This document shows positions 1 to 64,000 of a DNA stretch of 64,000 nt, piece by piece (positions within the stretch are counted from its first letter, which is position 1; the number at the start of each line of letters is the position of its first letter). Made by a program: the position numbers and the translations under genes. The notes beneath the pieces are model-generated. The model was not told where the DNA came from and did not search any database. It saw only the letters and a list, made by a program, of their open reading frames with translations. Source of the DNA: Alteraurantiacibacter buctensis. GTDB lineage: Bacteria > Pseudomonadota > Alphaproteobacteria > Sphingomonadales > Sphingomonadaceae. The stretch spans positions 124,001 to 188,000 of the forward strand of contig NZ_WTYV01000003.1 in NCBI RefSeq assembly GCF_009827655.1, given 5' to 3'.

Positions 1-55
1 CACTTCGAACGCGACGGAGGTTTTAGTGCTGTGATGACAATCGATCGCTCGAACG

Positions 56-307
56 GTGACCACCGATGAAGAACGTCCGCTTGCAGGAGCTTTGAATTTG
101 GCCGCTTCGGTCCGCAATTGCGGCGCAATGCCGACGCAAGCCGAGCCAGAATTGGACCGGGGCAAGCGCTTTGCATTGTGGTCGTTCCTGCACATGTTCG
201 GGTCCGCCCCCGATCTCGATGTGGCGTTCGAAAGCGAAGAAGACCGGGAGGCGGCGCGCAACTTCATGGATCTCCTGGCGGCATCGGAGGGCGATGGGGA
301 AAGCTGA
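56..307 (+). CDS. Small hypothetical protein (83 aa), mobile-element region
   Basis: I do not recognise this protein. It would start at a GTG and is acidic, with a helical-looking middle (RFALWSFLHMFG) and an acidic stretch rich in E and D near the C-terminus. The frame is closed by stop codons shortly upstream of the GTG, so it does not extend past the window edge. No clear ribosome-binding site precedes it. It lies upstream of ssb in the same direction, separated by a 267-base structured leader, so it is probably a separate accessory gene of the mobile element. A chance open frame cannot be excluded in DNA of this GC content. Confidence 0.45.
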   Translation: MTTDEERPLAGALNLAASVRNCGAMPTQAEPELDRGKRFALWSFLHMFGSAPDLDVAFESEEDREAARNFMDLLAASEGDGES

Positions 308-423
308 TTGCGGCAGGTTCCTGGCACCTTCAGACCCGCACCCGATACCCATCCGGCTTTCTTCGCGAACAGTCCTGAACCAGGTCAGCTGAGGACGGCA
401 ACCCGTTCCTTTCCGGCCGTGTT

Positions 424-548
424 GGCAGCTGCGCTGCCTGCCCGCACCACCCGTCATGAACAGGTTTCCCTTGGAGCTTCGCTCCTGCGGTGCAGTCCTC
501 CCATGCCCTGCTTCTTCTGGATGTTCGCAAGCCGGAGATGGTCTCCGG
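424..548 (+). promoter_or_regulatory. Structured 5' leader of ssb (three hairpins)
   Basis: Three short perfect hairpins sit in a row between the upstream small gene and ssb: GGCAGC/GCTGCC (424-438), GGAGC/GCTCC (473-485) and CCGGAGA/TCTCCGG (532-548). The last extends to about 11 pairs if a G-T wobble is allowed and is followed by TTTG. It ends 26 bases before the ssb start. This could be an attenuator, a protein-binding leader or a conserved RNA motif. Which one cannot be told from one sequence. Confidence 0.5.
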
Positions 549-574
549 TTTGAGGAACTGAAGGAACTTTCATC

Positions 575-973
575 ATGACCAATATCGCAATCCTCACCGG
601 CCGCATCGCCCGCGATCCCGATACCCGCGAGACCAAGGGCGGCACCAATGTCACCGGGATCACCGTCGTCACCGATCGCCCCGCACGCGACAAGGACGGC
701 AAGACCTACAAGGACGAGAACGGCTACACCGCCAAGGAAAGCGAGTTCCACCGGGTGACCTGCTTCAACGGCCTCGCCAAGACAGTCGGTCAGTACTGCT
801 CCAAGGGTCAGTTGGTCAGCGTCCAGGGCCGCATCCACTACACCCAGTGGGAGGACAAGGACGGGGTCACCCGCTATGGTACCGAGATCCTCGCCGACAA
901 GGTCGACTTCCTCTCCCGCGGCAACGGCTCGGGTGACGACAACGACAACACCGACGCTCCCGATATCGACTGA
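575..973 (+). CDS. ssb: Single-stranded DNA-binding protein (SSB)
   Basis: A 132-residue OB-fold single-stranded DNA-binding protein, which would coat ssDNA during replication or conjugative transfer. The N-terminus (MTNIAILTGRIARDPDTRET) and the middle (FHRVTCFNGLAKTVGQYCSKG, then VSVQGRIHYTQWEDKDG) match the SSB core. The protein is shorter than the housekeeping SSB and its acidic tail ends DAPDID rather than the usual DDDIPF-type tip, so contacts with chromosomal SSB partners may be weak. This fits a plasmid or ICE copy. AAGGAAC about eight bases before the ATG is the ribosome-binding site. A strong intrinsic terminator follows, so the gene is probably monocistronic. Confidence 0.9.
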   Translation: MTNIAILTGRIARDPDTRETKGGTNVTGITVVTDRPARDKDGKTYKDENGYTAKESEFHRVTCFNGLAKTVGQYCSKGQLVSVQGRIHYTQWEDKDGVTRYGTEILADKVDFLSRGNGSGDDNDNTDAPDID

Positions 974-1001
974 TATCCATCATCATCATCGATCCCCCTC
1001 A

Positions 1002-1038
1002 GAAGGGCGCTGTCCAGACCGGACAGCGCCCTTCTTTT
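1002..1038 (+). terminator. Intrinsic terminator of ssb
   Basis: A perfect 14-bp stem (left arm GAAGGGCGCTGTCC, 5-base loop, mirrored right arm ending at 1034) is followed directly by TTTT. It lies about 30 bases after the ssb stop codon. Confidence 0.93.
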
Positions 1039-1285
1039 GTTGTTCGAACTCTCTGGCGGGGGAGGGGGCTTGGCTCACGGTTGTCCTATTCTGATGGGCG
1101 TGCAACCGGCGCGTCAAGGACGGCAGGGTCCCCCCATTTTGCCTCCCCTTCGCTGCGCTAAGGTCCGACAAAATCGTTACCCCTACCGCCGCTATCGCGG
1201 TCGCCCGTGGGGCGATCCCTGACCCGCCGGCCGCACGCCCATCCGTCCTGCTCCTGCCGTCAACGGCAGACATCAGGAGGATACA

Positions 1286-1507
1286 ATGGCTACGCAATTT
1301 CAACGCACCTCGACTTCGGATCGCTACTTTGCTGCACTGGCTGTGGCGGAACGTCGGGCGCTGCACAGTTTCTTCGATCAGCACATCGTTGAGGAAAAGC
1401 GCCTTGGATATTTTGCCTTGGACGAGGGCGACTACAACGCTCTTCCGGCGCACCTTGCAGCGCGCGTGGTGCACACAATCCACGGGGCGATGTCAGACGA
1501 GTTCTGA
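1286..1507 (+). CDS. Small hypothetical protein (73 aa)
   Basis: Unrecognised 73-residue protein. A strong AGGAGG site seven bases before the ATG and an intrinsic terminator just after the stop support a real monocistronic gene. The sequence is mixed-charge and looks helical, with no membrane segment or signal peptide. Upstream is a leader of about 190 bases with a perfect CTGCCGT/ACGGCAG hairpin (1254-1269) close to the ribosome-binding site, so translation may be controlled by RNA structure, as proposed for ssb. It is likely an accessory gene of the plasmid or ICE backbone. Confidence 0.7.
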   Translation: MATQFQRTSTSDRYFAALAVAERRALHSFFDQHIVEEKRLGYFALDEGDYNALPAHLAARVVHTIHGAMSDEF

Positions 1508-1517
1508 CCGCACGAAG

Positions 1518-1552
1518 AGGGCAGGGGTCGGCAACGGCTCCTGCCCTTTTTT
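1518..1552 (+). terminator. Intrinsic terminator of the 73-aa gene
   Basis: AGGGCAGG pairs with CCTGCCCT around a GC-rich loop and is followed by a run of six T. It starts 11 bases after the preceding stop codon. Confidence 0.88.
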
Positions 1553-2180
1553 CTTGTTCGCCGAGCCGCAACTGTTGACCAATATGCCGAACCTGACCTC
1601 GGTGGAAAGGGACGTGAAGAACCGCACGTGGTGTCCGACATCAACGCGTCTGGTGAATGCTATCTGGTCCCCGCCGCGACACCAATCCGGGGTGCTTTGT
1701 GATTGGTTTCCAGATGGTTGTGGAGATCGACCTAACGCATTCAGCCGACCACGATTTCCGCCGATGTAAGGCCAGTTTGTAGCCCAGAGCAATTTTGGGC
1801 TAAAATCTCGCGTTGTCCCAGCAACGCCCGTTTGCTCTCGCTCCGAAAATAAGAGCGCAAAAACAATCTATTGAACGGGACTGGCGAGCTACTGGAGACG
1901 TCCGCGCAATTGGGAACTTGACAGGCACACCGTACGCAGCGGTGCTGCCGTGTATTTGTGTTTATCTTCAACAGGATGGATGCGATTTTCAGGGTGTGCA
2001 GTAACTGATCCCCGGGCGATCCATGATCCGCCGCCATGATCCGCCAGAGGATCATCGTCATCGAAGGCATTGAAGTTAAACGCGAACTTTTCGTTTTCCT
2101 ACAGGTCGACTGCTGCGTAGAGTGATCCTCGCCTTCCGCAGGGTGGACCAGGTTTCTTGTTGTTCAAGGAGCTTGGTACA
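1553..2180. other. Non-coding stretch before the transfer genes
   Basis: About 630 bases with no convincing gene. The short open frames here have no ribosome-binding sites and no recognisable motifs. GC content looks lower than in the neighbours. The stretch contains the repeat cluster at 2021-2055 and the promoter of the transfer operon that begins at 2181. A transfer origin would be expected here or just after the relaxase. Confidence 0.5.
2021..2055 (+). repeat. Tandem 13-mer plus inverted repeat; candidate oriT or operator
   Basis: Two adjacent copies of CCATGATCCGCC(G/A) (2021-2033 and 2034-2046) run into an inverted repeat, ATGATCC-gccaga-GGATCAT (2036-2055). It is 126 bases upstream of a ribbon-helix-helix gene that opens the coupling-protein/relaxase operon. 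Ribbon-helix-helix proteins of conjugative systems typically bind such repeats at oriT or at their own promoter. That role here is inference. Confidence 0.4.
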
Positions 2181-2510
2181 ATGCAGCATTATACGAAAAT
2201 CCAGACCTATGTTCCGCCGCTGATTGCGGACTGGATCAGGGAGCAGGCGCGCCTCAAGGAGACCAGCGTCAGCGTGGTCATGCGCGACCTACTGGTCGCC
2301 GCCTGGAACCGCGAAAGTGACCCTGCTTCGCGCTCGTCAGGTACCGATCCGACGCGGCAACTGGTGTTCATGACCGTCGCGCTCGACGCCCTTCTGATGC
2401 ACCATGACGACCCGGCTTTGCGTGAACGTACGCTCGCTGCTTACCACCGCCGGCTCGCAGCGCTGGGCCTCATTGCCGCTCCCGCCAAGGGAGGCAACGA
2501 TGAAGCATAG
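2181..2510 (+). CDS. Ribbon-helix-helix transfer accessory protein
   Basis: A 109-residue protein whose first 40 residues fit a ribbon-helix-helix fold: a short beta strand (YTKIQTYVP) and two helices (ADWIREQARLK and VSVVMRDLLVAAW). Such proteins commonly act as relaxosome accessory factors and autorepressors in conjugative systems. The start at 2181 is chosen because AAGGAG sits the right distance upstream; an in-frame start 24 bases earlier lacks one. The 3' end overlaps the coupling-protein gene by 11 bases, so the two are translated together. The likely target is the repeat cluster just upstream. The C-terminal half has no recognised domain. Confidence 0.7.
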   Translation: MQHYTKIQTYVPPLIADWIREQARLKETSVSVVMRDLLVAAWNRESDPASRSSGTDPTRQLVFMTVALDALLMHHDDPALRERTLAAYHRRLAALGLIAAPAKGGNDEA

Positions 2511-4866
2511 TCTCGTCAACTTCACCCGTGGCAGCCAGCTCCTCGGCCACTTCGGCTTCATGTTTGCCGCAGGGCTCAAGGGCCCGCTGTTCCTCACCAT
2601 TACCCTCATGCTTGGGCTTACCTGGTGGGAAGTAAAGACCAGCCTGTCCGAACACCAGGTCTACCTCCTGTGGATGCATGTCTACGTCTCGGCCTATACC
2701 TTCTTGGAGTTCGATCCCGACAAACTCGTGCACCTCAAACTGGGCAATGGCGATTTGGTGTCGTTCCCGATGCGGGTCATCACCGACTATCCCCCGATGC
2801 GCGAGGCTGCCGCCGCCTTCGCCAACGCGGTGCGCTCCGCGCTCGTCATTGCGGGCGTGGTGCTCCTGCCGCTGTTCGCCTTCTTCTGGTGGTTTGCCGA
2901 ACGCTTCGGCGAACGCTCGAAGCAGAAGAAGCACGTGCGCGGCGCCTCGCTCGTCACTCTGCCCGAACTCGAGGATGAGCTTGCCCGCCATAACGCTCGC
3001 GAGCGCGCCGCCGAATATGGTGACAGCCTTGGCTGGCGCTGGCGGCTTGTCGGGGCCAAAGCCCTGCATGAGGCAGGCTATTACGCGCCCGCGCATCTTG
3101 CCGGGGTGACCTGGCCGTGGCGCCGCGAACAGAGCCACACCATGCTCGTCGGGACTACCGGGACGGGCAAGACCGTGGCCCTCACCGAGCTGGTCGCCGA
3201 GATCCGCAAAAGACGAGAGCGGGCAGTCATTTTTGATCTCACGGGGGCCTTTATCGAGACATTCTACGATGCCGATACCGACGTGATATTGAACCCGCTC
3301 GATGCCCGGTGTCCGGCCTGGAGCGTGTTCAACGACTGCACCACGCGCACCGAGTTCCATGCCGCAGCCGAGTCCCTCGTGCCTCACGATGGCGGCGGTT
3401 CCGAGCAGTTCTGGGTGCTCGCCGCGCGCACCATGTTTGTCGAGACCTGCGTCAAGCTCGCGGCTGAAGGGCGAGGCAGCAACCAGGCGCTCGCCGACGA
3501 ACTGATGAACGCCGACCTCACCGATCTGCACAAGCTGCTCGAGGATACCATGGCGGGTCCTATCACCACGCCGACCGCTGCCAAGATGGCGGAATCGGTG
3601 CGCGCGGTGTTCAACGTCAACGCCAAGGCGATGCAGATGTTGCCCGCCGACGGCGCGCCATTCTCGGTCCGCCAATGGGTGCGCGGCGAGGGCGAGGCCG
3701 GCTCGCTGCTGTTTCTCTCAGCGCGCTATGTCGACATGAGTGTGCTCTCGCAGTTGCTCACCTTGTGGCTTGATACCGCAATCAACACGCTGATGACCGG
3801 CAGGCGCACGCGAGACGTCAAGCTGTGGTTCCTGATCGACGAGCTCGGGGCGTTGCACCGCCTGCCATCACTCGAGAAGGGCCTCCAGACCGCGCGCAAT
3901 TTTGGCGGCGCCATCGTCACCGGGGTCCACGCCTTCGCCAAGCTGAAGGACGTCTACGGCGAGAACATGGCCATGACCTTGTCGTCGCTCTCGCGCACCA
4001 AGCTGATCCTTGCGACCTCCGATCGCGAGACAGCGACCTGGTGTTCCGATGTCATCGGACACCGCGAGGTGCGGGAAATGGAGGAAGGCTACAGCTATGG
4101 CTATAACAATGCCCGCGATGCGGTCAGCCTGACCCCGCGCCGCCAGGTCGTGCCGCTGCTGTTGCCCGACGAGTTCATGGAGCTGCCAAGTCTGTCGGGG
4201 TTCATCAAGTTCCCCGACGGCTTTCCGGCGGCGCCCGTTACCCTGTCCCCGCGCAAATGGCCGCGCGTGGCTGAGGGGTTTATTGCCCGCGATCTGGAAA
4301 CGCCATCGCCGGACACAAAGCGGCCCGTTGGTCGTCAGACTGGGGCTACCATGGGCGCTTATCAGCGCGATGATGGTCATCATCATGATGGCGATCACAA
4401 TGGCGATCATGGCGACGAAAGCGCTGACGAAGGCAGCGACCCGCGGCGTATGGCAGGCAAGCGTCAGGCGCCCGCTAACAAGCAGAAGGTGCGCGCATCA
4501 GGCAGACAGGTTTTGCCAAAGCGGAACGAGCGCCAGCCAAAGGGCGGACCGAAAGATCGACACAAGACCATCCTCGACGATCAGGCCCGGGTTGCCGGGA
4601 AGGTCGCCAGTAACGCCACGCCTGCCGGAAAGAAGGAGGGGGCGGCTCAGTGCGAGTTGCCACTGGGTGAGGCGAAGGCAGAGCCAGCCAATCGCATTGG
4701 TTCATCCCGGACCGATGCTCCCGATCCGCAGGCCGCCAATGAGGCTTCAAAGGGCCGCAACAAGGCCGAACAGCGCCAGCACGAGGAGCAGCAACGCGCC
4801 TTGCTTGGCGGTGCTTCGAAGCCGGACCAGGCTCACGACATCGGCAATGTCGATCCCGAGATCTGA
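2500..4866 (+). CDS. traD: Type IV coupling protein, TraD/TraG-like
   Basis: A 788-residue conjugative coupling protein, the inner-membrane ATPase that hands the relaxase-DNA complex to a type IV secretion channel. Two N-terminal membrane helices (about 25-45 and 112-132) precede the ATPase domain, with Walker A GTTGTGKT at 218-225 and Walker B LWFLIDELG near 442-450. After about residue 600 a long polar tail follows, with an unusual His/Asp-rich patch at 621-650 and then a Lys/Gln/Ala-rich stretch; it probably contacts the relaxase. The start overlaps the end of the ribbon-helix-helix gene, and the relaxase begins 44 bases downstream. No mating-pair-formation genes are present in the window. 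Confidence 0.92.
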   Translation: MKHSLVNFTRGSQLLGHFGFMFAAGLKGPLFLTITLMLGLTWWEVKTSLSEHQVYLLWMHVYVSAYTFLEFDPDKLVHLKLGNGDLVSFPMRVITDYPPMREAAAAFANAVRSALVIAGVVLLPLFAFFWWFAERFGERSKQKKHVRGASLVTLPELEDELARHNARERAAEYGDSLGWRWRLVGAKALHEAGYYAPAHLAGVTWPWRREQSHTMLVGTTGTGKTVALTELVAEIRKRRERAVIFDLTGAFIETFYDADTDVILNPLDARCPAWSVFNDCTTRTEFHAAAESLVPHDGGGSEQFWVLAARTMFVETCVKLAAEGRGSNQALADELMNADLTDLHKLLEDTMAGPITTPTAAKMAESVRAVFNVNAKAMQMLPADGAPFSVRQWVRGEGEAGSLLFLSARYVDMSVLSQLLTLWLDTAINTLMTGRRTRDVKLWFLIDELGALHRLPSLEKGLQTARNFGGAIVTGVHAFAKLKDVYGENMAMTLSSLSRTKLILATSDRETATWCSDVIGHREVREMEEGYSYGYNNARDAVSLTPRRQVVPLLLPDEFMELPSLSGFIKFPDGFPAAPVTLSPRKWPRVAEGFIARDLETPSPDTKRPVGRQTGATMGAYQRDDGHHHDGDHNGDHGDESADEGSDPRRMAGKRQAPANKQKVRASGRQVLPKRNERQPKGGPKDRHKTILDDQARVAGKVASNATPAGKKEGAAQCELPLGEAKAEPANRIGSSRTDAPDPQAANEASKGRNKAEQRQHEEQQRALLGGASKPDQAHDIGNVDPEI

Positions 4867-4910
4867 TCGGGCAGGGAGGGGCCGGGAGGGCTGACCAGGA
4901 TCCATGATCG

Positions 4911-7820
4911 ATGCTGTCCGTTGCCAACGTCCGCTCGGCCTCGGCCGCTGCCAGCTACTTTGCCGCCGACAATTACTATGCCCGCGTCGATGCGGACCGC
5001 TCGGGCCAATGGCTCGGTAAATGCGCAGACTTGCTAGGCCTCAAGGGCGAGGTCGAGACCGCCGTCTTCGATGCTCTGCTGCGCGGCGAACTGCCCGACG
5101 GGAGCAGTGTCGGCAATCCCGGGCAGAGGCACCGTGCGGGCACCGATCTGACTTTCTCGCTGCCCAAGAGCTGGTCGCTGCTGGCGCTGGTCGGCAAGGA
5201 CCAGCGGATCATCGAGGCCTATCGCGAAGCGGTCATCGAGACGCTCGCCTGGGCCGAAAGGAATGCCGCCGAGACCCGGCTTGTCGAGCAGGGCAAGCTG
5301 CGAACCGTTGCCACCGGCAACCTCGCGATCGGCCTGTTCCAGCACGACACCAACCGCAACCAGGAGCCGAACCTGCATTTCCATGCGGTTGTCGCCAACG
5401 TCACGCGCGGGCCTGATGGGGTGTGGCGCACTCTCAAGAATGACAAGCTCTGGTCGCTCAACACCCTGCTCAACTCGATCGCCATGGCGCGCTTTCGCAC
5501 CAGCATTGAGAAGCTGGGTTATGAGGTCGGGCCAACCCTAAAGCACGGCAACTTTGAGGCGAGGGGGATCACCAGCGAGCAGCTGATGGCGTTCTCCACC
5601 AGGCGGCAGGAAGTGCTCGCGGCGAGGCAGGGACACGGCCTCGAAGCCGGACGGATCGCGGCATTGGCTACCCGTGCACCAAAAGACGGCGTGGTCGACA
5701 GGGGAGTTCTCGGAGAACGATGGGAGGCGGCTGCGCAAGACGTGGGTCTCGATCTCAAGCCGCTGGTCGCGGCGGCGCTGCTCAAGTCCGGGCAACAAGA
5801 CAAGGCAGCAAGCCGTCCCGCCAATCTGATCGAGCGGGGGAGGGCGCTGCTCGCCGAGTTCGCTGCCCGTATTCGCGGCGACACCCGCGATAAGCTGGTT
5901 CCATCCGCCGTGGTGAAAGGTGATCGGCAGAGCATTGCCGCAGCCCAGGCGGTCGCCTCGGGCGTGCGCCATCTCTCGCAGCGTGAAGCCGGCTTCGAGC
6001 GTGTGGCGCTCTACAAGGCTGCACTCGACTTTGGCCTGCCGACGACCATCAATCATGTCGAACGCGCGGTTGGCGCGCTGGTTCGAACCGGCCAATTGAT
6101 CGAAGGGAAGGGCGCACACAAGGGTTGGTTGGCGAGCCGCGAGGCGGTCGAACTGGAGACCCGTATCCTGGCGTTCGCCGGGGAAGGGCGTGGGGCAATA
6201 GCGCCGTCCCTGACCGACACGGAGGCTGTCGAGCGCGTGCAGGCTTCGGCAGCGATCAACCACGGCTTGTCTCTCAACGAGGGCCAGCTCTCGGCCGCCC
6301 GGCTTATCCTGACCTCGAGCGATCGTATCATCGCGATCCAGGGTGTTGCCGGAGCGGGCAAGTCGAGCGTGCTGAAGCCCGTGGCCGAAGTGCTCGCCGA
6401 GCAGGGACATCCGGTGATCGGACTCGCGGTGCAGAACACGCTGGTCCAGATGCTCGAGCGGGACACGGGCCTCCGTTCGCAGACGCTTTCTCGGTTCCTC
6501 AAGGACTGGGGCAAGCTGATCGACGATCCGGGACCTGGCTCCCATCAGGCCGAGGCGAAAGCAGCGCTGGGCGATCATGTGCTGGTTCTCGACGAGGCTT
6601 CGATGGTCTCGAACGCCGACAAGGAACGGCTGATCCGCATCGCCAATCTCGCCGGAGTCCATCGTCTGGTCCTGATGGGCGATGACAAGCAGTTGGGGGC
6701 AGTCGATGCCGGCAAACCGTTCGCGCTGCTCCAGCAGGGCGGGATCGCCAAAGCCGAGATGTCGGTCAACCTGCGCGGGCGTGATCCGGTGCTGCGGCAG
6801 GCACAGGCTGCCGCCCAGGCTGGTCTGGTCCATGCCGCTCTCGACCACCTCAGGGAGTATACAGTCGAAACCAAAGGGGAGGGGGCGATCGTTGCCGCCG
6901 AACGCTGGCTAGCGCTGTCGCCTGCCGAACGGGACCAGACGATGATCTTCGCCTCGGGCCGCCGCATACGGTCCGCGGTAAACGAAGCAGTCCAGCGAGG
7001 CCTCCTCGCCAATCGCGATATCGGCCCCGAAACGATCACGCTGGGCGTGCTCGATCGGGCCAATCTGACCCGCGAGGAACTGCGCTATCCTGCTGCATAT
7101 CGCCCGGGCATGGTGCTCGAGGTCACAAAAAGGGAGCGCTCGCTCGGCCTCAAACGCGGCGAGTACAAGGTGGATGCCATCGACGCGGCCAAGGGCACCG
7201 TCCGGCTGATCGACATGGATGGGCGGCTGCATCGGCTCCGCCCGTCACAGGTCAGGAATACCGGCAAAGACGACAATCTTGCCTTGCACGAGGAGCGCCA
7301 GCTCGAGCTTCATCGTGGTGACCGAATTCGCTGGACCCGCAACGATCACGAGCGCGGCTTGTTCAACGCCGACCGTGCCACAATCCTTGCTATCGAAGTT
7401 AACCGCGTGACGGTGGAGACGGCAAAGGGTGACCGTGTCGAGTTCAAAGCCGACGATCCCATGCTCAAACGGCTCGATCTCGCCTACGCGCTCAATGCCC
7501 ATATGGCACAAGGGCTGACCTCGGATCGCGGGATTGCAGTCATGGACAGCCGCGAGCGCAATCTGGCCAACCAGAAGACCTTCCTCGTAACCGTGACCCG
7601 TCTGCGTGATCATTTGACCCTGGTGATTGACAGCGCTTCGCGGCTCGGTGGGGCGATGGCGGAAAACAAGGGTGACAAGGCTTCGGCGCTGGAGGTGACG
7701 GAGAGATTGCGAGCTGCAGCGCTTACGGGATCTGCCAGGGGGCATGAAACTGAGACACCTTCGCGATCACGGGAAGAGCTCCAGCGAGAGAAGAGCAAGG
7801 CATTGGATATCGGAATTTAG
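4911..7820 (+). CDS. MobF-family conjugative relaxase-helicase (TrwC/TraI-like)
   Basis: A 969-residue relaxase that would nick oriT, attach to the 5' end and unwind the strand. The TrwC relaxase domain occupies about residues 1-300: candidate catalytic tyrosines are Y16, Y22 and Y23, and the metal-binding histidines are H145, H156 and H158 (QEPNLHFHAV). A superfamily 1 helicase follows, with Walker A GVAGAGKS at 478-485 and Walker B VLVLDEASM at 557-565. The C-terminal part (NAHMAQGLTSDRGI) is the usual final helicase motif region. Length and domain order match intact MobF proteins. It is probably co-transcribed with the coupling protein. Confidence 0.93.
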   Translation: MLSVANVRSASAAASYFAADNYYARVDADRSGQWLGKCADLLGLKGEVETAVFDALLRGELPDGSSVGNPGQRHRAGTDLTFSLPKSWSLLALVGKDQRIIEAYREAVIETLAWAERNAAETRLVEQGKLRTVATGNLAIGLFQHDTNRNQEPNLHFHAVVANVTRGPDGVWRTLKNDKLWSLNTLLNSIAMARFRTSIEKLGYEVGPTLKHGNFEARGITSEQLMAFSTRRQEVLAARQGHGLEAGRIAALATRAPKDGVVDRGVLGERWEAAAQDVGLDLKPLVAAALLKSGQQDKAASRPANLIERGRALLAEFAARIRGDTRDKLVPSAVVKGDRQSIAAAQAVASGVRHLSQREAGFERVALYKAALDFGLPTTINHVERAVGALVRTGQLIEGKGAHKGWLASREAVELETRILAFAGEGRGAIAPSLTDTEAVERVQASAAINHGLSLNEGQLSAARLILTSSDRIIAIQGVAGAGKSSVLKPVAEVLAEQGHPVIGLAVQNTLVQMLERDTGLRSQTLSRFLKDWGKLIDDPGPGSHQAEAKAALGDHVLVLDEASMVSNADKERLIRIANLAGVHRLVLMGDDKQLGAVDAGKPFALLQQGGIAKAEMSVNLRGRDPVLRQAQAAAQAGLVHAALDHLREYTVETKGEGAIVAAERWLALSPAERDQTMIFASGRRIRSAVNEAVQRGLLANRDIGPETITLGVLDRANLTREELRYPAAYRPGMVLEVTKRERSLGLKRGEYKVDAIDAAKGTVRLIDMDGRLHRLRPSQVRNTGKDDNLALHEERQLELHRGDRIRWTRNDHERGLFNADRATILAIEVNRVTVETAKGDRVEFKADDPMLKRLDLAYALNAHMAQGLTSDRGIAVMDSRERNLANQKTFLVTVTRLRDHLTLVIDSASRLGGAMAENKGDKASALEVTERLRAAALTGSARGHETETPSRSREELQREKSKALDIGI

Positions 7821-8005
7821 CGGCGATGCGAGGGCTGTGGGTCCTAGAATGTCCGACCGCAACCGCATGAAAATGTGGGTCTATGTGAGGGTCTGTTACT
7901 TTTATGGCTAGTAAATATGGCGTTAGATCAAGTGATTATCTGGATTTTTAATCGGACACCCTCTCCGCCAGACATCCCGATAACTTGTCTCCGTTAACAG
8001 GCGAC

Positions 8006-8040
8006 CCGCGCAAAGGCGCGGAACAGACGGCTTTGCGCGG
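8006..8040. repeat. Inverted repeat after the relaxase gene
   Basis: CCGCGCAAAG and CTTTGCGCGG form a perfect 10-bp inverted repeat with a 15-base spacer. It lies between the end of the relaxase gene and the end of the converging kinase remnant. There is no T-run on either strand, so it is a weak terminator at best. It could be a recombination or protein-binding site. The rest of 7821-8063 holds nothing recognisable. Confidence 0.5.
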
Positions 8041-8063
8041 CACAGTCGGTCATCGTGGCGCTG

Positions 8064-8759
8064 TCATTTCCCCATTCTTAGCAGGGGGGTGAATGCCTTC
8101 TCCATTTCCGGGACCCTGAAGGGCTTGCGCAGCAGAGGGAAGCCCTCGGAGACAGCGGCTCTTGCTGCTTCGCTGAAGCCGGTCATCAGCACGATCGGCA
8201 GGTCGGGATGCTGCTTGCGTGCCTCCCGTGCCAGGTTGAGACCCCCCAGGGGCCCGGGCATGACCATGTCGGACAGCACGATATCGAAACTCTCACTCCT
8301 GATCATGTGCAAGCCGTCGCTGCCCGACCGGGCAGATGAAGCCTTGCACCCCCGCTCTTCCAGCATCTGCCCGATAAGCTCGTTCAGGGCCGGATCGTCT
8401 TCCACCAGAAGCACCTTTTTCCCGGTCAAGTCTGCGCCCGGCCCTTCGGTCGTATTACCAATGGCTGCGGTTTCCCGGTCCGCCCGGGGGAGGAGCAGAT
8501 GGATATGGGTGCCGCTGCCGATTTCGCTGGCAATCGAAACCGTGCCTCCGGCGGCTTTGATGAAGCCGTGAACCTGGCTGAGGCCCAGACCCGTGCCGCG
8601 GCCAACCTCCTTGGTGGTGAAGAACGGTTCGAACGCCTTCTCGATCGCCTCGGCAGTCATACCCGTGCCTTCATCCTCGACCACGATCTCTACCCCGTCC
8701 CGGCCGTCCAGCACGTTGGGGCGGTTGTGGGCGGTAACCTTATTCGCCAAAGGCTCTAT
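8064..8759 (-). pseudogene. Truncated hybrid histidine kinase (ATPase end plus receiver)
   Basis: Only the last part of a hybrid sensor kinase remains: the end of the HATPase domain (EDEGTGM and FFTTKEVGRGTGLGL boxes) and a complete receiver domain (LLVEDDPALNE, phospho-acceptor Asp in DIVLSDMVMP, conserved Lys in RKPF). The sensor region, the H-box and the ATPase N-box (usually NARDAM) are missing. In frame, family-like sequence begins at IEPLANKVTAHN near 8759; beyond it the frame reads unrelated Arg-rich sequence to a stop near 8815. The only plausible start is a TTG at 8750. The gene has been cut at about 8759, by deletion or rearrangement. A free receiver could still be made, but kinase activity is unlikely. 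Confidence 0.75.
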
Positions 8760-9020
8760 TGGCCGCCTTCGCCTGACACGCGGCAGGTCTGCGCCTGCAA
8801 TTGCGCCGCAACATCACAGGCAATTCTCGGTTCCTGCAGGGTTAGAGGATCACCTTCCGGCCGTGCCCCGATGTTTCCTCCGGGTCGGGAGCTTCTGGGG
8901 GGCAATCTGCACACGTGCGGCCGCTCCCCCAGCTACGCTCTCGATACAGTGTCATACTCGACGCTACATGACCGCTTTGCTGTGGTAGCGCCTGAGAGCG
9001 GCAATCCTTGAGGATTCGCA
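8760..9020. other. Junction region with no recognised gene
   Basis: About 260 bases between the broken kinase and the next small open frame. No gene, promoter or repeat is convincing. It probably carries the rearrangement junction that removed the kinase N-terminus. Confidence 0.4.
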
Positions 9021-9230
9021 ATGGCGAGTGGCAAGTTCCCGCAAGGGCATCGGTTTGGCGAACTTGCCGTACAGCTTGCAAGCGAGTTGGACTTTGATGC
9101 GCTCAACGATCAGGTGCGCAAGCTTCTGGAATCATTGCCTTTAACCGGCGGCGAGACAGGGACGGAAAAGTCACCAAACTACTGCCCCGTAGATAGGCGG
9201 CCTTTTGGCGACCATGCACCCGGCGCTTGA
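9021..9230 (+). CDS. Possible small protein (69 aa)
   Basis: A short open frame starting with ATG after a GAGGATT site that could serve as ribosome-binding site. The first 45 residues look helical and amphipathic (ELAVQLASELDFDALNDQVRK); the rest is low-complexity. No homology is recognised. It lies in front of the LuxR-type membrane protein in the same direction, separated by 145 bases that hold nothing obvious. It could be a real accessory gene or chance coding. Confidence 0.35.
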   Translation: MASGKFPQGHRFGELAVQLASELDFDALNDQVRKLLESLPLTGGETGTEKSPNYCPVDRRPFGDHAPGA

Positions 9231-9375
9231 CCGGTCGACCATCGCCCTGGCCTAGCCTTTCAGCTAGGTTGACAGCCGCTCAGACGCGACGGGTGCTCTT
9301 CGCTTAACTTTCCAATTCTGGCTCGACACGCTATCTTGCCCTGAGGCACCCCCCGCCGCAAAAGCGCTACGCACA

Positions 9376-9966
9376 ATGACAACGCCCAGTTCCCCTCTGT
9401 TTGAAGTGTTCGATTCCCTCTCCGAGCGGCAGAGGCAGACGATGGCTTTGCTTGGCGAGGGGCGCACCAGCAAGGAAATCGCCCGCAGTCTCGGCATTTC
9501 CGAAAGTGCTGCGGTTCAGCGCATCGAAACGGTCCGCCGCAAGGCCGGCGGGGTGCTTCGCAAGGACCTTGCGCGAACCTACCGCAGCTATCTCAAGTCG
9601 CTTGGACAGGAAAGCAACGGTACCACCGCGCGTGTCGAATGCCCCGATGATCCGCTGTGGCGCCCCGGCCAGGCAGCCTGTAACGATCTTACCGGTAAAT
9701 CCTTTCAGCTATCCGCATCGCTTCCCGGTGAGCAGACAGATCACCGGAACCAGTCGGTGGAGGACATGTTCCTCGGCGATGCGATCCCTTTCGAGGTCGC
9801 GGCGCCGTGGGGGTCGCAGTCTGAGCCGGCTGTAGTTCCGGGGGTGCTGGAAGGTCGAAGCGCCGCGCTCAACCGGATGCTGGCCGCCGTGGGATTAGCC
9901 CTCGGCATGCTGGTGCTCTGCCTGGTCCTGTTGGCGGTTGCATCGGAGATCGGCGAGCTGGTGTGA
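9376..9966 (+). CDS. LuxR-type helix-turn-helix protein with C-terminal membrane anchor
   Basis: A 196-residue protein with an N-terminal GerE/LuxR-type DNA-binding domain (LSERQRQTMALLGEGRTSKE, then IARSLGISESAAVQRIETVRRK, about residues 14-60), a polar linker of about 100 residues, and one hydrophobic helix near the C-terminus (about 168-191). There is no receiver or autoinducer domain. The layout suggests a membrane-tethered regulator released by proteolysis or sensing an envelope partner. It opens a run of small genes: next comes a gene 56 bases downstream, then a four-helix membrane protein and a RadC protein. Similar membrane-anchored LuxR proteins occur in sphingomonads, but I do not know their role. 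Confidence 0.75.
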   Translation: MTTPSSPLFEVFDSLSERQRQTMALLGEGRTSKEIARSLGISESAAVQRIETVRRKAGGVLRKDLARTYRSYLKSLGQESNGTTARVECPDDPLWRPGQAACNDLTGKSFQLSASLPGEQTDHRNQSVEDMFLGDAIPFEVAAPWGSQSEPAVVPGVLEGRSAALNRMLAAVGLALGMLVLCLVLLAVASEIGELV

Positions 9967-10022
9967 CGCGCTGTCATCTACCTGCACGAGTGCCCCTGTA
10001 TCGAACTGCAGGAGGATTACGC

Positions 10023-10346
10023 ATGTTGACTGTCGAAATCGCAGGGGCCCGCGTGGCACGGGACCTCGAGGAAGCCGAGCGGATGACCAATGAAAGCCTG
10101 CGCGCCCTTGCGCGGCTGAACGTGAGCATGATGAATGTCCGGCTCGATACGGACGTGCCCCAATACCAGGGCCAGACCGCCCTCATCCGCTTGCAGGAAG
10201 CCCAGCGGCACATGGTCGATGCGATGAGCAACCTGACCCGTGTTCACAAGTCGCTGCGCGATGATTTCACGAAGATCACCGCCTTGCCCGACACACCCGG
10301 GCGCTGTCCCGCAACCGAAGTCGCCAAGGTCGCCGAGAGCGCATGA
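10023..10346 (+). CDS. Hypothetical helical protein (107 aa)
   Basis: Unrecognised protein with a strong AGGAGG site before the ATG at 10023. It looks mostly helical with regular hydrophobic spacing, including QTALIRLQEAQRHMVDAMSN, so a coiled coil or helical bundle is likely. There is no signal peptide or membrane segment. It lies between the membrane-anchored LuxR protein and the membrane protein and is probably in the same transcript. It could be a soluble partner of one of them; that is inference from gene order only. Confidence 0.7.
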   Translation: MLTVEIAGARVARDLEEAERMTNESLRALARLNVSMMNVRLDTDVPQYQGQTALIRLQEAQRHMVDAMSNLTRVHKSLRDDFTKITALPDTPGRCPATEVAKVAESA

Positions 10347-10383
10347 TCGGGGGAGGGTCTGGATTGTCGCCGATCGGCGGCTG

Positions 10384-10854
10384 GTGATCCACACTCTCCT
10401 CGTCGAGTACCGAGCCTATATTCAATACCTGATCATCTTCGCGCTGACAGCTTACGCTTTCGCGCGGGGAGCCGGCCCTGAAAAGCAGGCCGGAGCAATC
10501 CTGTCCGCGATGGTGGTGGTGTTTCTCGTCTACCACAATCTCGCCGGACGGAGCGGTGTGTACGACAAGATCGACCTTGGCCTGATGGCAATCGATCTTG
10601 TCGTGCTGGTTCTGCTGATGCGGTTGGCGATCAGGGCAAACCGGATTTACCCGTTATGGATGCTTGCCGCACAACTGATCGCGACGTTGATGCACCTTGG
10701 CCGGGAACTGGATTCACAGGTCCCGCCGATCGCCTATTTCCTGCTGGTCCACGCTCCGTCCTATATCCAGGTGCTGGCCTTCTCGGCCGGACTTGTCGCT
10801 CATCGTCGCCGAACGCAAATCTACGGCACTTACCGGTCCTGGCGGGAGTCCTGA
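10384..10854 (+). CDS. Small membrane protein with four predicted helices
   Basis: A 156-residue integral membrane protein with hydrophobic segments around residues 11-28, 36-52, 63-83 and 110-140, and a basic C-terminal tail. No family is recognised. The start is uncertain: GTG at 10384 is in frame, but the best ribosome-binding site (GGGGGAGGG near 10350) is almost 30 bases upstream and would better suit a start near 10363, where only rare codons exist. It follows the helical protein gene by 37 bases and leads into the RadC gene with an apparent four-base overlap. Confidence 0.65.
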   Translation: MIHTLLVEYRAYIQYLIIFALTAYAFARGAGPEKQAGAILSAMVVVFLVYHNLAGRSGVYDKIDLGLMAIDLVVLVLLMRLAIRANRIYPLWMLAAQLIATLMHLGRELDSQVPPIAYFLLVHAPSYIQVLAFSAGLVAHRRRTQIYGTYRSWRES

Positions 10855-11423
10855 CGCCGCTTTTGGGCAGCCGGTCAGATGATTTCGCCGAGACACTGAT
10901 TGGCCGCTTCGGGTCGATATCCGGAATAATCAATGCCTCGCCCGATGCGCTCCGGGAAGCCCTGAAGCAGGATCCATCTGTTGCCGATGCCGTGATCGCC
11001 TGCCGCGAACTGATCCGGATAAGTACCCTGGAGGAGTTGGTCAGCGAGCGGGTCAGCCCGTTGAACCCGGCCTTTCGCGACTACCTGATCGCGGAGCTGG
11101 ACAACCCTGCCGAGGAGCGCCTCCAGGCAATCTACCTGGATCGTGATGACCGATTCATAAGAGACGAACGCGTGTCGCAAGGGTCCCGCGATAGTCTTTC
11201 GGTCCGGCTGCGCTATCTGCTTCATCGGGCCCTTGATTTGGGTGCCTTCGGTCTGATCGTGGCGCACAATCACCCGTCCGGTTCTGCAACGCCAAGCACC
11301 ATGGATCGCGATGCCACCGAGCGCCTGAGGCAACTCACGGCCTCGCTCGACATCAAGCTGGTCGATCACTGCATTGTCGCCCGGGGCTGCGTCTTCAGCA
11401 TGGCCCAGAACAAGCTCATCTGA
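10851..11423 (+). CDS. radC: RadC/JAB-domain (JAMM) protein
   Basis: A protein of about 190 residues of the RadC family. A short helical N-terminal region (LIGRFGSISGIIN) is followed by a JAMM metalloprotease-like domain with the metal motif HNHPSGSATPSTMDRD. RadC proteins are common on mobile elements; despite the name, no DNA-repair role is established. The start is unclear because there is no ATG or GTG near the expected N-terminus. A CTG at 10851 overlaps the preceding stop in the manner of ATGA coupling; a TTG at 10863 is the alternative. Compared with full-length RadC it lacks part of the N-terminal UPF0758 helix-hairpin region, as many element-borne copies do. Confidence 0.85.
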   Translation: MTPLLGSRSDDFAETLIGRFGSISGIINASPDALREALKQDPSVADAVIACRELIRISTLEELVSERVSPLNPAFRDYLIAELDNPAEERLQAIYLDRDDRFIRDERVSQGSRDSLSVRLRYLLHRALDLGAFGLIVAHNHPSGSATPSTMDRDATERLRQLTASLDIKLVDHCIVARGCVFSMAQNKLI

Positions 11424-11473
11424 CGCAGCCGCAGTCACAGGCCAATGCCCATCCTCATCAAGGAGCAAGCAAA

Positions 11474-11707
11474 TTGACCGAGCCAAACAAGGGTAAGCTT
11501 CCCACCGTGTCGGGGAAAGCCAGCACCAAGCTCGTCGTTCTCGGCAGCCTTGACGATGTTCTGGGGTCACAGGCGTCCCCGGAACTGAAGGCTGCCTGTA
11601 TAGCAATGGCGCTCGAGGGTGCGCAGCGCACCAGGCAGAGCGATGGCCCTTCCGCGCCGTCATCGAACCGCACTGGCGCAGGCAGTCCTGAAGCCGACAA
11701 CGACTGA
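11474..11707 (+). CDS. Small hypothetical protein (77 aa)
   Basis: Unrecognised 77-residue protein with a TTG start; AAGGAG lies nine bases upstream at good spacing. The middle (LGSLDDVLGSQASPELKAAC) looks helical and the C-terminus is Ser/Pro/Asp-rich and probably disordered. It is the last gene of the mobile-element side, downstream of radC in the same direction, possibly in the same transcript. It could be an accessory or antirestriction-type protein, but nothing shows this. Confidence 0.5.
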   Translation: MTEPNKGKLPTVSGKASTKLVVLGSLDDVLGSQASPELKAACIAMALEGAQRTRQSDGPSAPSSNRTGAGSPEADND

Positions 11708-11757
11708 GCAAGCCGTCCGGAAACGGGTGTCGTTTGCCCCAAATCGACGACATCCGA

Positions 11758-11799
11758 GGGTCCCATCTCCATGATCCCAACCCGCCGGGGATGGGACCC
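11758..11799. repeat. Long imperfect inverted repeat at a module boundary
   Basis: GGGTCCCATCTCC and GGGGATGGGACCC pair with one mismatch around a loop of about 16 bases. The repeat lies between the last gene of the mobile-element side and the end of the converging dlt-like operon. It may end both transcripts or mark an attachment or junction site. No T-run follows. The remaining bases up to 11918 hold nothing recognisable. Confidence 0.55.
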
Positions 11800-11918
11800 G
11801 ACCGGATGAGATTTCAGGGGCTCTGCTGGGTTAGCACGAACTCCGCCAATCGAAGTTGCGCTGCGACCAGACTGACAGCACCCATTTCACCATTTCCGGG
11901 CGTGTTGACCGGCAGCGG

Positions 11919-13010
11919 TCAGCCGTGGTGTCCGGGGCTGCGGTTGGCCTCCAGCAGGGCGTCAATCAACGAGGAAATCTCCGCCACCGGGGCAACATCC
12001 CGGCCATGGTGCCGCAAGAGGTTCAATACCAACCGGTCGATCCGTTCTACCTCCTTCGCGCCGCTATCCAATGCGCGCGCGATGGAAGACGGGCGGGTAA
12101 GCTGCGCTGCGGCTCGCGCATAGGTGTCAAACGGCACCAGATCGGCCGGCCGGGCGCCAAGCCGGAGCACCAGATCGGACACTGCATCGTATAAGGCGCG
12201 GCTGGCAGGCAGGTCAGCGTGGATCGCCTCAGCGATCGGCCGTGGTTCCGCCCGGGTGACGCTGCGGCAATTTCCCGCCAGGAGCATCGGCCATTTGACC
12301 AGCGGCACGTGGCGTGAGGTTGCGGCGATGAGTGCAACCGGCGGACGGACCGGTTCCCCTGCCGACAGCACATGCAAGTGTGACATGTCGCGCGCCAGCC
12401 TCTCCAGCAGGGACTGTGCAGCGTGATCGGCGAACGGCGCGGCCTTGAAGTTGGACGCCAGGGTTACGGTCAGAACGCCGGGCCGGGTGCCGTCCAGTCG
12501 CAGCGCCTGCGCATCCGGGCTTGCCACGCTGATCAGCGCGGGATCAAGGCCAGCCCATGCCTGTGGCGCGCTGTATACGCCCTCCAATGCTGATTCCGGG
12601 ACACTATCCAGCCGCGCCAGAAATGTCGGTGGTGGCAGGTTCATCAGCGACAGGCACGGCACCCGCGCAGCCGCGATCCGCGCCATCAGCGCGGCCACCG
12701 CGGGTGCCGCAAAGTGCGGCTCCTGCATCGCCAGCAGCGCGAAATCGGCCTGCTCTGGAGCGGCACCGGCCGGTGTGCGCAGCGTCAGGCTTCCCGGGGT
12801 TGGGTGAGCGACCAGCGGAGCGGCCAGAACGATCCGCTGTCCCGTGCGGCGCATCGCCATTTCAAGCTGCACCGGCCCATCGGCCATCGCGGCTATCTCG
12901 TCCTCACGACCCACTACGGTTACGGCATGCCCGGCCAGCGCCAGCTTGATCGCTGGCAGGAGGCCATAGCTGGCCCCGAGCACCAGCACGTTCATTGCGC
13001 GCGCGCCCAT
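11919..13010 (-). CDS. Ketopantoate-reductase/opine-dehydrogenase-like protein
   Basis: A 363-residue NAD(P)-type dehydrogenase with an N-terminal Rossmann motif (NVLVLGASYGLLPAIKLALAG) and a C-terminal helical half. The segment KWPMLLAGN recalls the Lys-Asn catalytic pattern of ketopantoate reductases, and the layout also fits opine-type dehydrogenases. The glycine motif is GASYG rather than the strict GxGxxG. The ATG at 13010 overlaps the preceding small gene's stop by one base (TGATG); a second start at 12995 gives a more standard N-terminus. As the last gene of the dlt-like operon it may reduce a keto acid to make or modify the acyl group that is attached. Confidence 0.6.
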   Translation of the reverse strand: MGARAMNVLVLGASYGLLPAIKLALAGHAVTVVGREDEIAAMADGPVQLEMAMRRTGQRIVLAAPLVAHPTPGSLTLRTPAGAAPEQADFALLAMQEPHFAAPAVAALMARIAAARVPCLSLMNLPPPTFLARLDSVPESALEGVYSAPQAWAGLDPALISVASPDAQALRLDGTRPGVLTVTLASNFKAAPFADHAAQSLLERLARDMSHLHVLSAGEPVRPPVALIAATSRHVPLVKWPMLLAGNCRSVTRAEPRPIAEAIHADLPASRALYDAVSDLVLRLGARPADLVPFDTYARAAAQLTRPSSIARALDSGAKEVERIDRLVLNLLRHHGRDVAPVAEISSLIDALLEANRSPGHHG

Positions 13011-13165
13011 CAACGCGCCCGCACGTCGACATAGATGATCTGCCCGTATTCGGCCCGGCTGGCCAGGAACACGGCACCCAGCATGGCCGCATAGATCAAC
13101 CCCAATACGGGTATCCGCAGCGCCGGGGGCAGCAATCTGGCGGCAAGGCGCGAAAGAGGGGTCAT
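13010..13165 (-). CDS. Tiny single-helix membrane protein (51 aa), DltX-like position
   Basis: A 51-residue protein with a basic N-terminus (MTPLSRLAARLLPPALR), one membrane helix (IPVLGLIYAAMLGAVFLAS) and a short C-terminal tail ending YVDVRAR. Its ATG overlaps the MBOAT stop (ATGA) and its stop overlaps the next start (TGATG), so it is part of the translated series although very short. In Gram-positive dlt operons a similar one-helix protein, DltX, accompanies the MBOAT protein DltB. The resemblance here is in size, topology and gene order; I see no firm sequence match. Confidence 0.7.
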   Translation of the reverse strand: MTPLSRLAARLLPPALRIPVLGLIYAAMLGAVFLASRAEYGQIIYVDVRAR

Positions 13166-14238
13166 TGGACAATCTCCAGCAGTCTCACGATGACAGGGCG
13201 GGCCAGCGAGAGCCAGCCCAGGATCAGGAACGGCGCGCATATCCGCCGCGCCAGATCCGGCACCCTGTGCAGCGGGAGATGGCGCCCGGCCATGTGGTTG
13301 ATCAAGACGCCGCCAGCCTGCCACGCCGACCACAGGACATAGTACAGCGAAATCTCATGCCACAGCCCCACCACAAGCATGGCGGCAAACAGCCCGGCAA
13401 CCGGGCTGCGGGTCAAAGCCGTGACCGGCGTGAACACATAGTCGCGGCACCAGCTCGTCAGGCTCATGTGCCAGCGGGTCCAGAAGTCGATCAGGTTGCG
13501 GGCGCGCCAGGGGTGATCGAAGTTTTCCTCAAGGGTAAGACCCGCCATCCTGCTGAGGCCCAGCGCCACCCCGGTAAGGCCTGCGAAAACGAAATACAGC
13601 GCAACCCAATCAAGCACCGAGGCCAGCCAGTCTACCGCAAAGTCTTGCGGGCCTACGCTGTGTGGCAGCAACTGCTGGCGGGCTATCCCCACCAGGTATT
13701 CGCCGAAGACCGTGGCCCAGAACAGGCCGGTAAGGGCTCGTTCTGCCCCGGCGGCGAAATCGGCAGGGTCCCATCGGCGCCGTTCTACCTGGCGGACGAA
13801 ATGCGGCAACCGATGGATCGGGCCGACAAACAGGACCGGCAGGAACAGCTGATATCGCCAATGTGCCCGCAAGCCCGGCGCGGCCTGGCGGCCCAGCCAC
13901 CAGTCTCCGATCACGTGCAGGGCGCGCAAGGTGAAGAATGCAGCGCCGATCCACACTTGCGACACCATCACCTGCGCCGCAACGAAACCGGCCAGCAGTA
14001 CCGCCGCCCATGACCCGGCAACCGCGCCACGAAATGGCGTCCGCTCCCCGGCCTGCAGCACCAGCGGCGTCAGCAGCGTGACCAGTGCCAGCCACAGCGC
14101 GGTGGGCCACGAAAGCCAGGCGAGTATTGCCATCGTCCACAGCGCCACAATGTCGAACGCCCAGGATCGCGGCACCAGCCAGGCCAGCACCACAGCCACG
14201 CACGACGCGACAATCAGCAGGGTGGCGAGATCGATCAC
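13162..14238 (-). CDS. MBOAT-family O-acyltransferase (DltB/AlgI-like)
   Basis: A 358-residue membrane-bound O-acyltransferase that moves an acyl group across or onto an envelope polymer. It has many membrane helices, the family block NLIDFWTRWHMSLTSWCRDY and the presumed catalytic histidine H294 in GLWHEISLYYV. It is somewhat shorter than typical AlgI or DltB. The GTG start overlaps the upstream stop as GTGA; longer in-frame starts would run well into the upstream gene. Together with the ligase-carrier fusion and the SGNH-like protein it forms a dlt-like set. Acyl donor and acceptor are unknown. Confidence 0.88.
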   Translation of the reverse strand: MIDLATLLIVASCVAVVLAWLVPRSWAFDIVALWTMAILAWLSWPTALWLALVTLLTPLVLQAGERTPFRGAVAGSWAAVLLAGFVAAQVMVSQVWIGAAFFTLRALHVIGDWWLGRQAAPGLRAHWRYQLFLPVLFVGPIHRLPHFVRQVERRRWDPADFAAGAERALTGLFWATVFGEYLVGIARQQLLPHSVGPQDFAVDWLASVLDWVALYFVFAGLTGVALGLSRMAGLTLEENFDHPWRARNLIDFWTRWHMSLTSWCRDYVFTPVTALTRSPVAGLFAAMLVVGLWHEISLYYVLWSAWQAGGVLINHMAGRHLPLHRVPDLARRICAPFLILGWLSLARPVIVRLLEIVQ

Positions 14239-15083
14239 GGTCGACGATCGCTCCAGTCGCGGAGCCGGCTTTGCAGTTGCGCCCGCCCGGAGCCGCTGAG
14301 GTGGCCGATCGATATGAAGAGGTCGTCCGGCCACGGCCCCTCCGGGGCAAACAACGGCACGGCGAGCCGGCGCGCAAGGTCACGCGCCGCATTGTCGAGG
14401 GCCTGCACCTGGTCTGCGCCCAGCAGCCTTTCCGCCGTAGTAGAACGCGGCGGGGCAACCAGGATGATCCGACTACCCCCGGATTGGGCACCGCGCACCG
14501 CGCGCGCCAGACGGTCCATGTCGCAGGGTCCGCGCATGACCAGCCCGTAACTGCGTGCCGTCGCGGCGAAGTGTTCCGGGGTGCGCCTGTCGATATCGGG
14601 CGGTTCGCCACCGTCGTCGGTGCTGGTGGCCCGGCCGATCAGGCGGGCGACCACATCGGTCTGCTGGTGTTGCCTCTCTTTCAGCCAGACGCGCAGCCTG
14701 CGGGCCGGCTGGTCACACCGGCGCGCGGCGTGGAGGGACGGCAGTTCATAAATGAATGGCCAAACCTCAAGCAGGATCAGTTCTGCCCGCTCCGCCGCCG
14801 CCTGTTCGACGAGGGCCACGGCCTCGGCCTCGCTGATAGCGGGCAGACCGATGCGGAAATGGCTGCGGCCATCACCGAGCAGACTGCTGGAAGTGCCGTC
14901 TTCCGTATCCCTGCCGGCGTGTTTTGCGAACGCATATTTGCTCTGGGACGAGCCGATCACGGCAATCTGAGCACCGCCAAAAACCGGCGGAATGCTGAAC
15001 GCACTGGCTGCCAGCGCGGCGGCTGCCACCATCAGCACGCCAATGGCCAAGGCCCACGCGCTGGCGAGGGCGCGCGACGTCAA
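14235..15083 (-). CDS. SGNH-hydrolase-like membrane-anchored protein (DltD/AlgJ-like role)
   Basis: A 282-residue protein with an N-terminal signal anchor (about 8-30) and an exported domain with SGNH-type features: GSSQSKYAF with Ser45/Ser46 as possible nucleophiles, and a C-terminal D254...H261 pair (DDLFISIGHLSGSG). Such proteins act beside MBOAT acyltransferases (DltD, AlgJ, AlgX, PatB) as transferases or esterases. The ATG overlaps the ligase stop by four bases and its stop overlaps the MBOAT start. It is shorter than DltD and the resemblance is motif-level only. Confidence 0.7.
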   Translation of the reverse strand: MTSRALASAWALAIGVLMVAAAALAASAFSIPPVFGGAQIAVIGSSQSKYAFAKHAGRDTEDGTSSSLLGDGRSHFRIGLPAISEAEAVALVEQAAAERAELILLEVWPFIYELPSLHAARRCDQPARRLRVWLKERQHQQTDVVARLIGRATSTDDGGEPPDIDRRTPEHFAATARSYGLVMRGPCDMDRLARAVRGAQSGGSRIILVAPPRSTTAERLLGADQVQALDNAARDLARRLAVPLFAPEGPWPDDLFISIGHLSGSGRAQLQSRLRDWSDRRP

Positions 15084-16867
15084 GCGCTCAGGTCCCGGAC
15101 CGTGCGAACCATGTCGGCAATCGTTTCGATAGTCGCCACGCGCGCCGCCGGGATCGACAGGCCGAAGTGGTGTTCCACGGCGAACACGAAATTGAGTTGC
15201 GAGAAGCTGTCCCAGCCGGCCACCGAACCGCGACCGGATGTCAGCGCCAGCGCCTCGGCGGGCACACGGAATACGTCTGCCGCCAGGGCCGTCACTTCTG
15301 CCGTGATGTCCCGGTGGTTGGCGGGAAGCGGATCGCCCACCACGGTTGCCGTCAGCAACCGGCGCAGGTCTGCCAGGACCGGCTTGCCCGACGGACCGCG
15401 CGCAATCGCTGGCACCATCACGATCCGCTTGGGCACCTTCTGCGCCTCGAGACAGGCGCGGGCGTGCGCGGCAAGCGCGTTTTCGTCTGCTGCGGCAGCG
15501 CCGTGCGCCAGCACCACGGCGGTCACCGGCACTTCGCCAAACAGGTCATCCTCGATCCCGATTGTCACGCTTTCCGCCACGGCGGGATGGCGCAGCATGG
15601 CCTCGTCGATTTCCTCGGGCCGGATCAGAAAGCCGCCCGCCATGATGACCGTCTTGCTGCGCCCCATGTAGGCGAAGCTGCCATCAGCCAGGCGCCGCGC
15701 CAGGTCGCCTGTCTTGAACCAGCCATCGGCCGTGAAGCTGGCGGCTGTCCGCGCGGGATCGCGCCAATAGCCGGGAAAAACGTTGTCGCCGCGCAGTTGC
15801 AGTTCGCCCGTCCCCGCTGCATCGGCATCGGCGACGCGTGCCTCGCCATCTGCCACCTTGCCCAGGGTTCCCACCTTGCCCATCTCCGGGTGTGGCCCGG
15901 CCCACAGTGCCGTGACCACGGTTTCTGTCAGACCGTACTGGTTGCACACGGGGCGAGCGAAACGCGCCTCCAGCCGCCGCCAGAGGTCCTCCGGCAGGTG
16001 CGCGGCACAGGACAGCAGCAGGCGGCACTCTGGCGCATCGAAATAGTCGTCGTGCGCGGCATAGCGGTCGATCATCGCCCAGACGGTGGGCACGGTGATC
16101 ACATGGCTGGCCCGCTCGGCCCGGACGCGGTTCAGCCACTGCTCGATCCGCGCCAGATCGAAGCCGCCCGCGCGGATCACGGTCCCGCCGCAGTACAATG
16201 CCTGGATCGGACCCTGAATCATCCCGTCGGCGTGGGCCAGGATCATGTCGTTGAAGATGCGCGCCTTGCCATCGTAACCGAACAGGCGGGTCTGCGTTGC
16301 AAGGTTGGCCAGCAGGTTGGCCCTGGTGATCTGGACCCCGGTGGGCGCTGCCGTGGTGCCCGAGGTGAACAGCAGGTAGGCAAGACCGGCATCGTCGCCA
16401 GGCAGGTGGGGCACCCGCCGGGAGTCCGATTGGGGCAGGAAGGCAAGCGTGTTTGCCCGCCGATCCCGCGAGAACCACGAAGGCCTGGCAGGGGCAGGAG
16501 CCGGAGATAACGCCAGGACGGCAATCCGCGTGTCCACACCCGCCGGCAAAATGTCTGCTGCGACACCCGCCGGCTCCACCGCCTCGACCACGCCAGCCAG
16601 CCGGGCATCGGGCGTATCGGCGGTCAACAACACCGGTACCACACCGTCGAGCAGCGCGGCGATGAAAGCAGTAACGGCTGCGACCTCGTCAGCCGTGCGG
16701 ATCACCAGACGGTCACCCGGCGCGATGCCGGCGGCGCTGAACCAGCTCAGCCACTGCCCGGTCATTTCGCGCAGATCGGCGTAGCTGACGCGCTGCCGGG
16801 GGAGCACCATGAAGTCGCGCTTGTCGCCCTCGGCGATAGTCGTCCAGAGGTCTTGCAGCGCAGTCAT
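15080..16867 (-). CDS. Acyl/aminoacyl-adenylating ligase fused to a carrier protein
   Basis: A 595-residue fusion. Residues 1 to about 500 are an AMP-forming ligase with LLFTSGTTAAPTGVQ (ATP loop), YGLTETVVTALW, WFKTGDLARR, GRSKTVIMAGGFLIRPEEID and the late catalytic-lysine motif PSGK. The last 80 residues are a phosphopantetheine carrier with the attachment serine at about S554 in GWDSFSQ. This equals DltA plus DltC in one chain. An unusual point is Thr in place of the usual Lys in the loop (APTGV rather than PKGV). The start follows the four-base overlap with the NeuD-like gene. The substrate cannot be read from sequence. Confidence 0.85.
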   Translation of the reverse strand: MTALQDLWTTIAEGDKRDFMVLPRQRVSYADLREMTGQWLSWFSAAGIAPGDRLVIRTADEVAAVTAFIAALLDGVVPVLLTADTPDARLAGVVEAVEPAGVAADILPAGVDTRIAVLALSPAPAPARPSWFSRDRRANTLAFLPQSDSRRVPHLPGDDAGLAYLLFTSGTTAAPTGVQITRANLLANLATQTRLFGYDGKARIFNDMILAHADGMIQGPIQALYCGGTVIRAGGFDLARIEQWLNRVRAERASHVITVPTVWAMIDRYAAHDDYFDAPECRLLLSCAAHLPEDLWRRLEARFARPVCNQYGLTETVVTALWAGPHPEMGKVGTLGKVADGEARVADADAAGTGELQLRGDNVFPGYWRDPARTAASFTADGWFKTGDLARRLADGSFAYMGRSKTVIMAGGFLIRPEEIDEAMLRHPAVAESVTIGIEDDLFGEVPVTAVVLAHGAAAADENALAAHARACLEAQKVPKRIVMVPAIARGPSGKPVLADLRRLLTATVVGDPLPANHRDITAEVTALAADVFRVPAEALALTSGRGSVAGWDSFSQLNFVFAVEHHFGLSIPAARVATIETIADMVRTVRDLSA

Positions 16868-17511
16868 TCGCCGTCTTCCACCGCCAGCGAGGACTTGAGC
16901 GGGTTGAACCGGTGCGGCAGTGCGGGGTTGCCGATGACCAGTGTCCCGTCGGCCACATGCTTGCGGACCACGGCCCCGGCCGACACGATCGCGCCCGTGC
17001 CGATCCTGATGTTGGGCAAGACGACTGCGCCCGCGCCGATTACCGATCCGGCCCCGACGTGAATATTGCCCGCCAGGACAGCCCCCGGCCCGACCGAAAC
17101 GAAATCGCCCAGCATGCAGTGATGGCCCAGCGAAGCGCTGCGATTGACCAGCACGCCTTCCCCAAGGATCGAAAGGCCGCCGATCACCACGCCGGCATTG
17201 ACGAAGGTGCCTGCACCCAGCCGCAGGCTGCGCGGCACAACGGCTGTGGGATCGACCAGCGCCGCAGCCGGCGACAGCCCCAGTGCCAGGGCCTGATCCC
17301 ACAATTCGCGGCGTCGTAGCGGGGCGAAGGCAGGAGCGAGGAAGGAAGCGCCGGGCGGGGCGACGAAATCCGCCAGGTCAACAAGTACCCGCCGATCGAG
17401 CAGGCGCGGGACGCCACCGATGCTGACAGCAGCCGCCAATGGCATGCCACACCGCGCCAGCGTTTCCTCATAGTCAATCACGAGGGGGCTGCGAATACCG
17501 AACAGGATCAT
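16864..17511 (-). CDS. NeuD/PglD-like hexapeptide acyltransferase
   Basis: A 215-residue protein with a small N-terminal domain followed by a left-handed beta-helix of hexapeptide repeats, as in sugar O- or N-acyltransferases such as NeuD and PglD. Repeats are clear in VVPRSLRLGAGTFVNAGVVI and GAGSVIGAGAVVLPNIRIGT; the likely catalytic histidine is in SASLGHHCML. It would pass an acyl group from a CoA or carrier donor to a sugar or amino sugar. It is the first gene of the six-gene operon; its stop overlaps the ligase start. About 100 bases separate it from the B12 operon upstream, on the same strand. Confidence 0.8.
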   Translation of the reverse strand: MILFGIRSPLVIDYEETLARCGMPLAAAVSIGGVPRLLDRRVLVDLADFVAPPGASFLAPAFAPLRRRELWDQALALGLSPAAALVDPTAVVPRSLRLGAGTFVNAGVVIGGLSILGEGVLVNRSASLGHHCMLGDFVSVGPGAVLAGNIHVGAGSVIGAGAVVLPNIRIGTGAIVSAGAVVRKHVADGTLVIGNPALPHRFNPLKSSLAVEDGE

Positions 17512-17610
17512 CCGCTGTTCCTTTACTTACAGCGCGAAGATACTCAAGCCAGCCTTCGAAACCACCCGATCAGAGTTTCCCGGGGCCATGATCCTGCGCA
17601 TCGTTCCCGA

Positions 17611-18354
17611 TCAGGTTTGCCGCCGCAACCCCAGCGCACGGGCGCCGGGCTGGCCCATCCACTCGGCCTTGACCTGCCACACCGCAGCAAGCACATCGCC
17701 GGCCAGCGCCACGTCCGGCGCATCGTCTGCTACCACACGGCCGCAGTGCAGCACGATCACCCGGTCAGCCCAGTTCATCGCTGCGGCCAGATCATGCATC
17801 ACCAGCACCACCGCCTGCCCGCCATCGGCCAGGTCGCGCAGATGCGCCAGCAGGCTGGTCTGGTGCGCCAGATCGAGACCGGCGAGCGGCTCGTCAGCCA
17901 GGATCCAGCGCGGCTCGCCAGCCAGGACACGGGCCAGATGGGCGCGGGCTAGCTCGCCGCCGGAAAGGGTCGAGACGGGCCGTTCGGCCAGCTCCTCCAG
18001 CATCATGGTGGAAAGGGCGGTGGCCACGGCGCGGGCATCCTCGGCTGCGCCGCTGGCGTAGGGTAAACGCCCCAGCGCAACCAGCGTACGCACGCTCAAG
18101 TCCCAGGCAACGCTGGCCTGCTGTGGCAGATAGCCAAGCGTGCGCGCGCGCACCTGCCGGGGCAGGGCGGCGAGCGGCTGGTCGTGCAGCAGCACCTTGC
18201 CATCTTGCGGAGCGACCAGTCCGGCCAGTGCGGCCAGCAAGGTCGACTTGCCCGCTCCGTTGGGGCCGCAGATCGCGGTCAACTGCCCCGGCGCGATACA
18301 CGCGCTTACCCCGGCCAGCCGCCCGGCAAGATGGATATCGCGGGCCTCCAGCAT
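17611..18354 (-). CDS. btuD: Vitamin B12 ABC transporter ATP-binding protein BtuD
   Basis: A 247-residue ABC ATPase that drives corrinoid import through BtuC. Motifs: Walker A GPNGAGKST, signature LSGGELARAHLARVLAG, Walker B WILADEP, and the switch histidine in VVLVMHDLA. ATG at 18354 overlaps the btuC stop by three bases. The open frame extends far upstream, but that part is antisense-like sequence inside btuC. It is the last gene of the riboswitch-controlled operon. The family also serves haem and siderophore uptake; the riboswitch settles B12 as the cargo. Confidence 0.88.
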   Translation of the reverse strand: MLEARDIHLAGRLAGVSACIAPGQLTAICGPNGAGKSTLLAALAGLVAPQDGKVLLHDQPLAALPRQVRARTLGYLPQQASVAWDLSVRTLVALGRLPYASGAAEDARAVATALSTMMLEELAERPVSTLSGGELARAHLARVLAGEPRWILADEPLAGLDLAHQTSLLAHLRDLADGGQAVVLVMHDLAAAMNWADRVIVLHCGRVVADDAPDVALAGDVLAAVWQVKAEWMGQPGARALGLRRQT

Positions 18355-19316
18355 CACACCAGCTCGCGCCGCAGGCGCAGCAGCAGATAGAGGAAGAACG
18401 GCGCGCCGATGAGCGACAAGGCAACTCCCAGGCGCAGTTCGCCGCTCGCCAGTGGCGCGATGCGACACAGGCAATCGGCCAGCAGCAGCAGCAATGCGCC
18501 TGCCAGTGCCGAGGGCACCAGCGTGGCTGAGGGCAGCTTGCTGGTGAACGGGCGCAGCAGATGCGGCACCATCAGGCCAACAAAGCCGATCACCCCGGCG
18601 ACGGCCACCCCGCTGCCCACGATCAGGCCCACCCCGCCGATCATCAGCCACAGCAGCCGTACGGGGTCTACGCCCAGAGAGATTGCCGCCGCTTCGCCCA
18701 GACTCAATGCGTCGAGGGCCCGGGCGGCGCGGTGCAGCAGCAATAGCCCGGCGGCGGTGGCGGGCAGGGCAAGCCACACGTCTGGCCAGCCGCGGTTTTC
18801 CAGCGCGCCCATCAGCCAGGTGACGATCTCGCTGAGCGCAAAGGGGTTGGGCGACAAGCTGATCGCCAGGCTGGTCAAGGCACCCGCGAGGCTGGCCAGC
18901 ATCATGCCAGCCAGCGTGAACAGGGTGATACCGCCCGCCTTGCCCGCGATCAGCGCCAGCAGCGCCATGCCGGCGGCTCCGCCCAACAGCGCGAACAGCG
19001 GCAATAGCACGGCCTGCGCCTGATAACCCGCATGGAACGAAAGCACCGCCCCCAGCGCAGCCATCGGCGCAATTCCGAACAGGCCGGGATCGGCCAGGGG
19101 GTTGCGCAGATAGCCCTGCATCGCCGCCCCAGCCGCGCCCAGTCCGCCGCCCAACACCAGCGCCAGCGCCGCGCGTGGCAGACGCAGTTCCAGCAGGATC
19201 ACCCCCGCCTGCGGCACCGGCGTGGCGAAAGGGTCGAGCCACACCTGTCCTGCCAGCAGCGACAGCGGCATGGCCACGGTCAGCAACCCGGCAAGGATCA
19301 GGACAACCCGGTTCAT
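18354..19316 (-). CDS. btuC: Vitamin B12 ABC transporter permease BtuC
   Basis: A 320-residue permease of the FecCD/BtuC family with about ten membrane helices and the family pattern LRLPRAALALVLGGGLGAAG near the N-terminus, followed by QGYLRNPLADPGLFG. The later segment GFVGLMVPHLLRP is the cytoplasmic coupling region. The ATG at 19316 overlaps the btuF stop (ATGA); an upstream in-frame ATG lies within btuF and is less likely. It works with BtuD and BtuF to move corrinoid across the inner membrane. Confidence 0.88.
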   Translation of the reverse strand: MNRVVLILAGLLTVAMPLSLLAGQVWLDPFATPVPQAGVILLELRLPRAALALVLGGGLGAAGAAMQGYLRNPLADPGLFGIAPMAALGAVLSFHAGYQAQAVLLPLFALLGGAAGMALLALIAGKAGGITLFTLAGMMLASLAGALTSLAISLSPNPFALSEIVTWLMGALENRGWPDVWLALPATAAGLLLLHRAARALDALSLGEAAAISLGVDPVRLLWLMIGGVGLIVGSGVAVAGVIGFVGLMVPHLLRPFTSKLPSATLVPSALAGALLLLLADCLCRIAPLASGELRLGVALSLIGAPFFLYLLLRLRRELV

Positions 19317-20176
19317 GCGCCTGGTTGCCTCGCGCCAAGGCGGCGGCGCACTTGCGCCAGCCGCTCCACCGCAGCAATGATCGTGGGTCCCCCGCAATAG
19401 AGCAGGCGCGGGTCCAGCCTGTGCCGCTGGGTGGAGGCGAGGCTGGCCAGCGCCGGGTGACTACGCATCCGGTCGGGACCTTCGTTGATGGTCAGCAGCA
19501 CGCGTGGCGGCTTGGTCAACAGCTGCTCCAGTGAAAGCCGGTCGGCCTGGCCAAGGCCCTGGTGGGCCGCGTGGTTGGCAAATCCTGTCCGCTGCAGCAA
19601 GTCCACGATCAGGGTCTGCTCGCCGGGCACCAGGCCATCGGCCTGCCACACGACCGCAGAAACGGGTCCTGCGCCCGGGGGCGGGGCCGCCTGTGCCAGC
19701 GCCCGGTCGATCCGCGCGATCAAAGCCTCGCCTCGCCGAGGGTGGCCGACCAGCGCCGCTATCTGGCGGATCTGCGCCCGGCTTTCGGCCACTGTCCCGG
19801 CCACACCAAAGCGCTCCAGCGGCAGGCCGAGGCGGGCAAAGGCGCTGGCCGTCGCCGGATCGGTGAAGCTGCTGCCCAGCACAACATCGGGTTGCAGTGC
19901 CAGCACGTCCTCCACCGAGCCACGCGTGGCGGTAAAGCGCGCTGCCTGTGCTACTGGCATCGACGAGGCGCGCGGATCGTGACTGTAGTGCGAGATCGCC
20001 AGCACCTGGGCCGGATCAGCCAACTGAACCAGGATCGCATCGGTGCAGGGGTTGAGGCTGACCACGGTGGGTCGAGCGGCTAAGGGAGGTTCGGGCTCTG
20101 ACGACGGCGCACGGGCGCAGCCCGCCAGAACCGCCGCCAGCGCCCACAGGGCGAGGAACGCGGGCCTGCCCTTCAC
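19313..20176 (-). CDS. btuF: Periplasmic corrinoid-binding protein BtuF (lipoprotein)
   Basis: A 287-residue substrate-binding protein of the BtuF/FepB class that captures corrinoids in the periplasm and delivers them to BtuCD. The N-terminus is a lipoprotein signal with the lipobox VLAGC, and the first lobe carries VVSLNPCTDAILVQLADPAQ and LQPDVVLGSSF, typical of the family. It starts with GTG in a GTGA overlap with the btuB stop, so it is coupled to btuB. A Sphingomonas-type lipidated form is plausible because the anchor would keep it near BtuCD. Confidence 0.85.
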   Translation of the reverse strand: MKGRPAFLALWALAAVLAGCARAPSSEPEPPLAARPTVVSLNPCTDAILVQLADPAQVLAISHYSHDPRASSMPVAQAARFTATRGSVEDVLALQPDVVLGSSFTDPATASAFARLGLPLERFGVAGTVAESRAQIRQIAALVGHPRRGEALIARIDRALAQAAPPPGAGPVSAVVWQADGLVPGEQTLIVDLLQRTGFANHAAHQGLGQADRLSLEQLLTKPPRVLLTINEGPDRMRSHPALASLASTQRHRLDPRLLYCGGPTIIAAVERLAQVRRRLGARQPGA

Positions 20177-22092
20177 AGTCGCAACCGCGCGCCGACATAG
20201 CCCACGCGGCCCGCCTGGGCATATCCGGCTGCGGTCTGGTAAGTGGTATCGGTCAGGTTCTCGATCCGGGCGAACAGTTGCAGCAAGTCTGACAGGTCAT
20301 GCGCGCCGCGCAAGTTCAGCACCTGATAGCTGCCCAGCCGCACGCGGTTGGCACCATCGTCGAACGCATGGCTGACGAGCCGCAGGTCGGCGGCGAGCGA
20401 GAGCCTCTCGACCGGTTGCCACTGCGCCGAGATCGTCGCCGCATGGCGCGGACGGCGGGCGAGGGCATTGCCGCGCGTGGTCGAGCCGGGGGTGCGATCA
20501 GAAGCCTGGGTCAGTGCATAGACAGCGGCAAGCTCCAACCCTTCGGCCAGCCACAGACCGGCTTCAGCCTCCAGCCCGAAAGCACGGGTGCGGGCGCGGT
20601 TGTCGTAAGTTCCGTTGGGGCGCCCGGCGCAGATGCCCGTACCGACCATGAAGCAGCTCTCGAACACGACCTGGTCGCGCGTGTCCCGGCGGAAAGCCGT
20701 CAGCGCCAGCCGCGCGCGATGGCCGCCCACCACGCCATCAAAGGCCAGTCCCGCATCATAGCTGCGCGCCCTTTCCGGGCGCAATTCGGCGTTGCCATAG
20801 TCGGACAGGAGCTGGAACAGGCTGGGCGCCATGTACCCTTCGCCATAGCTGGCGGTCAGTCGCAGATTGCGCCCGAGGTCATAGGCGGCATCCGTTCCCA
20901 GGCTCCACTCGCCACCGAATTGGCGGTGCTCGTCGCGCCTGAGGCCAATGGCGAAGTGCAGCGGGCTTTCGTCGTAATCGAGCTGTGCGAACAGCGCGCC
21001 GATGCCGGTGGTGCGCGCCGCGTCGAACAGGGTGGAGAAGCCCAGCCACTCGTAGTCCGCGCCAAACTGCACCTGCCAGCGATCGGTGATCCGGCCCCAT
21101 TGTCCGCGCAACTCGATCCGCTCTCTGGTGCCTCTGGTGGCATAGCCGGGATCGCTGCCGAAAGCGGGATCGTAGTTCTGCCTTTCTGTCTCGGCTGCGG
21201 AATAGCTCGTCCGTAGGGTAAGGTCGCGGCCGTAATAGGCCAGACCCGCCGCACCTGAAATCTGCCGCATGGCCTGATATTCGGCGGTATCGGCTAACAG
21301 GTAAGCGGGGAAGGGGAAGCCGTCCGTTTCCAGCCGGGCATCGGCCAGACGTCCCTGGGCGAAGGCTTCCACCTGCCCGGTCAGATGTGCGGCGATGCGC
21401 CCGGACAGGTCGAACTGCCGGTGACTGTCAGCTTCGGTGCCACCGGCGGCGGCGGAGAATCCGGCGCTGTCGCGCCAGCCGCCCGATATGCCGAGGTCCA
21501 GCGGCCCCAGTTCGCCGGCCGCAGAGGCGGTGGCATAGGAACTGTCGTGCCCGCCATATTCCACTGCCGCTGCCGGACCGGCGCGCACCGCGCTGGTCAC
21601 CGCCAGCACTCCGCCCAGCGCCTGGCTGCCCCACAGGGTGGAATTGGCGCTGCGCTGCAATTCCACCTTGGCCAGGTTACCCAGCATCAGCGTGCCCAGA
21701 TCGAAGCCCGCCCCCGGCGCGGCGGGATCAGCCAGCCGCACGCCATCGACCAGCACCAGCACCTGCTCGGCTTCGGCGCCACGCACCCGCAGCGCGGTGA
21801 AGCTGCCGGTGCCGCCGTTGCGCGACAGGACCACGCCGGGCGCACGTTCCAGCAGGCGGGTGAGGTCTGCCCCCTGCACGGCTTCGATATCCGCCCGGTC
21901 GAACACCGATACGGCCACGCCGTTCCACAAGGTCGGCTCTTCCACTCCGCTGGCCAGCACGGTGATGAAGGCATCGTCGGGCGGGTGATAGATGACGAGC
22001 GGTTCCTGCGGCGCGTCATCCGCCTCCTGCGCCTGCGCGGGGATAGCGATCAGGCAGGCCGCCGTGAATGCCGCTATTTGGAAACAGGACAC
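20173..22092 (-). CDS. btuB: TonB-dependent B12 receptor BtuB
   Basis: A 639-residue outer-membrane receptor that imports cobalamin with TonB energy. A signal peptide (FQIAAFTAACLIAIPAQAQ) is followed by a TonB-box-like stretch (DAFITVLASG), a plug domain (DIEAVQGADLTRLLERAPGV, VRGAEAEQVLVLVDGVR) and a beta barrel ending in RVGYVGARLRL. The start is GTG at 22092: GGAAGG lies eight bases upstream, and the signal peptide begins there. Longer in-frame starts would fall inside the riboswitch. It is slightly longer than E. coli BtuB. Confidence 0.9.
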   Translation of the reverse strand: MSCFQIAAFTAACLIAIPAQAQEADDAPQEPLVIYHPPDDAFITVLASGVEEPTLWNGVAVSVFDRADIEAVQGADLTRLLERAPGVVLSRNGGTGSFTALRVRGAEAEQVLVLVDGVRLADPAAPGAGFDLGTLMLGNLAKVELQRSANSTLWGSQALGGVLAVTSAVRAGPAAAVEYGGHDSSYATASAAGELGPLDLGISGGWRDSAGFSAAAGGTEADSHRQFDLSGRIAAHLTGQVEAFAQGRLADARLETDGFPFPAYLLADTAEYQAMRQISGAAGLAYYGRDLTLRTSYSAAETERQNYDPAFGSDPGYATRGTRERIELRGQWGRITDRWQVQFGADYEWLGFSTLFDAARTTGIGALFAQLDYDESPLHFAIGLRRDEHRQFGGEWSLGTDAAYDLGRNLRLTASYGEGYMAPSLFQLLSDYGNAELRPERARSYDAGLAFDGVVGGHRARLALTAFRRDTRDQVVFESCFMVGTGICAGRPNGTYDNRARTRAFGLEAEAGLWLAEGLELAAVYALTQASDRTPGSTTRGNALARRPRHAATISAQWQPVERLSLAADLRLVSHAFDDGANRVRLGSYQVLNLRGAHDLSDLLQLFARIENLTDTTYQTAAGYAQAGRVGYVGARLRL

Positions 22093-22194
22093 GCCATTTG
22101 CCTTCCGTGAACGATCGAAACACCGTCGCTCATGGCAAAACCCGCCGCCGTCCGACCGGCGCCGCGCTCCGCTGGCCTGCAGTGCACCCCGCCT

Positions 22195-22425
22195 GCATCC
22201 GAACGACCACCAGTGGCAGGTCTCCTGGCTTCCGGCTCGAACGCGCATCGCCCGCCTTCCCGGCGGGAGAATACCCCACCAGTGGCCTATCGGACGACGC
22301 GCTTGCCGGCTACAGTTGCGGGGGCAGCGCCGGCATCTCACCGGCTTCCCTTTTCACCCGGCGAATGGCCGGGACCTCTGGCGTCGAGGTGCATCTACCG
22401 CGCATCTCTCGGGTCGAAAAGTGAA
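22195..22425 (-). promoter_or_regulatory. Cobalamin (AdoCbl) riboswitch
   Basis: Read on the minus strand, the conserved core GCCGGTGAGATGCCGGCGCT leads into CCCCCGCAACTGTAGCCGG (about 22310-22360) and, after a variable part, the B12 box AGCCAGGAGACCTGCCACTG at 22211-22230. Both are hallmarks of the cobalamin riboswitch. It lies about 100 bases ahead of the btuB start, so it should reduce expression of btuBFCD when B12 is plentiful. The outer limits are approximate. Confidence 0.95.
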
Positions 22426-22796
22426 GATGCGGGAAAGGCCCGGCCAAAGGCGGGGACCACGCGAAATCACTTTCTGGCTGGACTGCCAATCTTGCCGCCA
22501 TCGTTACGATCGTGCCGCTGCGGGCACCTGTGGCGACTGCAATGCGATCCTTCAGGCGATCACCCATGGCCACCCTCTCGTGTTCCCAGACCCAACAGCG
22601 CATCGCCTGCGGCCAAGCAGCCCGGGCGCAGGGCAGGGGCCGTTACTACCAGCGGGCCGAGACTCTGGACAAAGGCATTATCCCCTCGTCGATGGCCTGG
22701 AGCCAGCGCGATCCAGCCCGGCTTGAGCCACCAACAGCTTGGGTCCTTTCGCCTGCCTGGTTGATCTTTTCCCCGCCTCTATCTATACCGTTCGAT
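22426..22796. other. Intergenic region between divergent btu and efflux modules
   Basis: About 370 bases without a convincing gene. It must hold the promoter for the riboswitch-btu transcript (minus strand) and, at its right end, the promoter and likely operator of the TetR gene. Confidence 0.5.
22783..22790 (+). promoter_or_regulatory. Candidate TetR half-site in front of the regulator gene
   Basis: CTATACCG occurs just before the TetR start and its reverse complement, CGGTATAG, occurs at 23482-23489 in front of the efflux genes. A repressor that controls itself and the pump would bind both. This rests on one shared 8-mer only. Confidence 0.35.
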
Positions 22797-23396
22797 ATGG
22801 AAAAGGTTGCCACCCGCGGGCGCCCGCGCGAATTCGATGCCGACGTTGCGTTGGCGGCGGCGCTGCGCGTCTTCTGGACCAAGGGGTACGAGGGGGCGTC
22901 GCTGTCCGACCTGACCGATGCAATGGGGATAACCCGGCCCAGCCTCTATGCAGCCTATGGCAACAAGGAGGCGCTCTTCAAGCAGGCGCTCGACCTCTAT
23001 GAAAGCGAAAAGCTGACCTATGTGGGCAAGGCGCTGGCGGCCGGAACGGCGCGCGGGGTGGCCGAAAACCTGCTGTTCGGGGCCATCGATACGGTCACCG
23101 GTGGTGAGTGTCGCGGGTGCATGGGGGTGATCGCGTCGGTCGCCTGCCAAAGCGCCGAACCATCGATCAGGGATGACGTTGCCCGCCGTGCCGAATCGTC
23201 GCGCCAGGCGCTGATCAATCGCATGCAGCGGGCGATCGACGAAGGCGATTTCACCGTCCCTACCGATGCCGAGACGATCACTCGCTATCTGATGGCCGTA
23301 TTGCAGGGTATGTCGGTGCAGGCCGGTGCCGGGGCTGATCGCCAGCAATTGCAACAGGTTGCCGAGGCTACACTGGTGATGTGGCCCTCGCGCTGA
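22797..23396 (+). CDS. TetR-family regulator of the RND pump
   Basis: A 199-residue TetR repressor. The N-terminal helix-turn-helix is clear ([20 protein letters not shown] and [20 protein letters not shown], then [11 protein letters not shown]). The C-terminal ligand domain contains three cysteines in [17 protein letters not shown], a pattern seen in many members of this subgroup. ATG at 22797 gives the standard short N-terminus; the open frame extends upstream without a good start. It lies directly before a full RND operon in the same direction, so it most likely represses the pump and is released by a pump substrate. Confidence 0.88.
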
Positions 23397-23452
23397 CGAA
23401 GCCAGAAAATGGTGCAGTGCGAAAAAAATATCGGTCAGTATAAAAATATCAC

Positions 23453-23489
23453 TTGACCTGAACGGCAGATTACGTACCTATCGGTATAG
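23453..23489 (+). promoter_or_regulatory. Promoter and candidate operator of the efflux operon
   Basis: TTGACC (23453-23458) could be a -35 element; a weak -10 lies in TACCTATCGG about 17 bases on. The CGGTATAG half-site (23482-23489) overlaps or follows it, well placed for repression by the upstream TetR protein. The region is distinctly A/T-rich compared with its surroundings. Confidence 0.45.
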
Positions 23490-23649
23490 AAATTAGGCCT
23501 GGCTGGGGTTGGCCCCCCGGCGAGGAATTACCCGCGGCCATTCAGGGCTTTGCGGGCGAGTCCGGCCATGTCTGCAACCTGTTATCAGCCCCGGGCGCAT
23601 GGCTTGTGGGCGCGAGCCAGTTCGCCCCGGATCAGGGGGTGGGGGATCC

Positions 23650-24966
23650 ATGTTAGATACGCCTTTCGATATGCATAACGACCGCCAGCGCTATGGCGTG
23701 GATGATGATTCCGAGATGGTTTCGCTCGAACCCACGGGCGTCGGGCCTCTCGATGCGGCCCAGACCGAGGGGCCGCCGCCGTCACGCCGCCGCTGGCTCT
23801 ATCTTGCGCTGATCGCCATTGTGCTGGCCGCCGCCTGGACCCTGCTGCGCGGGGAGCGTGCGCCGGCCATTGCCGCCCCGGTGCCGCAGGTCGTGGTGGC
23901 AGCCCCGCTGCAGCGCGAGGTGACCGAATGGGACGAATACATCGGCCGCTTCGAAGCCAGCCGCAGCGTCGAGGTGCGGCCGCGCGTCTCCGGCCAGATC
24001 ACCGGCGTGCATTTCACTGATGGGCAGTTCGTCCGTGCCGGGCAGCCGTTGTTCACCATCGATCCGCGCCCCTATCGCGCCAGCCTGGCCGAAGCCCAGG
24101 CGCGCGTGGCTTCCGCGTCGAGCGCGCTGGCTCTGGCCCGAAGCGACCTCGCCAGAGCCGAGCGGCTGGTAGCCGAGGACGCCATTGCGGCCAACGAAGT
24201 CGACCGCCTGCGGGCCGAAGTGCGGGTGAACGAAGCCGCGCTGGCCGCTGCTCAGGCGACTGCGCGCATCCGGGCGCTGGACGTGGAATTCACCACCGTG
24301 CGCGCACCGATTGCAGGGCGGGTTTCCGATCGCCGGATCGATGCCGGCAATCTCGTGGCCGGCGACAGCGCCCTGCTGACCACGATCAACGCGGTTGACC
24401 CCATCCACTTCAGCTTCGAGGGCAGCGAGGCGCTGTTTCTCAAGGCCCGCCGGGAAGGGCTGGGTGATGCGCAGGTGGAAATCCGCCTGGCCGACGAGAC
24501 CGGCTATCGCTGGCAGGGACGACTGGACTTCACCGACAACGGCCTCGATCCGCGATCGGGCACGATCCGCGCCCGTGCTGTCTTGCAGAACCCCGACGGG
24601 TTCCTCGCTCCCGGTTTGTTCGGCAACATGCGCATGGCTACCGGAACCACCGTGAACGCACTGCTGGTACCCGATACCGCCGTTACCACCGACCAGACGC
24701 GCAAGTTGCTGCTGGTGGTTGACCGCGAAGGCACCGTTGCCGCCCGCGAAGTGGAACTGGGGCCGCTGGTTGATGGCCTGCGAGTGATCCGCAGCGGCCT
24801 GACGCGCAGCGATCGGGTGGTGATCCAGGGCGTGCAGATGGCGATCCCCGGCCAGAAGGTGCAGGCCCGCCCCGGCACCATCGCCGCCCCGCCGGCCCCC
24901 GCAAACGATCCGGGTGAGGCGCCGGTGCGCGCCGCCGCTGCCTCCAGCGCCACCGTTACCCGCTAA
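23650..24966 (+). CDS. RND efflux periplasmic adaptor (membrane fusion protein)
   Basis: A 438-residue adaptor of the MexE/AcrA class that links an RND pump to its outer-membrane channel. A long cytoplasmic N-terminus of about 55 residues is followed by one membrane helix (WLYLALIAIVLAAAWTLL), then the lipoyl/barrel-sandwich domain (VRPRVSGQITGVHFTDGQFV and GQPLFTIDPRPYRASLAEAQ), an alpha hairpin and beta-barrel domains. ATG at 23650 is preceded by a G-rich site; an ATG at 23671 is possible. There is no lipobox. The RND gene starts 52 bases downstream. Confidence 0.9.
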   Translation: MLDTPFDMHNDRQRYGVDDDSEMVSLEPTGVGPLDAAQTEGPPPSRRRWLYLALIAIVLAAAWTLLRGERAPAIAAPVPQVVVAAPLQREVTEWDEYIGRFEASRSVEVRPRVSGQITGVHFTDGQFVRAGQPLFTIDPRPYRASLAEAQARVASASSALALARSDLARAERLVAEDAIAANEVDRLRAEVRVNEAALAAAQATARIRALDVEFTTVRAPIAGRVSDRRIDAGNLVAGDSALLTTINAVDPIHFSFEGSEALFLKARREGLGDAQVEIRLADETGYRWQGRLDFTDNGLDPRSGTIRARAVLQNPDGFLAPGLFGNMRMATGTTVNALLVPDTAVTTDQTRKLLLVVDREGTVAAREVELGPLVDGLRVIRSGLTRSDRVVIQGVQMAIPGQKVQARPGTIAAPPAPANDPGEAPVRAAAASSATVTR

Positions 24967-25018
24967 CCTCCGCGCACCCGCCACCGGTCGCCCCTCACTC
25001 CCGTCACGGAGCCCTGCC

Positions 25019-28000
25019 ATGCGCCTGTCCCGCTTCTTCATCGACCGGCCGATCTTTGCCGCGGTGATCGCCATCCTGATCACGTTGGCGGGAGCCATCT
25101 CCTACCTGTTCCTGCCGGTTGCCCAGTATCCCGAAGTGGTGCCGCCAACGGTGACGGTAAACGCGGTTTACCCAGGCGCGTCTGCCGAGACGGTGGCCGA
25201 TACCGTGGCCAACCCGATCGAACAGGAGATCAACGGAGTGGACGGGATGCTGTACCTGTCCAGCCAGTCCACCGGTGACGGGCGGGTGACCATCACCGTC
25301 ACCTTCGCGCCGGGCACCGATCTCGATGAAGCGCAGGTGCTGGTGCAGAACCGCGTGGCGATTGCCGAGCCGCGCCTGCCCGAAGAGGTGCAGCGGCTGG
25401 GTGTGGTGACGGCGAAGACTACGCCGGACTTTCTGCTGATCGTCAACATGGTCTCGCCCGATGGCAGCCTGACCCGCGAATACATCTCCAACTATGCCCA
25501 GACCCGCATCAAGGACCGGCTGGCCCGCATCGAGGGCGTGGGCGGGGTGCAGCTGTTCGGCAGCCGCGAGCTGGCCATGCGGGTGTGGATCGATCCCGGC
25601 CGCGCCGCCGCGCTGGGCCTGACGGCGGGCGACATCGTCCAGGCACTGCGCAGCCAGAACGTGCAGGTGGCCGCCGGTACCCTGGGCCAGCAGCCGAGCC
25701 CCGACAGCGCCTTCCAGGTCAACGTGGAGACGCAGGGCCGCTTCACCAGCCCCGAGCAGTTCGCCAACGTGGTGATCCGCACCGATGAAGCTGGCCGCCA
25801 GGTGCGCGTGGGCGATGTGGCGCGGGTTGAAATCGGCGCACAGGACTATGCCACCAGCGCGTACCTGGACGAGATGGACTCGGTGATCATCCCCGTCCTG
25901 CAGGAGCCGGGCTCCAACGCGCTTGCCAGCGCCGAGGCGGTGCAGGCGGCGATGGCGGAAATGTCGGCCGATTTCCCGGCAGGCCTGGAATACCGCATCG
26001 TCTACAATCCCACCGAATTCATCGCCCAGTCGATCGACGAGGTGATCAAGACTCTGATCGAGGCGATCGTGCTGGTGGTGCTGGTGATCGTGGTGTTCCT
26101 GCAGAAGTGGCGCGCCTCGGTGATCCCGGTGCTGGCGATCCCGATTTCGCTGGTGGGCACTTTCGCGGTGCTGGCGATGCTCGGCTATTCGCTCAACAAC
26201 CTGTCGCTGTTCGGGCTGGTGCTGGCGATCGGCATCGTGGTGGACGATGCGATCGTGGTGGTCGAGAACGTGGAGCGCAACCTGGAGGCGGGGATGACCC
26301 CGCTGGAGGCCGCGCGCACCAGCATGGACGAGGTTGGCGCGGCGCTGATCGCCATCGTGCTGGTGCTGTGCGCAGTGTTTGTGCCCACGCTGTTCATCGG
26401 CGGCCTGTCGGGCGCGTTCTACCAGCAGTTCGCGGTGACCATCTCGGCGGCGACGGTGATCTCGCTGGTGGTGTCGCTCACGCTCAGCCCGGCGCTGTCC
26501 GCCCTGCTGCTGAGCAAGCACGAGGCCCCGCACGGCAACGACCCGCGCTGGCGGCAGGTGTTGCACGGCGCTGGCGACCGGTTCAACCGCGCCTTCGATC
26601 GCTTCAGTGACTGGTACGGTCGCTGGACGGCGCGGGCCGTGGCCATGCCGAAGCGGATGATGGCGGTCTATGGCGGCCTGATCGCGGCCACCGCGCTGGC
26701 GCTGTTCGCCACCCCCACCGGCTTCATCCCGCAGCAGGACCAGGGCTATTTTCTGACCGTGATCCAGTTGCCGCCGGGCAGTTCAACGCAGCGCACCGAT
26801 GCGGTGATGAAGCAGGTGGCCGAACGGATGCTGCCGATCCCGGGGATATCGGGCACGGTCATGCTGTCGGGCTTCGACGGCACCAGCGAGACGCAGAGCG
26901 CCAGCTCGGCCGCGGCCTACTGGGTGCTTGATGATTTCGAAGATCGCGCGGCGGCTGGCCAGGATATCGACAGCCTGATGGCCGCCGCCCAGGCTGCCAC
27001 GGCCGATATCAACGAGGCGCGCCTGATGATCGTAAAGCCGCCGGTGATCCGGGGCATTGGCTCGGCCGGCGGCTTCCGCATGATGATCGAGGACCGCAAC
27101 GGTGCCGGCTACAAGGCGATGCAGGACATGGCCTATGCCGTGATTGCCGAGGCCAACCAGCGGCCGGGGCTGGCGGGGGTCTATACCTTCTTCGACACCG
27201 GCACGCCGCGCGTCCACGCCGATATCGACCGCGACAAGGCGCAGATCCTGGGCGTGTCCCCCAGTGCCGTGTTCGAGACGCTGCAGGTCTATCTCGGCAG
27301 CGCCTTCATCAACGATTTCAACCTGCTGGGCCGCACCTATCGCGTGACCGCGCAGGCCGATGCCCCGTTTCGTGATGATGCGGCGGATATTGCCGGGCTC
27401 TACACCCGGTCGAATACCGGGGCGATGGTGCCGCTGGGCTCGCTGGCCACGCTGACCGACACCACCGGCCCCTACCGCGTCACCCGCTACAACCTGGTGC
27501 CGGCCGTGGCGGTGGACGGCGATACCGCACCCGGCTTCTCCACCGGACAGTCGCTGGAGACGATGGAGCAGGTGGCGGCGCAGGTGCTGCCGCGCGGCTG
27601 GGACGTGGAATGGACCGGCATCGCCTACCAGCAGGATACGGCCGGCAACACCGCCGCCATCGTCTTCGCGCTGGCCGTGCTGCTGGTCTTCCTGGTGCTG
27701 GCGGCGCAGTATGAAAGCCTGATCATGCCGCTGGCGATCATCCTGATCGTGCCGATGTGCCTGCTGGCGGCGATGATCGGGGTCAACCTGCGCGGCATGG
27801 ACAACAACGTGCTGACGCAGATCGGCCTGGTGGTGCTGATTGCGCTGGCAGCCAAGAACGCGATCCTGATCGTGGAGTTCGCCCGCCAGGGTGAGCAGCA
27901 CCACGGCCTCACCCCGGTGGAAGCGGCGGTGCAGGCCGCCCGCACCCGCCTGCGCCCGATCCTGATGACCAGCTTTGCCTTCATCCTGGGGTCGGTGCCG

Positions 28001-28210
28001 CTGGTGGTCGCCACCGGGGCAGGCGCGGAACTGCGCCAGGCGCTGGGCACGGCGGTATGCTTCGGGATGCTGGGGGTGACCGGGTTCGGCCTGGTGTTCA
28101 CGCCCACGTTCTACGTCGTCTGCCGCGCGCTGGGTGACCGTCTGGCCGCTTTGCGCGCCTCCTGGTCCCGCCCGGCTGCCGGCTCGCCCGTGGCCACGCC
28201 CGCTGAATGA
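25019..28210 (+). CDS. RND multidrug efflux transporter (HAE1 family, MexF-like)
   Basis: A 1063-residue proton-driven inner-membrane pump. The N-terminus (FFIDRPIFAAVIAILITLAG) is typical of the family, and helix 4 carries the proton-relay aspartates in GLVLAIGIVVDDAIVVVENV. The periplasmic part has two porter domains, and the second membrane half ends with ILMTSFAFILGSVPLVVATG. Full length for HAE1 pumps. ACGGAG lies ten bases before the ATG. It works with the adaptor before it and the outer-membrane factor after it. The substrate is unknown; with a flavonoid-type catabolic cluster nearby, plant phenolics are a reasonable guess. Confidence 0.93.
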   Translation: MRLSRFFIDRPIFAAVIAILITLAGAISYLFLPVAQYPEVVPPTVTVNAVYPGASAETVADTVANPIEQEINGVDGMLYLSSQSTGDGRVTITVTFAPGTDLDEAQVLVQNRVAIAEPRLPEEVQRLGVVTAKTTPDFLLIVNMVSPDGSLTREYISNYAQTRIKDRLARIEGVGGVQLFGSRELAMRVWIDPGRAAALGLTAGDIVQALRSQNVQVAAGTLGQQPSPDSAFQVNVETQGRFTSPEQFANVVIRTDEAGRQVRVGDVARVEIGAQDYATSAYLDEMDSVIIPVLQEPGSNALASAEAVQAAMAEMSADFPAGLEYRIVYNPTEFIAQSIDEVIKTLIEAIVLVVLVIVVFLQKWRASVIPVLAIPISLVGTFAVLAMLGYSLNNLSLFGLVLAIGIVVDDAIVVVENVERNLEAGMTPLEAARTSMDEVGAALIAIVLVLCAVFVPTLFIGGLSGAFYQQFAVTISAATVISLVVSLTLSPALSALLLSKHEAPHGNDPRWRQVLHGAGDRFNRAFDRFSDWYGRWTARAVAMPKRMMAVYGGLIAATALALFATPTGFIPQQDQGYFLTVIQLPPGSSTQRTDAVMKQVAERMLPIPGISGTVMLSGFDGTSETQSASSAAAYWVLDDFEDRAAAGQDIDSLMAAAQAATADINEARLMIVKPPVIRGIGSAGGFRMMIEDRNGAGYKAMQDMAYAVIAEANQRPGLAGVYTFFDTGTPRVHADIDRDKAQILGVSPSAVFETLQVYLGSAFINDFNLLGRTYRVTAQADAPFRDDAADIAGLYTRSNTGAMVPLGSLATLTDTTGPYRVTRYNLVPAVAVDGDTAPGFSTGQSLETMEQVAAQVLPRGWDVEWTGIAYQQDTAGNTAAIVFALAVLLVFLVLAAQYESLIMPLAIILIVPMCLLAAMIGVNLRGMDNNVLTQIGLVVLIALAAKNAILIVEFARQGEQHHGLTPVEAAVQAARTRLRPILMTSFAFILGSVPLVVATGAGAELRQALGTAVCFGMLGVTGFGLVFTPTFYVVCRALGDRLAALRASWSRPAAGSPVATPAE

Positions 28211-28221
28211 TGGAGTTCGCC

Positions 28222-29661
28222 ATGCGTCTTCGCTCTCTTACCCTGACCTTATCCACGCTGGCCCTGGCGGCCTGCGCGGTGGGGCCGGATTACGTCGCTC
28301 CAGTCCCCCCACCCCTGGCGACGACCGGCCCCTTTCTTTCCGTCGAGGCGGGCGTGGTGACGCCCACCCCGCTGCCCGACCAGTGGTGGCGGCTGTACGA
28401 TGATCCCGTGCTCGATGGCCTGGTGGCCGATGCCCTGGCCGCCAACACCGACGTGCGCCAGGCCAGCGCCCGTATACAGCGCGCCCGTGCTGCCTTGCGC
28501 GGGGCGCGGGCCGGGCAGTTGCCGCAGACCGGGCTCGGGGCCGGCACCAGCTATGGCCGCGCGGCTGAAAGCACGCTGCCGCCGGGCGCGGACCGGGAAG
28601 GCTTTGCCTATGATGGCGGCTTGTCGATCAGCTACGAGGCAGACCTGTTCGGCCGGGTGGGCCGGGGGGTAGAAGCGGCGCGGGCGGACGTGGAAGTCGC
28701 CCAGGCCGATGCCGACACGGTGCGCGTGCTCGTGGTGGCAGAGACCACTCGCGCCTATGCCGATGCCGCCGGCGCGGCAGCACAGGTTGCCGTGGCGCAG
28801 GATATCGTGGCGCTGCTGGACCGGTCGATTGCCGTTACCAGCCGCCGCCACGAAGCCGGGGTGGAAAGCGGACTTGGCCTGGCGCAGTTGCAGGCCCTGC
28901 GCGAACAGCGCGCCGCCGCCATCCCCCTGCTGCAGGCCGAGCGGCAGGCGGCGCTCTTCGCCCTGGCAACGCTGACCGGCCGCACGCCTGCCGCACTTCC
29001 GCCGGTTGCGGGGGAGCGCAGCGTGGCGCTGACCATCGCCACGCCATTGCCCGTGGGCGATGGCAGCGCGCTGCTCGCCCGTCGCCCGGATATTCGCGCG
29101 GCGGAGCGTCGCCTGGCAGCCGACACCGCCCGCATCGGGATTGCCACCGCAGACCTATACCCGCGCGTGACGCTGGGCGGGTCGGTAGGCGCGAGTGCTG
29201 CGGGGCTGGGCGACCTGCTGACCGGCGGAGCCCTTCGCTTCCTCCTTGGCCCGCTGGTGGACTGGGCCTTTCCCAACACCGAAGCGGTGCGGGCGCGCAT
29301 CGACGCCGCCGATGCCGAGGCACAGGGCTCGCTGGCGGCGTTCGACGGTGCCGTGCTGATCGCACTGCAGGAAACCGAGACAGCGCTCAGCACCTACGCC
29401 CGCTCGCTCGACAGGCGGCAGCGGCTGCAGGCGGCCGAGGCTGCGGCCACGCGGGCGATGCAGATCAGCCGTGCCCGCCAGCGCGAAGGGACCACCAACG
29501 CGCTCGAGCGGCTGGACGCCGAACGCACCCTGGCGGAGGCCCGGGCCGCACTGGCCGAGCAGGACGCCCTTGTCTCGCGTGCGCAAATCCGGGTCTTCCT
29601 CGCTCTTGGCGGGGGGTGGTCGGCGCAGACTCCCGCTCGTGCCGACGACGTACGGTCATAG
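28222..29661 (+). CDS. Outer-membrane efflux lipoprotein (NodT/OprM type)
   Basis: A 479-residue TolC-like channel of the NodT lipoprotein group. The signal peptide ends in a lipobox (LALAAC), followed by the family start AVGPDYVAP and QWWRLYDDPVLDGLVADALA. The long helical repeats include ARIQRARAALRGARAGQLPQ in the first half and a matching region after residue 330. ATG at 28222 has GGAG upstream; an ATG at 28207 overlaps the pump stop but is less well placed. It completes the tripartite pump. Confidence 0.9.
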   Translation: MRLRSLTLTLSTLALAACAVGPDYVAPVPPPLATTGPFLSVEAGVVTPTPLPDQWWRLYDDPVLDGLVADALAANTDVRQASARIQRARAALRGARAGQLPQTGLGAGTSYGRAAESTLPPGADREGFAYDGGLSISYEADLFGRVGRGVEAARADVEVAQADADTVRVLVVAETTRAYADAAGAAAQVAVAQDIVALLDRSIAVTSRRHEAGVESGLGLAQLQALREQRAAAIPLLQAERQAALFALATLTGRTPAALPPVAGERSVALTIATPLPVGDGSALLARRPDIRAAERRLAADTARIGIATADLYPRVTLGGSVGASAAGLGDLLTGGALRFLLGPLVDWAFPNTEAVRARIDAADAEAQGSLAAFDGAVLIALQETETALSTYARSLDRRQRLQAAEAAATRAMQISRARQREGTTNALERLDAERTLAEARAALAEQDALVSRAQIRVFLALGGGWSAQTPARADDVRS

Positions 29662-30049
29662 TGACAGCCGGGCCGGATTACCGGACCCGGGCGATCCGCA
29701 AATTGGGGCGGTCCGGCAAGATGGTGGAGTGGCCCTGCTGGCACGGCGGTAGGGCTCAGCGGCCCACGTGGATCGACACGATCCGGCCGTCGGCTCGGAG
29801 CCCGGGTAGTCGGCATCGTCGAAACTGGTCCAGTCGAACGGCGTGATTTCCGGCGGATCGAATTCGGGCGGCACCCACTCGGGCGGATTCACTGGGGCGC
29901 CGCCCATTCGGGCGGATCGAAGGTGACGGGCTCGATAGGCGGGGGGCCGCGCTTCGCTTGCGCGGGTATGGCCGCACGGCTAGACCGCAGGGCGACGATG
30001 ATCGTCACCCCGGCAACGGGCGCAGGCTGCTGGGGAGGAGCACCTGGAC
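29662..30049. repeat. Intergenic region with short TCGGGCGG repeats
   Basis: About 390 bases between the efflux operon and the LuxR-type gene. Several TCGGGCGG copies recur between 29855 and 29925; on the minus strand they read as Pro-Pro-Glu motifs (PPEW, PPEF, PPEI) in a short open frame, 29656-29907. That frame has no ribosome-binding site and the motif continues in another frame upstream, so I do not call a gene. The region must also hold the promoter of the next gene. Confidence 0.4.
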
Positions 30050-31144
30050 ATGGACGACAACGCGCTGATTGCCTCGCTCTACGGCGCAACGACCGACCCC
30101 GCGCGGTGGACGGCCACGCTCGATGCCATCAAGCAGCGGCTGGGCCTGGCCAGCGTGGTGGTGCAGCGGCTGGGCACGCAGGAAAACCTGCTGCTTCCGC
30201 TGGTCAATTTCCGCGATTCCTGGTCCAGCGCCCACGCGGCAGAGCACGATGCCTGGGCCAATTCCCCCGCCAGCCCGCGCTTTCGCAGCGATACCCAGCA
30301 GACGGTGGAACTGGAGATCGACAGCGACCAGCGCAGCGAGGCCTTCACTCCGGAGGACCGGCAGGAACTGCAGGAAGGCCTGGCCGGGTGCGGCCTGGGA
30401 TCGGGCTTCTGGATCGGCTACCGACTGGAGCCGGGCGACTTCATAACCCTGATCTGCCACCGTCCGCGCGGCGAATGGCATGACATTACCCCGCGCGAGC
30501 AGCGCTTCCTGGACACGCTGACCCCGCATTTCGGGCAGATCTCGCGGCAGATCGCCAGCCTGTCGGAAGCGCGCGCGCGGTTTGCCCTGGCGGAACAGAT
30601 CATGCAGTCCGCCACCCTGCCGATCCTGGCCTGCGACGATGGCCTGCGGGTGCACTGGCTGAACGGCGCGGCGGAGCGGTTGCTGCAGGCGCTGCCGCAG
30701 GTGCGGCTGGCGGGCAACGCGCTGCAGTTCCGCCAGCCGCAGGCCGCTGCTGCCGTGCGCGACCTTGTGCGCGGATCGGCAGGCGGCACCTGCCTGGTGG
30801 CGGGAGACCTGCCGCTGGACGGGGTGCTGCTGCGCTACCTGCAGCGCGCCAGCCCCGGACCCGACACCTGGCAGCGGGACCTGACGCTGCTGGCGCTCAC
30901 CTCGCCGCGCATGCCGCCGCAGGTGGACGCGGCTGCGATCGAGCGGTTCTTCGGCCTGACGCCCGCCGAGGCGCTGCTGACCGCTGCGCTGGTGCAGGGG
31001 CTGACGGTGAAGGAGTATGCCGCCGGTCGCGGCATTGCCGAAGGGACCGCGCGGATGCAGTTAAAAAGTGCCCTCGCCAAGGCCGGGGTGGGCCGGCAGA
31101 CCGATCTGGTGCGCCACGTGTGCACTGCGCTGGCGCGGCTGTAA
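30050..31144 (+). CDS. LuxR-type transcriptional regulator with N-terminal sensor region
   Basis: A 364-residue regulator with a C-terminal LuxR/GerE helix-turn-helix (LTPAEALLTAALVQGLTVKE, then YAAGRGIAEGTARMQLKSALAKAG) and a long N-terminal region without an obvious family, possibly PAS-like in its second part (ILACDDGLRVHWLNGAAERL). There is no receiver domain. GGAGGAG lies about ten bases before the ATG. In sphingomonads such regulators often neighbour TonB receptor genes; here a serine hydrolase and a receptor follow in the same direction, so local control is plausible. Confidence 0.8.
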   Translation: MDDNALIASLYGATTDPARWTATLDAIKQRLGLASVVVQRLGTQENLLLPLVNFRDSWSSAHAAEHDAWANSPASPRFRSDTQQTVELEIDSDQRSEAFTPEDRQELQEGLAGCGLGSGFWIGYRLEPGDFITLICHRPRGEWHDITPREQRFLDTLTPHFGQISRQIASLSEARARFALAEQIMQSATLPILACDDGLRVHWLNGAAERLLQALPQVRLAGNALQFRQPQAAAAVRDLVRGSAGGTCLVAGDLPLDGVLLRYLQRASPGPDTWQRDLTLLALTSPRMPPQVDAAAIERFFGLTPAEALLTAALVQGLTVKEYAAGRGIAEGTARMQLKSALAKAGVGRQTDLVRHVCTALARL

Positions 31145-31251
31145 CCGCACCGCAGCACCTGTCACAATTCGGCCCCGCATATCCCATTTGGTACTGATCG
31201 CGAGTTTCGCGCCCCGGTAATCCGGCCTCCAAACATGGAGGAGGATTACCG

Positions 31252-32502
31252 ATGACCCGTTTCAGAACCGGCCGTATCAGAACCGGGCTGGCCAGCCTGT
31301 GCGCGCTGGCCGCTGCGGTTTCCGGAACTGCCGCGTTTGGCCAGCCCGTGCTGCCTGAGGTGCTGCAGGGTGGCGCGGCGGCCAGCGAAGTGCCGGTGAC
31401 GGTGCAGAACCTGCGCTGGCTGATGCTGGACCAGCCGTTCAGCAGCCTGGCGTTTCGCAGCATGGACCGGCTGTTCACCACCCGCACCGTGCCACATGCC
31501 GGCCAGCCCTGGGTGCTGCCGCAGGCCAGCCACGCGCTGGATTTCAGCTATGACTTCGGCGGGCGCACCTGGTCGGCGCAGGAGGGGATCGAGCGGACCT
31601 ATACCAACGCCATCATGGTGCTGAAGGACGGGCGCGTGGTCTATGAGGCGTACCGCAACAACAGCACCCCGGCGGACCGGTTCATGGGCTGGTCGGCCAC
31701 CAAGTCGCTGGTCTCGATCATGGTCGGCGTGGCGGCTGAGCAGGGGTTGATCGCCTCGCTGGACGATCCCGTTGACCGCTACCTGCCCGAACTGGCCGAA
31801 GGCGGCTATCGCGGGGTGACGGTGCGGCAGGTGCTGCAGATGCGATCGGGCGTGGCTTACGAGGAGCGTTACGACTTCGCCAATCCCGGCGCGGCGGCCA
31901 GCAACCACATCGGTGCGCTGGTGCAGAACCGGGTGCGTTTCGTGGATGCCGCGCGGACCATCGAGCGCAAGGCTGAGCCGGGCGCGCTGTTCGAATACAA
32001 GACGCTGGATACTGCCGTGCTGGGCCTGCTGCTCGAACGGGTAAGCGGGATGCCGCTGGCCGCCTACATGGCGCGCAACCTGTGGGAGCCGCTGGGGGCC
32101 GAGGCGGACGGCTTCTTCATCATGGACGGCGCGCCCGGTGTGGGCCGCGAGTTCAGCGGCGCGGGCTATAACGCCACGCTGCGCGATTTTGCCCGCGTGG
32201 GTCAGATGATGCTGGACGGCGGCGTGGCCAACGGCCGGCGCATCGTTTCGGCGGACTGGGTGGCCCAGTCCACCCGGCCTACCGAGCGCGTGCCCGAGCC
32301 GGGCCTTGGCTATGGCATGCAGTGGTGGACCATGGGCGATACCGCCTATTCCGCCATCGGCCTGCAGGGACAGTACATCTTCGTCGATCCGGCCACTCGC
32401 ACCGTGGTGGTCAAGCTCAGCTATTTCCCGCCGCTGGGCGATGAGGCGGACAACGAGACGCAGGCTTTCCTGCGCGCCGCATCGGCCTGGCAGCCGCGCT
32501 GA
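31252..32502 (+). CDS. Serine hydrolase, class C beta-lactamase/esterase family
   Basis: A 416-residue secreted protein of the beta-lactamase (Pfam) superfamily. After a signal peptide (IRTGLASLCALAAAVSGTAA, cleaved near AFG-QP) come the nucleophile motif SATKS in GWSATKSLVSIMVG and the second motif Tyr in EYKTLDTAVLG. A C-terminal GLQGQY stretch stands where the KTG motif would be. Many relatives are esterases or peptidases acting on small esters rather than beta-lactam resistance enzymes. AGGAGG precedes the ATG. It lies 42 bases before a TonB receptor and may process what the receptor imports. Confidence 0.83.
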   Translation: MTRFRTGRIRTGLASLCALAAAVSGTAAFGQPVLPEVLQGGAAASEVPVTVQNLRWLMLDQPFSSLAFRSMDRLFTTRTVPHAGQPWVLPQASHALDFSYDFGGRTWSAQEGIERTYTNAIMVLKDGRVVYEAYRNNSTPADRFMGWSATKSLVSIMVGVAAEQGLIASLDDPVDRYLPELAEGGYRGVTVRQVLQMRSGVAYEERYDFANPGAAASNHIGALVQNRVRFVDAARTIERKAEPGALFEYKTLDTAVLGLLLERVSGMPLAAYMARNLWEPLGAEADGFFIMDGAPGVGREFSGAGYNATLRDFARVGQMMLDGGVANGRRIVSADWVAQSTRPTERVPEPGLGYGMQWWTMGDTAYSAIGLQGQYIFVDPATRTVVVKLSYFPPLGDEADNETQAFLRAASAWQPR

Positions 32503-32544
32503 CAGTCACGACAAAACCATAATATATCAGAGGGGAAGACCATC

Positions 32545-34767
32545 ATGAGCATCACCCGCTATCTTGCCGCTGCCAGTGTGCTGGCGCTGGCCCTGCCGCA
32601 GGCCGCCGCGGCGCAGGATGAGGCTGCCACCAGTGCCGACACCGCAGGGCTGGGCGATATCATCGTCACCGCCCAGCGGCGCGAGGAGAACCTGCAGAAC
32701 GTGGCCGTGGCCGCCACCGCGCTTGATGGGGAGGCGCTGGCCGACCGCGGGGTGATCAACACGCTGGGGCTGGAAACCATCGCCCCGGCCGTCTCGATCA
32801 CCGATGCCGGGATTACCCAGGCGGTCAACATCCGCGGCATCGGCCTAGCCGCCGGGTCGCCCAACGTGACTGCGGGCGTTGCCACCTATGTCGACGGGCT
32901 GTTCCAGCCACCGATCGTGCAATCCAACAGCTTCTTCGACCTGGCCGGCGTGGAAGTGTTCCGCGGGCCGCAGGGCACCTTCGTGGGCAGCAATTCCACC
33001 GGCGGGGCGATCTTCCTCAATTCGCAGAAGCCGGAATTCGGCGCGGTAGAGGGGTATGCCCAGGCCGAGGCGGGCAGTTACGACCTGTTCGCCGTGGAAG
33101 GCGCGGTTACCGTGCCGCTGGGCGAAGACCTGGCCTTCCGCGCCGCCGGCCTGCACCGCCAGCGCGACAGCTATTACACCGATGTCGGCCCCTTCGCCAA
33201 CGAGGCCGGGCGGCTGGACGAGACGGCGGGCCGCTTCACCCTGCGCTGGCAGCCGGGTGCGTTCGAGGCGCTGGCCCGCGTGCAGATCAACGACCGGCAA
33301 ACCGGCGGCTATGCCTACCGCCCCATCGCGGGCACCCAGTTCGGCACCTATCGCACGGGCGACATCTACACGCTCAGCTTCGACACCCCCACCGCGCGGC
33401 GCGAGCGGGCGGTGCAGGCCAGCCTGGAACTGCGCCAGGAGTTGGGCGACGGCACCGTGCTGCGCTCGCTCAGCGGCTTCCAGCACAAGCGGATCAACGC
33501 GCTCAACGACGACGATGCCTCGCAGGCCCCGTTCCTGATCCCCGATCCCAACGGCCCCCCTACCATCGTCGGCGGCGAGGTCAGCTCGGACTATTTCGCG
33601 GGCGAGAAGCAGTACAGCCAGGAAATCAACGTGATCTCCCCCACCGATGGGGACCTGAGCTGGGTGGTCGGCGGATATTTCCAGCGCAACCTGATCACCG
33701 TGCGCATCTTCCAGGACCAGGCGGGCTTTCCCACCGACATCTTCCCGGACAACAAGCGCACCACGCTGGGCCTGTTCGGCCAGGTCAACTACCAGCTTGA
33801 TCCTGACCTGGAATTGCAGGTGGGCACGCGCTGGTCATCGTACGAAGCCAGCGGCACGGGCGAGGTGCTGATCGGGCGCGGCATTCCAGGCTTCCCGCCC
33901 GATGGCCTGCCGGTGGCAGACCTGTCCGGCCGCCACAAGGACGACATGGTGACCGGCAAGGTGGCGCTGAACTGGACGGTGGACGATGGCCACCTGCTCT
34001 ATGCCTTCGCCTCGCGCGGCTACAAGCCGGGCGGCTTCAACTCCGCCACTTCGCGCTTCGCGCCGGAAACGGTGTGGAACTACGAAGTGGGGCTGAAGAG
34101 CGAGCTGTTCGACCGCCACATCCGCACGCAGGTCGATGCCTTCTATTACGATTACAACGATTTCCAGTTCGAGATCCTGGAGCCGTCCACCGGCTTCAGC
34201 GGGGTGGAGAACGTGGCCGGCGGCACCATCAAGGGGCTGGAGGCGCAGGTGCAGGGCCGCTTCGGCGGGCTGATGCTGGATGGCAGCGTGGCCTATGTGA
34301 AGTCGAACATCGACGGGCTGACCTTCGTCAACACCCGGCTGGTGCCCAGCGGCACCACCGTGCCGCAGTGCCCGGCGGGCGTGCCTGCCGACCCGCTGGT
34401 ATGCTTCGACTATACCCCGGCCATCGTCACCACCCAGGGCGGGCGAAGCCTCTATTCGCCCAAGTGGACCTATAACGCCAGTGTAGCCTACGAGATCGAA
34501 CTGGGGGGCGACATGTACCTGACCCCGCGGGTCAACTACTCGCACGTAGGCGATCGTTTCACCTACCTGGCCTATGATCCGGTGACCGACCTGATCGAGG
34601 GCTATGACCTGGTCTCCGCCAGCCTGACGCTGGCGATGGATCCAGTCACGGTGGAAGCCTATGGCACCAACCTGACGCGCGAACGCTACGTCTCGGGCCA
34701 GTTCGGGCTCAACGAATTCTATGGTGCCCCGCGCGAGTTCGGCGTGCGCGTCTCTGCCAGATACTGA
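32545..34767 (+). CDS. TonB-dependent receptor
   Basis: A 740-residue outer-membrane receptor with signal peptide (YLAAASVLALALPQAAAAQ), TonB box (DIIVTAQRREENLQNVAVAA), plug domain (VEVFRGPQGTFVGSNSTGGA) and a barrel ending in EFGVRVSARY. It belongs to the large sphingomonad group of receptors of the iron-complex or aromatic/plant-compound type. The substrate cannot be read from sequence. It is likely co-transcribed with the serine hydrolase and closed by the strong terminator at 34779. Confidence 0.92.
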   Translation: MSITRYLAAASVLALALPQAAAAQDEAATSADTAGLGDIIVTAQRREENLQNVAVAATALDGEALADRGVINTLGLETIAPAVSITDAGITQAVNIRGIGLAAGSPNVTAGVATYVDGLFQPPIVQSNSFFDLAGVEVFRGPQGTFVGSNSTGGAIFLNSQKPEFGAVEGYAQAEAGSYDLFAVEGAVTVPLGEDLAFRAAGLHRQRDSYYTDVGPFANEAGRLDETAGRFTLRWQPGAFEALARVQINDRQTGGYAYRPIAGTQFGTYRTGDIYTLSFDTPTARRERAVQASLELRQELGDGTVLRSLSGFQHKRINALNDDDASQAPFLIPDPNGPPTIVGGEVSSDYFAGEKQYSQEINVISPTDGDLSWVVGGYFQRNLITVRIFQDQAGFPTDIFPDNKRTTLGLFGQVNYQLDPDLELQVGTRWSSYEASGTGEVLIGRGIPGFPPDGLPVADLSGRHKDDMVTGKVALNWTVDDGHLLYAFASRGYKPGGFNSATSRFAPETVWNYEVGLKSELFDRHIRTQVDAFYYDYNDFQFEILEPSTGFSGVENVAGGTIKGLEAQVQGRFGGLMLDGSVAYVKSNIDGLTFVNTRLVPSGTTVPQCPAGVPADPLVCFDYTPAIVTTQGGRSLYSPKWTYNASVAYEIELGGDMYLTPRVNYSHVGDRFTYLAYDPVTDLIEGYDLVSASLTLAMDPVTVEAYGTNLTRERYVSGQFGLNEFYGAPREFGVRVSARY

Positions 34768-34778
34768 GCGCAGCCGCC

Positions 34779-34824
34779 AAGGGAAAGGCCGGTGGCGACC
34801 GCGTGTCGCCACCGGCCTTTCCTT
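34779..34824. terminator. Strong bidirectional terminator
   Basis: An 18-bp perfect stem (left arm GGAAAGGCCGGTGGCGAC at 34782-34799, loop of five, right arm 34805-34822) lies between the converging TonB receptor and hemerythrin genes. It carries A-rich and T-containing flanks on both sides (AAGGGAAA and TTTCCTT). Confidence 0.88.
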
Positions 34825-34838
34825 GCGGGTAACCGCGA

Positions 34839-35348
34839 TCAGGCGGCCAGTTCGGCCTTGCGTGCCCGCATCTGCTCGCCCAGCGCCTTCAGGTCCATGT
34901 CGCTGGAGCGGCATTCGGGGAACATCTCCCCTTCCTCTTCCTTCACGTGATGGTCGATGTATTCGCCCAGCACCTTCACCTTGGCATCGAACAGCGGTTC
35001 GGCCGGGCTGCTGGCCTGGATCTGGGCGATCAGGTCCTTGGCGCTGGCGTGCTCCACCTCGGCCTCGTCGATCAGGTCGTCCTCGTCCAGCGCCTCGTAG
35101 GCGGCGGGATAGAAGATTTCCTCCTCGATCTGGGCATGCACGGTCAGGGCATCGCAGATCTGCGTGGCGAGGGCCTGCTTGTCGGCATCCTCCTCCAGCT
35201 TCTCGTAATCGGCGAACATCTTCTTCACCTCGCGGTGATCGGCCTTAAGCAGGGCGATGGCATCCTGCGGGCGCTTGGCGGCGGCAGTGGCACGGCGGGT
35301 AGTGCGCGCACCCTTTTTGGGTTTGGCGCGAGTGGTCTTGGTCGGCAT
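34839..35348 (-). CDS. Hemerythrin-domain protein with basic N-terminal tail
   Basis: A 169-residue hemerythrin HHE protein. Metal-ligand candidates are His in LLKADHREVKK, His and Glu in TVHAQIEEEIFYPA, and His/Glu in YIDHHVKEEEGEMFPE, giving a four-helix di-iron site that may bind oxygen or nitric oxide or handle oxidative stress. An extra N-terminal tail of about 25 residues (TKTTRAKPKKGARTTRRATA) is strongly basic, unlike the domain itself, and could bind nucleic acid or acidic surfaces. It is monocistronic and unrelated to its neighbours as far as can be seen. The 134 bases after its start region hold no other gene. Confidence 0.85.
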   Translation of the reverse strand: MPTKTTRAKPKKGARTTRRATAAAKRPQDAIALLKADHREVKKMFADYEKLEEDADKQALATQICDALTVHAQIEEEIFYPAAYEALDEDDLIDEAEVEHASAKDLIAQIQASSPAEPLFDAKVKVLGEYIDHHVKEEEGEMFPECRSSDMDLKALGEQMRARKAELAA

Positions 35349-35482
35349 GGGATTACCTCTCCGGTAAGCGGGTGGGGGACTCCGCTAATCATGCACGGGC
35401 AGGGCCGTTCCCAGTTTCGCGACGAGTGGAAACGCGCTAGCGCCGGGCCTGCCGGCCAGCCGTTTTCAAGCCCCGGCCATTC

Positions 35483-36085
35483 CTAGGCGCCAATGGCCGA
35501 CCGCAAGGCCCGTTCCACCACCGCATCGCCCAGCTTCTCGGCGGAAGGCAGGACCCGGCTGGAACGGATCACGCCCTTGCGCACCATCGAGGCGAAGCCA
35601 TAGATGGCCGACCAGTAGGCGATGGACCGCAGGCCAGCTTCCGCGCCGTCGATATCCGGGCAGGCAGCCACGACCGCGCCACTGAGCATTTCGTGCGCGC
35701 CAAGCTGGTAATCCAGCAGCAGCGGATCGATCGCGGGCGTGGTCAGCTCGCTTTCGTACATCAGGTCCACCAGGTGGGGGTTGGCGGCGGCAAAGGCCAC
35801 GAACACGCGGCCCAGTTCGCGCAGCCGCGCCACCGGATCGCCCGTCGCCGCCACAGCCACGCGCGACAGGCTCAGCATCTCGGCAAAGCCCTCGCTCGCA
35901 ACGGCCAGCAGCAGGGCCCGCCGGTCCGGGAAATGGTGATAGGGGGCCCCGGGCGAAACGCCCACCTGTTGGGCCAGCGTGCGCATGGACAGGCCCAGGT
36001 GGCCGTGCGCTGCCACCCAGCCGCGTGCCGCGGCCAGCAGGTCACCGCGCAGGTCTTCCTTGTGATAGGGCTTCTTGCTGGCCAT
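35483..36085 (-). CDS. TetR-family regulator next to glycoside genes
   Basis: A 200-residue TetR repressor with the helix-turn-helix MRTLAQQVGVSPGAPYHHFP near residues 35-55 and a C-terminal domain of the WHG type common in proteobacteria. It is divergent from the secreted DUF1080 gene, with 143 bases between the starts, so it may regulate that gene and itself. The ligand is unknown. The start at 36085 gives a normal short N-terminus. Confidence 0.82.
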   Translation of the reverse strand: MASKKPYHKEDLRGDLLAAARGWVAAHGHLGLSMRTLAQQVGVSPGAPYHHFPDRRALLLAVASEGFAEMLSLSRVAVAATGDPVARLRELGRVFVAFAAANPHLVDLMYESELTTPAIDPLLLDYQLGAHEMLSGAVVAACPDIDGAEAGLRSIAYWSAIYGFASMVRKGVIRSSRVLPSAEKLGDAVVERALRSAIGA

Positions 36086-36164
36086 CGCTTTGGGCTTTCC
36101 GTTCGCTGCCGCCCTAACACCGATTGGCGCGGGGGCCAGCCCAATCTGGCGCTTGCATCTAATT

Positions 36165-36177
36165 TAAGCAACGCTTA
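36165..36177. promoter_or_regulatory. Candidate TetR operator in the divergent region
   Basis: TAAGC-AAC-GCTTA is an inverted repeat placed 79 bases from the TetR start and 51 bases from the DUF1080 start. It is extended partly by CTAA and TAG flanks. Its place between divergent genes suits a repressor site. Confidence 0.45.
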
Positions 36178-36228
36178 GATAGCGTTTCGAAGGGCGCAAG
36201 GATCGCCCCGCCGGGGAGCGGACAGACC

Positions 36229-37050
36229 ATGACGACACGACGCGAAGCCATCGGCCTGCTGGCCCATCTCGGCCTGGGTGCGGGAGCAGCGGCGCTGCTG
36301 CCGGGCGGCGTGCTGGCGCAAGCCGGGAGCGCGGGCGGCGACTGGCGGCCCTTGCTGAACGGGCGTGACCTGACCGGCTGGACTTTCTTCCAGGATGGCG
36401 TGGGCGCGCAGGACCGCGACGGGGTGATCGCCTTCCACGATGGCGAGATGCACGTGCTGGGCCCGGAATACACAGGCCCGGAGAACCCCGGCATGGGCTA
36501 TATCGCCACGGCGGAGGAATACGGCGATTATCACCTGAGCCTGGAATACAAGTGGGGCCCGCGCCGCTTTGCCCCGCGTGAACTGGCCAAGCGTGACAGC
36601 GGCATCCTCTACCACGCCCCCTCGGGCCGTGATTACCTGTGGCCGGACTGCGTGGAATACCAGATCATGGAGCAGAGCACGGGCGATGCCATCCCGGTCA
36701 ACCACCGGGCGATCCAGGCGATATCCGCCGGGGGCCTGCCTTCGTGGCCGCGCGACTTCCCCGGCAACACGCAGTATGCGCCGCAGGTGAATGCCGGGCC
36801 CAACCTGCGCCAGCATATCCGGGCAGACGGCAACTTCGATACGCTGGAAGGCTGGAACACGGTGGAGCTGATCTGCCGGGGTGACAGCGCGGCCCACGTG
36901 GTCAACGGGCGCATTGTCACCGCGCTCTATGGCCTGCAGGCCCAGCATGAGGCCGATCGCGCCTATGCCAGTGTCACGCGCGGGCGCATCCTGTTGCAGA
37001 TCGAAAGCGCGGAAATTTCTTTCCGCAACGTCCGCATCCGCTCGCTGTAA
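36229..37050 (+). CDS. Secreted DUF1080 protein, 3-keto-disaccharide hydrolase family
   Basis: A 273-residue protein with a Tat-type signal (TTRREAIGLLAHLGLGAGAA) and one DUF1080 concanavalin-like domain, beginning at WRPLLNGRDLTGWTFFQDG. This family is called 3-keto-disaccharide hydrolase, and some members act on 3-keto-glycosides by lysis, hydration or hydrolysis. The mature protein would be periplasmic, where the 3-dehydrogenase encoded at 45.3-47.5 kb should work. The gene is divergent from a TetR regulator and ends three bases before the converging GMC oxidoreductase gene. The exact reaction is inference. Confidence 0.8.
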   Translation: MTTRREAIGLLAHLGLGAGAAALLPGGVLAQAGSAGGDWRPLLNGRDLTGWTFFQDGVGAQDRDGVIAFHDGEMHVLGPEYTGPENPGMGYIATAEEYGDYHLSLEYKWGPRRFAPRELAKRDSGILYHAPSGRDYLWPDCVEYQIMEQSTGDAIPVNHRAIQAISAGGLPSWPRDFPGNTQYAPQVNAGPNLRQHIRADGNFDTLEGWNTVELICRGDSAAHVVNGRIVTALYGLQAQHEADRAYASVTRGRILLQIESAEISFRNVRIRSL

Positions 37051-37053
37051 GGC

Positions 37054-38676
37054 TCAGCCGCGCGCGTCTTCCAGCACCAGTTCGGCCGCCCGCTGCGCCA
37101 CCGCGATGGCAGGGCCGTTGGTGTTGCCGGAAACGGGCGTGGGCATGATCGAGCAGTCGATGACCCGCAGCCCTGCCACGCCGTGAACGCGGCAGCGCGC
37201 ATCGGTGACCGAATCCGCCGGGCTGGTGCCCATGCGGCAGGTGCCGGTGCCGTGCAGGCCGCCTTCTACCATCTTGGCCAGTTCGGCGGCGATGGCCTCG
37301 TCATCCTGCACTTCCGGTCCGGGCATCCGCTCCCGGCCGATGAAGGGCTTCAGCGGATCGCTGGTGGCGATGGCGCGGAACAGCTTGAACAGCTCGATCG
37401 ACTTGGCCTTGTCGTAGGGGTCGGCCCAGATGGCGGTGTCGATCACCGGCACGGTGCGGAAATCGGGTGACGTCACCGTCACGCTGCCACGGCTCCTGGG
37501 GCGCAGGTGATAGCCGGAGAAGGTGAGGCCCGGATTGGGGGTGAGCGGGCTACCGGGCTTGGCGGCCATCTCGTTCACCGTGCGCATGGCAAAGGGGGCG
37601 GCGGCCACCTGGAAATCGGGCCAGTCCGCGTCCACCCCCTCGCTGGCAACGAGGCCGGTCAGCGGCATGCCCACGCGGGCCAGGTGGCCGGTGCCGGTGA
37701 GGAAATACTGCAGGGCATTGCGGTACAGCCGCCAGCCGAAGAACTCGCGATTGGTGCCGGGGTGGTTGGTCAGGTCGAACGAGACGCCGAACTTGGTGTG
37801 ATCGGACAGGTTCTGGCCCACGGCGGGCAGGTCGGCCAGCACCGGGATGTCGAGGCCCTGCAGTGCTGCGCCCGGCCCCACGCCGGAGAGCTGGAGCAGG
37901 TGGGGCGAGCCATAGACCCCGGCGGAGAGGATCACCTCGCCCTTGGCGGTGAACGTGCGTTCCTGCCCGTGGGCCTCGGTGACAACCCCGGTAGCGCGGC
38001 CGTTTTCGATCACGATGCGCTTCACCGCCGTGTGCATGGCCACGGCCAGGTTGCGGCGGCCCTCCACCGGCTTGATGAAGGCCTTGTAGGTGCTCTCGCG
38101 GACGCCCTTGCGGTCCACCGTGTATTGCGAGCGGCCCACGCCGTGGGAGTAGGGCTGGGTGATGTCGTCCAGCCAGGGCATGCCTTGCGTGGCGAAACCT
38201 TGCGCCAGCGCGTCGAACACCGGGCTTTGATAGGTGCTGGCGGTGATTTGCAGCTCGCCATCGCGGCCACGGCCGGGGTGGGCGCCGGCCTCGCGATAGC
38301 TTTCCACCTGTTTGTAGCAGCGGGCGATCTCGTCCCAGCCCCAGCCGGGCAGGCCCATGGCGGTCCAGCTATCGAAGTCCTGCGGCATGCCGGGCAGGTA
38401 CCAGGTGCCGTTGATCGCGCTCGATCCGCCCATGCCGCGGCCATAGGTGTGGATGCCGCCGCGCATCCCTTCGCGCGGTTTCAGCGGGTAGACGCGGAAG
38501 TAGGCCGGGTTGCCCATGATCTTCACGAAGCCGCCGGCCATCTTGATGAAGGGGTGCTGGTTGTCGCCCCCGTCCTCGATCAGCAGGACGCGGGTGGCAG
38601 GATCGGCGCTGAGCCGGTTGGCGAGGACGCAGCCGGCCGAGCCTGCGCCGATGATGATGTAGTCGAAGCTGTCCAC
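37054..38676 (-). CDS. GMC-family FAD oxidoreductase (choline dehydrogenase-like)
   Basis: A 540-residue flavoprotein with an N-terminal FAD-binding motif (FDYIIIGAGSAGCVLANRLS), the GMC signature GMGGSSAINGTWYLPG, and a C-terminal catalytic pair, H475 (HGTGTCRMG) and N520 (SGNTNGPAI). It has no signal peptide and would oxidise an alcohol in the cytoplasm. The GTG start is supported by a G-rich ribosome-binding site and by the glycine motif falling at residue 10. Close relatives include alcohol, polyethylene glycol and glycoside oxidases. Divergent from the C-glycoside deglycosidase genes, it could be the sugar C3 oxidase or an oxidase of a released side chain. Confidence 0.85.
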   Translation of the reverse strand: MDSFDYIIIGAGSAGCVLANRLSADPATRVLLIEDGGDNQHPFIKMAGGFVKIMGNPAYFRVYPLKPREGMRGGIHTYGRGMGGSSAINGTWYLPGMPQDFDSWTAMGLPGWGWDEIARCYKQVESYREAGAHPGRGRDGELQITASTYQSPVFDALAQGFATQGMPWLDDITQPYSHGVGRSQYTVDRKGVRESTYKAFIKPVEGRRNLAVAMHTAVKRIVIENGRATGVVTEAHGQERTFTAKGEVILSAGVYGSPHLLQLSGVGPGAALQGLDIPVLADLPAVGQNLSDHTKFGVSFDLTNHPGTNREFFGWRLYRNALQYFLTGTGHLARVGMPLTGLVASEGVDADWPDFQVAAAPFAMRTVNEMAAKPGSPLTPNPGLTFSGYHLRPRSRGSVTVTSPDFRTVPVIDTAIWADPYDKAKSIELFKLFRAIATSDPLKPFIGRERMPGPEVQDDEAIAAELAKMVEGGLHGTGTCRMGTSPADSVTDARCRVHGVAGLRVIDCSIMPTPVSGNTNGPAIAVAQRAAELVLEDARG

Positions 38677-38750
38677 TGATCCCGTCCCCTGGGGCCTGAT
38701 TGCGTTTGTCCGGCGCGTCATAATGGGCTTGACCGCGCTCGTCCAGAAAA

Positions 38751-38786
38751 TTAGAAGCCCAATTCTATTAGTGGCCCCAAGGTCAC
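38751..38786. promoter_or_regulatory. Divergent promoter region with repeat motifs
   Basis: TAGAA-(six bases)-TTCTA forms an inverted repeat at 38752-38767. It is followed by GTGGCCCCAAGGTCA (38771-38785), which resembles TTGGCCCTAAGGTCT at 41045-41059 in front of the ThuA gene. CCAATTCT also occurs twice (38759 and 38789). These are candidate sites for shared control of the glycoside genes. Confidence 0.4.
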
Positions 38787-38812
38787 TTCCAATTCTGTGG
38801 GTGAGGATAGCG

Positions 38813-39196
38813 ATGCTGCCAGTCGAACGTGTGATCGGGGAAGAAGGGCTTGCTGCCAGCGGCAGCGGCGTGAAACTGGCCATGCGCCTGCCGTGGTATC
38901 GCAGCCTGCCGTTCTCGGTGGTCGAAGTGGCCAGCCTGGAGGTTGACGGCAGGGCGGTCGACCTCTCCGACGCGCAGATCGAATACAATGGCGAGAGCTG
39001 GCCGCTGGCCGAGAATGGCGAGAAGGTCGACACCTTCTGGTTCATCCGCGATTCGTCGTTCCTGGTGCTTCCCTCGCTGGCCCTTCCGGTCGACAGCGAG
39101 CACGAGGTGGCGCTGAACCTGTTCGTCAGCCCGCCCTACATTCCCGGCATGAAGCGCGTGAACCCGCAGACCGACACGCTGCGCGTGGCCGCCTGA
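38813..39196 (+). CDS. C-glycoside deglycosidase beta subunit (DUF6379 type)
   Basis: A 127-residue beta-rich protein matching the small subunit of C-glycoside deglycosidases (CarC, DgpC, DfgB type; DUF6379). Recognisable points are the N-terminal VIGEEGL, MRLPWYRSLPFSVVEVASLE, VDGRAVDL and the late FVSPPYIPG. These subunits form a complex with an alpha subunit and help bind the 3-keto-C-glucoside. The ATG at 38813 is preceded by GAGGAT; a longer open frame upstream lacks a good start. The alpha subunit gene begins 14 bases after its stop, as in known pairs. Confidence 0.75.
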   Translation: MLPVERVIGEEGLAASGSGVKLAMRLPWYRSLPFSVVEVASLEVDGRAVDLSDAQIEYNGESWPLAENGEKVDTFWFIRDSSFLVLPSLALPVDSEHEVALNLFVSPPYIPGMKRVNPQTDTLRVAA

Positions 39197-39210
39197 GAGA
39201 GGATCGAACA

Positions 39211-40212
39211 ATGACCACCGCCACCGGCCCCAAAGTGGGCGTCACGCTCTATTCGTTCACCAACGAATTCCTCACCCGCCAGTTCGAGCTGGATACGCTG
39301 CTGGCCGAAGTGGCGAAGCGCAAGCTTGGTCCCAACATCGAGATCATCGGCTTCCAGAGCTTCCGCGAGTTCCCCGACGTGTCGGACGCCTTCGCCGAGC
39401 AGTTCCAGCAGATGATGGCCGATACCGGCCTTAACCCCGTGTCCTGCGCGATCAATTCCGACCGCTTCCTGAAGCCCGGCCAGCAGCCGATCGAGGACGC
39501 GGCGTTGGTGGAGTACCACAAGCGCCAGCTGCGCAGCGCCAAGAAGCTGGGCTTCCAGCTGGTCCGCTACCAGTTCGCGCTGCCGGTCCACCTGCTGCCC
39601 GAGGTCGCTCCCTATGCCGAGGAGCTGGACATCCGCATGGGCGTGGAAGTCCACGCGCCGATGTGGGCCGGCCACCCGGCCGTGCAGGCCTATGGCGAGA
39701 TGTACGACAAGCTGAACACCCCCTACCTGGGCTGGATTCCGGACTTCGGTGGGACGGCCAGCCGCATCCCGGAATCGATGCTGGACGCCGCCCGCGCCAA
39801 GGGTGCGAAGGAAGACCTGCTGAACAAGCTGAAGGAAGTCTGGCTGCAGGACGGGCAGAGCTACGAAAAGGCCGGGCGTTTGCGCGAATGGGGCATGGCC
39901 CACGGGCATGAGCCGCTGCACATCCAGGCGGCGTGCCTGGCCTTCTTCATCCTCTCCAACCACGACCCCAAAAGCTGGGCCGCGCTGGTTGACCGCACGA
40001 TCCACATCCACGGCAAGTTCTACGGCGTGAGCGAGGACCTGGTTGAGGAAGCGATCGACTACGACACGATCCTGCGCCTGTTCAAGGATGGCGGCTTCAC
40101 CGGCACGATGGTGAGCGAGTGGGAAGGCCACGCCTATGACATGCGCGACGCCTTCGAACAGGTGCGCCGCCACCAGGCGATGGCCCGCCGGGTGTGGGGG
40201 CCGGACGCATGA
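39211..40212 (+). CDS. C-glycoside deglycosidase alpha subunit (TIM barrel)
   Basis: A 333-residue AP-endonuclease-2/sugar-isomerase TIM barrel of the alpha-subunit type of C-glycoside deglycosidase (CarB, DgpB, DfgA). Those enzymes cleave the carbon-carbon bond between a 3-keto-sugar and an aromatic ring. Candidate metal ligands are E146 (GVEVHAPMW), D178 (WIPDFGG), H265/H267 (TIHIHGKFY) and E303 (VSEWEGHAY). The family pattern HIHGKFY with downstream EWEGH is characteristic. It is larger than ordinary sugar-phosphate isomerases, with an insertion around 200-240. AGAGAGGATCG precedes the ATG, and its stop overlaps the next start. Confidence 0.75.
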   Translation: MTTATGPKVGVTLYSFTNEFLTRQFELDTLLAEVAKRKLGPNIEIIGFQSFREFPDVSDAFAEQFQQMMADTGLNPVSCAINSDRFLKPGQQPIEDAALVEYHKRQLRSAKKLGFQLVRYQFALPVHLLPEVAPYAEELDIRMGVEVHAPMWAGHPAVQAYGEMYDKLNTPYLGWIPDFGGTASRIPESMLDAARAKGAKEDLLNKLKEVWLQDGQSYEKAGRLREWGMAHGHEPLHIQAACLAFFILSNHDPKSWAALVDRTIHIHGKFYGVSEDLVEEAIDYDTILRLFKDGGFTGTMVSEWEGHAYDMRDAFEQVRRHQAMARRVWGPDA

Positions 40213-40979
40213 GCTGGGAGCTATCCGTCAACCTCGAATATGGCTTCACTGAAGCGGGCGAGAAGATCGAAGACCGCATTGCCGCAGCCGCCGCTGCGGG
40301 CTTTACCAAGGTGGAACTGTTCCTTCTCAAGGGCCGCGACCTGCCAGCCATCAAGGCGGCGCTGGATGCCAACGGCGTGCAACTGGTCAGCACTGTGGCG
40401 GACTACGTCACCCAGCTGGTCGACCCCGCCACGCATGACGGCTTCTGCGAAACCTTCCGCGAGGCGGCCGAGAACGCCCGGTTCCTGGGCTGCGGCAACG
40501 TGGTGGTCACTTCCGGGCGCGGCGTGCCCTGGCTGAAGCGGCCGGTGCAGCTTGCCATCTTTGCCGATGCGCTGCGCAAGATCGTGCCGATTGCCGAGGA
40601 ACTGGGCACCACGATCCTGCTGGAATCGGCCAATACCCGGCACGATCATCCCGGCGTGCTGTGCTCGACCACGCAAGACAGCGTGGTGGTAGCCGACATG
40701 GTCGATAGTCCGCGCGTGAAGGTGCTCTACGATCTCTACCATTCGGTGGTGGAGGGCGAAGATCCGGAAGCCGAGTTGCAGGCCGCGATGCACCAGGTGG
40801 TGCACGTCCAGATTGCCGATGCGCCGGGGCGGGGTGAACCGGGGTCTGCCGCTATCGACTGGCCGGGCGCGCTCGCGATGCTCGAACGGCTGGGCTACCG
40901 CGGCCTGATCGGCATCGAATGCCAGCCGCAGCGTCCGTCGGCCGAAGCCTTCGCCCACATCCGGAACCTTTGCCGCTGA
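40209..40979 (+). CDS. Hydroxypyruvate isomerase-family TIM barrel
   Basis: A 256-residue TIM barrel like hydroxypyruvate isomerase or 2-oxo-tetronate isomerase: YDLYHSVVEGEDPEAEL, then VVHVQIADAPGRGEPGSA and IGIECQP match the metal and substrate sites of that family. It is translated together with the deglycosidase alpha subunit (ATGA overlap), so it probably acts on the 3-keto-sugar or a fragment released from it. The reaction in this setting is unknown. Confidence 0.75.
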   Translation: MSWELSVNLEYGFTEAGEKIEDRIAAAAAAGFTKVELFLLKGRDLPAIKAALDANGVQLVSTVADYVTQLVDPATHDGFCETFREAAENARFLGCGNVVVTSGRGVPWLKRPVQLAIFADALRKIVPIAEELGTTILLESANTRHDHPGVLCSTTQDSVVVADMVDSPRVKVLYDLYHSVVEGEDPEAELQAAMHQVVHVQIADAPGRGEPGSAAIDWPGALAMLERLGYRGLIGIECQPQRPSAEAFAHIRNLCR

Positions 40980-40987
40980 GGCCGCAA

Positions 40988-41060
40988 AGCTATCCAGCGG
41001 GCGGATAGCTCCCTATCCGTTCAAAGCGGTTCATCAATCGGTCCATTGGCCCTAAGGTCT
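40988..41060 (+). promoter_or_regulatory. Inverted repeats and shared motif before the ThuA gene
   Basis: AGCTATCC-agcgggc-GGATAGCT (40988-41010) is a perfect 8-bp inverted repeat, followed by a third CTATCC at 41013. TTGGCCCTAAGGTCT (41045-41059) resembles the motif before the deglycosidase genes. The repeat could act as operator or as a partial terminator inside the cluster. Confidence 0.4.
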
Positions 41061-41107
41061 GCCCTGAACGGACCGCGCAGCATGGCGCGGCGATAAGGGG
41101 TGGATCG

Positions 41108-42019
41108 ATGAAGCTGGTTTCGCGCAAGGGCTGCGGCCTGCTGGTGCTGGGCGTGATCGTGGCTCTGGGCCTGTTTCTGCTGGTCAACCGCGATACGATC
41201 CAGCGCATGTTCCTGGGCGGGGTGAAAGTCTACGAGACGCAGGCGCCCGATATTCCCGCCGACCTGCCGCGCCCGGCCATCCTGGTCTTCTCCAAGACCA
41301 ACGGCTTCCGCCACGAAGAGGCGATCCCGGCTGCCAATGACCTGTTTGCCCGACTGGCGCAGGAGAACGGCTGGGGCATCTACACCACTGAAAACGGCGC
41401 GGCCTTCTCGCCCGAAATCCTCGCCCGCTTCGATGCGGTGGTGTTCAACAACGTATCGGGCGACGTGTTCACCCCCGATCAGCGCGAAGCCTTCAAGTCC
41501 TTCATAGAGAACGGCGGCGGCTTCGTGGGTTTCCACGGCAGCGGTGGCGATAATGAATATGCCTGGACCTGGTATGTCGACGAGCTGATCGGCGCGCAGT
41601 TCATCGGCCACCCGATGGACCCGCAGTTCCAGCAGGCCACCTTGCGGGTAGAGGACAAGAACCACCCCGCCACGGCCACGCTGCCGGACGAATGGACGCG
41701 CGAGGAGGAGTGGTATTCCTTCGCCGCCTCGCCCCGGGCCAAGGGCTACAACGTGCTGCTGACGCTGGATGAGGCGACCTACCAGCCCGAAGGGCTGATG
41801 GGGCAGGACCTGGCGATGGGGGCCGATCACCCGATGGTCTGGTGGCACTGCCAGGGCCAGGGGCGCGCGTTCTTCTCGGCGCTGGGCCACAAGGCGGAAT
41901 ATTACGCCGAGGCCGGCAATGTCGCCCTGCTGCTGGGTGCCACGCGCTGGGCGCTGCGGCTGGAAGGGGAGGGCTGCGATCCGGCACCGACCAACGGGAC
42001 CAACGGGGAAGGGGAATAG
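41108..42019 (+). CDS. ThuA-domain protein with N-terminal membrane anchor
   Basis: A 303-residue protein with an N-terminal hydrophobic segment (LLVLGVIVALGLFLLV) and a ThuA (trehalose utilisation) domain: PAILVFSKTNGFRHEEAIPA, FDAVVFNNVSGDVFTPDQ, GFVGFHGSGG and MVWWHCQGQGRAFFSALGHK. ThuA proteins are class I glutamine amidotransferase-like and are often found with 3-keto-sugar metabolism, such as 3-keto-trehalose in rhizobia. The anchor places the domain in the periplasm. The transporter gene begins two bases after its stop. Confidence 0.8.
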   Translation: MKLVSRKGCGLLVLGVIVALGLFLLVNRDTIQRMFLGGVKVYETQAPDIPADLPRPAILVFSKTNGFRHEEAIPAANDLFARLAQENGWGIYTTENGAAFSPEILARFDAVVFNNVSGDVFTPDQREAFKSFIENGGGFVGFHGSGGDNEYAWTWYVDELIGAQFIGHPMDPQFQQATLRVEDKNHPATATLPDEWTREEEWYSFAASPRAKGYNVLLTLDEATYQPEGLMGQDLAMGADHPMVWWHCQGQGRAFFSALGHKAEYYAEAGNVALLLGATRWALRLEGEGCDPAPTNGTNGEGE

Positions 42020-42021
42020 GA

Positions 42022-43320
42022 ATGGCCAGCCAGCCACAACCGGCGATCAACCGATCGGCCATCTACTGGATCAGCGTGCTTGCGCTGTTCACCGCCGCGC
42101 TGGCCAATGCCGTTCGTGCCGGGGCGGCCGGGGCAATGAAGGCCGACCTGCTCGACCCGATCGATGCCATCCATTCTGGCGAAATGATCGGCACGGTGCT
42201 GGGCAACAGCTTCCTGGGTTTTGCCCTCAGCCTGCTTGTGATCAGCCCTTTGCTGGACCGGTTCGGCGCGAAGAAGGTGATCCTGTTTGCCGCCTTCTGC
42301 TTCGTGGTGGGCCCGGCGCTGGTGCTGGCCAGCGCGGGGACGGGCGGTGCCATCTATGCCGTGCTCAACGTCGCCATGGTGCTGTGGGGCTTCGGCTGGG
42401 GGGCCACCGAGGCATCGATCAACCCCGTCATCGCCACGCTTTATCCGGATGACAAGACGGGCAAACTGAACGCGCTCCACGCCTGGTGGCCGGCGGGGAT
42501 CATCGTCGGCGGGCTGCTGTCGGTGCTGTTCTTCCGCCAGCTCGACCTTGACTGGCGGCTGCTGGTTGCCCTGCCGATCATTCCCGGCCTGGCGCTGGCC
42601 GTCTGGGCCATGCGCCACACGTTTCCGCAGACGGAAAGCACGGTGGCGGGGGTCAGCTTCAATGAAATGATGGCCGAACCGTTCAAGCGGCCCACCTTCT
42701 GGATTTTCTTTGCGATCATGTTCCTCACCGCCAGCGCGGAACTGGCCCCCGGCGCGTGGGTGGACGTGACGCTGACCGAGACGGTCGGCTTCTCGGGCAT
42801 CCTGGTGCTGGTCTATGTCAGCGCGATCATGTTCGTGATGCGCCACTTTGCCGGCGCGCTGGAGCACCGCTTCTCCGACATGGGCCTGCTGTGGTTCACC
42901 ACCGTGCCCGCCGCCATCGGGCTTTACCTGCTGAGCACGGCGACATCGGCCGCCACTGCGCTGTTCGCGGCCACGTTCTGGGCCTTTGGCGTGTGCTTCA
43001 TGTGGCCCACCATGCTGGCCGCCGTGGCCCGCCGCTTTCCCAAGAGCGGGCCCTGGGGCATTGGCCTCGTCGGCTTTGCCGGGGCGCTGGCGATCCGCTT
43101 CGTCCTGCCGCAACTGGGCGCGATCTATGACCAGGCCAAGCTGGCGCGCGCCGGCGGGGCAGAAGCACTGGCCGCGCTGCAACCGGGCACGCCCGAAATG
43201 CACGGCGTACTGGCCTATGCGGCGGAAACATCATTCCAGACCGTGGCGGTGATCCCGGTGGTGCTGTTCTTCGTGTTCGGTGCGGTCTGGTTCTTCGAGC
43301 GGGGCAAGAACACGCGATGA
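42022..43320 (+). CDS. MFS transporter
   Basis: A 432-residue major facilitator with twelve helices; a family loop motif occurs as DRFGAKKVILF after helix 2. It resembles fucose/glucose-galactose-type MFS sugar transporters in having WWPAGIIVGGLL and FGWGATEASINPV segments. It lies between the ThuA gene (two bases before) and an epimerase gene (four-base overlap), so it probably imports a keto-sugar or glycoside. The exact substrate is unknown. Confidence 0.82.
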   Translation: MASQPQPAINRSAIYWISVLALFTAALANAVRAGAAGAMKADLLDPIDAIHSGEMIGTVLGNSFLGFALSLLVISPLLDRFGAKKVILFAAFCFVVGPALVLASAGTGGAIYAVLNVAMVLWGFGWGATEASINPVIATLYPDDKTGKLNALHAWWPAGIIVGGLLSVLFFRQLDLDWRLLVALPIIPGLALAVWAMRHTFPQTESTVAGVSFNEMMAEPFKRPTFWIFFAIMFLTASAELAPGAWVDVTLTETVGFSGILVLVYVSAIMFVMRHFAGALEHRFSDMGLLWFTTVPAAIGLYLLSTATSAATALFAATFWAFGVCFMWPTMLAAVARRFPKSGPWGIGLVGFAGALAIRFVLPQLGAIYDQAKLARAGGAEALAALQPGTPEMHGVLAYAAETSFQTVAVIPVVLFFVFGAVWFFERGKNTR

Positions 43321-44174
43321 AGATCGGTATCAACCTGCTGTTGTGGACCGGGCATGTGACCCCGGCCCACCGCCCGATGCTCGAAGCCATCGCCGCAACG
43401 GGGTACGACGGGGCAGAGATACCCGTGTTCGATACCTCGGACCCCGCGCACTATCGCCGGCTAGGGCAGTTGCTGGATGATTTGGGCCTGGCGCGAACGG
43501 TTTGTTCCACCATACCCGATGCGGCGCACAACCCGGTTTCGCCGGATCCTGCCGCCCGCACGGCCGCAGTTGATCACGTGCGCCGGCTGCTCGATTGTGC
43601 GGTCGAACTTGGCGCGCAGAGCATTGTCGGCCCGCTGTTCCAGCCGCTTGGCGAGTTCACTGGCAGTCCGGCGACCGCGCAGGAACTGGACCATTGTGCC
43701 GAATTTCTGCGGACTATCGGGCCGTTGTTTGCCGATGCGGGACTGGTTTGTGCGGTCGAGCCGCTCAACCGGTTCGAGGCCTATCTGCTCAACACTGGCG
43801 CGCAGGCCGAAGCCATGATGCGCCGTGTCGATTCGTCCGCAGTTGGCGTGTTGTATGACACTTTCCATGCGCACATCGAGGAAAAGGATCCGATCGCGGC
43901 ACTGGACAGTTTGCTGGCGGCGCAGGTTGTCGCCCATATCCACATTGCCGAAAATGACCGGGGCACACCCGGCAAGGGCCACGCCAAGATCGCTGAAGCC
44001 ATCGCCCTGCTGCAGGCGCGTGGATACGATGGCTGGCTGACCATCGAGGCCTTCGGCCAGGCCGTGCCCGAGCTTGCCGCCGCCACCCGCGTATGGCGCG
44101 ATTTTTTCGCCGATCCGATGGAGGTGGTCAGCGACGGATATGCCTATATCCGCCGCTGCCTGGCTGCCGCCTAG
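43317..44174 (+). CDS. Ketose 3-epimerase-like TIM barrel
   Basis: A 285-residue protein of the D-tagatose/D-psicose 3-epimerase group. Expected metal residues are in VEPLNRFEAYL (Glu), VLYDTFHAHIEE (Asp), AHIHIAENDRG (His) and TIEAFGQ (Glu); GTPGKGH is also typical. It would epimerise ketoses or keto-glycosides at C3. ATGA overlap with the transporter gene. It ends overlapping the converging periplasmic isomerase gene by four bases. GC and codon use look slightly lower than in the genes before it. Confidence 0.83.
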   Translation: MKIGINLLLWTGHVTPAHRPMLEAIAATGYDGAEIPVFDTSDPAHYRRLGQLLDDLGLARTVCSTIPDAAHNPVSPDPAARTAAVDHVRRLLDCAVELGAQSIVGPLFQPLGEFTGSPATAQELDHCAEFLRTIGPLFADAGLVCAVEPLNRFEAYLLNTGAQAEAMMRRVDSSAVGVLYDTFHAHIEEKDPIAALDSLLAAQVVAHIHIAENDRGTPGKGHAKIAEAIALLQARGYDGWLTIEAFGQAVPELAAATRVWRDFFADPMEVVSDGYAYIRRCLAAA

Positions 44175-45154
44175 GCTTCCAGAGCCTGCAGGAAGCGGGC
44201 GCTCTTGGCCATCGCCTCGGCACGGGGGATGGTATAGGGCGGCTCCTGCTCCACGAAGTAGTGCTGGACGCCCAATTCGGCCGCCAGCGGCAGGATGGTT
44301 TTCCAGTCGAGCCGGCCGGAACCGACCTCGGTCGGGGTGGCGTTGAAATAGAAGCTGTTGGCCCCGCCTTCAGCCACGTCCTTCACATGCAGTGAGGTGA
44401 CGCGGCTCCCCTGTTCACGCAGCACCTGCGCCGGATCGAGGCCCGCCTGCGCCACCCAGCCAAGATCCAGCTGCAACTTGACCAGGTCGGGATCGGTTTC
44501 GTCCATCAGTACGGCGAAGGGTGTGGTATCGCCCAGCGGGGCGAATTCCAGATTGTGGTTGTGATAGCCCAGCTCGATGTCGCGGTCCTTCATCTCGCTG
44601 CCGATCTGGTTGAACCGCTCGGCCACGCGCTGCCAGTGGTCGATGCCGGTACCGGCCAGGGCCCGCTCGATCGCCACGGGGAAGGGTTCATCCGGTTGCG
44701 GCGCGAAGCCTTCGGGCAGGACAGGGAAGGGGATGACCAGCCTGGTGATGCCCAGACCCCGCGCCACGGCGGCAACGGCATCCGGATCGGACTGGAAGGT
44801 CAGGCCATCGCGCGAACGGTCGAAAGGCACGGCGGGTACGTGCAGGCAGGCAATGGCGATGCCCGCAGCATCGGCCATCGCCTTGATCTCGGCCGGGTCC
44901 TTGCCATAGGTGTTGGGCAGTTCAACCTCGCCGTAACCCATGGCCTTCACCGCTGCCAGTGTGCCGGGCAGGTCGGCGCCGACTTCCTCACCCATGGCAT
45001 AAAGCTGCAGGCCGATGGGCTTGCCGATGCGTTCGAAAAACTTGCCTGTTGCGGCGGGCGCTGCATCGCCTCCGCCTGAGCATCCCGGGATGATCGCCGC
45101 TGCGCCCATGATCCCCATGCCGCGCAGCACCGTGCGCCTGTCCGTTACCAGCAT
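44171..45154 (-). CDS. Periplasmic sugar isomerase/lyase-like TIM barrel (Tat signal)
   Basis: A 327-residue AP-endonuclease-2 TIM barrel exported by a twin-arginine signal (TDRRTVLRGMGIMGAAAIIP) ending in GCSGG, so possibly lipidated. The domain has GLQLYAMGEEV, YHNHNLEFAP, KLQLDLGWVAQAG and VTSLHVKDV, the usual metal-binding places. Periplasmic members of this family are thought to act on 3-keto-glycosides. It is divergent from the 3-dehydrogenase genes, with 105 bases between starts. Confidence 0.78.
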   Translation of the reverse strand: MLVTDRRTVLRGMGIMGAAAIIPGCSGGGDAAPAATGKFFERIGKPIGLQLYAMGEEVGADLPGTLAAVKAMGYGEVELPNTYGKDPAEIKAMADAAGIAIACLHVPAVPFDRSRDGLTFQSDPDAVAAVARGLGITRLVIPFPVLPEGFAPQPDEPFPVAIERALAGTGIDHWQRVAERFNQIGSEMKDRDIELGYHNHNLEFAPLGDTTPFAVLMDETDPDLVKLQLDLGWVAQAGLDPAQVLREQGSRVTSLHVKDVAEGGANSFYFNATPTEVGSGRLDWKTILPLAAELGVQHYFVEQEPPYTIPRAEAMAKSARFLQALEA

Positions 45155-45195
45155 CCCCTTGCTCCTTTTATCGCTTTGCCAGATGCCTGCATATC

Positions 45196-45205
45196 CGATG
45201 CATCG
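45196..45205. promoter_or_regulatory. Palindrome between divergent periplasmic genes
   Basis: CGATGCATCG is a perfect 10-bp palindrome, 42 bases from the isomerase start and 55 bases from the 3-dehydrogenase small-subunit start. It is a candidate operator. Confidence 0.3.
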
Positions 45206-45259
45206 ATTTGCCGGAAGCTTATGCCTTCTCTAACTTTGCGGAACGATGGGAGAATTGGG

Positions 45260-45844
45260 ATGATGGGAGCCAAGGGCGTGGATCGCCGCACCTTGCTGGC
45301 GCGCGCCTTGCTGCTGGTGGGGGCGAGCGTTGTCAGCCTGCCGTTCGAGGCGCTGGCGGCGGTCGAGGCCGACCTGCTGAGCGACACGCAGCGCGCCACG
45401 CTGGTCGCTGCCGCCGACACCCTTGTGCCGCAAACCGACACGCCGGGCGCGGTGGACGTGGGTGTGCCGGCGCTGTTCGAGGGGCTGCTGGCCAACTGGG
45501 CCGCGCCTGCCACAGCCACTGCGCTGGCCGATGTGCTCGACCGGCTTGCTGCGCTGGGTGGCGGCTTCGCGGCGCTGTCTGCGGCCGAGCGCAAGGCCAC
45601 GTTGCAGGCATTCGATGCTGCCGCGCTGGCCCCGTCCGATGCCCCGCGCGCCAATCCGTTCGGCCCTCCTCCCGCGGCGGATCCCGCCTACCAGCAGTTC
45701 AAGGAGCTGGTGCTCACGCTCTATTACCTCAGCCAGCCGGCGCTGACGCAGGAGCTGGCCTATACCCACGTGCCCGGCCGCTGGGAGTCGTCGGTAATCG
45801 TAACCTCCGCCACGCGCCCGCAGGGCGGGCCGGGCATGTTCTGA
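45260..45844 (+). CDS. Glycoside dehydrogenase small subunit (gluconate 2-DH subunit 3 family)
   Basis: A 194-residue protein of the gluconate 2-dehydrogenase subunit 3 family with a twin-arginine-like signal (GVDRRTLLARALLLVGASVV). The mature part has TLVAAADTLVPQTDTPGAVD, characteristic of the family. Such small subunits pair with a GMC large subunit that has no signal of its own and carry it through the Tat pathway, as in Caulobacter LacA-LacC and other glycoside 3-dehydrogenases. GGGAG precedes the ATG at 45260. The large subunit follows 16 bases downstream. Confidence 0.85.
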   Translation: MMGAKGVDRRTLLARALLLVGASVVSLPFEALAAVEADLLSDTQRATLVAAADTLVPQTDTPGAVDVGVPALFEGLLANWAAPATATALADVLDRLAALGGGFAALSAAERKATLQAFDAAALAPSDAPRANPFGPPPAADPAYQQFKELVLTLYYLSQPALTQELAYTHVPGRWESSVIVTSATRPQGGPGMF

Positions 45845-45860
45845 AGCGAGGGGCACAGGA

Positions 45861-47549
45861 ATGTTTGACGCCATCGTCATAGGCAGCGGCATGAGCGGCG
45901 GGATTGCCGCCAAGGAACTGTGCGAGCGCGGCCTGAAAGTGCTGGTGCTGGAACGCGGCGGCGATGTGCAGCCCGCCGACCAGACCGACTGGATGCAGCC
46001 CTGGCAACTGCCCAATGCCGGGATGATTCCCGAAGCGGAACTGGCCGCCGACTATCCGGTGCAAAGCCAGTGCTATGCGCTGAGCAGCGCTACCAAGCAG
46101 TTCTTTGTGAAGGACAGCGAACAGCCGTACCAGACCCCCGCGGACAAGGCGTTCAGCTGGATCCGGGGCTACCACAAGGGGGGCCGCTCGATCATGTGGG
46201 GCCGGCAGACCTATCGCCTGTCGGAAATGGACTTTTCCGCCAATGCCCGCGACGGCGTGGGGTCCGACTGGCCGATCCGCTATGCCGACCTGGCCCCGTG
46301 GTACGACCACATCGAAGACTTCATCGGCGTGTCCGGCAGCATGGAAGGGCTGGACCAGTTGCCCGACGGGGTTTTCCTGCCGCCGTTCGAGCTGAACGAC
46401 GGCGAACTGCAGTTCAAGTCAGCGGTGGAAAGCAGCTTCCCCGGCCGCAAGGTGATCCCCGGCCGGGTGGCCAACCTGCGCGAGGCGCGCGAGCATCACC
46501 GCGCGCAAGGCCGCGCGCCGTGCCAGGTGCGCAGCCTGTGTGAGCGCGGGTGCATGTTCAAGGCCTATCACTCCAGCCTCAACACCAGCCTTCCGGCAGC
46601 CGAGCGCACCGGCAACATGACGCTGGTGACCAACGCCATCGTCCATTCACTGGTCCACGATCCGGCTACCAACCGCGTCACCGGCGTGCGGGTGATCGAT
46701 GCCCAGACGCGCGCGGGCACAACTTACGAGGCAAAGGTGGTGTTCAGTTGTGCCAGCACCATCGGCACGGCGATGATCCTGCTCAATTCCGCCAGCGAGG
46801 CGCAGCCGCGCGGACTTGCCAACAGTTCCGACATGGTCGGCCGCAACCTGATGGATCACATGTACCAGTTGCTGACCATCGCGGTTTTTCCCGATGGGCC
46901 GGACAGCTTCTATTTTGGCCGCCGCCCCACGGGCTTCTACATCCCGCGCTATCGCAACCTCGATGGCCAGCACGAGGAGTTCCTGCGCGGCTATGGCTAC
47001 CAAGGCGGCTTTTCGCGCAACGGCGGGCCGGGCCAGGTGATCGGCCAGCCGGGACTGATCGGCGAGGAACTGAAGGCAGAAGCGCGCAAGCTTGGCCCCT
47101 GGACCATGTTCCTGGGCGGCTTTGGCGAAGTGTTGCCCAACCCCGAAAACCGCGTGACGCTGTACCCCACGCTGAAGGACAAGTGGGGCCTGCCGCAGGC
47201 GCATATTTCGGCCAGCATGGGCGAGAACGAGCGCAAGATGGCCGAGCAGATCCAGCGCGACGGGCGCGCCATGGCAGAGGCCGCCGGGGGCATTGTGGTC
47301 ACCACGATCGACCAGCCCGGCCCGTTTGGCCTAGGGATCCACGAAATGGGTACCGCCTGCATGGGCAAGGACCCCACCACGTCCGTGCTGGGCAAGTGGA
47401 ACCAGACCCACGACGTGCCCAACTTGTTCATCACCGATGGCGCGGCCATGGCCAGCAGCGGCTGCCAGAACCCCTCGCTGACCTACATGGCCATGTCCGC
47501 CCGCGCGGCCGATGCGGCGGCGAGCATGTTGGCGGAGGGTGCGCTTTAG
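45861..47549 (+). CDS. Glycoside 3-dehydrogenase large subunit (GMC flavoprotein)
   Basis: A 562-residue GMC oxidoreductase with the FAD motif (FDAIVIGSGMSGGIAAKELC), HKGGRSIMWGRQTY in the substrate-access region, and the catalytic H494 (HEMGTACMG) and N537 (CQNPSLTYMA). This form, partnered by a subunit-3 protein, is typical of glucoside 3-dehydrogenases, which oxidise the C3 hydroxyl of glucosides in the periplasm. No signal peptide is present; export would be with the small subunit. No cytochrome c subunit gene is next to it, so the electron acceptor is unknown. Confidence 0.85.
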   Translation: MFDAIVIGSGMSGGIAAKELCERGLKVLVLERGGDVQPADQTDWMQPWQLPNAGMIPEAELAADYPVQSQCYALSSATKQFFVKDSEQPYQTPADKAFSWIRGYHKGGRSIMWGRQTYRLSEMDFSANARDGVGSDWPIRYADLAPWYDHIEDFIGVSGSMEGLDQLPDGVFLPPFELNDGELQFKSAVESSFPGRKVIPGRVANLREAREHHRAQGRAPCQVRSLCERGCMFKAYHSSLNTSLPAAERTGNMTLVTNAIVHSLVHDPATNRVTGVRVIDAQTRAGTTYEAKVVFSCASTIGTAMILLNSASEAQPRGLANSSDMVGRNLMDHMYQLLTIAVFPDGPDSFYFGRRPTGFYIPRYRNLDGQHEEFLRGYGYQGGFSRNGGPGQVIGQPGLIGEELKAEARKLGPWTMFLGGFGEVLPNPENRVTLYPTLKDKWGLPQAHISASMGENERKMAEQIQRDGRAMAEAAGGIVVTTIDQPGPFGLGIHEMGTACMGKDPTTSVLGKWNQTHDVPNLFITDGAAMASSGCQNPSLTYMAMSARAADAAASMLAEGAL

Positions 47550-48661
47550 AGCGGCTGGCTGACCAGCTGTATCATCTCGGCAGCCGCGCGCGACTGGTCG
47601 ACAGTCGGGCCCAGGCCCAGTTGGCCCCGGCAGATGGCCAGCGAGCTTTCGACGATGTACGAACAGCGCGGCTGGCGGCGTTTTGTGTATCCGGCCAGCG
47701 CTTCGGCCACGCTGGCCTTCGTCGCCAGTTCGTCTGCCAGGACCAGCGAATCCTCGATTGCCATGCCTGCGCCCTGGCCCAAGTGCGGGGTGGTGGCATG
47801 CGCGGCATCGCCCAGCAGCGTCACCCGTCTGCGATACCAGTCACCCGTGATGTTGACCGTTTCCAGCGGGCGATAGACCACTCCGGCATCGTCGGTGATC
47901 TGCTCTCCCAGTTCACGCACGGTCGGGGCGGCCCCGGCAATCCGCTCACGCATCCGCGCCGCCATGCCGGCCTGCTCGAAGCGCGGATTGCCCGGTTCGG
48001 GCGAGGTCACGAACATGTACATGTGTTCGTCGGTCATCGGCGCCAGCCCCGCGCCGATCCGGCCGTTGTAGGTGCGCAGCGCATCCAGCGTGGGATCGCG
48101 CGGCAGGTTGTAGCGCCACACGCCCTGGCCGGCGAATTCGGGCGACGGGGCCTCGGGCATGATCTGGCCGCGGACCCAGCTATAGAGGCCGTCTGCTCCC
48201 ACCAGCAGGTCGAAGCTGGCGGTGGTCTCGTCGGACAGGGTGACGGTGACCCTCTCACCATCGTCGGCCAGGTCCACCGGCCACACGCCCAACCGGATCT
48301 CTGCCCCGGCAGAGCGCGCTTCCTGTTGCAGCACGCGGGCGAGCGCCGGGCGGCCCACGCCCATGTTGGCCGGGCGACCTTCCACCAGCCGGGGGGAGGG
48401 CAGGCGGGCAACCATGGTGCCATCGGGCGCGAACACCTCCACCGCGTCATACCCATAGCCGGCGTCCAGATAGGCATCGAGGATGCCGAGCTGGTGCATC
48501 GCCCGGATCACGTTGGATTGCTGGGTGATGCCTACCCCGTCCACCGATCCGTGCGGGTCTTTTTCGAATACGGTGACGGCAAAGCCATGTGCCCTGAGGG
48601 CAATGGCCGCTGTCAGGCCGCCGATACCGCCGCCCACAATGCCGATGTTCAGGTTGTCCAT
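47546..48661 (-). CDS. Group A FAD-dependent monooxygenase (FdeE/salicylate hydroxylase-like)
   Basis: A 371-residue flavin hydroxylase: GGGIGG at 10-15, GADG at 155-158 and LLGDAAHATTPHLGQGAGMA with the GD motif at 284-285. It adds one oxygen to an aromatic ring using NAD(P)H. The Herbaspirillum flavonoid pathway uses a protein of this kind (FdeE) to hydroxylate naringenin, but salicylate and hydroxybenzoate hydroxylases share the motifs. GGAGAGG precedes the ATG at 48661. It ends overlapping the glycoside dehydrogenase gene by four bases and follows the DeoR-rhamnose operon on the same strand. Confidence 0.8.
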   Translation of the reverse strand: MDNLNIGIVGGGIGGLTAAIALRAHGFAVTVFEKDPHGSVDGVGITQQSNVIRAMHQLGILDAYLDAGYGYDAVEVFAPDGTMVARLPSPRLVEGRPANMGVGRPALARVLQQEARSAGAEIRLGVWPVDLADDGERVTVTLSDETTASFDLLVGADGLYSWVRGQIMPEAPSPEFAGQGVWRYNLPRDPTLDALRTYNGRIGAGLAPMTDEHMYMFVTSPEPGNPRFEQAGMAARMRERIAGAAPTVRELGEQITDDAGVVYRPLETVNITGDWYRRRVTLLGDAAHATTPHLGQGAGMAIEDSLVLADELATKASVAEALAGYTKRRQPRCSYIVESSLAICRGQLGLGPTVDQSRAAAEMIQLVSQPL

Positions 48662-48716
48662 GTGTGTTCCTCTCCAGGCGTGCAGCCTAGCGTGGACGTT
48701 CCGCGCGGCCAATGTC

Positions 48717-49508
48717 TCAGGTGTCGACCAGGTCGATCTGCCGGACGCCTGCCTTGGCCAGCGCCTCCAGCATTGTCGGGTCCGCGCCCTTGTCGGTAAT
48801 CACCCGGTCGATCCGGTCCAGCGGGCAGACGATCGCACCAGACTGGCCGGCAAACTTGCTGGAATCGACCAGCAGGATCACCTCCTCCGCAATCTCCAGA
48901 AAGCGGCGCTGGCTGGCCACCAGTACGGCATCGGCCTGGAAGATCGCCCTGGGGCTGACGGCGGCCGCGCCGATAAACGCCTTGCTGGCAAAGAAGCTGG
49001 GCATCGAATGCTCGCCGCCGGGGGCAAGGATGATGTTCTGTTCGCGGAAGATCGTACCCGATGGCACCAGCAGTTGCGTGCCGTCCTGCGGCAGCAGCGC
49101 GTTGACGATGTGCAGCGAATTGGTGAGCACCTGCAGCCCCTTGCCGGCCAGGTGGTCGCACATCTGGTAGGTGGTGGTGCCGCCGTCGATGATCACCCCT
49201 TCGCCGGGCTGGCATAGCGCGGCGGCGGCCTTGCCGATGGCCCGCTTGGCGGCCAGGTGCAGGGCAATTGACTTGTCGAACGGAGTGCCTTGCAACGCCA
49301 GTGGCTGGCCATCGGCGCGGGTATCGTCGCCCGCCGCCTTGGCCCCGCCATGCACGCGGCGCAGCAGCCCTGCTTCTTCCAGCCGCGACAGGTCGCGCCG
49401 GATAGTGGCGGGGGAGGCATCAAGGCTGGCTTCAAGGTCGCGATAGGACACGAAGCCGCTGCGCTCCAGTGCGGCCAGTATCGCCTCCTCCCGCTCGGTC
49501 GCGTGCAT
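48717..49508 (-). CDS. DeoR/GlpR-family regulator of rhamnose genes
   Basis: A 263-residue DeoR-family repressor. The N-terminal helix-turn-helix (SYRDLEASLDASPATIRRDL, then RLEEAGLLRRVHGGA) is classical and the C-terminal sugar-phosphate domain has GVIIDGGTTTYQMCDHLAGK and VLVDSSKFAG. It lies two bases after a sugar transporter gene that itself overlaps rhamnulokinase, so the effector is probably a rhamnose phosphate. It is likely to act at the divergent promoter at 52144-52228. Confidence 0.87.
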   Translation of the reverse strand: MHATEREEAILAALERSGFVSYRDLEASLDASPATIRRDLSRLEEAGLLRRVHGGAKAAGDDTRADGQPLALQGTPFDKSIALHLAAKRAIGKAAAALCQPGEGVIIDGGTTTYQMCDHLAGKGLQVLTNSLHIVNALLPQDGTQLLVPSGTIFREQNIILAPGGEHSMPSFFASKAFIGAAAVSPRAIFQADAVLVASQRRFLEIAEEVILLVDSSKFAGQSGAIVCPLDRIDRVITDKGADPTMLEALAKAGVRQIDLVDT

Positions 49509-49510
49509 TG

Positions 49511-50758
49511 TCAGCCTTCACGCTCGCGCTGGATCTGCTCCAGCGACTTGCCCTCGTTGCGCGGCGCCCACAGGGCCCCGATGATCCCGCTCATCGCCAG
49601 GAAGCCCACCAAGATCCAGGCCAGCGTGGTAAAGCCGGTAGCGGTAAGCGCGGGCACGAAAAAGCTGAAAAAGCCCAGCGCAATTCGCACCACGGCAAAA
49701 CACAGCCCCTGCGCCGTGGCGCGCAGGGCCGTGGGGAACATCTCCGCGCTCCACAGCTGGAAGAAGCTCTGCGCCCCGAAGCCGCCGCCCAGTTGCAGCA
49801 GGAAGACATAGAGCAGGGCCACGGGAATGGTCAGGTCGAACACGGCCAGCAGCGCCATGCCCAACACCTGGATCACGGCCGAGAGGATGAACAGGCGCCG
49901 CTGGTTCACCTTGTCGGCAAAGCGCATGAAGATGAAGTAGATCGATGCCATGCCGATGGCGAAGCTGAGGGCCTGGATCGCCACGCTGCCCGCCTGGTCC
50001 GCCGTGCCCAGCGTCTGGAGGATATAGGGGAAAAAGAACCCGTTGGTGCCGGCCCAAAGGTTCCAGAACCCGTACATGCCCACAAGGCCCAGAATGGCGG
50101 TGAGGTATCGGCCCTTGAACAGGATGGAGACCGGCGGGCGCACAACGTCCGCCTTCTGCGTCTCCTCCCAGCGGCGGCTTTCCTTCATCTTGCGGCGCAG
50201 CAGCATCAGCCCCAGCGCGATCACCAGCAGGTGGGCAAACACGATCCGCGCGCCCAGCACGCCCAGGTCAGTCAGCGCCAGGCTGAGGAGCAGCACCACC
50301 ACCGGCCCCAGATACCACAGCACCTGCGCCACGCCGGAATGCTTGCCGCGCCGGGTGTCAGGCGCTTCCTCGGCAATTAGCGACCAGCTTGCCGGGATGT
50401 CCGCGCCAACGGCCAGGCCCACGATCAGGAAGCCGATGACGATCATCCACGGGGCCACGGCAAACACCAGCATGGCCATGCCCAGGGCATAGACCAGCAT
50501 GTCCCACTGGTAGATGCGCTTGCGGCCCAGCTTGTCGCACAACCAGCCCCCGATCAGCGCGCCCACTCCCGCGCCGATGGCGTTGGGGCCAAAGGCGGCG
50601 ATGAGCCCCACGAAATCGTTGGAGAGGCCATACTGCTGCTGCCACAACGCCAGCGCCGCCGCGCCGGCCACAATCGAGCCGGCGTCGATATAATTGGCCA
50701 GACCTGCGAGGATAGTGTTGCGCCAGTTGTCCTTTTCCTGCGCGGTGTCGTGGCTCAT
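49511..50758 (-). CDS. MFS sugar transporter, probably L-rhamnose
   Basis: A 415-residue sugar-porter-type MFS protein with the loop signature GGWLCDKLGRKRIYQWD and later FPTALRATAQG. Twelve helices. The start at 50758 overlaps the kinase stop (ATGA), with GGAAGGATCTCC just upstream; a start 21 bases earlier is less likely. Its place between rhamnulokinase and the DeoR regulator suggests it imports L-rhamnose. It differs from the other MFS protein in the window at 42022. Confidence 0.83.
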   Translation of the reverse strand: MSHDTAQEKDNWRNTILAGLANYIDAGSIVAGAAALALWQQQYGLSNDFVGLIAAFGPNAIGAGVGALIGGWLCDKLGRKRIYQWDMLVYALGMAMLVFAVAPWMIVIGFLIVGLAVGADIPASWSLIAEEAPDTRRGKHSGVAQVLWYLGPVVVLLLSLALTDLGVLGARIVFAHLLVIALGLMLLRRKMKESRRWEETQKADVVRPPVSILFKGRYLTAILGLVGMYGFWNLWAGTNGFFFPYILQTLGTADQAGSVAIQALSFAIGMASIYFIFMRFADKVNQRRLFILSAVIQVLGMALLAVFDLTIPVALLYVFLLQLGGGFGAQSFFQLWSAEMFPTALRATAQGLCFAVVRIALGFFSFFVPALTATGFTTLAWILVGFLAMSGIIGALWAPRNEGKSLEQIQREREG

Positions 50759-52143
50759 GCGGAGATCCTTCCCGTCCATTCTGTTCTGTACTGTTCAAGC
50801 GCGATCGGCAGCGGTTCGACCGCGTTCAGCGTGCCTTCCGGTGCAAGGTCCGGATCGATCAGGCGCAGCGCGCCGAAGCTGACATCCGTGTGGGCGTTGG
50901 CGGTGTAGACCTGCATTTCCGGGCGCAGCGCGGCAACCGCGCGGACAAGCACCTGCGCCTCGGCAAAACGGCCCTCAATCAGGAGAGTGTCCCGAGCGCC
51001 AATCAGGTCGAGCGCGGTATCGGCCACCAGCGCGGCATAAAGGCAGGCTCCGGCGCGCCGGGCGAACCAGTCGTCGGGCCGGTTGTGCCAGCCCCCCTGC
51101 GCGACGGGGAAGGGGCCACAACCCGGGGTAAGGGTGGGCAGGACCATCGATCCTTGCGCAACGATGCCCGGCACCGATGCCAGCATGCGCGGCTGATCGG
51201 GGACGATATCCACACGGCGGGTGTCAATCTCCACCAGCAGCTCGATCTCGCGTCCGCCCATGAAGCGGGCCGAAGGCACGGGCTGGCCGAAGGCATCGAC
51301 ATTGACCAGGCAGTCCCGCTCCTCCGGCAGATCCGGCAGGATGCCGGCCCCGGATCGCATGGCCACAAACCACGTGCCGGTGGACAGCACGGTCGCCTCT
51401 CCCCCGGCAATCTCGGGAAAGCCGCGCGCGGCAATCAGGGCCGCGTTGGAATCGTGCAGGCCGGCCAGCACCTGGCAGCTTGCGGGTAGTCCGCAGCGCT
51501 TGGCAATATCCGGCCGGACCGTGCCAATCGCCTCGCCGGCGCGCGCAAGCGGGGCGAACCGGCCGGCCCAGCCTTGCTGCTCCGCCAGTGAGGAAAACCT
51601 GCCCTGCGCCGGGTTCCACAGGTCCGAATGGCAGCCCAGGCTGGTCGCTTCGCTCGCCGCTGCGCCACTCAGGAACCACGCCCAGTATTGCGCCCAGGGC
51701 AGCAGGGTGGCGCCGTGCATTGCAGTGGGCATCTTGCGATCCAGCCAGAACAGTTGGGCCCCGAAGTTCAGCCCGCCGGGCAGGGCAGGGGAGCCGGTTT
51801 CGGCAAACGGCGCGCGCTGCAGCCGGTATTCGGCCAGGATATCACCTTGCAGCGGCTGTTCGTAGTCCAGCGGCAGCACTGCAAGAGTGTCGCCCCTGAT
51901 CGCCGCCACCCCGGCACCATGGGCCACCGGCACAAGATATCTGACCTCAGCCGCATCCATCCCGGCAATGGCATCGAGGACGAACTCCCCGATGGCCGGC
52001 GCATCCAGGTGGCGATGGCCGTCGATCACCAGCGATGAACCGGGACGCGTGGCGCGTTGCAGCAGGCGCCCTTCGCGCGACCACAGGCTGACCTTGGTCA
52101 AGGTCTTGCCCACATCGACAACGATGGCGAATCCGCTGATCAA
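50755..52143 (-). CDS. rhaK: FGGY-family kinase, probable L-rhamnulokinase
   Basis: A 462-residue FGGY carbohydrate kinase. ATP-binding motif FAIVVDVGKTLTKVSLW, substrate/catalytic Asp in LAGLHDSNAAL and the later STGTWFVAM. It would phosphorylate L-rhamnulose to L-rhamnulose 1-phosphate. It is divergent from the RhaD fusion gene with an 85-base shared promoter region, and the transporter and DeoR genes follow on the same transcript. L-fuculose kinase is the alternative, but the RhaD fusion and rhizobial-type RhaI point to rhamnose. Confidence 0.83.
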   Translation of the reverse strand: MISGFAIVVDVGKTLTKVSLWSREGRLLQRATRPGSSLVIDGHRHLDAPAIGEFVLDAIAGMDAAEVRYLVPVAHGAGVAAIRGDTLAVLPLDYEQPLQGDILAEYRLQRAPFAETGSPALPGGLNFGAQLFWLDRKMPTAMHGATLLPWAQYWAWFLSGAAASEATSLGCHSDLWNPAQGRFSSLAEQQGWAGRFAPLARAGEAIGTVRPDIAKRCGLPASCQVLAGLHDSNAALIAARGFPEIAGGEATVLSTGTWFVAMRSGAGILPDLPEERDCLVNVDAFGQPVPSARFMGGREIELLVEIDTRRVDIVPDQPRMLASVPGIVAQGSMVLPTLTPGCGPFPVAQGGWHNRPDDWFARRAGACLYAALVADTALDLIGARDTLLIEGRFAEAQVLVRAVAALRPEMQVYTANAHTDVSFGALRLIDPDLAPEGTLNAVEPLPIALEQYRTEWTGRISA

Positions 52144-52228
52144 ACCGTCCCTCCCGTGGGCATTGTTGATCGGGTGTTAGCGAAAATGATTGTTTATGAA
52201 AAGAGGCGATGATATTTGATTCGCTGTC
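52144..52228. promoter_or_regulatory. Divergent promoter of the two rhamnose operons
   Basis: An 85-base A/T-rich stretch between rhaK (minus) and rhaD (plus). It holds related elements GCGAAAATGATTG, TTTATGAAAAG and CGATGATATTTG, plausible sites for the DeoR-type regulator. No good ribosome-binding site precedes the rhaD ATG, so that transcript may be leaderless or weakly initiated. Confidence 0.55.
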
Positions 52229-54352
52229 ATGACCATTCTCGACCTTCCTGCCGCAGAGGCCATCCGCTTTGCCGTTCCCGCCAGCCGCTGGGACGATGCC
52301 TACGCCGCCGGGATGAGCGAGGCGGAGCTGCTGCTCTATCGCAGCAACCTGCTCGGCTCCGACCTGACTGTCACCAATTTCGGTGGTGGGAACACCTCGG
52401 CCAAGATCATGGAGACCGATCCGCTGACGGGCGAGGCAGTGCCGGTCCTGTGGGTTAAAGGCTCGGGCGGCGACATCGGCTCAATGAAGCTGGACGGATT
52501 TGCCACCCTGTATCAGGACAAGCTGCTGGGGCTGGAAGGGCATTACGCGGGCGACCAGGATGACGACAAGATGGTCGGCTTCCTGCCCCACTGCACCTTC
52601 AACCTGAATGGCCGCGCTGCCAGCATCGATACGCCGCTGCATTCGCTGCTGCCCCACAGGCACATCGACCATGTCCACCCCGATGCGATCATCGCCCTGG
52701 CTGCCAGCTCCAATGGCGAGGCTGTGACCCGCGAGATCTGGGGTGACGAAATCGGCTGGCTGCCGTGGAAGCGCCCCGGTTTCACCCTCGGAATCATGAT
52801 CCGCGATTTCGCCCGCGCCAACCCGCAGGCGAAGGGGGCCATGCTGGCGGGCCACGGGATCATCTGCTGGGCCGATACGGCCAAGGATTGCTACGAACAG
52901 ACCGTGCGCCTGATCTCCCAGGCGGCGGAATACCTGAACACCAGGCTTGCCGGGCAACCGGCCTTTGGCGGCGCGGCTATCTCTCCCTTAACTGGCCGCG
53001 CCGCCATTGCTTCCTCGCTGATGCCGCGCCTGCGCGGGCTGATGCCAAACGCTGATAACGCCAGCCGCCGCAAGGTGGGCCACTTTGCCGACGATGCGGA
53101 GACGCTGGAGTTCGTCTGCAGCCACGATTTTTCCCGGTTGGCGGCGCTGGGCACCAGTTGTCCGGATCACTTCCTGCGCACCAAGATCGCCCCTCTGGTG
53201 CTCGATCCCGCGCGGCTGGATGACGATACCTACCTGGCGCAGTCGCTGGAGGATTACCGGGCGCTGTATGCAGCCTATTACCAGCGCTGCAAGCGGGCCA
53301 ATTCCCCCGCCATGCGCGATGCCAACCCGGTGGTGGTCCTTGTGCCGGGTGTGGGGCGGTTCACTTTCGCCGGTGACAAGGCGACCGCCCGGATCGCGGG
53401 TGAGTTCTACCTCAACGCCATCAACGTGATGCGTGGGGCCGAGGCCATCGGCGACTATGTGGCACTGGACGAGCAGGAAGCCTTCGACATCGAATACTGG
53501 CTGCTGGAAGAAGCGAAGCTGCAGCGCATGCCTGCTCCCAGGCCGATGGTGGGCCGTATCGCCCTGGTCACCGGCGGGGCCGGGGGTATTGGCGCGGCTA
53601 CGGCGGCACGGATGCTGCGCGAGGGGGCCTGCGTGATGCTGGCAGATCGCGATGCCGCCGCCGTGGAAGAGGTGCGCGCTGGGTTTGCCAGGCAGTTCGG
53701 CAAGGACGTAGTGCGCGCTGTCGCCTGCGACGTGACGGACGAGGCTCAGGTATCCGAGGCTTTTGCCGCCTGCTCGCGCGAGTTCGGCGGGCTGGACATG
53801 CTGGTGGCCAATGCCGGCATAGCCAGTTCGGCCCCCATAGAGCAGACCACGCTGGAGCTGTGGAACCGAAATTACGACGTGCTGGCCCAGGGCTATTTCC
53901 TCACCGCCAAGCACGCCTGGCCGCTGCTGAAGGCGATGAAGGAGCAGGGTGGCACCAGCGTTGTGTTCATCGGCAGCAAGAACGCGGTCGCGGCTGCTGC
54001 GGGCGCTTCGGCCTACGCCAGCGCCAAGGCCGCCGCCAACCACCTGGCCCGCTGCCTTGCATTGGAAGGCGCGCCAGAGGGGATCCGCGTCAACGTAGTC
54101 AACCCCGATGCAGTGATCCGGGGCAGCCGCATCTGGGACGGCGACTGGCGCAGGGAGCGCGCGGCCAGCAACGGCATCGATCCGGGTGAGGAGCTAGAAG
54201 CGCATTATCGCAACCGTTCCCTGCTGAAGCGCGACGTGCTGCCCGAGGATATCGCCGAGGCCGCCTATTGGCTGGCGAGCGATGCCAGCGCAAAGTCGAC
54301 CGGCAACATGATCAACGTGGATGCCGGCAACGTCCAGGCGTTCACGCGATAG
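52229..54352 (+). CDS. rhaD: Bifunctional rhamnulose-1-phosphate aldolase / short-chain dehydrogenase
   Basis: A 707-residue fusion. Residues 1 to about 420 are a class II aldolase with NFGGGNTSAKI (50-60) and zinc ligands in HRHIDHVHPDA (143-153). Residues from about 440 are a short-chain dehydrogenase with TGGAGGIG (448-455) and the catalytic Y596-K600 pair. The aldolase splits L-rhamnulose 1-phosphate to dihydroxyacetone phosphate and L-lactaldehyde; the dehydrogenase half would oxidise the aldehyde. This fusion is well known in alphaproteobacteria. An esterase, RhaI and a rhamnosidase follow in the same direction. Confidence 0.92.
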   Translation: MTILDLPAAEAIRFAVPASRWDDAYAAGMSEAELLLYRSNLLGSDLTVTNFGGGNTSAKIMETDPLTGEAVPVLWVKGSGGDIGSMKLDGFATLYQDKLLGLEGHYAGDQDDDKMVGFLPHCTFNLNGRAASIDTPLHSLLPHRHIDHVHPDAIIALAASSNGEAVTREIWGDEIGWLPWKRPGFTLGIMIRDFARANPQAKGAMLAGHGIICWADTAKDCYEQTVRLISQAAEYLNTRLAGQPAFGGAAISPLTGRAAIASSLMPRLRGLMPNADNASRRKVGHFADDAETLEFVCSHDFSRLAALGTSCPDHFLRTKIAPLVLDPARLDDDTYLAQSLEDYRALYAAYYQRCKRANSPAMRDANPVVVLVPGVGRFTFAGDKATARIAGEFYLNAINVMRGAEAIGDYVALDEQEAFDIEYWLLEEAKLQRMPAPRPMVGRIALVTGGAGGIGAATAARMLREGACVMLADRDAAAVEEVRAGFARQFGKDVVRAVACDVTDEAQVSEAFAACSREFGGLDMLVANAGIASSAPIEQTTLELWNRNYDVLAQGYFLTAKHAWPLLKAMKEQGGTSVVFIGSKNAVAAAAGASAYASAKAAANHLARCLALEGAPEGIRVNVVNPDAVIRGSRIWDGDWRRERAASNGIDPGEELEAHYRNRSLLKRDVLPEDIAEAAYWLASDASAKSTGNMINVDAGNVQAFTR

Positions 54353-54378
54353 GCCCGGAAAGGGGCGGGAGAGGGAAG

Positions 54379-55296
54379 ATGGGTTTTCGGCTGACGATTG
54401 GCATGCTGGCGCTGGCGCTTGCTGCTCCGGTGGCGGCACAGTCCGGTCCGCCGCCGATCACGGCGGTATCTGCTCCTGCCCTCCAAGATGCCATCCCCCT
54501 GTACGGCGCCCAGACGCCGGGCAACCGGGCAACAGAGAACTGGGGTCAGGCGCCCAATGGCGACCGGACGGTGCGCAACGTGACCTATCCCACGCTGGAG
54601 CCCTTCCTGCCCGATCCAGCGCTGGCGACAGGCGCCGCAGTGATCGTACTGCCCGGGGGCGGCTTCATGATGTTGTCCTACGATCACGAAGGCACCCGCG
54701 TGGCGCGCCAACTGGCTGCCCGTGGCATCGCGGCTTTCGTGCTCAAGTACCGGCTTTTTTCCACGCCTGCTGGTGAGGCCGAGGCAGCCGCCGAAGTCAG
54801 CCGGCGGATCGGCGCGGCGTTTGCCTCGCCGGCCGGTCCGGATTCGCTCTACAACCCCGATGCCGGGGCGGATGCGGCAGCGGCTCTGGCCATGGTCCGG
54901 GCGCGGGCGAACGAATGGCACATCGATTCCTCACGCACCGGCATGATCGGATTTTCCGCCGGTGCGCGAACCTCGCTCATGACGGTTCTGGGGGCAGAGG
55001 CGCAAGACCAGCCGGCCTTCTTCGGCTATATCTATGGCGATCTGGCCAGCCGCCCGGTTCCCGCTGCCGCCCCGCCGATGTTCGCCGCGCGGGCGCTGGA
55101 CGACCAGCTCTATCCCAACGGCCCGCTCGATCTGGTGCGCGACTGGCAGGCAGCGGGGCGCGGCGCGGAACTGCATCTATACCAGCACGGCGGGCACGGC
55201 TTCGGCCTGGGCGCGGCGGGCACCACCAGCACGGGCGTGCTGGACCAATTCATCGCCTGGCTGGAAAGCAACGGCTGGCTGGAGGACCGCGACTGA
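54379..55296 (+). CDS. Secreted alpha/beta-hydrolase esterase
   Basis: A 305-residue exported esterase with signal peptide (FRLTIGMLALALAAPVAAQ). Oxyanion motif VLPGGGFMMLSY, nucleophile Ser in MIGFSAGARTSL, acid region DDQLYPNG and catalytic His in YQHGGHGFGLG are all present. The family includes acetyl-xylan and feruloyl-type esterases. Lying between the rhamnose genes and a rhamnosidase, it could remove acetyl or aromatic acyl groups that block rhamnosides from cleavage. AGGGAAG precedes the ATG. It overlaps rhaI by one base (TGATG). Confidence 0.82.
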   Translation: MGFRLTIGMLALALAAPVAAQSGPPPITAVSAPALQDAIPLYGAQTPGNRATENWGQAPNGDRTVRNVTYPTLEPFLPDPALATGAAVIVLPGGGFMMLSYDHEGTRVARQLAARGIAAFVLKYRLFSTPAGEAEAAAEVSRRIGAAFASPAGPDSLYNPDAGADAAAALAMVRARANEWHIDSSRTGMIGFSAGARTSLMTVLGAEAQDQPAFFGYIYGDLASRPVPAAAPPMFAARALDDQLYPNGPLDLVRDWQAAGRGAELHLYQHGGHGFGLGAAGTTSTGVLDQFIAWLESNGWLEDRD

Positions 55297-56582
55297 TGCC
55301 ACCAATCTCCCCGGACCTGATCGCTCAGCAGAACGCTCCGCAGGCCGATGCCCTGCATGATGAATACCAAGCCCTCGGTCGCAAGCTCGAGCGGCGCGGC
55401 ATTGCCATCGACACGATAAAGTCCCGTGTGAAAGGTTGGTCGGTGGCGGTGCCTTCGTGGGGTGCCGGGCGCGGCGGCACGCGGTTCGCCAAGTTCCCGC
55501 TGGCGGGCGAGCCGACCAATATCCACGAGAAGCTGGAAGACTGCGCGGTGATCCAGCAGCTTGGCCGCACTACGCCGCGCGTCAGCCCGCACTTCCCGTG
55601 GGACTGCGTCAGCGATTACGCAGGCTTGCGTCAGGAAGCCGAAGCACTGGGACTGGGCTTCGATGCTGTGAATTCCAACACCTTTCAGGACCAACCGGGC
55701 CAGGCGCAGTCCTATGCAACGGGGTCACTTTCCAGCACGGTGTCCGCCACCCGCGCGCAGGCCGTGGAGCATAACATCGAGTGCATTGAAATCGGCCGCC
55801 AGCTCGGCTCCACCGCGCTGACGGTGTGGGTGGGCGATGGCACCAACTTTCCCGGGCAGCAGGACTTTGCCCGCAGTTTCGATCGCTATCTGGATGCCGC
55901 CGCGCAGGTCTATGCCGCGCTGCCGGATGGCTGGCGGATGATGCTGGAACACAAGATGTTCGAGCCGGCGTTCTACTCCAGCGTGATCAGCGACTGGGGC
56001 AGCAGCCTGATGGCGGCGCAGGAACTGGGCGAGAAATGCAAGTGCCTGGTGGACCTGGGCCACCACGCGCCCAACGTGAACATCGAGCAGATCGTCGCCC
56101 GCCTGCACCGCGCCGGCAAGCTGGGTGGCTTCCACTTCAATGACAGCAAGTACGGGGATGACGACCTCGACAGCGGGTCGATCAATCCGCACCAGCTGTT
56201 CCTGGTTTTCAACGAACTGGCCGAGGCGGAGGCCAACCCGCGTGGCGGCTTCGATCCCGCCTACATGATCGACCAGTCGCATAACGTGACCGATCCGATT
56301 GAATCCATGCTGGCGAGCGCGGAAGCCATCGCCGGCTGCTACGCCCGCGCGCAACTGGTGGACCGCGAGGCGCTGCACGCGGCGCAGGAAGCCAACGATG
56401 TGATGCTGGCCTTCCGCACACTGCGCGCCGCTTACGAGATCGATGTCGGCCCGATCCTGGCCATGGCGCGGATGGAGCAGGGCGGGGCGATCGACTGGCT
56501 AACCACCTATCGTGCCAGTCAACACCGGGCCCGCAAGGCGCAAGAACGCAAGGCTGTGGGTCTGGGCGCCGGGATCGTCTGA
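55296..56582 (+). CDS. rhaI: L-rhamnose isomerase, rhizobial type
   Basis: A 428-residue TIM-barrel isomerase of the L-rhamnose catabolism type found in rhizobia and sphingomonads. Metal sites are in MMLEHKMFEPAFY (Glu), LVDLGHHAPNVN (Asp/His) and GFHFNDSKYGDDDLDSG (His/Asp). It converts L-rhamnose to L-rhamnulose. It is translationally linked to the esterase and precedes the rhamnosidase, so free rhamnose is fed straight into the pathway. It is unrelated in sequence to E. coli RhaA in general layout. Confidence 0.9.
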   Translation: MPPISPDLIAQQNAPQADALHDEYQALGRKLERRGIAIDTIKSRVKGWSVAVPSWGAGRGGTRFAKFPLAGEPTNIHEKLEDCAVIQQLGRTTPRVSPHFPWDCVSDYAGLRQEAEALGLGFDAVNSNTFQDQPGQAQSYATGSLSSTVSATRAQAVEHNIECIEIGRQLGSTALTVWVGDGTNFPGQQDFARSFDRYLDAAAQVYAALPDGWRMMLEHKMFEPAFYSSVISDWGSSLMAAQELGEKCKCLVDLGHHAPNVNIEQIVARLHRAGKLGGFHFNDSKYGDDDLDSGSINPHQLFLVFNELAEAEANPRGGFDPAYMIDQSHNVTDPIESMLASAEAIAGCYARAQLVDREALHAAQEANDVMLAFRTLRAAYEIDVGPILAMARMEQGGAIDWLTTYRASQHRARKAQERKAVGLGAGIV

Positions 56583-56608
56583 CCAGCACAGGAAGAGGAT
56601 CGGAGAGG

Positions 56609-59600
56609 ATGACAGGAATGCACAAGGGCCCGTTGCTGGCTTTCGTTTCGGCGCTGGCCCTGGCCGGTTGCGCCACCGCCCAGGTGCAGACCGTCGCGCC
56701 GCCGCCGATGGTGGCCGCAGTCGATCCCCTTGCGGCGGGATTTGCCGCGCCCCCGGCCGAAGCGCGCCCGCGCGTCTGGTGGCACTGGATGCACGGCAAC
56801 GTGACACAGGAAGGCATTGCGGCGGACCTGGCGTGGATGGACCGCGTGGGCATCGGCGGCTTCCAGAACTTCGATGCCAACCTCGACACGCCGCAAGTGG
56901 TCGAGCGGCCCTTGCGTTATATGACGCCCGAATGGCGCGAAGCCTTCCGCTTCGCCGCCAGCGAGGCTGCGCGGCTGGACCTGGAGATGGCCATCGCCTC
57001 ATCCCCCGGCTGGAGCCACACCGGCGGGCCGTGGGTGCCGGTTGAGGATGGCATCAAGAAGCTGGTCTGGGGCGAAACCCGCCTGGTTGGCGGACAGCGC
57101 TTTGCCGACGCGATCAACGCCGCGCCCACGGTGACTGGCACCTATCAGGCCATGGCCTTGCAGCCCGACGTGATCCACGGCGATACCGGCCACGCCCCGC
57201 CGCAGGCAGCGGGCCGCATTGCCGTGCTGGCCGTTCCGGTGAGCGAGCCGACGCTGCCGCAGCCGCGCTACAGCCTGCCGGATGGCACGGCGATTGACGG
57301 GGCGGGGCTGGCCGATGCTTCGCTGGAAAGCGGCTTCGCCCTGCCACTCAGCCAAGATCGCCAGGGCGGTCTGACCATTACCTATCCGCAGCCGGTGACC
57401 GTGCGCACGCTGCACATCGCCCTGCCGGGCCTGGTTCGGCCCTTTCGGGACCCGCCGGTCAGCCCGTCGCTGGAAGCCCGCATCGGCGGCCAGTGGCAGC
57501 ACGTGGCCGACCTGCCGCTGACGAATACGCCGGCCACGCACACATTCGATCCGGTGACGGCGGCCGAATTCCGGCTGGTGATCCGCAACAATACGAGCGC
57601 CGTCGCCCCAACCGAGATGGACGGCGTGCCCGGCGCTATTGTGGTCGATATCTTCGCGCTGGGCGACCTCAGCACGGTGCCGCTCAACGACCTGCGGCTC
57701 AGCGGAGCGCATCGCGTGGGCCGGGCGCAGGAGAAGGCCGGGTTTGCCGGCATCTACGATTATTACCCGATCATGTCGGACGATGCGACGCCGGTCGATC
57801 TGACGACCGCCCAAGTGATCGACCTTACCGATCGCATCGCACCCGACGGCACGCTTGACTGGACCCCGCCCGCCGGAAGCGATTGGCTCGTGCTCGACTT
57901 CGGCTGGTCGCTGACCGGCAAGACCAACCATCCCGCACCGCCCGAAGCCACCGGGCTGGAGGTAGACAAGTACGATCCGGATGCGGTCCGCCGCTATTTC
58001 GATACCTACCTGGGCATGTACCGCGAGACTGTGGGTGATGACCTGATTGGCGCGCGCGGCGTAACCGCCCTTCTGACCGATTCGATCGAGGCCGGCTATG
58101 CCAACTGGACGCCCGCGATGGAGCGCGAGTTCGCGGCGCGACGCGGCTATGCCCTGCGGCCGTGGATGCCAGCGCTGGCGGGGATCGTCATCGGCTCCGA
58201 AGCCGAGACCGAGCGCTTCCTCTACGATTGGCGCCTCACGTTGAGCGACCTGCTCACCGACAGTCTCTATCGCGTGGCGGCGGAAGCGGCCGACGCCAAC
58301 GGACTGACGCTTTATGGTGAGGCGCTAGAGGACAAGCGCCCGATGCTGGGCGATGACCTGTCGATGCGCCGCTACGCCGACATCCCGATGGCGGCGCTGT
58401 GGACCTATCCCCGCAGCGGCCAGGTGCGCACCACCTTGCTGGGCGACATGAAGGGCGCGGCCAGCACGGCGCACGTCTATGGCCAGCGCTTCGTGGCGGC
58501 GGAATCAATGACTGCCGCCAGCAGCCCCTGGGCCTTTGCCCCGCGCGACCTCAGGCGCTTTATCGACCTTGAGTTTGCCTATGGCATCAACCGCCCGGTG
58601 ATCCATACCAGCGTCCACCAGCCGAGCGATGACCTGCAGCCCGGACTGTCGCTGGCGATCTTCGGGCAGTACTTCAACCGCCACGAAACCTGGGCGGAGA
58701 TGGCCGGGCCATGGGTCGACTACATGGCGCGCAATGCGTGGATGCTGAGCCAGGGGCAGTATTTTGCCGACATCGCGCTGTTCCGCGGCGAGGAATCGCC
58801 GGTTACCGCGCAGTTTGCCACCAGCATCCCGGCCGGCCTGCCGAGCCGCTATGCCTACGACTTCGTCAATGCAGAGATGCTCGCCGATGCCTTCCGGGTG
58901 GAGCAAGGCCAGTTGGTGAGCCAGGGCGGCACCCGCTACCGCGTGCTGGCGCTGCGGCCCGACGCGCGCAACATGACCCTGCCAACCCTGCGCCGGATCG
59001 CCCAACTTGTCGAGCAGGGGGCAACGGTGGTGGGGCGCAAGCCGCTTTCCACGCCCTCGCTGGCGGATGACGCAGCAGAATTCGCCACGCTGGCCGACCG
59101 CTTGTGGCAGAACCCGCAGGTGATCGACAGCGATGATCCCGAAGCGGCGCTTGCCGCGCTGGGAATTGGCGCAGACTTTGCCTTTACCGGCGGTGGCGAA
59201 GGGGCGGAAATCCTGTTTCTGCACCGGCAGGTTGCCAACCAGCACCTCTACTTCCTGACCAATCGCAAGCACCGGCCAGAAACCATCGAAGCCCGCTTCC
59301 GCGTTACGGGATTGCAGCCGGAATGGTGGGACGCAGTCAGCGGCACGGCGCGGCCGCTGTCTTACCGCACCGATGGGCAGCACACGGTGATCCCGCTCAC
59401 ACTGGAGGCCGAGGATTCAGGCTTCGTGGTGTTCCGGGAGCCGACGCAGGCGCCGTCTGCCAGCCATCCTGTGTCCGAGCCGACCGTGCTGCTGTCGCTG
59501 GCAGAGCGACCCTGGCAGGTCACCTTCCAGCCCGGACGCGGGGCACCCGAAGGCCCGCACACGTTCAACCACCTGCAATCGCTGCACACGCTCGACAACC

Positions 59601-59968
59601 CGGGCTTGCGCCATTTCTCTGGCGTGTCGAACTGGACCACTGCCTTTGACGTGCCGGCAGCCGCCTTGAGCAGCCGCCTGTGGCTCGATCTGGGGCAGGT
59701 GGGCGATGTGGCGGAAGTGTGGATCAACGGCACCTATGCCGGGACAAGCTGGTTCGCGCCGGATCGGGTCGACATCACCCGTCATGTGCGCGCCGGCAGC
59801 AACCGGGTGGAGGTGCGGGTGGCCAACCTGTGGGTCAACCGGCTGATCGGTGATGTGCAGCCGGGGGCAGAGCGGGTGACCTTTACTGCCGCGCCGACCT
59901 ATCATCCCGACGCGCCTTTGCGCCCGGCGGGCCTGATCGGTCCGGTGCGCTTGCTGCAGGGCGATTAA
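56609..59968 (+). CDS. GH106 alpha-L-rhamnosidase
   Basis: A 1119-residue exported glycoside hydrolase of family GH106. The N-terminus is a lipoprotein-like signal (LAFVSALALAGCATAQ) with lipobox LAGC; mature protein begins soon after. Early blocks VWWHWMHGNVTQEGIAADL and DRVGIGGFQNFD and the later YMTPEWREAFRFAASEA are typical of GH106. The C-terminal 150 residues form a galactose-binding-like beta domain (LWLDLGQVGDVAEVWINGTY). GH106 enzymes of Novosphingobium release rhamnose from flavonoid glycosides such as naringin and rutin. Start could be the ATG nine bases later; the lipobox is the same. Confidence 0.9.
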   Translation: MTGMHKGPLLAFVSALALAGCATAQVQTVAPPPMVAAVDPLAAGFAAPPAEARPRVWWHWMHGNVTQEGIAADLAWMDRVGIGGFQNFDANLDTPQVVERPLRYMTPEWREAFRFAASEAARLDLEMAIASSPGWSHTGGPWVPVEDGIKKLVWGETRLVGGQRFADAINAAPTVTGTYQAMALQPDVIHGDTGHAPPQAAGRIAVLAVPVSEPTLPQPRYSLPDGTAIDGAGLADASLESGFALPLSQDRQGGLTITYPQPVTVRTLHIALPGLVRPFRDPPVSPSLEARIGGQWQHVADLPLTNTPATHTFDPVTAAEFRLVIRNNTSAVAPTEMDGVPGAIVVDIFALGDLSTVPLNDLRLSGAHRVGRAQEKAGFAGIYDYYPIMSDDATPVDLTTAQVIDLTDRIAPDGTLDWTPPAGSDWLVLDFGWSLTGKTNHPAPPEATGLEVDKYDPDAVRRYFDTYLGMYRETVGDDLIGARGVTALLTDSIEAGYANWTPAMEREFAARRGYALRPWMPALAGIVIGSEAETERFLYDWRLTLSDLLTDSLYRVAAEAADANGLTLYGEALEDKRPMLGDDLSMRRYADIPMAALWTYPRSGQVRTTLLGDMKGAASTAHVYGQRFVAAESMTAASSPWAFAPRDLRRFIDLEFAYGINRPVIHTSVHQPSDDLQPGLSLAIFGQYFNRHETWAEMAGPWVDYMARNAWMLSQGQYFADIALFRGEESPVTAQFATSIPAGLPSRYAYDFVNAEMLADAFRVEQGQLVSQGGTRYRVLALRPDARNMTLPTLRRIAQLVEQGATVVGRKPLSTPSLADDAAEFATLADRLWQNPQVIDSDDPEAALAALGIGADFAFTGGGEGAEILFLHRQVANQHLYFLTNRKHRPETIEARFRVTGLQPEWWDAVSGTARPLSYRTDGQHTVIPLTLEAEDSGFVVFREPTQAPSASHPVSEPTVLLSLAERPWQVTFQPGRGAPEGPHTFNHLQSLHTLDNPGLRHFSGVSNWTTAFDVPAAALSSRLWLDLGQVGDVAEVWINGTYAGTSWFAPDRVDITRHVRAGSNRVEVRVANLWVNRLIGDVQPGAERVTFTAAPTYHPDAPLRPAGLIGPVRLLQGD

Positions 59969-59994
59969 CCAATTGCCCATCGCGACAAAAGTTG

Positions 59995-60029
59995 CCCCTG
60001 CCGTCTGGGGGAGAGCCGGGCGGCAGGGG
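59995..60029. terminator. Hairpin between converging GH106 and dioxygenase genes
   Basis: CCCCTGCCG and CGGCAGGGG form a 9-bp stem around a 17-base loop just after the rhamnosidase stop. There is no clear T-run, so termination strength is uncertain. Confidence 0.5.
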
Positions 60030-60084
60030 ACTTGAGCAGCTGGGCAGAGCTTGAGAGAGCCCAGACCGCATTCGTGAAGCTTCG

Positions 60085-60987
60085 TCAGATTCCCGCAGGC
60101 TGGAACAGGCCGGCATCCGGCGCAGGATGCGGCATTGTCTGCGGGCCGCCTTCACCGATTCCCCACTGGTCCATCATGTGCGGCGCAGGCGTGATCACCT
60201 GGTACTGGTGGTTCTCGAAGTCGACCTCTTCCAGTTCGGCCGTGTACTCCACGGCAAAACCGGCTGGCGTGGTAAAATAGCTGAAGGTGTTGTTGCCGGC
60301 CACGTGCCGGCCGGGACCCCAGCGCAGGTCCACCTGACCCCGCTTCAGGCGCACGATGCCACGCATCATCTCGTCCACGTTGGGCATGTCGTAGGCCACG
60401 TGGTTCAGGCACGGCGGACCGGGCAGGAAGGCGATCCGGTGGTGGGCCGAATTGCAGCGCAGGAAACACATGAAATCGCCCAGCCAGTCGCTGATGCGGA
60501 AGCCCAGCACATCGGTGAAGAAGGCAATCTCCTCCTTGTGGCGGGGTGAATGCATCACGATGTGGCTGATTTTTTCAGGAACGCCCTCGAACCGCTCAAG
60601 CTGGCGGGCGGTGCCGCGCTGGACGCCGGCGGAGATTTCGTAAGGCAGGCCGTCCTTGCTGAAGAAGCGGAAGCCGTAGCCGCCGCCGAACTGGTTGAGC
60701 TCGCGCGGCTCGAACACGATCTGGCAGCCATAATCGCGCACCTTGGCATGGAGCGCATCGACATCGGCGGGCGTATCGGCGGCGAGGGCGATGATGTCGA
60801 TCCGCTGCACCGCATCCTGCCGCAGGCGGACGACGTAAAGCTCGTCATGCCCCTGCGCGGCGAAATAGACCATGCCATCCGCCTCGTGCACTTCCTTCAA
60901 CAGCCACTTGTCGGCGTAAAATGCGCGCTCTGTCGCCAGGTCGTTCACAGCATAGCCAACATAGCGGATTTCGGTAACGCGGCTCAT
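60085..60987 (-). CDS. Type I extradiol ring-cleavage dioxygenase (VOC family)
   Basis: A 300-residue two-domain VOC dioxygenase. The iron-binding triad is visible as H142 (SHIVMHSP), H196 (LNHVAYDM) and E247 (FAVEYTAEL), in the second domain. It would open a catechol-type ring next to its two hydroxyls. The flavonoid pathway dioxygenase FdeC belongs to this superfamily, but catechol and biphenyl enzymes do too. GGAAGG precedes the ATG at 60987. It lies 213 bases downstream of the NodD-like regulator, same strand, behind an operator-like region. Confidence 0.83.
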   Translation of the reverse strand: MSRVTEIRYVGYAVNDLATERAFYADKWLLKEVHEADGMVYFAAQGHDELYVVRLRQDAVQRIDIIALAADTPADVDALHAKVRDYGCQIVFEPRELNQFGGGYGFRFFSKDGLPYEISAGVQRGTARQLERFEGVPEKISHIVMHSPRHKEEIAFFTDVLGFRISDWLGDFMCFLRCNSAHHRIAFLPGPPCLNHVAYDMPNVDEMMRGIVRLKRGQVDLRWGPGRHVAGNNTFSYFTTPAGFAVEYTAELEEVDFENHQYQVITPAPHMMDQWGIGEGGPQTMPHPAPDAGLFQPAGI

Positions 60988-61102
60988 CGGATTTCCTTCC
61001 ATGTTATGGGGCAGATCCGGGCCGGCGATTTGCGCCAGCGGCCTGCGCGCAGCCGGGGGACTGCATCGCAAAGCACACAGGACGCTTGATCCCGATCCCG
61101 GC

Positions 61103-61123
61103 GGCAGCCCCTTGCGGGCTGCC
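61103..61123 (-). promoter_or_regulatory. Hairpin in the dioxygenase leader
   Basis: GGCAGCCC-cttgc-GGGCTGCC is a perfect 8-bp stem located 116 bases ahead of the dioxygenase start. It lacks a T-run. It may be an attenuator or separate the dioxygenase transcript from that of the regulator. Confidence 0.45.
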
Positions 61124-61166
61124 ACCCCTCAGGCTCGCAAGATAGGTAACAGTGGCAATTTGCAAA

Positions 61167-61192
61167 ATGACTTATCTGGATGTGTGGTCATC
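61167..61192. promoter_or_regulatory. Candidate LysR/NodD-type binding region
   Basis: Two nested inverted repeats are present: ATGAC-(15 bases)-GTCAT (61167-61191) and GATG-(6 bases)-CATC (61179-61192). LysR proteins bind imperfect dyads of this scale. The place, between the regulator gene and the dioxygenase it may control, is right. Confidence 0.4.
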
Positions 61193-61200
61193 TGGCAAAT

Positions 61201-62112
61201 CTATGGGTTGGTGCGCGCGATCCGTTCGATCTTTCCGCGCAGCCAAAGCAACCCTGCGTCTTCAGAGCGTCCGGCATTGTAGCACAGCATCTGCTTCATC
61301 GGTGGCACCGGATAGGGCACAGGGACCCGGCGGATCGCGAAGCGATCCTCCAGTTGGACCACCAGGCGCTCGTGCAGCACCGCCAGGCGGCCGGTTCGCT
61401 CCAGCAGCCAGGGTACCAGTGTGAACACCGAAGTGGTCACCTCGATACGCCGCCGGATGCCCATGATTTCGAGCTGACGGTCTGCATAGGAGGCGACGGG
61501 GCGCTCGCCGATGACCACCGCTACATGACCTGCCGCCTCGAATTCTTCGGCGGTGATCGACCCCTTGGCCAGAACCGGATTCTCGGCGGCACCGACAACC
61601 ACCTGCGGCTCGCGGTATAGTTCGTAGGACGGGTGGCTGCCTGTCACGATGTATTCCGGCGTGATGACAACGTCGACACTGCCTTCATCGAGATGCTCGG
61701 CAATGGTCAGGTTGGGCAATTGGCAATCGAGCTGGATCGAGGGTGCCTCTGCGGCAAGTTCGGCCACCAGAGGCACGATGATCGACGCCTGGACGTAGTC
61801 CGAGGTGACGATGCGGAAGGTGCGCTGGCTGGTCGCCGGGTCGAAATTGGGCGATTTGGCCAGCATGGATTCAAGCTGTTGCAGGCTTTTCCTTACTTGC
61901 GGCATTAACTCGTCGGCAAAGGCGGTGGGGTGCATCCGCTTGCCCTGCAGGACCAGAAGATCGTCGCCGAAGAATTCACGCAGGCGGGCCAGGGCCGCGC
62001 TCATGGCCGGTTGGCTCAGGTTGACCCGTTCGGCAGCGCGGCTGACGCTTCGAGTGGTCATCAGGGCATCGAATGCCACCAGCAGGTTCAGATCAAGGCC
62101 TTTGAAACGCAT
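61201..62112 (-). CDS. NodD/NahR-like LysR regulator, candidate flavonoid sensor
   Basis: A 303-residue LysR protein whose N-terminus (MRFKGLDLNLLVAFDALMT, then LSQPAMSAALARLREFF) is almost that of rhizobial NodD, the flavonoid-responsive activator of nodulation genes. The effector domain also keeps the NodD/NahR pattern (ITPEYIVTGSHPSYELYRE, AGHVAVVIG, GIRRRIEV, WLRGKIERI). The start at 62112 is chosen to match NodD; a start 21 bases earlier is possible. It lies upstream of a ring-cleaving dioxygenase on the same strand and 55 bases from a TetR gene. No nodulation genes are near, so it probably senses a catabolic substrate. Confidence 0.85.
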   Translation of the reverse strand: MRFKGLDLNLLVAFDALMTTRSVSRAAERVNLSQPAMSAALARLREFFGDDLLVLQGKRMHPTAFADELMPQVRKSLQQLESMLAKSPNFDPATSQRTFRIVTSDYVQASIIVPLVAELAAEAPSIQLDCQLPNLTIAEHLDEGSVDVVITPEYIVTGSHPSYELYREPQVVVGAAENPVLAKGSITAEEFEAAGHVAVVIGERPVASYADRQLEIMGIRRRIEVTTSVFTLVPWLLERTGRLAVLHERLVVQLEDRFAIRRVPVPYPVPPMKQMLCYNAGRSEDAGLLWLRGKIERIARTNP

Positions 62113-62167
62113 GCGCGACAGCTTGCTGGCCAAGCCCGATCATTGCAACTGTAAATTGAAAGGCGGC

Positions 62168-62863
62168 CTACCTATCGGCAGGGCGGATTGATGATTGCTC
62201 GTCAAACAGCAGGTAGGCCAGCGCCATGCGCGACAATTCCGGCTTCATCAGGGTCCACACCTTCTCGTCACCGGATTCAGCAGTCGCGCCCAGGCCATAC
62301 TGTCGGGCGATGGTCGCGAAGATGATCTGGAAGACCGCCTGTACCTTGATTTCCGGATCCGCCCCGCCGATTTCGTCACGGAAGGTCATGATCGCATCGA
62401 GCGACATGCGCGCGGAACGTTGGGCTGTTTCGCGCCCGGGGCCCGATACGGCCGGATCGATCGCAGCCCGCTGCATGATCGTGCGCAACAGCGCCGCGTT
62501 TTCCGCAAGAAAGCGGCTGTAGCGATCGATGTAGAGCGGCAGGAATTCGGCCAGGCTGCCGCTCTGTGCCAGCACCTCGTCGATCATGGCCCGTTCGCCG
62601 GCGATCACCTGCTCAAGTTCCTGCGCGATGACCGCGTGCAGCAGGCGGTCCTTGCTTTCGAAGCGAAGGTAGATCGAACCGATCGAGACGTTGCCGCGCT
62701 CGGATACGTCCTGCAGCGTAAAGTCCTCGCTACCCCGTTCCAGCATCAACGCCTTGGTCGCCTCGAGCATCCTTTCGAAGGAGGCGAGGGAGCGGCCCTG
62801 GCGGGGTTTTCGGCTGATGGCACTGGTCGCAAGTGCGCGCGTCTGGGTTCCGAATGTTGACAT
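62168..62863 (-). CDS. TetR-family regulator
   Basis: A 231-residue TetR repressor with helix-turn-helix FTLQDVSERGNVSIGSIYLR near residues 48-67, then FESKDRLLHAVIAQEL. An extended basic N-terminus of about 25 residues (SRKPRQGRSLASFERM) precedes the DNA-binding domain. It stands divergent from the partial TonB receptor gene, 364 bases apart, and before the NodD-like gene on the same strand. It may control receptor expression or aromatic catabolism. Confidence 0.82.
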   Translation of the reverse strand: MSTFGTQTRALATSAISRKPRQGRSLASFERMLEATKALMLERGSEDFTLQDVSERGNVSIGSIYLRFESKDRLLHAVIAQELEQVIAGERAMIDEVLAQSGSLAEFLPLYIDRYSRFLAENAALLRTIMQRAAIDPAVSGPGRETAQRSARMSLDAIMTFRDEIGGADPEIKVQAVFQIIFATIARQYGLGATAESGDEKVWTLMKPELSRMALAYLLFDEQSSIRPADR

Positions 62864-63227
62864 GAAGGCCGTTATGCGGAATTAAACGATAACAGCAATT
62901 CTAATTTGGATTCGTCAAACGGTTCGAATTCGGTGTTGGCTGTCAGAGGTTGAGGAAATTGCTGCCCCGAAACGTCTTTGGATGAGGGCTCGGGCAGGCG
63001 GAGGGAAGGACCAGTCATCCATCTTGTGAATGGGTTTGTATGGAAACTTACAATTTCACCTGATTGACCGCTTCGGCCATAACGCCGTTCGTGCCGAAAG
63101 CTCGCAAATGAGGGCGCAGCTTTTGGTTATGAAACACGCCTCCCAAGGGGGAGGCAGGGACCCCCGCGTGGGGCGGGGTGGAAATAGAACAAGGGTGCCC
63201 TTCGAGGGCGCTGAATGGGAGGAAGTC
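62864..63227. other. Divergent leader region with several hairpins
   Basis: 364 bases without a gene. On the plus strand three compact hairpins occur before the TonB receptor: GCCTCCC/GGGAGGC (63138-63155), CCCCGC/GCGGGG (63162-63178) and GCCC/GGGC (63197-63209). The left part is A/T-rich and probably holds both promoters. The hairpins suggest post-transcriptional control of the receptor. Confidence 0.5.
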
Positions 63228-64000
63228 ATGCGTATCACCAAGAGATCGATCCTGCTTGCCGGTTGCGGCATTGCGGCGCTGGCCATGCCGGCGCACGCCC
63301 AGGACAACGCTGAGGAAGAGGATGTCATCGTCGTTACTGCGCAGAACCGCGCGCAGGATGTGACTGACGTGCCGATCGCGATCGACGTGGTCGGCGGCGA
63401 GGAACTCGCCAATGAAGGCTTCACCGATGCCAACGACCTGAGCCAGATCGCTCCGGCGGTGCAGGTGATCCAGGACCAGGGCACGGTGAAGATCACCCTG
63501 CGCGGCATCGGCACCACCTCGAACGACGAGGCGCAGGACACCTCGGTCGTGGCCAATATCGATGGCGAATACATCAACCGCCCGAACGTGCTGGGCGTGG
63601 CGATCTTCGATCTGGAGCGCGTGGAGGTTCTGCGCGGCCCGCAAGGCACGCTGTATGGCCGCAACTCCACTGCCGGTGCGATCAATTTCATCACCCGCAA
63701 GCCGGGCGATGAGCTGGGCGCCAATGTCTCGCTGTCGCTGGGCAACTACAGCGCCCTGCGCGTGGATGCCGGTGTTGACGTGCCGCTGGCCGATGGCCTG
63801 GGCCTGCGTGTTGCCGGCTTCAAGGACTCGCGCGACGGCTATGTCGATCATCCCGCCGGCTACGGCTTCGGTCCGTTCCCGCGGTTCGGCGGCGGCCAGT
63901 CGGACGATAACTCGTCCTATGGTGGCCGTGCGACGCTGGCGTTCGACGATGGTGGCCCGTTCTCGGCCAATATCCAGTTCGAATATGCCGATCGGCAGTT
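63228..64000 (+). CDS. TonB-dependent receptor, N-terminal part (cut by window end)
   Basis: The first 257 residues of an outer-membrane receptor. Signal peptide (SILLAGCGIAALAMPAHAQ), TonB box (EDVIVVTAQNRAQDVTDVPI), plug domain (VEVLRGPQGTLYGRNSTAG) and the first barrel strands are visible; no stop occurs before the window end. GGGAGGAA precedes the ATG. It belongs to the same broad group as the receptor at 32545. Its closeness to the NodD-like regulator and dioxygenase suggests import of an aromatic or glycosylated plant compound. Confidence 0.9.
   Translation, partial: MRITKRSILLAGCGIAALAMPAHAQDNAEEEDVIVVTAQNRAQDVTDVPIAIDVVGGEELANEGFTDANDLSQIAPAVQVIQDQGTVKITLRGIGTTSNDEAQDTSVVANIDGEYINRPNVLGVAIFDLERVEVLRGPQGTLYGRNSTAGAINFITRKPGDELGANVSLSLGNYSALRVDAGVDVPLADGLGLRVAGFKDSRDGYVDHPAGYGFGPFPRFGGGQSDDNSSYGGRATLAFDDGGPFSANIQFEYADRQ

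Follow-up and report, generated by a model that had tools for sequence, protein, structure and literature searches.

Gene content of the locus

The window analysed here is a stretch of 64,000 nucleotides from Alteraurantiacibacter buctensis, of which positions 36229–64000 had been proposed, in a sequence-only reading, as an island for the degradation of flavonoid O- and C-glycosides. Using Pfam, NCBIfam and PDB sequence searches we found every function named in that reading at or near the place assigned to it. The region opens on the forward strand with a DUF1080/3-keto-disaccharide hydrolase family protein (36229–37050; PF06439, E 3e-31) bearing, as judged by eye, a twin-arginine-type signal, followed on the reverse strand by a choline-dehydrogenase-like GMC flavoprotein (37054–38676; Pfam GMC; NCBIfam PRK02106 401.6 bits, cut-off 605). 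The C-glycoside deglycosidase (CGD) pair claimed earlier proved to be real and lies on the forward strand, with a divergent type 1 beta subunit of 127 aa (38813–39196; Pfam CGDB, PF19906, 43.4 bits, cut-off 27.6) and a type 1 alpha subunit, a TIM barrel of 333 aa (39211–40212; PDB 7DNM, E 7e-46, then 8QVC, 7XRF and 7BVR). On the same strand are a hydroxypyruvate-isomerase-like TIM barrel (40209–40979; PF01261, E 2e-37; TIGR03234 under cut-off), a ThuA-domain protein (41108–42019; PF06283, E 4e-62), an MFS transporter with corrected start (42022–43320; PF07690) and a TIM barrel resembling tagatose/psicose 3-epimerases (43317–44174; PF01261, E 7e-42; 7DZ5, E 3e-36). A relative of the O-glycoside beta-eliminase AtOGE on the reverse strand (44171–45154; 8BVK, E 4e-20; Tat/lipoprotein-type start by eye) is the last of the four TIM barrels in this region besides the rhamnose isomerase. 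The two subunits of a glycoside 3-dehydrogenase follow on the forward strand, the small one (Gluconate_2-dh3) at 45176–45844 (PF13618, E 5e-20; Tat-type start by eye) and the large one (GMC, fructose-dehydrogenase-like) at 45861–47549 (PF05199/PF00732; 8K6K, E 1e-54; 7W2J, E 2e-54).

Four reverse-strand genes come next, coding for the FAD monooxygenase FMO1 (47546–48661; PF01494, E 1e-28; PRK06847 over cut-off; also placed in a tree), a DeoR-family regulator (48717–49508; PF00455/PF08220), a further MFS transporter (49511–50779; PF07690) and an FGGY sugar kinase (50755–52143; PF21546, E 5e-65). The forward strand then carries a bifunctional rhamnulose-1-phosphate aldolase/short-chain dehydrogenase (52229–54352; NF006189 and TIGR02632 over cut-off), an L-rhamnose isomerase of the rhizobial type with corrected start (55296–56582; TIGR02629, 644.0 bits for the uncorrected ORF, cut-off 646.75) and a GH106 alpha-L-rhamnosidase (56609–59968; PF17132, E 4e-280; lipoprotein-type start by eye). 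The extradiol dioxygenase-type VOC protein EXD1 (60085–60987; PF00903), a LysR regulator (61201–62133; PF00126/PF03466) and a TetR-family regulator (62168–62863; PF00440) lie on the reverse strand, and a forward-strand TonB-dependent receptor (63030–64000; PF07715) is cut by the window end and continues to position 189585 of the contig (C16).

The right limit of the proposed island is thus an artefact: the window ends there, in the middle of the receptor gene, and related genes run through much of the 39 kb examined to the right of position 64000. Among them are a second CGD pair, a Gfo/Idh dehydrogenase, a second glycoside 3-dehydrogenase and, 20–27 kb beyond the window end, alpha/beta hydrolase, cyclase-family and FAH-family genes. 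Elsewhere, the latter three adjoin relatives of the window's monooxygenase/extradiol pair. In our best explanation the region from 36229 onwards would make up the left-hand portion of an island of catabolic genes that probably spans about 55–65 kb within the DNA examined.

C-glycoside deglycosidases and an adjoining flavoprotein

The alpha subunits of both CGD pairs keep all seven published AgCGD2 residues, E147/H149/D179/H269/K271/E305/E307, as seen by alignment and motifs for type 1 and by alignment for type 2; the metal-ligand and catalytic reference positions (147, 179, 269, 271 and 305; 149 and 307) are those of PMC8563793. The type 2 pair lies right of the window at C16:193189-194714 (beta, CGDB E 5e-43; alpha, 357 bits to 8QVC) and is 29–31% identical to type 1. 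In both pairs the beta gene adjoins the alpha gene and its product matches the CGDB family. The combination of an alpha TIM barrel with a CGDB beta subunit is common to the island pairs and the known enzymes PuCGD/DgpBC, EuCGD/DfgBC, AgCGD1/2, CarBC and PurBC (7DNM, 7BVR, 7BVS, 8QVC, 8QRZ, 9M3A), whereas the island's type 1 beta scores only 43 bits against CGDB. In codon-based gene calling this subunit was hidden beneath a spurious N-terminal extension of the antisense GMC ORF; Pfam CGDB matched the ORF 38723–39196, and the beta/GMC layout was apparent from the record of Novosphingobium aromaticivorans plasmid pNL2, where the beta orthologue stands as DUF6379. The GMC start, at first placed at 39045, was corrected against the 541-aa orthologue in pNL2.

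To place these genes we surveyed 246 genomes of the order, with presence or absence taken from the matches listed (per genome at most 7 scored candidates for FMO, 8 for EXD and 5 for GMC). Among the matches listed, the choline-dehydrogenase-like GMC occurs in exactly the seven genomes with CGD type 1, and in six of them it is divergently adjacent to the latter. From this context the flavoprotein is a candidate for a new C-glycoside 3-dehydrogenase, the partner of the adjoining CGD. The keto sugar set free may be a substrate of the neighbouring hydroxypyruvate-isomerase-like TIM barrel. More tentatively, and with a good deal of doubt, we suggest that the GMC gene and CGD (37054–38676 and 38813–40212) may together be a C-glycoside cleavage unit of a kind not described before, in which a cytoplasmic, respiratory-chain-linked 3-dehydrogenase would replace the O2-dependent PurA/CarA oxidase or the NAD-dependent DgpA. 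The type 1 specificity (perhaps C8) might then complement that of type 2 (perhaps C6), so that the island could handle both positions or di-C-glycosides and carry the aglycone on to ring opening.

Co-location with putative ring-opening genes

The grouping seen by the sequence-only reading exceeds chance by the counts across the 246 genomes. Among the matches listed, an extradiol gene is present in all 11 genomes with CGDB and in 12 of the 235 without (Fisher 3e-13), and FMO in 9 of the 11 and 9 of the 235 (Fisher 3e-10); GH106 is found in 7 and 17 genomes, respectively (Fisher 9e-6). These P-values ignore kinship. The nearest CGDB-extradiol distance is at most 13 kb in eight of the 11 genomes, about 42 kb in two and 1.6 Mb in one (G010). 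In G177, FAH, cyclase, GST, hydrolase, EXD, FMO, CGD alpha and CGD beta genes lie on one strand within 9 kb (the intervening spaces being unannotated), the FMO homologue holding two in-frame stops; in G183 a stretch of no more than 50 kb contains the two CGDs, EXD, GH106 and the glycoside 3-dehydrogenase module. A plasmid of Novosphingobium P6W carries in a row GH106, GH1, a CGD pair, GH43, Gfo/Idh, TIM, MFS, GMC, LysR, FMO, EXD, hydrolase, cyclase and FAH genes. FMO and EXD are neighbours in 11 of 12 plasmid records and, among the matches listed, in all 17 other genomes with FMO. Of the seven plasmid records with type 1 CGD alpha (>=60% identity), a single one, that of PP1Y, also appears among the 12 records listed with the extradiol gene (>=60% identity), and neither FMO1 nor EXD1 was found within the 41 kb of pNL2 examined; for these strains the search covered the plasmids.

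A Deinococcus gene cluster for C-glucosyl flavonoids and xanthonoids, reportedly described by Furlanetto et al. in 2024, combines a CGD pair with a GMC oxidase as the island does. The plasmid of Deinococcus aetherius bears a CGD pair and genes for GMC, VOC, cyclase, FAH, hydrolase and FMO; its VOC and FAH proteins are only 23–29% like those of the island or of Herbaspirillum. The island differs from the Deinococcus cluster in having CGDs of two types together with GH106 and genes for rhamnose catabolism and TonB uptake, and its choline-dehydrogenase-like GMC is unlike the CGD-adjacent GMC of Deinococcus (no match at 1e-5). The pathway proposed earlier is borne out in part: its core, the joining of CGD deglycosylation to aglycone opening, has good support from homology and from co-location that recurs in related islands of further genera and of another phylum, whereas the link to rhamnose is weaker.

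With the fde cluster of Herbaspirillum (naringenin) and the ifc cluster of Variovorax (isoflavone) the island shares a LysR regulator, an FAD monooxygenase, an extradiol enzyme of the glyoxalase type, an alpha/beta hydrolase, a cyclase, an FAH protein and an epimerase; those clusters are described for aglycones, whereas the island would couple ring opening to deglycosylation. Homologues of FMO, extradiol enzyme, hydrolase, cyclase, FAH and LysR are all present, yet scattered over about 43 kb of the contig (171.5–214.9 kb), with FMO1 and EXD1 11 kb apart. Identity to the Herbaspirillum cluster is 67% for the cyclase, 52% for the hydrolase and 49% for FAH, but only 40% for FMO1, whose clade is separate in the tree, and 32% over 126 residues for EXD1. 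Within its own genome the window LysR is, by a narrow lead, the best match (41%) to the LysR of the Herbaspirillum frisingense cluster. When the proteins of the genome are ranked by closeness to the Herbaspirillum enzymes, FMO1 and EXD1 each come only fourth, so a different aglycone is possible. No counterpart of the Herbaspirillum cupin was found among the 45 proteins compared from the window and the DNA to its right. NCBIfam models for HpaD, catechol 2,3-dioxygenase and HsaC all score EXD1 far under cut-off; residues 188, 242 and 293 of its longer ORF are what we take to be possible His/His/Glu iron ligands. A flavonoid aglycone is suggested by the resemblance to Herbaspirillum clusters of fde layout.

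Predicted O-glycoside and rhamnose functions

Homology and active-site residues back the O-glycoside arm, i.e. glycoside 3-dehydrogenase and AtOGE-like lyase: the latter keeps AtOGE H132, H134, D163, H189 and E233 (5/5, hand count on the 8BVK alignment). Like the Agrobacterium GlycDH-AtOGE-AtHYD operon for O-glycosides, the island pairs a GMC glycoside dehydrogenase with a TIM-barrel beta-eliminase with an HxH metal motif; it differs in the Tat/lipoprotein-type start of the lyase and the Gluconate_2-dh3 subunit of the dehydrogenase.

For L-rhamnose, isomerase, kinase and rhamnulose-1-phosphate aldolase with dehydrogenase are present. By its family (FGGY_C_2) and context the kinase is probably a rhamnulokinase; the DeoR regulator perhaps controls the rhamnose genes, and the transporter at 49511–50779 perhaps carries rhamnose. 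The GH106 domain is full-length (PF17132 positions 2–742 of 743), and a GH106 enzyme of Novosphingobium PP1Y is reported to be active on flavonoid glycosides (PMC10653915). The rhamnose genes foreseen by the sequence-only reading thus exist, but where a genome or plasmid has both GH106 and ring-opening genes, the two mostly lie far apart: GH106 is within 12 kb of the ring-opening genes in 3 of 10 such plasmid records, and in 3 of 8 such genomes (G000, G183, G010) no more than 9 kb separates it from the extradiol gene.

Proposed route and alternative explanations

With the gene content, the conserved active-site residues and the recurring co-location established, we consider it likely that the island serves the catabolism of glycosylated flavonoid-like polyphenols, above all C-glycosides; its reactions, localisations, step order and substrates we infer. 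TonB receptors would import the glycoside into the periplasm, where GH106 could take off alpha-L-rhamnose for consumption by isomerase, kinase and aldolase/dehydrogenase. The exported GMC glycoside 3-dehydrogenase would oxidise glucose at C3, and the AtOGE-like lyase would then eliminate O-linked aglycones. An MFS or GPH carrier may move C-linked glycosides into the cytoplasm, where they would be oxidised at C3 (candidates are the choline-dehydrogenase-like GMC and the Gfo/Idh protein) and then split at the C–C bond by a metal-dependent CGD alpha/beta lyase, either the type 1 enzyme of the window or the type 2 enzyme just outside it. The FAD monooxygenase would hydroxylate the aglycone, the extradiol enzyme would cut its A ring, and the alpha/beta hydrolase, cyclase-family and FAH-family enzymes would process the product.

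Instead of a flavonoid, the aglycone might be that of a xanthone (mangiferin), an anthrone, a chromone or a C-glycosyl phenol; the CGD chemistry would be unchanged, with ring-opening enzymes tuned to another phenol. The divergence of FMO1 and EXD1 from the Herbaspirillum enzymes agrees with this, and related systems act on carminic acid and mangiferin; the hydrolase, cyclase and FAH nevertheless closely resemble those of the fde-layout cluster, and the PP1Y rhamnosidase report concerns flavonoid glycosides. We regard a non-flavonoid aglycone as possible, though rather unlikely. That two unrelated sets merely lie side by side, a 3-keto-glycoside pathway for ordinary O-glycosides and disaccharides with rhamnose use and a separate aromatic pathway, seems improbable. 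The glycoside 3-dehydrogenase/ThuA/MFS/TIM module does occur without CGD in the 60 kb examined of G021 and of one G010 locus, glycoside 3-dehydrogenase operons act on O-glycosides, GH106 is often elsewhere in the plasmid records, and most type 1 CGD plasmids are without an extradiol gene among the matches listed; against this stand the counts in the 246 genomes and the recurrent co-location of CGD with FMO, EXD, hydrolase, cyclase and FAH in several genera and in Deinococcus.

Least credible, and in our estimate very improbable, is that the rhamnosidase part is for rhizosphere saponins or steroidal glycoalkaloids, as in tomato-root Sphingobium, the remainder being incidental. GH106 relatives are frequent on Sphingobium plasmids (16 of 37 records), and a Sphingobium GH106 is reported to have putative rhamnosidase activity toward steroidal saponins (PMC10653915). 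There is a weak match of EXD1 to HsaC, an enzyme of steroid breakdown (56.7 bits, cut-off 450), but EXD1 scores higher against HpaD and catechol 2,3-dioxygenase, and among the proteins scanned with Pfam and NCBIfam no other steroid-catabolic family is prominent. Moreover, CGDs are not known to play a part in saponin breakdown, which counts against this explanation.

C-glycosides withstand the usual glycosidases, and little is known of what becomes of them in soil. A 2025 paper presents its strain as the first bacterium from soil for which catabolism of a C-glycosylated flavonoid has been demonstrated (PMC12724307); the sections consulted follow the compound as far as the aglycone. If our reading of the island as a polyphenol glycoside pathway is true, it would represent a full route from a rhamnosylated or C-glycosylated polyphenol to an opened ring and would link CGDs to an fde-like pathway, and the GMC flavoprotein would be a candidate for a new, directly assayable enzyme class for C3 oxidation.

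The window genes and the type 1 deglycosidase pair

The genome of A. buctensis comprises 3.77 Mb in 22 contigs, the window being positions 124001-188000 of contig C16. Genes were called by codon use and then searched against Pfam, NCBIfam and PDB sequences, and these searches recovered all the functions that the sequence-only reading had named for the region from 36229 to 64000; a tRNA scan of the 64-kb window found none. To the left of the island (20173-34767) lie an RND efflux set, a beta-lactamase-family serine hydrolase and two more TonB receptors. In a search of plasmid records, the best named matches came from Novosphingobium, Croceicoccus, Sphingobium and Sphingomonas.

The C-glycoside deglycosidase (CGD) of the window, here called type 1, is made up of a beta subunit at 38813-39196 (Pfam CGDB, 43.4 bits; cut-off 27.6) and a TIM-barrel alpha subunit at 39211-40212, for which the best PDB match is 7DNM (AgCGD2, E 7e-46), followed by 8QVC, 7XRF/7BVR and 9M3A. 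For AgCGD2, Glu147, Asp179, His269, Lys271 and Glu305 are described as metal ligands and His149 and Glu307 as catalytic residues (PMC8563793). Alignments show all seven to be kept in the type 1 alpha subunit (EVH, PDFG, HGK, SEWE) as well as in a second alpha subunit of this genome. The antisense reading frame of the neighbouring GMC protein, a choline-dehydrogenase-like flavoprotein (37054-38676, minus strand), stays open across the beta gene. A window without a CGD beta subunit is ruled out by the Pfam match together with the layout of plasmid pNL2 of N. aromaticivorans, where the alpha subunit is 91% identical to that of the window and DUF6379 is annotated at the place of the beta subunit; likewise, the adjoining CGDB gene rules out that 39211-40212 encodes a lone alpha-like protein. 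With the beta gene established, the true start of the GMC protein must therefore lie near 38676.

The island continues beyond the window

When the stretches to the right were scanned, the proposed right boundary at 64000 was not borne out, as related genes run on past the end of the window. The remainder of the TonB receptor comes first, then a TIM barrel resembling hydroxypyruvate isomerase, a GPH sugar carrier and a DoxX-like protein, followed by a second CGD alpha/beta pair (type 2; C16:193189-194714), whose beta subunit matches CGDB with E 5e-43 and whose alpha subunit scores 357 bits against 8QVC. Behind this pair lie, in order, a Gfo/Idh/MocA dehydrogenase, a TIM barrel, a GST, a redoxin and the small and large subunits of a second glycoside 3-dehydrogenase (G3DH), then a Rieske VanA-type oxygenase, a DUF1080 relative, hydrolases and transporters. 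FrsA-like hydrolase, FAH-family, histidinol-dehydrogenase-like and cyclase-family proteins are encoded 20-27 kb past the window end, and still further right more VanA-type, monooxygenase, extradiol and LysR genes are found. The stretch from 36229 to the cyclase gene measures about 55 kb. Elsewhere in the genome (contig C10, 268412-268747) there is a third CGDB beta subunit, adjoined by a distant alpha subunit (28% to type 2). A search of the whole own genome for a PF10134 replication protein found none and so gave no sign of a plasmid location.

The genome encodes further monooxygenases, extradiol enzymes and LysR regulators of these kinds at C15:137229-139269, C16:41340-52118 and C10:51982-53813, which suggests that these extra sets may provide parallel routes for different phenols.

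The same gene set in other genera and in another phylum

Homology and gene-neighbourhood searches revealed a recurrent co-location of CGD with ring-opening genes in other genera and in Deinococcus. In G177, a genome of another genus, genes for FAH, cyclase, GST, hydrolase, extradiol protein, FAD monooxygenase (FMO), type 1 CGD alpha and type 1 CGD beta lie on one strand within 9 kb, and close by are the second CGD pair and genes for the second G3DH and for Gfo/Idh and GMC proteins. The FMO homologue of G177 (G177:C1:14062-15207) holds two in-frame TGA codons, the surrounding genes being otherwise open. In G183 both CGD pairs are found within 50 kb of sequence together with extradiol, GH106 and the window-type G3DH/ThuA/MFS/TIM module; in G189 (40 kb) and G099 (75 kb) both pairs are accompanied by FMO, extradiol, hydrolase, cyclase and FAH genes. 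The block inside the window is likewise joined to the one on its right in two genomes of the same genus (G006, G007).

On a Novosphingobium P6W plasmid the series reads GH106, GH1, CGD pair, GH43, Gfo/Idh, TIM, MFS and continues with GMC, LysR, FMO, extradiol, hydrolase, cyclase and FAH, and in Sphingobium TomTYG65 a CGD pair lies about 10 kb from a set of this kind. pNL2 (from strain DSM 12444) carries both CGD types along with DUF1080, GPH carrier and ThuA genes. A plasmid of Arthrobacter sp. NicSoilB11, typed as conjugative, has an annotated alpha-L-rhamnosidase, GMC, CGD beta and CGD alpha in a row. Deinococcus aetherius, of another phylum, combines a CGD pair with GMC oxidase, VOC, cyclase, FAH, hydrolase and FMO; its hydrolase (56%) and FMO (45%) resemble those of the island, whereas its VOC and FAH proteins are only 23-29% identical to those of the island or of Herbaspirillum. 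CGD alpha and beta homologues also occur on large plasmids of Enterococcus raffinosus (five records).

Co-occurrence among genomes and plasmids

We counted these genes, among the few candidates scored per genome, in 246 evenly drawn genomes of the order, taking as orthologues matches with E <= 1e-50 for the extradiol-type VOC protein of the window (EXD1, 60085-60987, minus strand), <= 1e-90 for its FAD monooxygenase (FMO1, 47546-48661, minus strand) and <= 1e-150 for the GMC protein. CGDB is present in 11 of the 246. An extradiol gene was listed for 23 genomes, namely all 11 with CGDB and 12 of the 235 others (Fisher 3e-13); the corresponding listed matches were 9/11 versus 9/235 for FMO (3e-10) and 7/11 versus 17/235 for GH106 (9e-6). 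These Fisher values treat genomes as independent, yet all 11 CGDB genomes belong to one family. The nearest CGDB and extradiol genes are, between start coordinates, at most 13 kb apart in 8 of the 11 genomes, about 42 kb in two and 1.6 Mb in one (G010). FMO and extradiol genes, which are separated by 11 kb in the window, adjoin in all 17 other FMO-bearing genomes and, on plasmids, in 11 of 12 records (distances again between start coordinates).

The plasmids, for which only the best places were listed, speak in part against a joined pathway and lend slight weight to the alternative of two unrelated gene sets lying side by side, which is still unlikely. Of 23 records matching type 1 alpha, 7 do so with at least 60% identity, as do 12 of 395 for the extradiol protein, and among these listed matches PP1Y is the only type 1 plasmid that is also an extradiol record, a count that covers plasmid sequences. 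Among the matches listed, GH106 lies near CGD or ring-opening genes in 3 of 10 plasmid records (those also holding these genes, of 37) and in 3 of 8 genomes, which rules out that it is tightly tied to either in general.

A candidate GMC-CGD unit and the two CGD types

Among the matches listed, GMC orthologues occur in 7 of the 246 genomes, and these are exactly the seven with a type 1 alpha subunit (at least 63% identity) and a divergent CGDB gene. In six of them GMC divergently adjoins CGDB, with fewer than 200 bases between listed matches; G177 is the exception, its GMC gene lying about 10 kb from CGDB. Among more distant forms the link is looser, since P6W carries a GMC relative at 47% but lacks type 1 CGD at 60%. 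The GMC protein falls below the NCBIfam cut-offs for choline dehydrogenase; a natural guess for its role would be C3 oxidation of the C-glycoside.

Type 2 CGDB is also present in all seven type 1 genomes, and type 2 accompanies type 1 alpha in all seven plasmid records (at least 60%), within 4.5 kb in five and within 41 kb in two. Two CGD pairs near each other are already known from Pseudarthrobacter (PMC10646112). At positions 248-249 of the C8-acting AgCGD2 (Asn/Met), alignments place bulky Phe/Ile in type 1 and Asn/gap in type 2; small residues at 249 are described for mainly C6-acting enzymes (Mori et al. 2021, PMC8563793). We did not accept a C6/C8 specificity from these residues, which are suggestive only; that the two types might represent a C8/C6 division is offered as a hypothesis only.

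Proposed sugar removal and compartments

The large subunit of the window G3DH (45176-47549, plus strand) resembles fructose dehydrogenase, and its small subunit has a Tat-type start. The lyase at 44171-45154 is AtOGE-like (8BVK, E 4e-20), with H132, H134, D163, H189 and E233 kept in the alignment. Export-type starts were recognized by eye in this lyase, DUF1080 and GH106, and none was visible by eye in CGD or FMO1. From these starts we infer a two-compartment model of deglycosylation, in which rhamnose removal and O-glycoside elimination would take place in the periplasm and C-glycoside cleavage in the cytoplasm.

Resemblance to probable flavonoid ring-opening clusters of Herbaspirillum

Named genomes were scanned with aligned extradiol proteins of a Diaphorobacter and a Massilia cluster. 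The best 80 of 512 matches included a Variovorax and several Herbaspirillum, of which H. frisingense, H. aquaticum and H. huttiense are three; H. seropedicae was not among these 80. The three Herbaspirillum species share the order LysR, hydrolase, VOC, Rieske, monooxygenase, cyclase, cupin, FAH, epimerase. In the fde locus, FdeE is described as a monooxygenase and FdeD as a Rieske protein (PMC8552027), and FdeC glyoxalase and cupins have been compared with ifc (PMC11069340); from the fit to these published descriptions, as far as they go, we infer that the loci found are fde.

Compared with H. frisingense, the own genome has one cyclase match (67%), a hydrolase at 52% and FAH at 49%, and the window LysR is the best own-genome match to its LysR (41%, by a small margin). 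FMO1 (40%) and EXD1 (32% over 126 residues), in contrast, are each ranked only fourth in the own genome, which holds several monooxygenase/extradiol pairs; FMO1 was thus not accepted as orthologue of the Herbaspirillum monooxygenase. An FMO tree, from which 2 of 27 sequences (G177, G007) were left out for in-frame stops, did not settle the junction of the clades. In its later steps the island thus looks fde-like; divergence is seen in the enzymes that would select the phenol.

Taken together, the grouping is real, and the island is larger than the sequence-only reading had described. Of the pathway proposed there, from import of flavonoid O- and C-glycosides through removal and use of the sugars to opening of the aglycone, C-glycoside deglycosylation joined to ring opening, of an aglycone that may be a flavonoid, is well supported as the likely function by homology and the recurrent co-location; that the rhamnose arm belongs to it is moderately supported, as GH106 is often distant. 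The parts of the island are known families. In the open-access literature searched, neither a sphingomonad island with CGD genes, combining these families, nor the GMC-CGD unit came up.
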